Source of the DNA: a virus | IMG/VR virus record: IMGVR_UViG_3300006921_000110 | Location: 1-27,587 of that record | DNA: 27,587 bases | Direction: 5' to 3' (one strand) | Shown: in pieces, positions 1-27,587 of the stretch | Position numbering within the stretch: the first letter of the stretch is position 1 | How the letters are laid out: each line of letters starts with the position of its first letter | Program-made: the position numbers and the translations under genes | Notes under the pieces: generated by a model | What the model was told of the DNA's origin: nothing | Seen by the model: only the letters and a program-made list of their open reading frames with translations | Databases searched by the model: none

Positions 1-2291
1 GCGTAAAAATTTACCAAAATGAATTCAGCAGTACGTACTGGCTTCAAGTAAATGTCAACAACAAGCTCGTTCTGGTCAATAACTTCACCGGTGTTATTAC
101 GCTCATCACAAACGATCATAAAATCATACAAGCCGTCAGCAGCTTTAACACGCTCAAAGAATGGTGTCAAAGTATTAGCTACTCTTGTACGAGTAAACAA
201 TGTGTTGTTCTCGAAAAGGAAGAACTGCATTGTCTTCTTAGTGATCTTCTCAAGGTAGAGGAAAGTACGACGAACGTTAATACGATCGAATGCACTTGGC
301 TTCTTGAGGAGAGTCTTCTGACCGAAGAACACATTACCCTGATCAGCAAAGTTTGCAATAGGGTTAAGGTTAACAGTGTAGAGGTCATCACGCTGACGTT
401 GGTTAGGGCTGATTGCAATATCATCAGCATCTTGAATAACACCACGATTGAATCCAGCAGGTGCTCCCCATGGACCAACCTGAGCATCTGTAGAAGCCAT
501 CTTAGCAGAAGCAAATCCAGAAGATGGAACATAGCAGTAAAGGCCGGTGTAGTTATCATATACTCTCATCCAGTTAGCAAACACAGTTGCGTAGGATGTA
601 TTAGCGAGAGAGAACTGATGACGAAGTGCCCAGTAGATGTCAACGTAGAAGTTCTTAGTAGGATCTTTCTGAACCTTCTGTGACTTACCAGCTACAAGAA
701 TCTGACGAATTGGATCAGCAATGAAAAGAATATCACCACGACCACCATCCTTAACAGGACCTGCAAATGTTGCAAAGCGGTTAAATACTGTTGTATAAGC
801 TGTACGAGCTTCTTCACCAGTAGCGTCAAGATCACCAGAAGTACGAAGAGCTTCAATAGCTGCTGTTGTACGTGTATCATCAAAACCACGAGCAGAAAGA
901 GTAGCATTAGCTGTCTCCATGTAAGTGTGAATAGTACCAAGACCACCTTCAGCAATAATATCGATGTCAAACTTACGATCATTACGAACACGATCAAGAG
1001 CACGATCAAGCTTCAATGGAATAGAGCCAATCTCTTTATCCTTAAGACTTACTTCACCGTAAGAACCAAGAGGAAGAAGGCTGTCAGCTTTAGCAACTTC
1101 ATCTGCGAAAGTAGAAGCAAAGAAGTTAACCGGAAGACCAGCAGCGTCAGGTGAGATATCACCACCCTGAAGACCATCTTTGAATGACTCAGTGTATACA
1201 CGAACCTTCTTCTTAGGAGTACCATCTGCATTAAGTTGAACACCAGCAAGAGCATCAGCAACGAATGGGTTAACAATAATGTCAACGTTACGTGACTGAT
1301 CATTTACAGTATCAAGTGAGAAGTTAATTGGAGCACCACCGCTTTCGGAGTTACGCTGACGGTACTGACCAATGGAGCCATTATAGCCTTCTTCAAGAAG
1401 GTAATCAAGACGATTAGCGTCCTTGGAGAATACAGACTGACGAAGTTTGAATACACCAATGTTCAATGTATCATCAAACTCACGTGTACCAATGTCATAA
1501 CCTGTAATACGATCTTCCATAACTTGTGAAACGGAATTAGTAGCAGGGTTAGTACCAAACTCAGGAGTAGCTGTAAGAGCGAACTCGAAGCGAGAAGCTG
1601 GAACATCTGTGAAAGCAGAGAGACCAGAAGCAGCTGGAGAAGATGTTACTGTCTTAACATCAACAATAGCGTCAAAGTCTGTTGCTGGGTTAAGGTTTGT
1701 GTTATCAGAAACACCAACGTAGTAACCATTAAACTGACCATCGATAACAGTCTGTCCTTTGTTAACAACAACGAGAGCAGCACCGCTAAGATCAGTAAGA
1801 CCAGTAAATTCTGTCTTAAGTTCATTGCTTTGTTCGAAGAGCTCGCCATTTTTGTACTTCATATACTGCTCATCAGTCATTTCAAACTGAGTTGGAGCAC
1901 CAAGAAGGTAAGTAGCATTTTCTGTTTCAGCATCAGTTACGATTGCAGTAGTGTCACGATCCCAAACAACTGCTGGGTATGCCAATACACTAATCTTTGA
2001 ACCAAAGCCTTGTCCGTTGCTAGCGCCATATGGAAGACGGTTAACAAGTACAGAGCCTGTAGAGTTTAGTGTAGCACGTGTAGTGTGATAGAAGTAGCGT
2101 TCAGCTGGTGTCTTTGGAGTACCGAAGATTTGCTCAAACTCAGAAATACTTCCAAGTCCAACAACTTCATCGGTAGGTCCTTCAGACGCAAAGCCGGCTA
2201 CATATGTAGTGGTCCCTGTTTGTGCTGTGCGGAGTGACAAATCACTCTCACGAATTTCAACACCAGGGCTTTGAATTGTCCTTTTAGCCAT
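1..2291 (-). CDS. Contractile tail sheath protein (T4 gp18-like), C-terminus cut by window edge
   Basis: An open frame of 763 codons runs from the ATG at 2291 off the left edge with no stop. The N-terminus (MAKRTIQSPGVEIRESDLS) has the SPGVE-I-E signature of T4-type sheath proteins. The last visible part (KPVRTAEFILVNFYA) matches the conserved end of the sheath C-terminal domain, so only a few residues should be missing. In the family, sheath subunits polymerise around the tail tube and contract at infection. T4 gp18 has 659 residues, so this one is about 100 longer, probably through surface insertions in the middle. The start is fixed by a late-type box four bases upstream. The neighbour upstream is the tube gene. 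Family call is firm; the length comparison is from memory. Confidence 0.9.
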   Translation of the reverse strand, partial: MAKRTIQSPGVEIRESDLSLRTAQTGTTTYVAGFASEGPTDEVVGLGSISEFEQIFGTPKTPAERYFYHTTRATLNSTGSVLVNRLPYGASNGQGFGSKISVLAYPAVVWDRDTTAIVTDAETENATYLLGAPTQFEMTDEQYMKYKNGELFEQSNELKTEFTGLTDLSGAALVVVNKGQTVIDGQFNGYYVGVSDNTNLNPATDFDAIVDVKTVTSSPAASGLSAFTDVPASRFEFALTATPEFGTNPATNSVSQVMEDRITGYDIGTREFDDTLNIGVFKLRQSVFSKDANRLDYLLEEGYNGSIGQYRQRNSESGGAPINFSLDTVNDQSRNVDIIVNPFVADALAGVQLNADGTPKKKVRVYTESFKDGLQGGDISPDAAGLPVNFFASTFADEVAKADSLLPLGSYGEVSLKDKEIGSIPLKLDRALDRVRNDRKFDIDIIAEGGLGTIHTYMETANATLSARGFDDTRTTAAIEALRTSGDLDATGEEARTAYTTVFNRFATFAGPVKDGGRGDILFIADPIRQILVAGKSQKVQKDPTKNFYVDIYWALRHQFSLANTSYATVFANWMRVYDNYTGLYCYVPSSGFASAKMASTDAQVGPWGAPAGFNRGVIQDADDIAISPNQRQRDDLYTVNLNPIANFADQGNVFFGQKTLLKKPSAFDRINVRRTFLYLEKITKKTMQFFLFENNTLFTRTRVANTLTPFFERVKAADGLYDFMIVCDERNNTGEVIDQNELVVDIYLKPVRTAEFILVNFY

Positions 2292-2295
2292 ACTA

Positions 2296-2304
2296 TTATT
2301 TATG
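2296..2304 (-). promoter_or_regulatory. T4-late-like promoter box of tail sheath gene
   Basis: Read on the minus strand, CATAAATAA lies four bases (TAGT) before the sheath ATG. It resembles the T4 late promoter TATAAATA. The spacing would leave little or no 5' leader. Confidence 0.6.
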
Positions 2305-2331
2305 GCCTTTCAAATGAAAATCTATTTTTCT

Positions 2332-2904
2332 CTACAACAATTCTGTATGAATTTGAGAGTAAACAAATGAGAGAGAACTTGATATCTCGTCTGAATCACT
2401 GTAATTGTAATCAATATTACCTACAGAAATTGGAAAGGCTTTTGTATATGTAAACTTAATACGCTCTTCGTTATATTCATCTAAGCCGTAGAGAGTCATA
2501 TCTGTTTGATACTGCTTAAAGTCTTCATCTGTAGCAATATTACTTGAATCAAAGAGACCAAACTTCTCATCATGCATAAGGTCAAGCCACTTATAACATA
2601 CCCAATAGTTGTTATAGCCATTATCAATTGTAAAGTTAACTGTTACAGGATCGTATGGTGTTTTAGCATGAGCTGAATTATAGAGATTGGAACCAGCATA
2701 GCCAATCTCAATAGCTGGTACAGTAATCTGCGGCACTACAGAACCATATACAGAGAACTGCATAGCATTCTGATTAACATTAAATGAAGATCTCCTATCC
2801 TTTGAGTCAATCTCCAGCATTGCAGGTGGAAGAGAAAAGACAAGCTTAAACTTATCTGCTCTGCTCTTGTTAAGAAACGATTGATTGTTAGTATTAGCAG
2901 CCAT
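2332..2904 (-). CDS. Tail tube protein (T4 gp19-like)
   Basis: A 190-residue protein. Signs of a T4-type tube protein are a basic N-terminus (NKSRADKFKLVFSLPPAML), a VPQITVPAIEIGYAG segment, an NFTIDN strand and a YKWLDLMHD segment, all typical of gp19 and its tube relatives; T4 gp19 is 163 residues. It forms the inner tube inside the sheath. The frame could begin 13 codons earlier at 2943, but that would overlap the terminase end at 2918. The ATG at 2904 has a late-type box four bases upstream, so I chose it. Gene order here is terminase, tube, sheath, whereas T4 has 17, 18, 19. Confidence 0.85.
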   Translation of the reverse strand: MAANTNNQSFLNKSRADKFKLVFSLPPAMLEIDSKDRRSSFNVNQNAMQFSVYGSVVPQITVPAIEIGYAGSNLYNSAHAKTPYDPVTVNFTIDNGYNNYWVCYKWLDLMHDEKFGLFDSSNIATDEDFKQYQTDMTLYGLDEYNEERIKFTYTKAFPISVGNIDYNYSDSDEISSSLSFVYSQIHTELL

Positions 2905-2908
2905 ATAC

Positions 2909-2916
2909 TTATTTAA
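2909..2916 (-). promoter_or_regulatory. T4-late-like promoter box of tail tube gene
   Basis: TTAAATAA on the minus strand, then GTAT and the ATG at 2904. It lies just before the terminase stop codon. Its fixed four-base spacing supports the downstream start. Confidence 0.6.
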
Positions 2917-2917
2917 T

Positions 2918-4621
2918 CTATAGTGGAGTGAATCCAGCATCAATTAGATCATAATAATCATCACCCATCTCTTCATTACCATCACTCATACCCCAATAGA
3001 CAGGATTAAGATCTGGACTACCACCACCCATGTTATCGTTATTATAAATGGATGTTGGATCTTCAAAGAGCTGTAAACCAAAGTCCATAGGCTCAATAAT
3101 CTTAGGTCGACCAGTATCATCTTTCTCGATGATCTCAAAGAATTGTTCAGCAATATCATTATCGAGAACATAGTAAGCATACATTATAGCCATAACCATA
3201 TCATCATGCTTACCCTTTTGAGCTTTCCATGTACCGTTAGGATAGCGAACGAAGTCTCTAAACTCATCTAATGTCTCTTGGTCACGCATTACAATAGAGT
3301 GGAGGTCATTCATCCAATAGCGCATGTTCATGATACCTTTATGCTTAGTATTAGTATGAGCAATCATACCATACATTCTATTCTTACGATGTGCTTTAGC
3401 ATTACCATAACTAACAAGTTTAGGATAGCCCATATCATGTAGCAATCTATCTACTACTTGTGCACCGCAGTTGTTACGCTCAATAAGAGCCAGAGGAGAG
3501 CCATAGTTGCGAAGTATCTGATGAACCTTATTACTAAACTCTAGAGGAGAGATTTTGTTATTCTTATATACAGCAACTTGTCTAACTTCAGCAGGATCGG
3601 TTACATCCAATACCTGAACTACAGAACTATCTTTACCAACACCTTCAGCTGTATCAACACCAGCAGCATAAATTCTTGACGAGTCAGCCTCTTCCCAAAT
3701 CTTATAGCAGCCATCATCAAGCACTACTTTAGGATCACAGATAGTCTGCTCCATCTTCTCATAGAGTTCATCATCAAGAGAAGACTCACCAGAGTTAATC
3801 CACTCACAACAGAACTCCTGTCGCCAAGCTTCCTCTGAACCAATAGACGCTCTTGTATCAGCAGCCCATTTCTCATCTCGACCAGGAACCTCATTCCACA
3901 TAATCTTACCACAGTCCCAAGCACTATCAGGATTAGTCTCTGCCTCATTATAAATCTTATAGAAGAGGTTCTGAGTACCATTAGCGGTAGAACAAATGAA
4001 TGCTTTAGATTTTTTAGAGGATGAAATAATTGGATAGACAGACTTCCAAAACTCATCCACCAGATGGTTCTCAATGAAAGCCATCTCATCAATAACCAAA
4101 CAGTTAACGGACTGACCACGAGCTGCTGTACCTGTTGTAGTTGTAATACCAATACGAGAACCATTCTCAAGAGTCATAGATGTCTTAGCATACTCTTTTA
4201 CTGGTGGTTTAAGCCAGTTAGGAAGTTCCTCATAAGCCATTCTTACACGAGAGAAAATTTCAATAGCAGTAGCCTCTTTGTTCGCTACGAGAAGGATGCG
4301 CTGATCTTTCTGGAAGCATGCTTGCCATAGAAGATAGATTGTCATAAGAGTAGACTTACCAATCTGACGTGAAGCTAATAGAATGTAGAAGCGATTATCA
4401 CGCATGTTTCTTAATGCTCTCTTCTGTGCAGGGTAAAGCTTAATCTTCTGCTTACCATGATCCAAACTAACAATATAGAAGAAGTTCTCAGCAAAGTATA
4501 GAATATTCTTCTTAGCCTTCTTAAGAGCAGCTATTTTCTCTGGTGTATACTCACCTTTCCAGTTTCTATTAGGTAAGTTTTCATTACCCATATAGTAACT
4601 GCCATCGTTTTTATCAGCCAT
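2918..4621 (-). CDS. Terminase large subunit (T4 gp17-like)
   Basis: A 567-residue packaging ATPase and nuclease that pumps DNA into the prohead and cuts the concatemer. The ATPase domain shows Walker A SRQIGKST (84-91), Walker B LVIDEM (175-180, D178 and E179) and coupling motif STANGT (211-216). The RNase H-like nuclease domain shows GVDTAEG with D323, ERNNCG with E381 and HDDMV with D473/D474. Order and spacing match T4 gp17 (610 residues), and all expected acidic residues are present. The ATG at 4621 follows a late-type box. The tube and sheath genes follow closely on the same strand. No small terminase gene is evident in this window. Confidence 0.96.
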   Translation of the reverse strand: MADKNDGSYYMGNENLPNRNWKGEYTPEKIAALKKAKKNILYFAENFFYIVSLDHGKQKIKLYPAQKRALRNMRDNRFYILLASRQIGKSTLMTIYLLWQACFQKDQRILLVANKEATAIEIFSRVRMAYEELPNWLKPPVKEYAKTSMTLENGSRIGITTTTGTAARGQSVNCLVIDEMAFIENHLVDEFWKSVYPIISSSKKSKAFICSTANGTQNLFYKIYNEAETNPDSAWDCGKIMWNEVPGRDEKWAADTRASIGSEEAWRQEFCCEWINSGESSLDDELYEKMEQTICDPKVVLDDGCYKIWEEADSSRIYAAGVDTAEGVGKDSSVVQVLDVTDPAEVRQVAVYKNNKISPLEFSNKVHQILRNYGSPLALIERNNCGAQVVDRLLHDMGYPKLVSYGNAKAHRKNRMYGMIAHTNTKHKGIMNMRYWMNDLHSIVMRDQETLDEFRDFVRYPNGTWKAQKGKHDDMVMAIMYAYYVLDNDIAEQFFEIIEKDDTGRPKIIEPMDFGLQLFEDPTSIYNNDNMGGGSPDLNPVYWGMSDGNEEMGDDYYDLIDAGFTPL

Positions 4622-4630
4622 AGTCAGTAT

Positions 4631-4638
4631 TTATTTAA
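4631..4638 (-). promoter_or_regulatory. T4-late-like promoter box of terminase gene
   Basis: TTAAATAA on the minus strand, nine bases before the ATG. An overlapping TAAATAC lies five bases from the ATG. The 78-bp intergenic region carries a second such box facing the opposite way (4688-4695), so it is a divergent late promoter region. Confidence 0.5.
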
Positions 4639-4687
4639 TCTTGACCAGTAAAGTTTCAACTTTTAATGGTTTTTTAGGCAACACAAA

Positions 4688-4695
4688 CTAAATAA
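4688..4695 (+). promoter_or_regulatory. T4-late-like promoter box of acidic protein gene
   Basis: CTAAATAA followed by TAGT and the ATG at 4700. It has the same TAGT spacer as the sheath gene box. Confidence 0.6.
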
Positions 4696-4699
4696 TAGT

Positions 4700-5746
4700 A
4701 TGGCTAAGAAAAAAGACCTTAAAGATCTTGGTGACGTTTATAGCAAGCTCGGTGAAGAGGTTGTAGTTTCTGAGAAGAATGATATGACAGTAGGTGATAA
4801 AGACGCTGCTGTAGGTGAAGCTCCTCTTGAGGACGGTGGTATTACTAAAGACTGTGGATGTGAAGATCCGGAAGAAGTTGAAGCTGTTGAAGCAGAAGAA
4901 GTACAAGGAGTAAAAGAAGAGGATGAAGAGGTCACTGTTGTTAATGTGCCAGAGATTTATAGAAAGGCTCTTCGTGGTGAGTTAAAAAAATTAGCAATTC
5001 CACACACGTTTAGTGTAGATAGTGTTGAGGTAGGTGTGGATGACGTGGCAGATGTTAAAACAGCATTAGCTAATCTCAAAGGAAGTAGAGCTCGTATAGG
5101 CGACAAAGCAGAAGAAGATGAAGAAAACGCCTTGAAAGATGCACAGGGAGGCATAAATAACTATATGGCCAAAAAATCCGCATTTGATGAACTCTTTGCT
5201 AAAGTTATTTCCGAAGACTTTGGTATGGAGGAACAAGACGATCTCAACGCTCTTGGTATCGAAGACGCAACTCCTGACGCTGAGCTCGGCGAGGAAGGCG
5301 ACGACGATGCTGCAGGCGAAGAGGAAGTAACAATTACACTTGATAAAGAACTTGCACAGCAACTCTGTGACCTTCTTAAAGCTGCTTGCGGCGAAGAAGG
5401 CGACGACGCTGGTGACGAAGACGTTGCTGACGAACTCGAAGGTGAAGGTGGTGACGAATTCGGTCCTGAAGAGGATAACGAAGGTGCTCCACAAGCTCAC
5501 ACCGCTCACGTTGATATGGGTACTAACAACAAAGTTGGTAACCTTGCCGGTGATGCTTTCGGTAGTCAGCCAAAGGTACAAGCTGCTAATAAAGTAGCTA
5601 CTAAGCCTACAGCTGGTCACGGCAGCACTGATGGTAAGCCATCCCCACTTGGTGATTCTGTAAAGAACGACCAAAAGGTTGGTGCTAAGACTGAAGGTCC
5701 AACAACCACAGTTCAGCCTAAGAACAAAGAAGTTAAAGCAGGTTAA
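4700..5746 (+). CDS. Acidic, low-complexity phage protein (scaffold or internal head protein candidate)
   Basis: A 348-residue, strongly acidic protein. Residues 1-155 hold Asp/Glu-rich stretches around a more ordered core (VNVPEIYRKALRGELKKLAI). A second unit begins at M156 (MAKKSAFDELFAKV), continues through Asp/Glu/Gly-rich stretches with a helix (LDKELAQQLCDLLKAA), and ends in a Lys/Thr/Pro/Gly-rich tail. Codon use shifts: the second unit uses far more GAC and GGC than the first. Neighbours are the divergent terminase gene and the neck-like gene, and the promoter is late-type, so a virion or assembly role is inferred. I recognise no specific family. A perfect late box sits before M156 (see the nested feature). 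A strong terminator follows. Confidence 0.7.
   Translation: MAKKKDLKDLGDVYSKLGEEVVVSEKNDMTVGDKDAAVGEAPLEDGGITKDCGCEDPEEVEAVEAEEVQGVKEEDEEVTVVNVPEIYRKALRGELKKLAIPHTFSVDSVEVGVDDVADVKTALANLKGSRARIGDKAEEDEENALKDAQGGINNYMAKKSAFDELFAKVISEDFGMEEQDDLNALGIEDATPDAELGEEGDDDAAGEEEVTITLDKELAQQLCDLLKAACGEEGDDAGDEDVADELEGEGGDEFGPEEDNEGAPQAHTAHVDMGTNNKVGNLAGDAFGSQPKVQAANKVATKPTAGHGSTDGKPSPLGDSVKNDQKVGAKTEGPTTTVQPKNKEVKAG
5152..5160 (+). promoter_or_regulatory. Internal late-like promoter box inside the acidic protein gene
   Basis: CATAAATAA, then CTAT, then an in-frame ATG at 5165. Box and four-base spacing are the same as before the sheath gene, but it lies within an open frame. Confidence 0.5.
5165..5746 (+). 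CDS. Nested in-frame product of the acidic protein gene (alternative start M156)
   Basis: From the internal ATG the product is 193 residues (MAKKSAFDELFAKV to the common stop). The full late-type start signal sits in front, and the N-terminus begins MAKK like the full-length protein. Either two proteins are made from one frame, or two genes fused when the stop between them was lost. The proposal rests on sequence pattern only. Confidence 0.45.
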   Translation: MAKKSAFDELFAKVISEDFGMEEQDDLNALGIEDATPDAELGEEGDDDAAGEEEVTITLDKELAQQLCDLLKAACGEEGDDAGDEDVADELEGEGGDEFGPEEDNEGAPQAHTAHVDMGTNNKVGNLAGDAFGSQPKVQAANKVATKPTAGHGSTDGKPSPLGDSVKNDQKVGAKTEGPTTTVQPKNKEVKAG

Positions 5747-5765
5747 TTCTTACTAAATAATTTAC

Positions 5766-5797
5766 AAAGACTCATGGGAAACCATGAGTCTTTTTTT
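5766..5797 (+). terminator. Rho-independent terminator after the acidic protein gene
   Basis: A 12-bp perfect stem (AAAGACTCATGG with CCATGAGTCTTT) around a GAAA tetraloop, ending in a T run. Confidence 0.93.
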
Positions 5798-5815
5798 GTA
5801 TTCTGAACTAAAGGG

Positions 5816-5823
5816 CATAAATA
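5816..5823 (+). promoter_or_regulatory. T4-late-like promoter box before the 113-residue protein gene
   Basis: CATAAATA then TATAC and the ATG at 5829. It lies just downstream of the terminator, so transcription restarts here. Confidence 0.55.
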
Positions 5824-5828
5824 TATAC

Positions 5829-6170
5829 ATGCAGACATTCCAAGAGTATTACAATGGTGATAACATGATGAATGCTAATGCCGTTTCTGTTAAGCAAGGT
5901 GGTAAGAGCATGATGAGAGCTGGTCGTAAGCATGAGAACCTTAAGCGTAAGGAGTATCAGCACAAATGCCCACATGTTAGAAACTGTATGCACAATGGAA
6001 CATCAGTTACTCTATCTGGTCAGCCATTAGTTAATGCTCTTAAGATGTATGCAATGGAGTTCAAACCTGGTGTAACAAATGGCATTGGTAACTCTGATGT
6101 TGAGGTAGTAATGTTTGAAAATGAAGAGGGTATTCCATCAGGTAGAATTCAAAGAAAGGGTAGTAAGTAA
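5829..6170 (+). CDS. Unknown late protein between acidic and neck-like proteins
   Basis: 113 residues, no recognised family. The N-terminus (MQTFQEYYNGDNMMNANAVS) is followed by a basic stretch rich in Lys, Arg and His with two Cys (KCPHVRNC), then a mixed C-terminal half. The open frame extends upstream to 5784, inside the terminator stem. I chose the ATG at 5829 because a late-type box precedes it. The TAA stop overlaps the next ATG (TAATG), suggesting translational coupling. A virion or assembly role is inferred from position only. Confidence 0.75.
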   Translation: MQTFQEYYNGDNMMNANAVSVKQGGKSMMRAGRKHENLKRKEYQHKCPHVRNCMHNGTSVTLSGQPLVNALKMYAMEFKPGVTNGIGNSDVEVVMFENEEGIPSGRIQRKGSK

Positions 6171-6943
6171 TGGGTTGCGGAGACGTCAATTGTAAGCCTG
6201 AAGACATCATGGCAGCTGCTTCAGCTCCATGCGGTCAGTTCATGAAGGCAGATAATCAGGAAGCTGAAAAGCTTGTCTTTGATATGGCTTATAATGATCT
6301 AATCAATAACTTCGGTGTAGAGATTAACTACTATGTTAAGCCATTTGATTTAGATAAAGCTAACTTACTATATGGTGAGCATCCAACAGCAATCTATTCT
6401 GCTGCTTCTGGTATGCAGATGTATGTAGAGCTTTCAGAAGAAGCTTTAGCCCTTTCACAGTTTGGATTTGATCCGGGTGATGAGTTTACAGGCTTTGTTC
6501 ACATTGACACTTTCCAAGCTCAGATGAGCTCTAATGATGCTTATGCAACTATCAATGATGCAGAGCCTAAGTCAGGTGACCTTATTGAGATTGTAGGCTT
6601 AGGTTGTGATAGACCTGGCGGTCGTTGTGCTAACATCTATGAGATTACAGAGCGTAGAGAGCAAGACATTACATCTATCAACCCTCTTCTTGGTCACTAT
6701 GTATATAGAGTACGTGCTAAGCGCTATGAGAACTCCTTTGAACCTAATGCGCCAGAAGAGTGCGTTAATGAGCAGGTATATGATGACTCTCAGTTTGGTG
6801 TTCTTAGTTCTAATATCCAGCAAATGCTTAGTGCTGATGTATCTGATCCTAAGACATATACATATGATGTAGATGAAGACTCTAAGAACGATGTTTACGA
6901 TATGGACGTAAATGATAATGACGTCTATGGAGACTATTACTAA
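6170..6943 (+). CDS. Neck protein (T4 gp14-like)
   Basis: 257 residues. The central part follows the pattern of T4-type neck protein gp14: NNFGVEINYYVKPFD, then LLYGE, a MQMYVE segment, FGFDPGDEFTGFVH, and later SGDLIEI and a YVYRVRAKRYENS strand near the end. Gp14 completes filled heads and connects them to tails. The extra Cys-rich N-terminus (MGCGDVNCK) and the Asp/Tyr-rich tail are unlike T4 as I remember it. It is coupled to the previous gene by TAATG and ends at a bidirectional terminator. The assignment rests on remembered family patterns. Confidence 0.65.
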   Translation: MGCGDVNCKPEDIMAAASAPCGQFMKADNQEAEKLVFDMAYNDLINNFGVEINYYVKPFDLDKANLLYGEHPTAIYSAASGMQMYVELSEEALALSQFGFDPGDEFTGFVHIDTFQAQMSSNDAYATINDAEPKSGDLIEIVGLGCDRPGGRCANIYEITERREQDITSINPLLGHYVYRVRAKRYENSFEPNAPEECVNEQVYDDSQFGVLSSNIQQMLSADVSDPKTYTYDVDEDSKNDVYDMDVNDNDVYGDYY

Positions 6944-6954
6944 AATTTAAAAGA

Positions 6955-6996
6955 CAAAAAAGCCTGATGGTCTTTCGATCATCAGGCTTTCTTTTT
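6955..6996. terminator. Bidirectional terminator between convergent genes
   Basis: Stem GCCTGATGGTC with GATCATCAGGC, one G-T wobble and a TTTC loop, flanked by an A run on the left and a T run on the right. It can end transcripts from the neck gene (+) and the glycosyltransferase gene (-). Confidence 0.92.
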
Positions 6997-7004
6997 GTAA
7001 GAGA

Positions 7005-7970
7005 TTATTTGCTCTTCTTCTTAGAAGGCTTTTTACTCTCTGTCTGTTCTTGCTGCTGTACTGGTTGTAAGAGCGATTGTACAATAGCATTTACATCAAA
7101 CATTTCATTAACATCATTGTATGGACACTCATGTACTGCGCCAGTAAATGTATAGTCATACAAGTAAGAGTCAATAGTACCCTTAGGTAGTTGAACAGGT
7201 GCTTTAATATTAGTGTGCATAGTATAGCCAAAGAGCTCAGGCTGAGTAGCAACCCATACAACAGTTGAAGGCTTACCCATTGCTGCTGCAGCATGCTGTA
7301 GTGAAGAGTCAATAAAGAGACAACGATCAGCAAAGTTCAGCATGTTAAAGAGTTGCTTCTTAGGAACCTCCTTCTCAAATCGAATGACGTCATTAAGCTT
7401 ATGATGAAAGTCGTAGCAGATATGAATGATTTGATAATGCTCTTTAAGCTGATCTACCAACACTTGTGCCACTTCAGGGTGAATATCTCTTGCCCATGAG
7501 TATGGATCAGCTTGATGATTCTTACCTGGACCACCAAAAGGCTGGAACATAAGGATTGGCTTTACCTTTTGAATCTTAGCAACCTCAGGATCAATATAAG
7601 CCTTCTCCCTCATATTAAAGTTCATATAAGGAGCTTCTCCATTATACTCGATACCAATCATATCACACCAAGTCTTAATAAGGTGCTGCTTCTTAGTAAT
7701 ATGAGCTGTCTCTTTATATGGCTCTTGCGAAAAGACCTTTGTATCTTTATCTAGTATATAATCCTGATAGAAATATGGTACGTTACCAAGACGATAAACT
7801 CTATGAATGTCTTTATTGTTAAGATAGACTTCTGGCCATGCACAAACTACAATGATCTTAGTAGTTGGGTGATTATTCTTATATGCCTTAACAACAGCGG
7901 TAGAACTGACATGCTTGCCAATACCGCCCTCAATGTTAAAGACTGCAAATTCAGGTGACTTATCGCTCAT
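7005..7970 (-). CDS. Glycosyltransferase, GT9 (heptosyltransferase)-like
   Basis: 321 residues with a GT-B fold pattern like ADP-heptose:LPS heptosyltransferases. The N-terminal half has FNIEGGIGKHV (nucleotide-loop type) and the C-terminal half has the family signature DSSLQHAAAAMGKPSTVVWV followed by LFGY. The tail is Gln-rich and then Lys/Ser-rich, probably disordered. The frame could start at 8006, but that would enter the end of the adhesin gene; the ATG at 7970 follows a TTAAAT/TATATAG stretch resembling the late box. It lies directly after the adhesin gene on the same strand. It may modify the fibre or another virion protein, or alter host surface sugar; the acceptor is unknown. Confidence 0.75.
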   Translation of the reverse strand: MSDKSPEFAVFNIEGGIGKHVSSTAVVKAYKNNHPTTKIIVVCAWPEVYLNNKDIHRVYRLGNVPYFYQDYILDKDTKVFSQEPYKETAHITKKQHLIKTWCDMIGIEYNGEAPYMNFNMREKAYIDPEVAKIQKVKPILMFQPFGGPGKNHQADPYSWARDIHPEVAQVLVDQLKEHYQIIHICYDFHHKLNDVIRFEKEVPKKQLFNMLNFADRCLFIDSSLQHAAAAMGKPSTVVWVATQPELFGYTMHTNIKAPVQLPKGTIDSYLYDYTFTGAVHECPYNDVNEMFDVNAIVQSLLQPVQQQEQTESKKPSKKKSK

Positions 7971-8008
7971 TACTATATAATTTAATACAGTAATGAGCAA
8001 AATCAACT

Positions 8009-10186
8009 TTAGTCTCTTGTAGGAACGTTACCAGTACGTAGCATTAAAGCTTCTAAACGACGAGCAAGATACTCATGACCTGCGAGAGATGGGTGAGTAT
8101 TATCATTACTTGTATATACAGCCTTATTGTTTGCTGTAACAACTCCGTTAATATCAATAAAGTCAGCACCAAGGGCTGTTGCACGACCTTGAATATAACC
8201 TGATACTGTTGTTAAGTTAGTCTCAACACCAACCGGTGTCCATGGACTTGCAAGCATAATCTTTGCTGAAGTAAAGGTACCTGTAACAGAAGTATGCCAA
8301 GCATTAATACCAGCCTCAATGTTTGTCTGGTTAGGAGATGATTTATCATTATAACCTAAGCAGGTTAAGATAACATCTGGGTCACGGGTAAGTAGAACAT
8401 GGCTTGCAGATCTTGTACTTGGAGAGCTACTACCTGTACTTGACCATCCTGAAGAGTTAAGAGCATCGGAGTGAAGATCCATGTCAAGATACTCAGCAAG
8501 CTTCTCCGCAAAGCTAAGACCATATGTAGTATTGAATGCTGTACCGTAAGAGTCAGTCATGACTAAAAGTAGAGGGCGTTCCTTTCTTCTTTCATAAGGC
8601 CATACCTGATATTCATTAACAGCTGTATTGGTATAAACACCACCGAAGCCATAACTCTTACCACGAAGTTCATACTTACGAACCTTAGCTTCTGAATGGC
8701 TAAGCTTTAGGAGTCTGTTCTGATAACCAGCTACAGCATACTCATGAACAGGCTCGTCATCAATAAACACTTGGAGTGAGGACTGTGATCGTTCAATCTT
8801 AATTTCAATTTCAGCAGCATCAGAATAGAAGGCAACAGAAAGCTCATCAGTTGAAGCCGTTGATGGCTTATAGTAGTTACCTTGAACAGAACCAGCTACT
8901 GGTCCATATGTAACATCATTAACACTAAAGAATAATACCGAGCTACCGAAAGTAGAGTTAGTACCTGCAACATCAGCAACAGTAACATTATCATCTGATA
9001 CCTTAACAGTACCATTGCTTTGATATACAACACCACTAAGACCTGGATCAGTCTCAGGTAGATCTTTAACATACAATCTCTCAGCATGAAGCATATTAGC
9101 ACTAACAGAAGTAATATTAGTACCGCCAGCAATAACACTGCAGTGATGTTTTACACAGTTGGTAACACCAGCAATTACAGCACCATCACTAGCGTTAACA
9201 GTATTTGATTCACCGGCGAGGAGACCACTTCTATTAGCACAGAAGGCTATAGTATTATCCCCACCACCAACAAGAGCAGAGTTCTCTGCATTACTCAGTG
9301 AGTGACCGTCACCCACACCACCAAATACAACATTACCAATAATACGTGTTTCAGTATCGATACAAACTGTTGTCCCATCATCGGTAATACTTGCAAAGCT
9401 ACTACCACCTGTACCAAAAAGCTGATCAATGTTAACGCCAGCTGAAAGAATGTTACCATTAAAGCATTTGTTACCAACAATAGTTTGGTTACCTGATGTA
9501 CGAACAACAGTAGAATCAACTTCAACTACAACACCTGCTGGATCACTTTCATCAATAGAAATACCATCACCACCACTATCAAAGCCTGTAATGCCACCAC
9601 CGCCGCCACCGCCAGTACCAAAGAGCTGATCAAGGTCGACACCAGCTGAAAGTATGTTACCTGTAAAGCATTTGTCACCACCAATAGTTTGGTTTCCAGA
9701 TGTACGAACCCATGTCGCACTATTGGCTGCTACTGTTGTTGTTGTACCATTCCATGCCGACTCACAAACAGCATCAAGTGCGATTGAAATGCTACCAGTA
9801 GAACCTCCTCCAGTAATACCAGAACCGGCAGTAACTCCTGTTATATCTCCTATACAGGTAAGACCTGCGCAACCTGATTGATCCCAGTTACTACTAAGAC
9901 CTTCTACTGTTGAATAAGTACTTTCCCAATTACCACTAAATGCTTCCACGGTTGTTGCTGTATCATTCCATGCAGCAAAGCAGTTGTTATCTATTTCAAT
10001 ATTAACACTGCAACAACTACCTCCCCCGGCAAGGCCGCAGCCAGCTGTAATACTCGTGATGGTACCATCAGAGCCGAGCTCAGATGCCTTTACAAATTTA
10101 GTACAGCTATTCTGCACAATTGGAATAAGCTCGTCACCATTAATGCTACAAGCTTCCGAAAGTTCACTGATTTTAATACCTGCCAT
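8009..10186 (-). CDS. Tail fibre or adhesin with C-terminal SGNH/GDSL hydrolase domain
   Basis: 725 residues. The N-terminus (MAGIKISELSEACSINGDELIPIVQ) is typical of phage fibre and tail-associated proteins. Repeats of the form GxGLxGGG...I-I-D and a twice-repeated block ending DQLFGTGG follow. A region near 290-390 resembles YadA-like head repeats (NSALVGGGDN, GLLAGESN, AVIAGVTN). A spacer leads to an SGNH hydrolase domain (about 535-715) with nucleophile S546 in MTDSYG, oxyanion G580, GYND with N613, and D695/H698 in DNTHPS. Such domains deacetylate surface polysaccharide, so host glycan de-esterification during adsorption is inferred. The N-terminal 400 residues hold about 16 Cys, unusual for a fibre. 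A late-type box fixes the start. Confidence 0.87.
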   Translation of the reverse strand: MAGIKISELSEACSINGDELIPIVQNSCTKFVKASELGSDGTITSITAGCGLAGGGSCCSVNIEIDNNCFAAWNDTATTVEAFSGNWESTYSTVEGLSSNWDQSGCAGLTCIGDITGVTAGSGITGGGSTGSISIALDAVCESAWNGTTTTVAANSATWVRTSGNQTIGGDKCFTGNILSAGVDLDQLFGTGGGGGGGITGFDSGGDGISIDESDPAGVVVEVDSTVVRTSGNQTIVGNKCFNGNILSAGVNIDQLFGTGGSSFASITDDGTTVCIDTETRIIGNVVFGGVGDGHSLSNAENSALVGGGDNTIAFCANRSGLLAGESNTVNASDGAVIAGVTNCVKHHCSVIAGGTNITSVSANMLHAERLYVKDLPETDPGLSGVVYQSNGTVKVSDDNVTVADVAGTNSTFGSSVLFFSVNDVTYGPVAGSVQGNYYKPSTASTDELSVAFYSDAAEIEIKIERSQSSLQVFIDDEPVHEYAVAGYQNRLLKLSHSEAKVRKYELRGKSYGFGGVYTNTAVNEYQVWPYERRKERPLLLVMTDSYGTAFNTTYGLSFAEKLAEYLDMDLHSDALNSSGWSSTGSSSPSTRSASHVLLTRDPDVILTCLGYNDKSSPNQTNIEAGINAWHTSVTGTFTSAKIMLASPWTPVGVETNLTTVSGYIQGRATALGADFIDINGVVTANNKAVYTSNDNTHPSLAGHEYLARRLEALMLRTGNVPTRD
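9411..9505. repeat. Direct repeat copy A in the adhesin gene
   Basis: A 95-bp block about 90 percent alike to 9615-9709 by eye. It encodes VRTSGNQTI-G-KCF-GNILSAGV--DQLFGTG. An internal duplication of a fibre segment. Confidence 0.8.
9615..9709. repeat. Direct repeat copy B in the adhesin gene
   Basis: Partner of the block at 9411-9505. A poly-Gly stretch (seven Gly) follows it in the protein. Confidence 0.8.
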
Positions 10187-10190
10187 ACAT

Positions 10191-10198
10191 TTATTTAA
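10191..10198 (-). promoter_or_regulatory. T4-late-like promoter box of adhesin gene
   Basis: TTAAATAA on the minus strand, then ATGT and the ATG at 10186: the four-base spacing again. It lies back to back with an early-type module facing right (10221). Confidence 0.6.
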
Positions 10199-10220
10199 TC
10201 AGAAAGCAGTTGATTATTGC

Positions 10221-10240
10221 AAGGAACAATGCTATAATTG
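10221..10240 (+). promoter_or_regulatory. Early-type promoter module before the nuclease gene
   Basis: AAGGAACAA-TGC-TATAAT, an extended -10 box, with the ATG 10 bases after TATAAT. It is the leftmost and most divergent copy of the module repeated through the right part of the window. Confidence 0.65.
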
Positions 10241-10248
10241 TGATAATA

Positions 10249-10947
10249 ATGAAAGCTCCAATTACATTCGACGAACCGTCGCATACTTATACTCATAATG
10301 AAACAGGTGAGAAGTATACATCTGTAACAACCCTACTTGGTAAGTATAAGAAGCCATTCGACTCTGATGCGACATCATTGCGAGTAGCTCAACGTGAGGG
10401 GGTCTCACAAGAGGTTGTATTGGAGATGTGGGAGAAAGAGAAGAACAGAGCATGTGATCGTGGTACAGAGATTCATAAGTTGCTTGAGGATTATATCTCA
10501 TTCGGTGAAGAGGCTCCTGATTGGGGCTGGTTGTTTAAGAGCTATGATAAGTGTGCAGGCTATAATGTAGATAAGTACAAGAAGGTTCTTTGTGAGGAGC
10601 TTGTATGGAGTGAAGAGTTTAAGATCTCTGGCTTAGCTGATCTATTCTACATTCACTCTGATAATACATTCACCATTGGAGACTTCAAGACCAATAAGCG
10701 TTATAGGTTCAGTTCAATGTATAAAGATTGGATGCTTGAGCCTCTTGAGCACCTTCCTGTATGTGAACACTCTACTTATGGTATGCAGCTATCCATTTAT
10801 GCTTACTTATATGAGCAGATGACTGGTATGAAATGTCGTCAGTTGGTTATTTATTACCTTAATAAAGATCGATTTGTAGCTCACCACCCCAACTATATGA
10901 AGGCAGAGGTAAAGGAGCTATTCAAACATTTTTATTATAACAAATAA
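10249..10947 (+). CDS. PD-(D/E)XK nuclease, RecB/Cas4-like
   Basis: 232 residues. RecB-family motifs are in order: RGTEIHKLLE (H76, E80), GLADLFYI (D131), IGDFKT (D145, K147) and QLSIY (Q180, Y184). These form the metal-binding site of PD-(D/E)XK exonucleases. In phages such enzymes act in DNA recombination, repair or host DNA degradation. I see no Cys cluster, so a Cas4-type iron-sulfur centre is not supported. An in-frame TTG at 10210 exists but lies upstream of the TATAAT box, so the ATG at 10249 is chosen. It is the first gene of the long plus-strand series. Confidence 0.82.
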   Translation: MKAPITFDEPSHTYTHNETGEKYTSVTTLLGKYKKPFDSDATSLRVAQREGVSQEVVLEMWEKEKNRACDRGTEIHKLLEDYISFGEEAPDWGWLFKSYDKCAGYNVDKYKKVLCEELVWSEEFKISGLADLFYIHSDNTFTIGDFKTNKRYRFSSMYKDWMLEPLEHLPVCEHSTYGMQLSIYAYLYEQMTGMKCRQLVIYYLNKDRFVAHHPNYMKAEVKELFKHFYYNK

Positions 10948-10996
10948 GTCTTGAATACTCTCACCCATTAACTAAGTAATAACACCTACTAACCCC

Positions 10997-11197
10997 ATGA
11001 AAAAGAGTACCCTAATTAATAAGTTTGAAACAAAACTAGACAATGCAATGGAAGCTTTATATGATGCACGTGATATCATAGAAGAGACCGGTGAGATTGA
11101 TACTGATGATCTCAACGTAATTATTGAAAGCATTGAAGAGCAAGTCGCTGAAGCATCTGAAAAGGTTGTTGAGGCTATTGAAGATATCGAAGAGTAA
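10997..11197 (+). CDS. Small acidic helical protein, unknown
   Basis: 66 residues, no recognised family. It is almost wholly helix-forming, with a regular hydrophobic spacing over IIESIEEQVAEASEKVVEAIEDIEE that suggests a coiled coil. The N-terminus is basic (MKKSTLINK) and the rest strongly acidic. No clear module or late box precedes the ATG; the upstream 49 bases are AC-rich. Confidence 0.6.
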   Translation: MKKSTLINKFETKLDNAMEALYDARDIIEETGEIDTDDLNVIIESIEEQVAEASEKVVEAIEDIEE

Positions 11198-11210
11198 TAT
11201 ACAATCAGGT

Positions 11211-12062
11211 ATGAAGTCAAAAGTACTTATCCTAGGTAAGGGTTATGTAGGTAGCTATGTCTACGCTAACATGGCACTTAACCCAGCTATTGAAGTAGAA
11301 GCTCTATCTAAAGCTGAAGTAGACTATACTGATGAGTACAACCTTCGCTCTATCTTAAGAGAGAATAAATACGATTACCTTATCAATGCACAAGGCTTTA
11401 CTGGTCGACCGAATGTAGATCAAGCCGAAGTAGAAAAAGAAGCTTGCTGGAAGTACAATGTTAAAGTACCTCTGATGATCAATACTCTCTGTAGAGAGCT
11501 TCATGTACAACCTATTCATATTACATCTGGTTGTATCTTTACTGGTTATGATAAAGCATGGAGTGAGATTGATGAACCTAACTTCGGAGTATTCAATCCC
11601 GATTCATCTTTCTATTCTACAAGTAAGCATGCATTTGAGTCTTTAAGTGATAATGGTATCACTATTCGTATTCGTATGCCCTTCTGTGACATTCTTCACG
11701 ATAGGTCTTACCTTACTAAGATTCATAAGTATGATAATCTTATTGCTGCTGTCAACTCTAAGACTTATATTCCTGAGCTTGTAGACTTTATTGAGTGTAT
11801 TGTTGAAGAAGGTCGTGTAGGTCATGATGTTGTTCACTTTACTAATCCTGAGCCTCTTGATACCGGAGGTGTGATTGATATTATGAGAGGCTTTGAGCTC
11901 GAGAACCTTAACTGGAATTGGGTTGATATTGAAGAGCTTGACCTTGCAGCTGGTAGATCTAATTGTATTCTAGATACTACAAAGGTTAAAGAAGAGTATG
12001 GCTACACACTCTCTACTGAAGCAGAAGCTCTTAAAAAGGCTCTTGCTGCCATTACTGCTTGA
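11211..12062 (+). CDS. NAD(P)-dependent sugar reductase/epimerase, RmlD-like extended SDR
   Basis: 283 residues. The Rossmann motif GKGYVG (9-14) begins the protein, a D-Y-T-D segment follows as in dTDP-4-dehydrorhamnose reductases, then catalytic S106 (ITSGCIF) and YSTSK (Y135, K139). RmlD-type enzymes reduce 4-keto sugars; substrate specificity cannot be read here. The frame is open upstream to 11124, but that would lie inside the previous gene. The ATG at 11211 has AGGT directly before it as in the module, with a weak TATACAAT. A 4,6-dehydratase-like gene 2 kb downstream could supply its substrate. Confidence 0.75.
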   Translation: MKSKVLILGKGYVGSYVYANMALNPAIEVEALSKAEVDYTDEYNLRSILRENKYDYLINAQGFTGRPNVDQAEVEKEACWKYNVKVPLMINTLCRELHVQPIHITSGCIFTGYDKAWSEIDEPNFGVFNPDSSFYSTSKHAFESLSDNGITIRIRMPFCDILHDRSYLTKIHKYDNLIAAVNSKTYIPELVDFIECIVEEGRVGHDVVHFTNPEPLDTGGVIDIMRGFELENLNWNWVDIEELDLAAGRSNCILDTTKVKEEYGYTLSTEAEALKKALAAITA

Positions 12063-12070
12063 TTAAATAA
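12063..12070 (+). promoter_or_regulatory. T4-late-like promoter box of hub-like gene
   Basis: TTAAATAA, six bases before the ATG at 12077, overlapping the previous TGA stop region. It is the only late box among the sugar genes and marks a virion gene there. Confidence 0.6.
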
Positions 12071-12076
12071 GTATGT

Positions 12077-13555
12077 ATGAGCTTAACAACATTTGAAAAT
12101 CATAATCTTGACTTCAAGGTATCCTTGATCAAGATGAAGCGTAAGCTGGATGGTGAGCGTGTTGTAGATGTTATTGAGGATACTATTGATCTCAATAATG
12201 GCTCTGTATTAGACTTAGAGTTCACGGAGAGCTCTCTCACAATGGGCATTAAAGGTGCTATTGCTATTACCAATGATAATAAGATTCTAGATCGCTTTAA
12301 CATCACTACAAATAGTCCTGATGACTTATATGTAGCATTTGAGATTAATGATCTTGAATTGGCAGAAGTTGACTTCCCTGATGAAAATAAAGTTCTTACT
12401 GCAATATGTTTGATCTCTGGCACAACAGCTGTAACTAAAGGACCTGTAAAGAATGCAGTTGTATTTAGCTTTGAAGAGGCCTTTGTTGCTGCTACTAAAT
12501 TAACACAGTGTCAATACTATGACGGTAAAGGTGCTGATATTGGCTTAGGTGAGATTCTTAATAATACTAATGCCCTTGAATTGGCAGACCTTTTTAATAA
12601 TCAAGTTTATAAGCTGAAGTCAGAGGAGACAATTATATCGCCTAATTCAACTCAACCTGCTACTCGACATAATATCAAGATTCAAGATAAGCATAATGTA
12701 TCGGTTTATGATGCTTTACAAAAGATGGTGAAGGAGTCAGGTGCTTTTGGTCAGGTTAGTTTTGTAAATGGAGTGGGTAAGACACCTTACTTCCGTTTTG
12801 TTAACGATATCACCGGAGCTGGTGAGGTTAAGAGATTGCTCAAGTACGATGCCTTTCTGTCTGATAGACATGTAGAGTTTGCTACTACTGTTAAAGCGGG
12901 TGGGACTACAGGAGACTATGCTGATGTTTATACAGAGAAATTTTTATTAGGCCCATTTGCTGATGCCAATCCTAATGATCCTAATGCCTCAATCCACAAT
13001 AGAATTGAAGATTACAACATTACAAGAGCTGATATAGCTGCTCTTAGACAAAAAGTATGGGGTGATTATAATGTTAATAACTCTCGACCTGTAGTTGATC
13101 CAGGTTTCGTTGCAATCATTCACAAGTCTTTCTTTGATCTGCAGATGGAGTTCATTGAAAGAGAGCTTGGATCAGACGAATTAGAATGTCATTTGCCTCT
13201 CTTACCTGGTGCTGAGCTTAGAGACTTCCACTTCGATGCTAATACTCTCTCTACAGACATTGACGCTCAATCATCTATCGAACAAGTTAATCAGAGAATA
13301 TCTAATACAGTAATGAAGAGCTTCTTAACTCTTAATGAATCAATTACCTTTAATGTTAAAGGGGCTGTATACAGGCAGCCTAATAAATTTATTTGGGTTG
13401 AAGATGGTGTAGATAGAGAAGACTATAAGAAGCTTTGGTATGTAAATAGCGTCAGCCATAAGTTCAAAGATGGTAAGTATAGAACTCAGATCGTTGCTAC
13501 TAAGATCTTTGGTGATACCTCATTAAAAGCTCTTATTGCGAACTCTATCAGTTGA
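12077..13555 (+). CDS. Probable virion protein, baseplate-hub (gp27/gpD)-like
   Basis: 492 residues. The N-terminal part looks beta-rich (SLTMGIKGAIAITNDN), and the C-terminus (KLWYVNSVSHKFKDGKYRT, then TKIFGD) has the W-V--V-H-F-GKY pattern seen at the end of many phage hub or late-control proteins. T4 gp27 has 391 residues. The late-type promoter supports a structural role. It stands alone between nucleotide-sugar genes, far from the tail cluster, as in phages with scattered tail genes. The hub assignment is an inference from pattern; 'late structural protein' is the safer reading. Confidence 0.5.
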   Translation: MSLTTFENHNLDFKVSLIKMKRKLDGERVVDVIEDTIDLNNGSVLDLEFTESSLTMGIKGAIAITNDNKILDRFNITTNSPDDLYVAFEINDLELAEVDFPDENKVLTAICLISGTTAVTKGPVKNAVVFSFEEAFVAATKLTQCQYYDGKGADIGLGEILNNTNALELADLFNNQVYKLKSEETIISPNSTQPATRHNIKIQDKHNVSVYDALQKMVKESGAFGQVSFVNGVGKTPYFRFVNDITGAGEVKRLLKYDAFLSDRHVEFATTVKAGGTTGDYADVYTEKFLLGPFADANPNDPNASIHNRIEDYNITRADIAALRQKVWGDYNVNNSRPVVDPGFVAIIHKSFFDLQMEFIERELGSDELECHLPLLPGAELRDFHFDANTLSTDIDAQSSIEQVNQRISNTVMKSFLTLNESITFNVKGAVYRQPNKFIWVEDGVDREDYKKLWYVNSVSHKFKDGKYRTQIVATKIFGDTSLKALIANSIS

Positions 13556-13586
13556 TTTTTACACAATCATACATTAATATAGATGT

Positions 13587-14162
13587 ATGCGATACGATCC
13601 TTTAGTTGACTCTCATAAGAGTAATGTGTATAAGAAGATTAAGTCTGTTAATTTTGGTAAGGATATAGTTGCATTCACTGCTGGTAACTTTGATATTATT
13701 CATCCCGGCTATACAGCTACCTTCGAAGAAGCAAAGAGACATTGCGATAAGTTCATTGTCTTCTTGCATGGTGATCCATCAGCTACTCGTAATACAAAGT
13801 ACAAGCCTGTAGTACCTTACTACGATCGTTATAAGATGCTCATGTCTATCAAGTACATCGATGAGGTCTATATGTATCAGACAGAAGAAGAGCTCTTAGA
13901 GCTTATGAAGACCTTTAAGCTTGATGTTCGTATTCTTGGAGAAGATTATCTTGGTAAGTCCTTTACAGGTGATAACTTAGAGCATGAGGTAATCTACACT
14001 ACAAGATCACATGAGTGGAGCACCACACGCTTTAAAAATAGGATTACTGCAATGACTATGATCCAGAATGAGAAGCTTCGTAAGAAGATGTATGAGGTAC
14101 TTGACAACGAAGCTGCTTGTGAAGATATTCTCGATGGAGACTTTACAAAATTAGAAAGATGA
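13587..14162 (+). CDS. Cytidylyltransferase-like nucleotidyltransferase
   Basis: 191 residues. GNFDIIHPGY (33-42) is the nucleotide-binding HxGH region and EWSTTRFK (143-150) is the second signature, as in glycerol-3-phosphate or heptose cytidylyl/adenylyltransferases. The second His of HxGH is Tyr here (Y42). The enzyme would activate a phosphorylated sugar or polyol with CTP or ATP. The stop overlaps the next gene start (ATGA), so the dehydratase-like gene is coupled to it. A weak module remnant (TATAGATGT) precedes the ATG. Substrate unknown. Confidence 0.72.
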   Translation: MRYDPLVDSHKSNVYKKIKSVNFGKDIVAFTAGNFDIIHPGYTATFEEAKRHCDKFIVFLHGDPSATRNTKYKPVVPYYDRYKMLMSIKYIDEVYMYQTEEELLELMKTFKLDVRILGEDYLGKSFTGDNLEHEVIYTTRSHEWSTTRFKNRITAMTMIQNEKLRKKMYEVLDNEAACEDILDGDFTKLER

Positions 14163-15103
14163 AAGAAAAGAAAAACTATTTAGTAACTGGAGCTGCTGGC
14201 TTCATTGGCTCTCATGTTGTAGATGAGCTACTCAAGCGCGATGATGTACTTAGTATTTTCATCATCGATAAACTTGGTATGGGTTCAGATATAGAGCACG
14301 TTCATCACGATAAACGTATTCAGTTTATTCACGATGATATTGCTTATGATAGTGCTTATGAGTATCTTCCTAAGATCGACTACATCCTTAACCTTGCTGC
14401 TGAGTCTCATGTTGATAGATCTATTACCAATCCTCTAGCGTGCATTACTAGTAACGTAATGGGAACTGGAAAGATTCTCGAGCTCGCCCGGGTCGATCGA
14501 GCGAGACTGGTTCATATATCAACCGATGAAGTCTATGGACACCTTCAGTTAGATGAGCCAGCCTTCACTGAGGACACTAACCTTGCTCCACGTAGCCCTT
14601 ACTCTGCTACTAAGGCAGGTGCTGATCTATTAGTTCAGTCTTATATTACAACCTTTGGTATCGATGCATCCATTACTCGATGCTGCAACAACTACGGGCC
14701 AAGACAAGCTGATGAGAAGCTCATCCCTACTGTGATTGGAAAGCTGCTCAAAGATGAACCTATTCCTATCTATGGAAATGGTCAGAACATTCGCGAGTGG
14801 GTTCATGTTACGGATCATGCTAAAGCAATCCTCGAAGTACTTCATGAAGGTGAGAGTGGAACTGTTTATAATATTCCTGGAAGCCTTCACCTAACTAATC
14901 TTGAGATTGTTGATAAGATTATCGAGAAGGTTCTTGAGTACAAACCTGAGATCAATCCATCAATCGAGTTTGTAGAAGATAGAGCAGGTCATGACTTCAA
15001 ATATTCTGTCAGTACTAAACATTCATTAAGATCTGTTAAATATCAACGATCCTTTGATCTCACAGATACTGTAGAATATTACTTGAAAAAACTAGTTGAT
15101 TAG
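14159..15103 (+). CDS. dTDP-glucose 4,6-dehydratase-like (RmlB-like)
   Basis: 314 residues, slightly shorter than RmlB (about 355). It has GAAGFIGSH (11-19), the dehydratase triad STDEVYG (T122, D123, E124), YSATK (Y148, K152) and RCCNNYGPRQ. The TDE triad separates 4,6-dehydratases from simple epimerases. It would form a 4-keto-6-deoxy nucleotide sugar, and the RmlD-like gene nearby could reduce it. The ATG overlaps the previous stop by four bases. A short GC-rich patch at 14477-14505 within the gene stands out from the surrounding AT-rich sequence. Confidence 0.85.
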   Translation: MKEKKNYLVTGAAGFIGSHVVDELLKRDDVLSIFIIDKLGMGSDIEHVHHDKRIQFIHDDIAYDSAYEYLPKIDYILNLAAESHVDRSITNPLACITSNVMGTGKILELARVDRARLVHISTDEVYGHLQLDEPAFTEDTNLAPRSPYSATKAGADLLVQSYITTFGIDASITRCCNNYGPRQADEKLIPTVIGKLLKDEPIPIYGNGQNIREWVHVTDHAKAILEVLHEGESGTVYNIPGSLHLTNLEIVDKIIEKVLEYKPEINPSIEFVEDRAGHDFKYSVSTKHSLRSVKYQRSFDLTDTVEYYLKKLVD

Positions 15104-15129
15104 TGTCAAACAGCAGCCATAATATAGGT

Positions 15130-15318
15130 ATGAGTAAGAAGAGTTTCCCAAAGAAACCATTCAGGTTCGGTAAGTTTGTCGTAGAATATCGCGATGAGGC
15201 TAAGAGTCCTGTACACTTCCTCAAGGAAGAAATCAATACAGAAGAGGATGCTGACGCTGCTGTCGCTAAATTAGAAGCCGATGGTAAGCAGAAAGTTACC
15301 GTTAAGCAGGTTGGATAA
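15130..15318 (+). CDS. Small basic protein, unknown
   Basis: 62 residues: a Lys/Phe-rich N-terminus (MSKKSFPKKPFRFGKF) then an acidic helical part. The frame is open upstream to a GTG at 15103, but the ATG at 15130 follows AATATAGGT, a degenerate form of the module end, so I use it. No family recognised. Confidence 0.65.
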   Translation: MSKKSFPKKPFRFGKFVVEYRDEAKSPVHFLKEEINTEEDADAAVAKLEADGKQKVTVKQVG

Positions 15319-15339
15319 GGAACTCTGCTATAATTAGGT
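15317..15339 (+). promoter_or_regulatory. Early-type promoter module
   Basis: AAGGAACTC-TGC-TATAAT-TAGGT directly before ATG. It shares two bases with the preceding TAA stop. Confidence 0.75.
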
Positions 15340-15570
15340 ATGAAGAAAACGTACCAAGTTTATTGTACTGTTGGAGGTTCAAGTGAGGATGTTGCTCTAT
15401 TTGAGAGTACTGACTTTAATGAATGCGCTAAAGTCTGGGAAGAATATGAGCGCAATCCTATGAAGGCCAACTGCCCCACACGAGACTATCTTCGAAGCTG
15501 GGGTCCTGGTATTGATGGATTCTACATTTGTGAGGTGAAGCCGGGTGGAACGAGGGCATTTCTCACTTAA
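15340..15570 (+). CDS. Small protein, unknown
   Basis: 76 residues, no recognised family. It begins with a beta-strand-like MKKTYQVYCTV and has three Cys and several aromatic residues (YLRSWGPGIDGFYICEV). A single compact domain is likely. A promoter module lies on each side. Confidence 0.7.
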   Translation: MKKTYQVYCTVGGSSEDVALFESTDFNECAKVWEEYERNPMKANCPTRDYLRSWGPGIDGFYICEVKPGGTRAFLT

Positions 15571-15592
15571 AGGAACTCTGATATAATTAGGT
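15570..15592 (+). promoter_or_regulatory. Early-type promoter module
   Basis: AAGGAACTC-TGA-TATAAT-TAGGT before ATG: the consensus form with extended -10. It overlaps the previous TAA by one base. Confidence 0.78.
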
Positions 15593-15703
15593 ATGAACAT
15601 TAACAGAGATATGAAGTACGCATTCATCGTAGCGCTAGCAATCTGCGCATTTAACCTAGCTGGTGACATCACATACGCACTTTCTGAGTTGATTAACCTC
15701 TAA
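15593..15703 (+). CDS. 36-residue one-helix membrane peptide
   Basis: MNINRDMKYA then a hydrophobic helix (FIVALAICAFNLAG) and a short polar end. It is preceded by a perfect module and followed by the next one, which argues that this very short frame is a real gene. Such peptides could act on the host membrane; function unknown. Confidence 0.6.
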   Translation: MNINRDMKYAFIVALAICAFNLAGDITYALSELINL

Positions 15704-15725
15704 TGGAACTCAGCTACAATTAGTC
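15703..15725 (+). promoter_or_regulatory. Early-type promoter module, variant
   Basis: AATGGAACTC-AGC-TACAAT-TAGTC region before ATG. Spacing is kept although the box is TACAAT. Confidence 0.65.
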
Positions 15726-16196
15726 ATGGTAATACTAGAACCGTCACCTGGAATCAAAAAGTCTACCGGCATCGACTTCGATGTGTTAGGAGATGTTATA
15801 TCGATGATCTATATGAATACTCATCGCAAGCCGGTTGACTTTGTTTGTAAGATTCATAAGAGTAGAGATCCTGGAGTCAGTCAAGTAACTTACTCTGACG
15901 ATGCTAAGTCAGGTACTAAGTTCGATATGAAGCTCGATCAGACCTCTCGTCAGACTCGTAAGTTTGTATTCGGTTCTATATTGCATGAGCTTCGTCATTG
16001 TTGCCAGCTTAATATATGGAACTACTGGAGTGATGATGTATCTAAGTTCAAGACATACGAAGACTATTTTGACTCTAAGGAAGAGCGTGACGCTCGTAAG
16101 GCGGAGCAGATGACTGCTATTGTTATCAAGCTCTATGATAACGCTATGAAGGCTAAGGAATTGTATAAGGACTTCGGTCTAACTAAATTAGGATAA
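15726..16196 (+). CDS. Putative zinc metalloprotease (HExxH)
   Basis: 156 residues. ILHELRHCCQ carries HExxH (H87, E88, H91); a later Arg/Glu-rich helix (EERDARKAEQ, E127) could give the third ligand, as in gluzincin-type proteins. The N-terminal half has beta strands typical of small zincin-like phage proteins. There is no signal peptide, so it is intracellular. The target is unknown. The TAA stop overlaps the next ATG. Confidence 0.6.
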   Translation: MVILEPSPGIKKSTGIDFDVLGDVISMIYMNTHRKPVDFVCKIHKSRDPGVSQVTYSDDAKSGTKFDMKLDQTSRQTRKFVFGSILHELRHCCQLNIWNYWSDDVSKFKTYEDYFDSKEERDARKAEQMTAIVIKLYDNAMKAKELYKDFGLTKLG

Positions 16197-16477
16197 TGAA
16201 TGATACTCTCGATGATATGACCTTCATACATAGGAAGGTGTTTAATGATTCAGGCATGAATGACTCTGGGACTCTTGTTCAGATTTATTACAAATATAAT
16301 GAAGAAAAGATGAACATTTTAGTTGAAGATTACAGTGTTCATTTTATAATAGAGGGGGTAGTAGGTGCTAATGTTGCCGATCAGCATGACTTAATTAGTG
16401 ACGATTTGTATCGCATGCTATTTAAGAAGGCTTATCACGAACTACTCGACTACGTAATCTTAAAAAAGAAGAAGTAA
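16196..16477 (+). CDS. Unknown protein, coupled to the protease gene
   Basis: 93 residues, acidic, with mixed beta strands (TLVQIYYKYNEEKMNILVEDYSV) and a C-terminal helix ending in four Lys. Both ends overlap neighbours by TAATG, so the three genes 15726-16659 form a translationally coupled unit behind one promoter. No family recognised. Confidence 0.7.
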   Translation: MNDTLDDMTFIHRKVFNDSGMNDSGTLVQIYYKYNEEKMNILVEDYSVHFIIEGVVGANVADQHDLISDDLYRMLFKKAYHELLDYVILKKKK

Positions 16478-16659
16478 TGGAAGCAAAAGTAAGCAATTTT
16501 TTGTTTAAGCTCGATAGAGCTGCTGGTGTCATCGAAGTGTTTGATGGTAGTGAAGCAGTACGTCCAATTGGATTTATTCGAGTGAAAGATGAAGTCACTG
16601 AGAAAGAGTTTCATACTGAGATCTCTTATTGGATGATGGAAAATAGTAATCAATTTTAG
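16477..16659 (+). CDS. Small protein, unknown, third of the coupled unit
   Basis: 60 residues. A beta-rich pattern (FLFKLDRAAGVIEVFDG, then PIGFIRVKDEV) is followed by a short helix. It starts inside the previous stop (TAATG). No family recognised. The structured intergenic region follows its stop. Confidence 0.65.
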   Translation: MEAKVSNFLFKLDRAAGVIEVFDGSEAVRPIGFIRVKDEVTEKEFHTEISYWMMENSNQF

Positions 16660-16827
16660 ACACTTTGTACTGCTGGCTGAGGAAACATCTGAGACGTTTT
16701 TCTTTCAACCTGGTCGCAGCCGACGCCAGCAGTACACATAATTTGGATGATTGTCTTGCAGGTCGAGACTCTTGTTCTGACTCCTGAGGCACATCCGGTC
16801 CACCCATGTGGCCTCAGGAGTCTCCTA
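16660..16827 (+). ncRNA. Candidate structured RNA with two long stems
   Basis: 168 bases without a gene in a region where genes are otherwise about 20 bases apart, and clearly more GC-rich than its surroundings. Stem 1: TGTACTGCTGGC (16666-16677) pairs perfectly with 16725-16736, enclosing 47 bases that include a GGTCG-CAGC-CGAC hairpin. Stem 2: GACTCCTGAGGC (16779-16790) pairs perfectly with 16811-16822 and extends by ACAT/ATGT with one bulged G around an 11-base loop. No T run follows either stem, so they are not ordinary terminators. Not a tRNA: no cloverleaf or T-arm is visible. Strand is inferred from the neighbours. Confidence 0.5.
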
Positions 16828-16850
16828 AAGGAACTCTGATATAATTAGGT
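16828..16850 (+). promoter_or_regulatory. Early-type promoter module
   Basis: AAGGAACTC-TGA-TATAAT-TAGGT before ATG. A TAA precedes it although no gene ends here, which suggests the TAA came along with the module. Confidence 0.77.
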
Positions 16851-17153
16851 ATGACAGAACATCAAAAAGCTAATAGAATCAAGTATCTCATCGAATATAT
16901 TACTGGATGGGAGTACAAATATGGTAGTAAGGCTCCAGCGAAGATGTATGAGGAGCTTAAGAGGCTTGAGAGTGAGGAGCAAACTGATCGTGACAAATTT
17001 ATTGAAGAGCGTGACGCTGCTTCTAAGCTGAGAGATGAGCTCTGTTGGGCAGTTGGCTACATATCTGACGATCCTAATCTACGAGTTGTCAGCGATAGGA
17101 TTGAGAAGGCTTTAAAAGAGCATGACGCTAATCGATGCCAGCGCTGGTTCTAA
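16851..17153 (+). CDS. Helical protein, unknown
   Basis: 100 residues, highly charged and almost wholly helical (YEELKRLESEEQTDRDKFI, then DRIEKALKEHD), probably a coiled-coil or helical bundle. No family recognised. Stop abuts the next module. Confidence 0.72.
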   Translation: MTEHQKANRIKYLIEYITGWEYKYGSKAPAKMYEELKRLESEEQTDRDKFIEERDAASKLRDELCWAVGYISDDPNLRVVSDRIEKALKEHDANRCQRWF

Positions 17154-17176
17154 AAGGAACTCTGATACAATTAGGT
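17154..17176 (+). promoter_or_regulatory. Early-type promoter module, TACAAT variant
   Basis: AAGGAACTC-TGA-TACAAT-TAGGT before ATG, directly after the previous TAA. Confidence 0.72.
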
Positions 17177-17554
17177 ATGAAAGAAATCAAAGACATTATT
17201 TGTTACGAGGACGATATGCTGAACTCTACTATCGTTCAAGTAGAAGGTACTTATTGTAAGCATGGTGCTGGTTATGTGTCAGAAGGAGATGAAGGAGTTC
17301 AAGAGGAGGGAGAACCTAAAGTAGCTGGTCCATGGGCTTTCTTCTACCCTCTTGCTTCTGTTCTTACTGATAACTATCCCGGTAAAGAAGCTGACCTACA
17401 GCGGAAACGAGACAATACAATCGTCGTAAATGGAGGTGAGCTTGTTCGTATTGATGGGCATGTTTATGAGGTATCTCTTAATAGACGTGGAAGTCAGGCT
17501 TGGATCGATCTCGCGCCAGTTAAGAAAGGTGCACCTAAATGCCCTCGTGGATAA
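17177..17554 (+). CDS. Unknown protein
   Basis: 125 residues. An acidic Gly/Glu-rich middle (SEGDEGVQEEGEPK) is followed by a beta-rich end (NGGELVRIDGHVYEVSLNRRG). The frame is open upstream to 17135 inside the previous gene; the ATG at 17177 is set by the module. No family recognised. Confidence 0.7.
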   Translation: MKEIKDIICYEDDMLNSTIVQVEGTYCKHGAGYVSEGDEGVQEEGEPKVAGPWAFFYPLASVLTDNYPGKEADLQRKRDNTIVVNGGELVRIDGHVYEVSLNRRGSQAWIDLAPVKKGAPKCPRG

Positions 17555-17576
17555 GGAACTCCGATATAATAAGAGT
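17553..17576 (+). promoter_or_regulatory. Early-type promoter module
   Basis: AAGGAACTC-CGA-TATAAT-AAGAGT before ATG, one base longer than usual. It overlaps the previous TAA. Confidence 0.7.
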
Positions 17577-17687
17577 ATGGAACATAAAAGTATTATTGAT
17601 GCCGTTGTTGATATTATTATCATCATTAGTGTAAGTGTTGTAATGACGAGTGCAGTTGCAATTATCTTTAAGTATTTTTCTAATTAA
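17577..17687 (+). CDS. 36-residue one-helix membrane peptide
   Basis: MEHKSIIDAVV then a long hydrophobic helix (DIIIIISVSVVMTSAVAIIF) and KYFSN. The length equals that of the peptide at 15593, but the sequence is not alike. The longer upstream frame (from 17430) overlaps the previous gene and is rejected; the module fixes this start. Confidence 0.6.
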   Translation: MEHKSIIDAVVDIIIIISVSVVMTSAVAIIFKYFSN

Positions 17688-17704
17688 CTTATTCTAATAA
17701 CGTT

Positions 17705-17827
17705 ATGGGTACTAAAATTGTTAATATGACTCTTGGAGCTATTGCTTTTGTATTCAGCGCTGCTATAATTGTTTTAGCTGGTGTTGTGTTTATTGGAAGG
17801 TCTATTATTAATTTACTTAAAAACTAA
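17705..17827 (+). CDS. 40-residue one-helix membrane peptide
   Basis: MGTKIVNMTLGAIAFVFSAA continues hydrophobic to about residue 35 and ends in LLKN. It lies 17 bases after another membrane peptide gene, and TAATAACGTT precedes the ATG. It probably forms a pair with its neighbour. Confidence 0.55.
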   Translation: MGTKIVNMTLGAIAFVFSAAIIVLAGVVFIGRSIINLLKN

Positions 17828-17828
17828 A

Positions 17829-18080
17829 ATGAAAATTGTGTATTGTGCTTGTGGTTGTCTTGTTAGGCCTGCTCGTGTAGAAGCAGGCTTTAGCAATTGT
17901 ATTAGATGTGCTAATGAGAATCCTGTAGAGCGTCCGAAAGGTCGTATGGTTTATACCGGTAAGGTTGGAGCGGAGATTGAGATTATGTCTGCTGAGACTT
18001 GGCGAGAGAATAAGGACCGCTTTTGTCCGAAAGGTGCTCGTAGTGCTGTTAAGAACTTTAGTAAGAATGTTTGCTCGTAA
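17829..18080 (+). CDS. Small zinc-ribbon-like protein
   Basis: 83 residues. CACGC (6-10) and CIRC (24-27) near the N-terminus could bind one zinc ion; a basic C-terminal part follows (CPKGARSAVKNFSKN). The ATG at 17829 is one base after the previous stop; the frame is open further up but would overlap the membrane peptide. DNA, RNA or protein binding is possible. The TAA overlaps the next ATG. Confidence 0.62.
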   Translation: MKIVYCACGCLVRPARVEAGFSNCIRCANENPVERPKGRMVYTGKVGAEIEIMSAETWRENKDRFCPKGARSAVKNFSKNVCS

Positions 18081-18268
18081 TGCATAAGGTACTTGTTGAT
18101 CATAAGATTACTTGGCGTCGTTGGCTACGTGCTAATACAAAAGGTCAGTGGCGTGTGAGGTTTAAGACGGACCAACCAGATTGGTACTACTTCGAAGAGA
18201 AAGAAGATGCAGATAATTTTGATGCTCACGTAAAAGAGTACGTTGATAATCTCAAAAAGGAGCTATAA
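18080..18268 (+). CDS. Small basic/aromatic protein, unknown
   Basis: 62 residues, Trp-rich (ITWRRWLRANTKGQWRVRF, PDWYYF), with an acidic helical end. Starts in the previous stop (TAATG). The TAA stop lies inside the next promoter module. No family recognised. Confidence 0.65.
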   Translation: MHKVLVDHKITWRRWLRANTKGQWRVRFKTDQPDWYYFEEKEDADNFDAHVKEYVDNLKKEL

Positions 18269-18279
18269 TATAATAAGGT
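18257..18279 (+). promoter_or_regulatory. Early-type promoter module, within the end of the preceding gene
   Basis: AAGGAGCTA-TAA-TATAAT-AAGGT before ATG. Its first nine bases encode the last residues of the previous gene, and its middle TAA is that gene's stop. Confidence 0.68.
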
Positions 18280-18543
18280 ATGAAGAAGGAGTATGGAAAG
18301 GACATTGAGTGGTATTATCACCCTCTTGAAGAAAAGTGTTGGGATTATGCCGCAGTTCGAGGTAACTTTAATGAAGCTGTTGAAACTTTTATTGATGATG
18401 CTCAGAAAAAAGGTGATTTTGAAGAGACAGAAATTCTTGGATTTCTAAAATCTAAATTAGAAAGTAAAATATTCTATGCTAAACAGCAAGTAGAGTGGGT
18501 GAAGTTTTTTGAGGAAAATGAGGAGAATATTCTGCTTGTATAA
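18280..18543 (+). CDS. Acidic helical protein, unknown
   Basis: 87 residues; the N-terminus is aromatic (DIEWYYHPLEEKCWDY) and the rest helical and acidic. No family recognised. Confidence 0.7.
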   Translation: MKKEYGKDIEWYYHPLEEKCWDYAAVRGNFNEAVETFIDDAQKKGDFEETEILGFLKSKLESKIFYAKQQVEWVKFFEENEENILLV

Positions 18544-18565
18544 AGGAACTATAATATAATTAGGT
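18543..18565 (+). promoter_or_regulatory. Early-type promoter module
   Basis: AAGGAACTA-TAA-TATAAT-TAGGT before ATG. Shares one base with the previous TAA. Confidence 0.75.
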
Positions 18566-18817
18566 ATGGCAGCAAGAAAAGATAAGCAAGGTCGTAGAAT
18601 GACAAGTGGTCATTATGTTAAGGATGCATTCTTCTTTATGCAGGACTTGCAAGAGGCTCTAATGATGAATGATGTTAAGAACTTCTCTCAAGTTGATGCG
18701 CGATATGCTCAACGTCTTGTTGAAGAGCTTGATGAGATGAGACCTTTGATTCAGAATCTAGCTAATAACTTAGAAGCTAACGCGCCTACAATCCTTACTG
18801 ATTGGAACGATTTTTAA
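18566..18817 (+). CDS. Small helical protein, unknown
   Basis: 83 residues. A basic start (MAARKDKQGRRMTSGHYVKD) precedes two helices (FFFMQDLQEALMMND and YAQRLVEELDEMRPLIQNLA). No family recognised. The next ATG follows the stop by one base (TAATATG), so the two are probably cotranslated. Confidence 0.7.
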   Translation: MAARKDKQGRRMTSGHYVKDAFFFMQDLQEALMMNDVKNFSQVDARYAQRLVEELDEMRPLIQNLANNLEANAPTILTDWNDF

Positions 18818-18818
18818 T

Positions 18819-19220
18819 ATGAATACGATTAAACTTAAAGATAGTGAACTTTATGATCTCCTTGTAGAGGTTTGTGAAGAGCTTGGATATACAGAACTTA
18901 TGCCCTCCCCTTGTTCTTTGTTTACTCATAAGAAGACTGATGCGCAGCGCGCTGTAGTAGCGGCTAGTTCTGGATCTACTAAACCTTTCAAAGAGGGTGA
19001 TGATATTAAAGAGTACATTACTGAGCTTGTAGAGAGCTCAGTTAAGAGATATGGTAATGGTGGTATCCTTTACCCTTACAAGATTCAAAAAGGTTTTCAG
19101 AATGAGAAGCTGATTCTTCGTGGTGCATTTCAGCCTGAAGGATACAAGACTAACTTTAAGAGTCCTGCTAATAAGGATAAGATCAAGGCTGAACTTGATG
19201 CTGCTGAAGAGAAGTCGTAA
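18819..19220 (+). CDS. Unknown protein
   Basis: 133 residues. It begins with a helix (SELYDLLVEVCEELGY) and has a central basic strand region (YPYKIQKGFQNEKLILRG) and a charged helical C-terminus. No family recognised. Second gene of a two-gene unit with 18566-18817. Confidence 0.7.
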   Translation: MNTIKLKDSELYDLLVEVCEELGYTELMPSPCSLFTHKKTDAQRAVVAASSGSTKPFKEGDDIKEYITELVESSVKRYGNGGILYPYKIQKGFQNEKLILRGAFQPEGYKTNFKSPANKDKIKAELDAAEEKS

Positions 19221-19241
19221 GGAACTCTGTTATAATTAGGT
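19219..19241 (+). promoter_or_regulatory. Early-type promoter module
   Basis: AAGGAACTC-TGT-TATAAT-TAGGT before ATG, overlapping the previous TAA. Confidence 0.77.
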
Positions 19242-19511
19242 ATGAGCCCAACAAGAGAAGATCTCATCGAACTTGGTTACCTTAAACCTGGTGATGCGTA
19301 CGCAAGTGCTCCTAAACGTGAGCGTAAGATATTTTTAACTGAGTCTGATCTCGAGTATGCTGACCGTCATGGTCTTACTCGTCAAGAGATGAAGGACTTC
19401 AAAGAGGAAACTATGATTGAGGAAGACATTCTCAACGATCATAAACTACTTGCTAAGAAAGAGCGGGTAGATAATTACAACAGCCCTCAATCAATTCATT
19501 TCGCTTGGTAA
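19242..19511 (+). CDS. Unknown protein
   Basis: 89 residues, charged and mostly helical (LTESDLEYADRHGLTRQEM could be a helix-turn-helix-like stretch, unproven). One base separates it from the next gene. Confidence 0.68.
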   Translation: MSPTREDLIELGYLKPGDAYASAPKRERKIFLTESDLEYADRHGLTRQEMKDFKEETMIEEDILNDHKLLAKKERVDNYNSPQSIHFAW

Positions 19512-19512
19512 G

Positions 19513-19863
19513 ATGATTATTAAATCTTTTAACTTTGATACTAAAGAACGTGTGGGTGATTGTGCCCCTACGTATAATAGGAGCTGGGAGCTGGATCTAA
19601 CTGATGATGTCTATACCTTAACGGTTGATGGATTCTCACCTGAGATATTGGAGCAGACTGATAGAGATATCTACTACTACCTCATGAGAGGTATGAAGAA
19701 GAAGTTGCGTGTTCTGGAGAGTAGAGGCTTTAAGCAATGGATTTATGCTCAATGGCAATCAGGAGATGTTTGGGGCTATGCTCCTTACCTCTCTAAACTT
19801 GAGCGAGATGTTCTAGTATATGGTAATGCGCAATGGACTGAATTAGATTATTTTGGAGATTAA
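19513..19863 (+). CDS. Unknown protein
   Basis: 116 residues with a beta-rich first half (ELDLTDDVYTLTVDGFSPE) and a Tyr/Trp-rich second half (FKQWIYAQWQSGDVWGYAPY). No family recognised. No own promoter; cotranscribed with 19242-19511. Confidence 0.7.
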   Translation: MIIKSFNFDTKERVGDCAPTYNRSWELDLTDDVYTLTVDGFSPEILEQTDRDIYYYLMRGMKKKLRVLESRGFKQWIYAQWQSGDVWGYAPYLSKLERDVLVYGNAQWTELDYFGD

Positions 19864-19867
19864 TATT

Positions 19868-20071
19868 ATGAGTAAATACATGAGACCAAGAAGTAAAGAA
19901 TGGTCAGAAGAAGAGATAGAGATCATCACTAGGATGGGAGCAGAAGATAGGACTATTGATGAGTGTTTCAGTCGTCTTGATAAGGATTTCAATGATGTTC
20001 TTAAGAAGGTCAAAGAGGTTCTTGGTAGAGAGTTGCGACCTAGCGCACGATCAGGATCGTCTTCCCTATAA
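19868..20071 (+). CDS. Small protein with Myb/SANT-like helical pattern
   Basis: 67 residues. SKEWSEEEIEIITRMGAED followed by a second and third helix resembles the W-x-x-E-E-x-x-x-I start of Myb/SANT or GcrA-like DNA-binding helices. The match is weak and short, and a Ser-rich tail follows. A start at 19853 would overlap the previous gene; the ATG at 19868 follows its stop by four bases. Regulator role is speculative. Confidence 0.58.
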   Translation: MSKYMRPRSKEWSEEEIEIITRMGAEDRTIDECFSRLDKDFNDVLKKVKEVLGRELRPSARSGSSSL

Positions 20072-20092
20072 GGAACTCTGATATAATTAAGG
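20070..20092 (+). promoter_or_regulatory. Early-type promoter module with leader
   Basis: AAGGAACTC-TGA-TATAAT, but the ATG lies 21 bases after the box. The leader is purine-rich (AGAAAGAAAGATA), like those at 24511 and 24792. Confidence 0.75.
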
Positions 20093-20106
20093 TAGAAAGA
20101 AAGATA

Positions 20107-21126
20107 ATGAAAAAAACAATTAAATCAATCGTAATCGGATTAGCATTAACTGTTATGGCTAACGGTCAACGAAGCTTAACGCTCGAAGATATCGACTATC
20201 TTTATAAAAATGCAGTAGCAGATAGTGCACAAAAGGCTATATCAGAAGTAGTTAAACTACAGACAAATTACGCAAACGCACTTAAGCTTTACAGAGAGAA
20301 CCTCTTCGATGTACGCACTCTCGATAGTGTTGCAACAATTGCTGCCATTGACAAAGAGATTGCTAATTGGTTAGCAGGTGATGGCGACCCTCTTCAGCCT
20401 CTTGTTGATGGTGCTGATATAAAAATGAAATCCTTTCGTGCTACTTACGATCGTAAGCTTGAGGACATTACTAAAGCAAGCACATTGAGTGGAGAGAATC
20501 TCCGCAAAGTTTTGATTGCGCAACTTGAAGCATTACAGAAGAGTCTTATTAAAGGTGGAGACATGAGAGGTGCTCTTGAGGTACACAATCGTTTAGAGAA
20601 GCTTGGTGTTAGCGCTAAACAAGAAGATGATAGTGTAGCTGAACTTGACAACAAGTGTGTGCTTCTTACTAAGACTAATGGTGGTTATGTAAATGCTGTC
20701 TCAAAGCAGAAGCTTAAGCTGACTCCAGGTACTGATTACACTCTTACCTTCCTTGTAAAGTTCAGTGGTAAGGTACTCAGCAGTCATGACTGCTTACCTC
20801 GCTTCCGACGTGCTGATGGTACTAACTATGAAGGTGGTGATAAGAATAAGATGCAGAAGGCTCAAAGGCATTCTGAGAAGCTTAAAATTAGCAACGCCAG
20901 CGAAGGTTGGGAAAAGATTACAGTTAAGTTTACTCACTTCTATGATGAGACTGTTCGATTCGGTCTTGAGTTCTACAGTCCTGATGGGAGTGACTATCAG
21001 GTAGCAATGAAGGACTTTACCCTTACCGACTCAGAGGGTAATAACCTCATCAATAAGAACTTGAATAGCTCAGTTGGCTGGGAGGGTGGTGACTACATTG
21101 CCTTTACCGGATGGCGTAAGAAGTAA
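20107..21126 (+). CDS. Secreted protein: helical region plus C-terminal carbohydrate-binding-like beta-sandwich
   Basis: 339 residues. A signal peptide (MKKTIKSIVIGLALTVMANG, cleavage before Q21) is followed by a helical region (about 23-165) with an 'LxxALxxSLIKGGDMRGALEV' type segment, a pattern common in secreted Verrucomicrobia, Lentisphaerae and Planctomycetes proteins. Residues about 180-339 look like a beta-sandwich of the CBM4/9 type (LTPGTDYTLTFLVKFSG, EGWEKITVKFTHF, VRFGLEFYSPDG, FTLTDSEG). A catalytic domain is not seen. In a phage this could coat or shield the host surface, or bind glycans; it looks acquired from a host. It has its own promoter with a longer leader, possibly for strong expression. 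Confidence 0.65.
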   Translation: MKKTIKSIVIGLALTVMANGQRSLTLEDIDYLYKNAVADSAQKAISEVVKLQTNYANALKLYRENLFDVRTLDSVATIAAIDKEIANWLAGDGDPLQPLVDGADIKMKSFRATYDRKLEDITKASTLSGENLRKVLIAQLEALQKSLIKGGDMRGALEVHNRLEKLGVSAKQEDDSVAELDNKCVLLTKTNGGYVNAVSKQKLKLTPGTDYTLTFLVKFSGKVLSSHDCLPRFRRADGTNYEGGDKNKMQKAQRHSEKLKISNASEGWEKITVKFTHFYDETVRFGLEFYSPDGSDYQVAMKDFTLTDSEGNNLINKNLNSSVGWEGGDYIAFTGWRKK

Positions 21127-21161
21127 GTTGATAATAGAAGAGTAGGTTTTATAATATGAGT

Positions 21162-21440
21162 ATGAAATGGCACGGAGGTAAAGGTTCAAAGCAGCGTACT
21201 GTAGACTATGCTGCGTACAATAAGAACTACGATAAGATCTTTGAGAAGAAGATGGGTAGGGAAGAACTCACACAACATATTGCAAGTGATGATGTAGATG
21301 ATCTTTACGATGGTGATATTATTGAGTGGATTAAGTTTGATTCTAATACCGTTCAGATTACTGTCATGAGTGAAGCATTAGAAACCTTTCAGGTACCAGC
21401 AGATGTCTTTGAGAAAACATACAAGCCTGCCTTCAAGTAA
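21162..21440 (+). CDS. Conserved phage protein of unknown function (WHGGKGS type)
   Basis: 92 residues starting MKWHGGKGSKQR, an N-terminus I know from many unrelated tailed phages, followed by Y-DKIF. Function unknown. An ATG two codons earlier (21156) directly follows TATAAT (21150-21155); because transcription should start downstream of that box, 21162 is preferred. The TAA overlaps the next ATG. Confidence 0.7.
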   Translation: MKWHGGKGSKQRTVDYAAYNKNYDKIFEKKMGREELTQHIASDDVDDLYDGDIIEWIKFDSNTVQITVMSEALETFQVPADVFEKTYKPAFK

Positions 21441-21775
21441 TGTCAGTTAAGAAGACGGGACCTGCTAGACAATTCGATACTGGAGCGCAGAGAGACTCTG
21501 GTGAAGGTAAGCCTCGTATGAGCTTAGTGCCTCATAAGGCATTGTATGATGTAATGCAAAGGTACCTTGCTGGTGCTGAAGCCTACGGAGAGAATAACTG
21601 GAAGCTTGGTATGAAGAACTCTGTGCTATATGACTCAGCTATGAGACATCTTATGTCATACTGGACTGGAGATGAGAGTGAAGACCATTTGGGTGCTGCT
21701 CTTTGGAATATTATGGGCTTGATCGACAATCAAGATAAACGTCCGGAGATGGATGATAGGAAAGAGTTTGAGTAG
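21440..21775 (+). CDS. DUF5664 / MazG-like dATP/dGTP diphosphohydrolase-type protein
   Basis: 111 residues with FDTGAQRDSGEGKPRMSLVP, then GAEAYGENNW (E47, N53), RHLMSYWTGDESEDHLG (H70, E81, D82) and ALWNIM (N90). This order matches the DUF5664 family, which includes phage dATP/dGTP pyrophosphohydrolases such as MazZ of 2-aminoadenine phages. Metal-binding acidic residues are present. No PurZ-type gene is in this window, so a Z-genome is not supported here. Role in nucleotide-pool control is inferred. Confidence 0.72.
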   Translation: MSVKKTGPARQFDTGAQRDSGEGKPRMSLVPHKALYDVMQRYLAGAEAYGENNWKLGMKNSVLYDSAMRHLMSYWTGDESEDHLGAALWNIMGLIDNQDKRPEMDDRKEFE

Positions 21776-21801
21776 AGTAGTTGTAAAAAGTATATCATTG
21801 C

Positions 21802-21809
21802 TTAAATAT
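21802..21809 (+). promoter_or_regulatory. T4-late-like promoter box of EF-hand lipoprotein gene
   Basis: TTAAATAT, then TATA and the ATG at 21814. It is the only late-type box in the small-gene region. Confidence 0.5.
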
Positions 21810-21813
21810 TATA

Positions 21814-22566
21814 ATGGCCATTAAAAAGATCGTTGCGTTGTTAGGTGCCTTTTCAGTTTGTGCTTGTGCACTTGTTAACACCTCACCACCGAAGATGGTC
21901 ATTGATCGAATAGAAGTAAGTAAGCAAGAGCAAGAATACAACTCCCTTGGAGGTGTTAAGAACATTACTGATTGGTTTGGATTAGTACCATCTGTTACTA
22001 GCTTTGATGTTGATAAGAATAACTCTATAGATGTCAATGAGTACTATGCTTACACCAAGAATGTAAGAGCAGTTCTCCAATGGGGTTCCGGCTGGATATC
22101 TGAAGCTGATGAAGATGCTAGCGGGTATGTCACAGAGGGTGAATGGGCTAAACAATTAGCAACCGTTAGAGTAAATGGTGATTGGCTAAAGGTATTTGAT
22201 ACAGATCTGGATGGTAAGGTATCAATTGGAGAAGAGCTTATTGGTATCAAGTACATTGGAGATGTAGAGAAGTACTATAGAAGCGTTGTTACAGCTACAG
22301 CTACTAGCTGGTCAAAGACTCTTAATGTAGATGATATACAACTTAAGTATGATACAGATAAGAGCTGGAGTATAGATAGTGATGAGCTTACTAAGTATCT
22401 AAATGATAATAGTAAGACATTTATGTTCTACTATGATTGGAACAATGATGGAGAGCTATCTGGTGTAGAGATTGAGACAGCTAATGAAGTGATTCGTGGA
22501 GCTTTCAACGAGATTAATCAATATCTCGCTGCTCTCAAAGCGCAATATTATTCTGAATTCATCTAA
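21814..22566 (+). CDS. Secreted lipoprotein with five EF-hand loops
   Basis: 250 residues. A signal peptide (MAIKKIVALLGAFSVCACAL) has a lipobox-like VCAC with Cys18. Five 12-residue EF-hand loops follow: D65-E76, D99-E110, D129-E140 (canonical DTDLDGKVSIGE), D180-E191 and D208-E219, each with acidic 1, 3 and 12 ligands (the last two less regular). The protein should bind calcium outside the cytoplasm. The late promoter suggests a role late in infection, such as lysis, virion surface or superinfection exclusion; none is proven. EF-hand lipoproteins are rare in phages. Confidence 0.7.
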   Translation: MAIKKIVALLGAFSVCACALVNTSPPKMVIDRIEVSKQEQEYNSLGGVKNITDWFGLVPSVTSFDVDKNNSIDVNEYYAYTKNVRAVLQWGSGWISEADEDASGYVTEGEWAKQLATVRVNGDWLKVFDTDLDGKVSIGEELIGIKYIGDVEKYYRSVVTATATSWSKTLNVDDIQLKYDTDKSWSIDSDELTKYLNDNSKTFMFYYDWNNDGELSGVEIETANEVIRGAFNEINQYLAALKAQYYSEFI

Positions 22567-22594
22567 GAAACCAATTATATTCAGTTGATTCCAT

Positions 22595-22617
22595 AAGGAA
22601 CTCTGATATAATTAGGT
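22595..22617 (+). promoter_or_regulatory. Early-type promoter module
   Basis: AAGGAACTC-TGA-TATAAT-TAGGT before ATG, 28 bases after the EF-hand gene. Consensus form. Confidence 0.78.
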
Positions 22618-22932
22618 ATGAAGGAAGTTAATATAGCTGCCGTAGAGAAGAAGATTGCTACCATTAAGAAGGCCTCAGATGGGGCTATTAAGCTCATGAT
22701 TGAGCTGAGAAAAGAGTATACTGAAGTTGATACATTTAATGATAATGGATCTGAGCGTGAGATGCGTGTATGGACATGTCATGAGCAACGCAGACGCTCA
22801 TACGATCTCAATAATATCCGGCTTGCATATGATGCAAAGTCCTTCGAGTTGGAGAAGCTCCTCAGTACTTATCAAGAGTCTGCTGAAGCAATCAACAAGC
22901 TGATGACCAGCAATACTGAAGTTAATTTTTAA
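22618..22932 (+). CDS. Helical protein, unknown
   Basis: 104 residues, helical and charged (VEKKIATIKKASDGAIKLMI, then FELEKLLSTYQESAEAINKL), probably coiled coil. It heads a run of six genes (to 24026) that lack own modules, so it likely leads an operon. Confidence 0.7.
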   Translation: MKEVNIAAVEKKIATIKKASDGAIKLMIELRKEYTEVDTFNDNGSEREMRVWTCHEQRRRSYDLNNIRLAYDAKSFELEKLLSTYQESAEAINKLMTSNTEVNF

Positions 22933-22935
22933 GAT

Positions 22936-23112
22936 ATGAAACAAGACAAGACAACAACACTCGGAAGAGAATACTTTCTCGAATCTCTCCCAGTAGAGTG
23001 GAATGAGAAGCTAGACGGACCACGTCCATCTAAACAACAAAAGAAGAAAGGTGATGTGATTGTAAACTCAAGCGAGCTACAAACACTCAAGAACTTAGGA
23101 CTACTTAAATAA
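22936..23112 (+). CDS. 58-residue protein, unknown
   Basis: MKQDKTTTLGREYFLESLP then a Lys-rich middle (PSKQQKKKGD) and a helical end. Three bases after the previous stop, and one base before the next gene. Length and spacing support it; no family recognised. Confidence 0.6.
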   Translation: MKQDKTTTLGREYFLESLPVEWNEKLDGPRPSKQQKKKGDVIVNSSELQTLKNLGLLK

Positions 23113-23113
23113 A

Positions 23114-23392
23114 ATGACAATACTAGAGACAATTGGATACTACGCTGGATTTCTCTATGCAGGAATCTTCTGCGCAAGTTATATCCCACAATTCATCAAG
23201 ACATTAAAGACAAAAAAGGTGGATGATCTATCTTTGAACATGTTTCTTCTGTCTGTTGTTGCATACTCAAGCCTCTTTACTTATCAGTTCTATATTGGCT
23301 TTAAACTTGCAATGGTTCTTAACTGCTTACTTGGAGGATCATTCAGCCTCTTCTTTGTAATTGCTATTCTTAAATGGCGTACCAAAAATTAA
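23114..23392 (+). CDS. SemiSWEET / PQ-loop family transporter
   Basis: 92 residues, the usual SemiSWEET size, with three membrane helices (about 5-25, 40-62, 66-87). The PQ motif is in SYIPQFIKT (P25, Q26), then DDLSLNMFLL, and an Asn in helix 3 (LNCLLGG, N70). These proteins form dimers that move sugars across the inner membrane. The usual helix-2 Trp appears replaced by Tyr (TYQFYIG). In a phage it may change host sugar uptake or release. It sits in an operon of small unknown genes, one base after the previous stop. Confidence 0.82.
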   Translation: MTILETIGYYAGFLYAGIFCASYIPQFIKTLKTKKVDDLSLNMFLLSVVAYSSLFTYQFYIGFKLAMVLNCLLGGSFSLFFVIAILKWRTKN

Positions 23393-23593
23393 ATGACACA
23401 CGACGAACAAGATGAACTAATCAAGATGGTTAATGATACTATCAAGAACTTAGAAGAGGTAGTGCGCTACGTCGACAACAATAAGTACAAAGCAGAGTGC
23501 AAAACCATTAACCTTCAAGACTGTGAGCATAAGCTTAAGTTTCAGAAGGCAGCCATTAAGGAAGTAACCCAAAGCCTTTTATATTTATCATGA
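23393..23593 (+). CDS. Small helical protein, unknown
   Basis: 66 residues, helical and charged (LIKMVNDTIKNLEEVVRYVD), with two Cys. It starts directly after the SemiSWEET stop and its TGA overlaps the next ATG. No family recognised. Confidence 0.65.
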   Translation: MTHDEQDELIKMVNDTIKNLEEVVRYVDNNKYKAECKTINLQDCEHKLKFQKAAIKEVTQSLLYLS

Positions 23594-23739
23594 ACATCAT
23601 AGGAGTACTAATCACAGTAACAGTCTTTCTCACCGTACATACATTCATCATGAAGATGTTTAAGAGTGTAGAGAAGTATAAGGAAGAAGAAAAGCTTCCA
23701 CGAACACCATCAGCTATCAATCCAAAGTTCTTTCGATAA
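23590..23739 (+). CDS. 49-residue membrane-anchored peptide
   Basis: MNIIGVLITVTVFLTVHTFI forms one membrane helix, followed by a basic and acidic tail (KSVEKYKEEEKLPRTPSA). It overlaps both neighbours (ATGA and TAATG), which supports real translation. Confidence 0.58.
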   Translation: MNIIGVLITVTVFLTVHTFIMKMFKSVEKYKEEEKLPRTPSAINPKFFR

Positions 23740-24026
23740 TGAGTAACCGTAAACATAAATCAGATATTCCTGAAGTAGTTATCGACTATTGTATCGATGA
23801 GAAAATGACTGTAGCAGAAGGTCTTGTTGCTTATCTAGAGGATCACTTTGCAGTAGTTGATAGCGCTCTTAGAGATCTTAAACGAGAGGTAACGAGTGTT
23901 ATTGGTTACTCTGATAAAGAGTTGGCAGAGATTGATAAGCTGGACGAGAAGAGAGGGATGGATGATATTGAATCCTTCCTCAAGTTCTTAGAAGATCAAG
24001 CAGCTGAAGACTCTGAGGAGTTTTAA
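23739..24026 (+). CDS. Acidic helical protein, unknown
   Basis: 95 residues: a short basic start, then helices (EGLVAYLEDHFAVVDSALRD) and an acidic C-terminus. Translationally coupled to the membrane peptide. Last gene of the module-less run. Confidence 0.68.
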   Translation: MSNRKHKSDIPEVVIDYCIDEKMTVAEGLVAYLEDHFAVVDSALRDLKREVTSVIGYSDKELAEIDKLDEKRGMDDIESFLKFLEDQAAEDSEEF

Positions 24027-24064
24027 GCAGTTGACTTTTATAGAAGATATACTAAAATACTCTC

Positions 24065-24301
24065 GTGAAACTAAAATTGTACAAAGCAGTTCAAAGACAT
24101 AAGGTCGAGCTTGTTTGGACAATAGATGTTGATCCATCTCTCAGAGATAGAGGTCATACTTGGTTTAGAAGAGCTCTTGATAGTGATGAGTGGGATATAG
24201 AGCAAGATCAATTAGACATTCGAGAGCAGTTCCCTTCAAGTCTAAAAGTCGAGCAAGGAGATCTTATCTGCGTGGGAGGAAGTCAATGCTACATAATGTA
24301 A
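24065..24301 (+). CDS. Unknown protein, GTG start
   Basis: 78 residues, beginning KLKLYKAVQRHKVELVWTID and ending ICVGGSQCYIM. The only in-frame start is a GTG at 24065; the upstream TATACTAAAAT could be a weak promoter. No family recognised. Confidence 0.6.
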   Translation: MKLKLYKAVQRHKVELVWTIDVDPSLRDRGHTWFRRALDSDEWDIEQDQLDIREQFPSSLKVEQGDLICVGGSQCYIM

Positions 24302-24323
24302 AGGAACTCTAATATAATAAGGT
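24301..24323 (+). promoter_or_regulatory. Early-type promoter module
   Basis: AAGGAACTC-TAA-TATAAT-AAGGT before ATG, sharing one base with the previous TAA. Confidence 0.75.
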
Positions 24324-24503
24324 ATGATCGAAAACGAAACAGTTGATCTAGATGATAAGGGAAGAGTAATCTTTCGTAGTAGAGAAGAAGATGGGTTAAT
24401 TCAAGAATGGACCTATGAGTATGATAAGAATGGTAAGCAGATAGAAACTACTTACTATGAAGAGACATGTAATGAAGGTAACCTCTACTCGGAGTATGAA
24501 TAG
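24324..24503 (+). CDS. 59-residue acidic protein, unknown
   Basis: Contains EWTYEYDKNGKQIETTYY, resembling a single YD/RHS-type repeat, probably a short beta hairpin. Preceded by a perfect module. Too short for a family call. Confidence 0.62.
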   Translation: MIENETVDLDDKGRVIFRSREEDGLIQEWTYEYDKNGKQIETTYYEETCNEGNLYSEYE

Positions 24504-24510
24504 ACCTCAT

Positions 24511-24534
24511 AAGGAACTCTGTTATAATTAAAGA
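24511..24534 (+). promoter_or_regulatory. Early-type promoter module with purine-rich leader
   Basis: AAGGAACTC-TGT-TATAAT, then a 39-base leader of A/G and A/C runs (AGAGAAGAAAGACTTC) before the ATG at 24569. The leader shares AGAAGAAAGA with the one at 24811. Confidence 0.75.
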
Positions 24535-24568
24535 GAAGAAAGACTTCAACAACAAACAAAAAAAACAA

Positions 24569-24793
24569 ATGAACGACCAATATACAACCTATATTAACTA
24601 CTTCCGTAACGACAATCAGAACAACACTGCTCTGACTCAAGTCATTCCTATGGATGTATTCGAAGCTGATGAGAAGAACGTACGTAAGTTCGTTAAAGAA
24701 ATTGGAGGAAGGATCTACTTCCGTGGACCTCGTCGAGCTTATTCACAAGACACTCTACGTAAGAATGCTAAGGGCATTGTAATCTACGCATAA
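24569..24793 (+). CDS. Unknown protein
   Basis: 74 residues, basic towards the end (GGRIYFRGPRRAYSQDTLRK); the first half has polar Asn/Gln-rich sequence. Its leader suggests conventional translation and perhaps high expression. No family recognised. Confidence 0.68.
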   Translation: MNDQYTTYINYFRNDNQNNTALTQVIPMDVFEADEKNVRKFVKEIGGRIYFRGPRRAYSQDTLRKNAKGIVIYA

Positions 24794-24815
24794 GGAACTC
24801 TACTATAATTAAAAA
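24792..24815 (+). promoter_or_regulatory. Early-type promoter module with purine-rich leader
   Basis: AAGGAACTC-TAC-TATAAT, then a 20-base leader (AAAAAGAAGAAAGAAACAA) to the ATG at 24830. Overlaps the previous TAA. Confidence 0.75.
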
Positions 24816-24829
24816 GAAGAAAGAAACAA

Positions 24830-25105
24830 ATGAAATCATTAACCATTCGATTCAACAATAAGGCAGCTCTTAACGCTGCAACCACTCTGCTTACTAACCT
24901 CAACTCTCCTTTCAGGAACTCTTCTGTTCTTAATACTGTTGGTGTTGATGTTAATACTGAAGAGAAGATCAATACAAACTTCGAAGAGACTTATGAAGTT
25001 ACCTTCGCAACTCAACATTGGGCTGATCGTGCTGAACGTGAGCTCGGTCTACTCTTTAACGACCCTAACCTCTCAACTTGTGGAGCGTACAGCCTCACTC
25101 GATAG
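24830..25105 (+). CDS. Unknown protein
   Basis: 91 residues: a mixed alpha/beta pattern (SLTIRFNNKAALNAATTLL, YEVTFATQHWADRAEREL). C-ending codons (TTC, AAC) are more frequent than in neighbours, which fits high expression, as does its leader. No family recognised. Confidence 0.68.
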   Translation: MKSLTIRFNNKAALNAATTLLTNLNSPFRNSSVLNTVGVDVNTEEKINTNFEETYEVTFATQHWADRAERELGLLFNDPNLSTCGAYSLTR

Positions 25106-25129
25106 TCTAACATAAGCCACACCTATCCG

Positions 25130-25384
25130 ATGTTATACAACGAATTGATTGCTGAAGTAATTAAGCGCGCAGAAAATATTAAGCCTCGCCCTTGGAAAAC
25201 TCATCCATCATTCAAAGAAAAGCTTTACATCTTCCTCGATACCCTTGAGGAAGATGTTATTATCTCTCAGGCTGGATTAAAACCAACTATGTCTGAAGAG
25301 CAGTTAGCTGATGCTGAATTTGAGAAGAAGCTTGATGATGAGCTTAAAAATGCTGCTGTATGGAAAGGTACTTGGGTAGATTAG
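25130..25384 (+). CDS. Unknown helical protein
   Basis: 84 residues, helical and charged (YNELIAEVIKRAENI, EEQLADAEFEKKLDDELK). No module precedes it; probably read through from the previous gene. No family recognised. Confidence 0.66.
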   Translation: MLYNELIAEVIKRAENIKPRPWKTHPSFKEKLYIFLDTLEEDVIISQAGLKPTMSEEQLADAEFEKKLDDELKNAAVWKGTWVD

Positions 25385-25388
25385 AAAT

Positions 25389-25550
25389 ATGTACAACACG
25401 AAAGAATACAAAGTAGGAGATGAAACTTGTTTTGGTGAAGTTACGATGGTAGCTCATTGGGGCTTCATCGCAGTAAATATGGATACAGAGAAGGCGAGTG
25501 TAATTGCTAATGCAGATTGGCTTGATTGGTATATGCAAGGTCGCTCTTAA
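25389..25550 (+). CDS. 53-residue protein, unknown
   Basis: MYNTKEYKVGDETCFGEVTM then AHWGFIAVNMD and a Trp-rich end (ADWLDWYMQGRS). Compact beta-rich pattern. Four bases after the previous stop; its TAA overlaps the next module. Confidence 0.6.
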   Translation: MYNTKEYKVGDETCFGEVTMVAHWGFIAVNMDTEKASVIANADWLDWYMQGRS

Positions 25551-25571
25551 GGAACTCAGATATAATTAGGT
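25549..25571 (+). promoter_or_regulatory. Early-type promoter module
   Basis: AAGGAACTC-AGA-TATAAT-TAGGT before ATG, overlapping the previous TAA. First of the CTCA subtype that dominates the right end. Confidence 0.77.
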
Positions 25572-25880
25572 ATGGAAACAGTAAAACAGCTAATAAAGAA
25601 GATTGAAGATGCGGAACTTGAAGAGTTGGTTCAGAAGGTTGAAGAAGCCTATAAGCTAACTCACGTTAAAGGTAGGGATGAGAAGGAGACCTTTGAGATC
25701 TTTGAAGCATATGACCGAGCTGTTGACAATCTTGTTGAGTTGACTGAAGGTAAGTACAATGCTTACTTGACTGATCCAATGGGATGTCTTGATTACAAAT
25801 CACTTACCGGTAAGCCTTTCTATAGTATGACCTACAATGAGCTTTGTGAGAAGCTTGGATCATATGCATTTGGTGAATAG
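25572..25880 (+). CDS. Acidic helical protein, unknown
   Basis: 102 residues, helical (TVKQLIKKIEDAELEELVQK) then a C-terminal part with aromatic residues (YKSLTGKPFYSMTYNELCEK). No family recognised. Confidence 0.7.
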   Translation: METVKQLIKKIEDAELEELVQKVEEAYKLTHVKGRDEKETFEIFEAYDRAVDNLVELTEGKYNAYLTDPMGCLDYKSLTGKPFYSMTYNELCEKLGSYAFGE

Positions 25881-25885
25881 AGAAC

Positions 25886-25917
25886 GTCGATATATCGACC
25901 TGCTCTAGCAAGCTAGA
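25886..25917. repeat. Tandem palindromes between genes
   Basis: A perfect 14-bp palindrome GTCGATATATCGAC (25886-25899) followed by TCTAGC-AA-GCTAGA (25904-25917). Neither has a T run. Possible operator or RNA hairpins. They sit in a 48-base gap before a module, unusual for this dense region. Confidence 0.6.
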
Positions 25918-25928
25918 CTCTATAAATA

Positions 25929-25951
25929 AAGGAACTCAGATATAATTAGTT
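25929..25951 (+). promoter_or_regulatory. Early-type promoter module
   Basis: AAGGAACTC-AGA-TATAAT-TAGTT before ATG. A TATAAATA lies just upstream (25921-25927 region). Confidence 0.75.
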
Positions 25952-26128
25952 ATGAACAACGAAATCAAACCTCTCGATGATAAAGACTTTGAAGTCATCC
26001 ACCCTGAAGAGACAGAAAAGCCCTCTGCTGAAGAGAAAAAAATTAAAGACGGACACGCTGTAGCAGATAGAATTGCTAAACTACTAGCGCGGAACGCTCA
26101 CAAGAGTACTAAGCTTCAAGATAAGTAA
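25952..26128 (+). CDS. 58-residue charged protein, unknown
   Basis: Acidic N-terminal half (NNEIKPLDDKDFEVIHPEET), basic helical C-terminal half (HAVADRIAKLLARNAHKST). No family recognised. Next gene starts one base after the stop. Confidence 0.62.
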   Translation: MNNEIKPLDDKDFEVIHPEETEKPSAEEKKIKDGHAVADRIAKLLARNAHKSTKLQDK

Positions 26129-26129
26129 T

Positions 26130-26216
26130 ATGTCACCAGAAGAAATCTGCCTATCAATAATATTAGTAGCGTGTATCGCGTTATTGATTGATAGTCTCAC
26201 TACCAACAACAAATGA
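26130..26216 (+). CDS. 28-residue one-helix membrane peptide
   Basis: MSPEEICLSIILVACIALLI then a polar end. Overlaps the next 28-residue peptide by ATGA. The arrangement of two coupled tiny membrane peptides supports real expression, but the size is near the limit of what sequence alone can support. Confidence 0.48.
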   Translation: MSPEEICLSIILVACIALLIDSLTTNNK

Positions 26217-26299
26217 TTACAGCATTCTTTATTCTACTAGCAGTAGCTGCTGTCTTTTACGGCATCTATCAAGATACAAAACCACCTAATAAATACTAA
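26213..26299 (+). CDS. 28-residue one-helix membrane peptide
   Basis: MITAFFILLAVAAVFYGIYQ with a polar tail ending PPNKY. Starts within the previous stop. A terminator follows. Confidence 0.48.
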   Translation: MITAFFILLAVAAVFYGIYQDTKPPNKY

Positions 26300-26306
26300 A
26301 TAACTT

Positions 26307-26336
26307 GAGAAGGTAGAAGAAATTCTACCTTTTCTT
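26307..26336 (+). terminator. Rho-independent terminator-like hairpin
   Basis: AAGGTAGAA pairs with TTCTACCTT around a GAAA loop, with three more pairs outside (one G-T), then a T-rich tail (CTTGTCT). It is the only terminator in the small-gene region. Confidence 0.75.
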
Positions 26337-26341
26337 GTCTA

Positions 26342-26364
26342 AAGGAACTCAGATATAATTAGGT
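26342..26364 (+). promoter_or_regulatory. Early-type promoter module
   Basis: AAGGAACTC-AGA-TATAAT-TAGGT before ATG, directly downstream of a terminator, so transcription must restart here. Confidence 0.8.
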
Positions 26365-26484
26365 ATGGAAGAGAAAGAATTTGACGAAAAAGGTTGGAGA
26401 GAATGGCTTGAGGAATCTGGTATCGAAGATATTGAAGGTGAGCTTGAAGCGATTAGGACTTCAAATTATGGCGACCCTCTATAA
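26365..26484 (+). CDS. 39-residue acidic protein, unknown
   Basis: MEEKEFDEKGWREWLEESG then an acidic helix. Module before and after. Too short for a family call. Confidence 0.58.
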   Translation: MEEKEFDEKGWREWLEESGIEDIEGELEAIRTSNYGDPL

Positions 26485-26505
26485 GGAACTCAAATATAAT
26501 TAGGT
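26483..26505 (+). promoter_or_regulatory. Early-type promoter module
   Basis: AAGGAACTC-AAA-TATAAT-TAGGT before ATG, overlapping the previous TAA. Confidence 0.77.
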
Positions 26506-26676
26506 ATGAAAGAAAAGCTGATTGCTAAGTTGTTTTCAAAAGGTGGAATTCTTCTCTTCTCGCATGAGTGTGAGGGATTTTCAAGTTTAGAGGTCGCGCA
26601 AGAGTTGGCTGAAAAGCCTTTCTTCTCAAAACATGTGGACGAATGGGGCTGCACTATGATTGTAAGCCCGCTCTAA
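26506..26676 (+). CDS. 56-residue protein, unknown
   Basis: MKEKLIAKLFSKGGILLFSH, then a helix (SLEVAQELAEK) and a strand with Cys (WGCTMIVSPL). No family recognised. Module before and after. Confidence 0.6.
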   Translation: MKEKLIAKLFSKGGILLFSHECEGFSSLEVAQELAEKPFFSKHVDEWGCTMIVSPL

Positions 26677-26698
26677 AGGAACTTAACTATAATTAGGT
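26676..26698 (+). promoter_or_regulatory. Early-type promoter module
   Basis: AAGGAACTT-AAC-TATAAT-TAGGT before ATG, sharing one base with the previous TAA. Confidence 0.75.
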
Positions 26699-26920
26699 AT
26701 GAAGAAATTCGATAATTACGAGCAGAAGAGGCAAGTGTTGGAGCATATGGATGAGCTTGTGAACTGCTTTACTGATAAGCTTAAGATTCTGGATGCATTA
26801 GATAGTGATAGAGCTTGTAGCGGTTGTGCAGATCTTAATGATCAGCTCACTACCTTATGGAGGCTTAAGACTGATCTTAAGGCTTGTATTCAAAGAGGTA
26901 AGGATGTTGTTCCTTTCTAA
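26699..26920 (+). CDS. Helical protein, unknown
   Basis: 73 residues, mostly helical (QKRQVLEHMDELVNCFTDKL) with CSGC (41-44) and two further Cys, so metal binding is possible but unproven. No family recognised. Confidence 0.68.
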   Translation: MKKFDNYEQKRQVLEHMDELVNCFTDKLKILDALDSDRACSGCADLNDQLTTLWRLKTDLKACIQRGKDVVPF

Positions 26921-26942
26921 GGGAACTCAAATATAATTAGGT
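26920..26942 (+). promoter_or_regulatory. Early-type promoter module
   Basis: AGGGAACTC-AAA-TATAAT-TAGGT before ATG, sharing one base with the previous TAA. Confidence 0.75.
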
Positions 26943-27149
26943 ATGGACAAAGAAATGGAAATGACTCGACATGGAGGACCTTACGATAGAGGAGCAGCTG
27001 ATGCATACTATCAACGTCCTGCTACCCCTCATTACTTCAAAGGAGACTCTTATCAGTCAGAAAAGGTTGAAATAGCTGACATGACTGATAAAGAGAAAGA
27101 GCAGTATGCATTAGGTTATCTTGGATGCTCTTCTCGTAAGGTTTGGTAA
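26943..27149 (+). CDS. Conserved phage protein of unknown function (HGGPYDRGAADAYY type)
   Basis: 68 residues with HGGPYDRGAADAYYQRPATP and a later DMTDKE...YALGY segment, a pattern I recognise from many phage and bacterial small proteins of unknown function. It is probably a single-domain cytoplasmic protein. Confidence 0.72.
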   Translation: MDKEMEMTRHGGPYDRGAADAYYQRPATPHYFKGDSYQSEKVEIADMTDKEKEQYALGYLGCSSRKVW

Positions 27150-27171
27150 AGGAACTCAAATATAATTAGGT
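27149..27171 (+). promoter_or_regulatory. Early-type promoter module
   Basis: AAGGAACTC-AAA-TATAAT-TAGGT before ATG, overlapping the previous TAA. Confidence 0.77.
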
Positions 27172-27489
27172 ATGATTACGAAAGAATTACTCGATCACGT
27201 CAACAAGCTGAATCTTAAAGCTGAAGAGTGGATGGCAGCTGCTCCAGAAGGCAGCTATCGTATGGCAGCAATCTACGATGATCAGGCTATTGCTGATCGT
27301 GTAGAGTATAATGGAGTTAAGACTCCTGCTGATTGGGATGCTCTTGAGGCATGGAGCGAGTATTACGATCTGTATAAAGATATCGAGGGTATCTCTCCTC
27401 GATGGACCAAATGGTCTGAGAATACAGCAGAAGGTTGGGAGAGGGCTATGGAGTCTCTTGAAGAAGAAATAACCCCTTGTGAATATTAA
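27172..27489 (+). CDS. Acidic protein, unknown (YKDIEGISPRW type)
   Basis: 105 residues. YYDLYKDIEGISPRWTKW resembles the 'D-YK---G-RPRW' segment of a widespread small phage protein family of unknown function. Otherwise helical and acidic. Confidence 0.7.
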   Translation: MITKELLDHVNKLNLKAEEWMAAAPEGSYRMAAIYDDQAIADRVEYNGVKTPADWDALEAWSEYYDLYKDIEGISPRWTKWSENTAEGWERAMESLEEEITPCEY

Positions 27490-27510
27490 GGAACTCTCAT
27501 ATAATTAGGT
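27488..27510 (+). promoter_or_regulatory. Early-type promoter module
   Basis: AAGGAACTC-TCA-TATAAT-TAGGT before ATG, overlapping the previous TAA. Confidence 0.76.
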
Positions 27511-27587
27511 ATGATCAAGACGATAGCAGTGTTAAGTACAGCATCCGTAGTGGGTGCTGTTCTGTATTGTAAGCCAGAGCCCGAACC
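27511..27587 (+). CDS. Start of a membrane-anchored or secreted protein, cut by window edge
   Basis: 25 codons visible: MIKTIAVLSTASVVGAVLYC then KPEPE. One hydrophobic helix at the N-terminus, either a signal peptide or an anchor. The rest lies outside the window. The module directly before supports the start. Confidence 0.6.
   Translation, partial: MIKTIAVLSTASVVGAVLYCKPEPE

Follow-up and report, generated by a model that had tools for sequence, protein, structure and literature searches.

Repeated modules at gene starts in the window

The window, the whole stretch of 27,587 nucleotides analysed here, is a viral contig, 27.6 kb long, from a T4-superfamily myovirus. It encodes a tail sheath, a tail tube, and a terminase with matches in the tail and packaging families of PHROGs, and this terminase is ~36% identical to those of phages phiM9 and HTVC008M. 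A megablast comparison of the window with INPHARED returned no match, and Pfam and PHROGs gave no assignable family for the ten genes of the module-bearing array that are most widely shared.

An earlier note on this DNA had described ~23 plus-strand copies of a short repeat ending at start codons, 19 of them with exactly 23 bp to the ATG. We searched for the full module (AAGGAACTC-N3-TATAAT-TAGGT, up to three mismatches) and for its core (AAGGAACTC-N3-TATAAT, up to two mismatches). The full 23-mer matched 21 times in the window, always on the plus strand (shuffled sequences: mean 0.02, maximum 1), while the core matched 23 times on the plus strand and never on the minus strand, and a reversed-pattern control gave no match, confirming the repeat. 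The distance from the first base of the module to the ATG is exactly 23 bp in 18 copies, one fewer than claimed, and 24 bp in one copy (17553). Four copies (10221, 20070, 24511, and 24792) do not run directly into a start codon. The modules and the -35/-10-type starts of the window are the following:

10221..10238 (+): module variant AAGGAACAATGC-TATAAT upstream of the exonuclease gene, with TTGATT 17 bp upstream; a hybrid of both promoter types
15096..15123 (+): probable -35/-10 start, TTGATT-16 bp-CATAAT, 6 nt before ATG at 15130
15317..15339 (+): module, fused to ATG 15340
15570..15592 (+): module, fused to ATG 15593
15703..15725 (+): module variant (TACAAT), fused to ATG 15726
16828..16850 (+): module preceded by non-coding DNA, fused to ATG 16851
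17154..17176 (+): module (TACAAT), fused to ATG 17177
17553..17576 (+): module, 24 bp to ATG 17577
18257..18279 (+): module variant GGAGCT, fused to ATG 18280
18543..18565 (+): module, fused to ATG 18566
19219..19241 (+): module, fused to ATG 19242; 17/17 homologs of the gene in related loci are module-fused
20070..20087 (+): module core, short A/G-rich leader, ATG at 20107
21128..21155 (+): start without GGAACT, TTGATA-16 bp-TATAAT, directly before the gene at 21156; -35/-10 class
22595..22617 (+): module within non-coding DNA, fused to ATG 22618
24301..24323 (+): module, fused to ATG 24324
24511..24528 (+): module core, ~40-nt leader, ATG at 24569
24792..24809 (+): module core, ~20-nt leader, ATG at 24830
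25549..25571 (+): module, fused to ATG 25572
25929..25951 (+): module, fused to ATG 25952
26342..26364 (+): module, fused to ATG 26365
26483..26505 (+): module, fused to ATG 26506
26676..26698 (+): module, fused to ATG 26699
26920..26942 (+): module, fused to ATG 26943
27149..27171 (+): module, fused to ATG 27172
27488..27510 (+): module, fused to ATG 27511

When upstream ORFs of at least 45 codons are counted, their stop codon begins one to three bases before the module in 14 of the 23 window copies. In those copies the stop overlaps or abuts the module. TAA or TAAA is also present at most copies where no gene ends (16828, 22595, 24511, 25929, and 26342), so the TAA is part of the motif itself, used as a stop by genes upstream of it; the overlap is best read as an economy in which genes end on the motif's initial TAA. 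From position 15130 onward, 22 of the 44 gene starts own a module, and the array genes without one form runs of up to six (e.g. 22936-24065). Polycistronic RNAs (operons) must therefore exist, and the proposal of one promoter per gene with single-gene mRNAs is not supported.

Distribution among viral and cellular genomes

A motif search in related phages, which had been suggested as a check, revealed modules to be common to related uncultured phages. An exact scan of IMG/VR with AAGGAACTC-N3-TATAATTAGGTATG recovered 32 stretches in 29 contigs, with copies nearly all on one strand per contig, and a search by the sigma protein described below added eight loci, all module-bearing and seven of them on new contigs. 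About 390-395 distinct module copies are thus present over ~37 related IMG/VR contigs, counts that are not independent because the contigs are related; only identical duplicates were removed, including in the -35 comparison below. Modules are retained in homologs down to ~35-50% amino-acid identity. The window gene at 23739 lacks a module, yet 15 of its 15 homologs carry one.

Nine cultured phages (T4, HTVC008M, phiM9, Milchi, S-T4, Atu_ph04, C48C1, Mosig, and a Vibrio phage) lack modules. A weak Vibrio phage match in a 32-mer module search of INPHARED was dismissed as chance. No match to a known phage cassette was found in the libraries searched, which agrees with the claim that this fusion of stop codon, promoter, and start is not a familiar one.

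Among cellular genomes, 388 from Verrucomicrobiota and 395 from Bacteroidota gave scattered single matches, bar one phage contig and one chimeric fragment. A pattern scan of the whole GTDB yielded only two finds: in an Akkermansiaceae MAG, a contig with a chimeric fragment a few hundred bp long, and in a Flavobacteriaceae MAG, a phage contig of 14 kb. Because these 783 Verrucomicrobiota and Bacteroidota genomes hold just scattered single matches, with two exceptions, the module does not behave as a host promoter; on the genomes scanned, it appears to be a property of an uncultured T4-like phage clade and not of candidate hosts. The Shine-Dalgarno signal was low in small samples of both phyla, except in two Bacteroidota genomes at 19%.

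Probable promoter elements and leaderless starts

An alignment of 268 copies anchored on GGAACT/TATAAT revealed a conserved stretch made up of a TAA-like start, AA-GGAACT-C, the -10 box, and the start codon. Upstream of the motif, conservation is ~0.05 bit per position in these 268 copies, so no larger repeated cassette is present, and the reported lack of a -35 signal is borne out. TATAAT ends 5 nt before the ATG in 115 copies and 6 nt before it in 89, a distance that supports the earlier placement of the RNA start at the ATG. In sigma70 -10 boxes, T-12, A-11, and T-7 rank strongest. With the hexamer left free, the module has T-12 at 99-100%, A-11 at 100%, T-7 at 99-100%, and T-10 at 88-91%, a pattern that places it within the sigma70 -10 conservation profile. 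The TGn positions hold T in 51% and G in 51% of the 268 copies. Between GGAACT and TATAAT the spacer is exactly 4 bp in 407 of 428 pairs (pairs within 30 nt), and this rigid spacing fits contact by one protein or by a tightly docked pair. The view of GGAACT as a separate promoter element, at ~-22 to -17 if the RNA starts at the ATG, is thereby supported, and the -10 signature together with the fixed spacing favours the compact promoter proposed in the earlier note.

For comparison with the -35 box, starts with TATAAT (or TATACT, TACAAT) 5-7 nt before the ATG were split by the presence of GGAAC, and hexamers with at most two mismatches from TTGACA at a 15-19 bp spacer were scored, the same test 20 nt upstream serving as control. 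A -35 box was present at 58 of the 96 starts without GGAAC, compared with 21% in the control, and 27 of the 96 have TTGA at a 16-bp spacer. In GGAAC modules the corresponding figure was 62/264, equal to controls (Fisher p = 2e-10 for the difference between the two classes, taken from related contigs with identical duplicates removed). The -35 box is enriched only in starts without GGAACT, so the two elements are largely alternatives, and GGAACT appears to take the -35 place in modules. Both start types are found in the window (TTGATA-16-TATAAT at 21128-21155, and both boxes at 10221); a general promoter scan was uninformative, with 43 found against 49 expected. The earlier attribution of the missing -35 box to the upstream gene is incomplete, as the same phages carry -35/-10 starts and the box is missing only where GGAACT is present.

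Modules contain AAGGA and end at start codons, and they could be viewed as translation-initiation signals within polycistronic mRNA, with AAGGA as a distant ribosome site and AGGT near the ATG. However, AAGGA lies ~17-20 nt away from the ATG, Shine-Dalgarno sequences are otherwise absent from these phages, and base conservation obeys the -10 rule. Modules also precede tRNA genes, five of which begin 8-13 nt past a module -10 box (contigs G029, G018, G155, and G154) where a rough estimate of chance expectation is ~0.2; two of the five are orthologous. The non-fused copies at 20070, 24511, and 24792 keep GGAACT and TATAAT, followed by A/G-rich leaders that put the start codon 20-40 nt away. Since modules precede tRNA genes and copies with a distant ATG retain the promoter half, the modules behave as promoters and not as translation signals; the translational explanation is already refuted for most copies and has very little probability left.

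Shine-Dalgarno-like words, counted at -16 to -4 with one simple gene caller, precede 1-7% of genes in module phages, which is about background, compared with 45% in HTVC008M and 52% in T4. The T4-type late boxes of structural genes end 5-7 nt before the ATG in module phages, but not in T4, and because these boxes share the module's distance to the ATG, leaders look short or absent genome-wide. As the -10 box ends so close to the ATG, RNA synthesis probably starts at its A or beside it, as in leaderless genes. Both the -10 distance and the absence of Shine-Dalgarno sequences would assign the modules to the leaderless class with an adjacent -10 box. Leaderless starts are not universal, as a few modules have real leaders.

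Candidate readers, alternatives, and significance

Contig G018 encodes a 383-aa primary-type sigma factor with clear regions 2 and 4. Searching IMG/VR with this protein gave eight loci, all eight of which carry modules and have the sigma start codon fused to one; RpoD-like sigmas of this subclade are 365-385 aa long. Twelve loci with other RpoD-like sigmas (L089-L100, among them L089, a fragment of 4.5 kb with 57% identity) had no clear modules, so the link between sigma and module is clade-specific. No RpoD-like sigma is present in the window, in a 76-kb module contig, or in the incomplete 122-kb contig G029, which has ~40 modules and a gp55-like late sigma only. The phage sigma was rejected as a proven universal reader, as contigs of the window lineage span the syntenic region without the gene. 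It is better regarded as a clade-specific partner and a candidate reader in one subclade. No protein reading GGAACT was identified in the module phages; a shared phage activator, or a host sigma with an unusual upstream contact, is a possible reader. The suggested phage factor contacting GGAACT may exist, but a phage sigma occurs in one subclade only.

The -10 signature, rigid spacing, -35 exclusivity, tRNA placement, and lack of Shine-Dalgarno sequences, all of which the sequence statistics show, point to a compact sigma70-family promoter in which GGAACT would substitute for the -35 box, with RNA starting at or near the ATG and mRNAs that are leaderless or nearly so (probability about 0.78). 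RNA polymerase would read TATAAT as the -10 box, with GGAACT, fixed 4 bp upstream (~-22 to -17), in the role of the -35 element. Transcription would begin at the start codon or one to two bases off, and the resulting mRNAs would be translated without a Shine-Dalgarno sequence, while the initial TAA would also serve the preceding gene as its stop. We infer that the reader of GGAACT is phage-specified: an activator that docks on sigma, or else the RpoD-like sigma in the one subclade that has it.

An unlikely but serious alternative is that the modules are plain sigma70 promoters of the host whose upstream sequence is conserved by accident; GGAACT would then only strengthen an extended -10 contact, and no phage factor would take part. 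The hexamer matches a host-type -10 box perfectly, T or G occupies the TGn positions in about half of the copies, and the phage sigma of the subclade is itself module-driven, which requires modules to be active beforehand. On the other hand, GGAACT varies no more than the -10 box and sits farther upstream than the usual TGn contact, the combination hardly occurs in the 783 genomes of the two phyla with matches, and the same phages also use -35/-10 starts that host polymerase would already read. It is less probable still that a phage repressor or timing switch uses GGAACT as its operator over plain -10 promoters, turning the small genes off or on together. All copies carry the identical box, which is confined to one gene set, as an operator might be, but it replaces the -35 box instead of adding to it, and the rigid 4-bp spacing suggests a contact made jointly with sigma. 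Orthologs that gain or lose the module, such as 23739 and its homologs, could suggest that the repeats, like T4 PeSL elements, are mobile cassettes or sites of recombination that mainly shuffle genes. The unconserved flanks of the 268 copies, the strict orientation and distance to the ATG, and the -10-type base preferences make this distinctly improbable.

PeSL cassettes are intergenic promoters with a conserved stem-loop, whereas the module flanks show no sequence conservation. T4 early promoters consist of UP, -35, TGn, and -10 elements, and modules have no -35 hexamer signal, neither in the 268 aligned copies nor, above control level, in the 264-module comparison. As in the T4 late system (gp55), related phages encode gp55 homologs, and their structural genes are preceded by TATAAATA/TTAAATA boxes; the modules differ in carrying TATAAT and not TATAAATA, and the late boxes belong to other genes. 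T4 middle promoters, with a MotA box (TGCTT) centred at -30 and 12 +/- 1 bp from the -10 box (PMC2988021), likewise join a host-type -10 box to a phage element in the -35 place. They have leaders with ribosome sites, while modules have no MotA box at 12 +/- 1 bp and carry a different sequence, GGAACT, 4 bp from the -10 box. In leaderless bacterial genes, TANNNT lies ~12 bp upstream, or a motif lies 6-7 bp upstream of the ORF (Zheng 2011, PMC3160421; Deinococcus-Thermus, PMC12340547). The modules resemble these in a -10 box that starts ~11-12 nt before the ATG with no ribosome site, and differ in being phage-wide, with an invariant GGAACT 4 bp upstream in place of the -35 box and a fused stop codon. 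Like phages phiEco32 and 7-11 (PMC8948821), a subclade of module phages encodes its own sigma, here RpoD-like; unlike them, the window and its nearest relatives have none, and the sigma gene is itself module-driven.

More tentatively, and at somewhat less than even odds, this T4-superfamily clade could run nearly its whole programme on leaderless mRNAs from three start-proximal promoter types (GGAACT/-10, -35/-10, and T4-late). GGAACT would then form a new class in which a phage-specified factor replaces region-4/-35 recognition, with a captured RpoD-like sigma participating in one subclade. The findings raise the questions of what reads GGAACT and of how leaderless mRNAs would be translated in a host with genes that may likewise be free of Shine-Dalgarno sequences. 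The ~390 copies constitute a large natural set that pairs a -10 box with an upstream box that is neither -35 nor TGn, and they permit automatic calling of gene starts in these uncultured phages, which seem to manage without ribosome-binding leaders.

Conserved genes and non-coding elements

The following features were located in the window and in three compared loci, each of which carries a phage-encoded tmRNA gene confirmed by Rfam.

Window 11211-15103: two nucleotide-sugar epimerase-like genes and one nucleotidyltransferase-like gene
Window 16655-16828: non-coding DNA that forms strong hairpins, directly 5' of a module
L049:5643-6036: tmRNA gene
L101:15777-16193: tmRNA gene
L115:715-1126: tmRNA gene
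L049:8-197 and 4869-5063: a pair of group I introns, both lying within the part of contig G019 that holds its tRNA and tmRNA genes

The nucleotide-sugar cluster is kept in many of the related contigs that carry modules. The non-coding stretch folds at -70.8 kcal/mol, compared with -52.6 in shuffles (z -4.5), and nothing similar to its sequence was found in the related contigs compared; it is possibly a structured RNA or a terminator. The tag peptides encoded by the three tmRNAs are quite different from one another.

Unusual module placements

One gene in locus L010 (~9840-9880) is preceded by two modules in direct tandem, in which the TAGG of the first module doubles as the start of the second. 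A single perfect module also occurs in an Akkermansiaceae MAG contig, within a fragment a few hundred bp long (L061, ~7950-8330) that has bacterial sequence on both sides and is probably an assembly chimera.

Phage sigma factors and further candidate leaderless starts

RpoD-like sigma genes were found in one phage subclade:

L051:10509-11660, minus strand; also in L078-L084

These sigmas are otherwise full but lack region 1.1, and share ~50-62% with Verrucomicrobiota RpoD over the matched part, whereas Bacteroidota sigma is more distant (~45%).

In the cultured pelagiphage HTVC008M (L067-L069), which has no modules, the T4 late box ends exactly 5 nt 5' of ATG in six genes, even though Shine-Dalgarno signals are present in nearly half of the genes; some of its late genes may be leaderless. 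Unrelated phage sigma genes (L090, L091 and L092) have TATAAT or TATAAC ~6 nt 5' of ATG without GGAACT, possibly representing another leaderless start.
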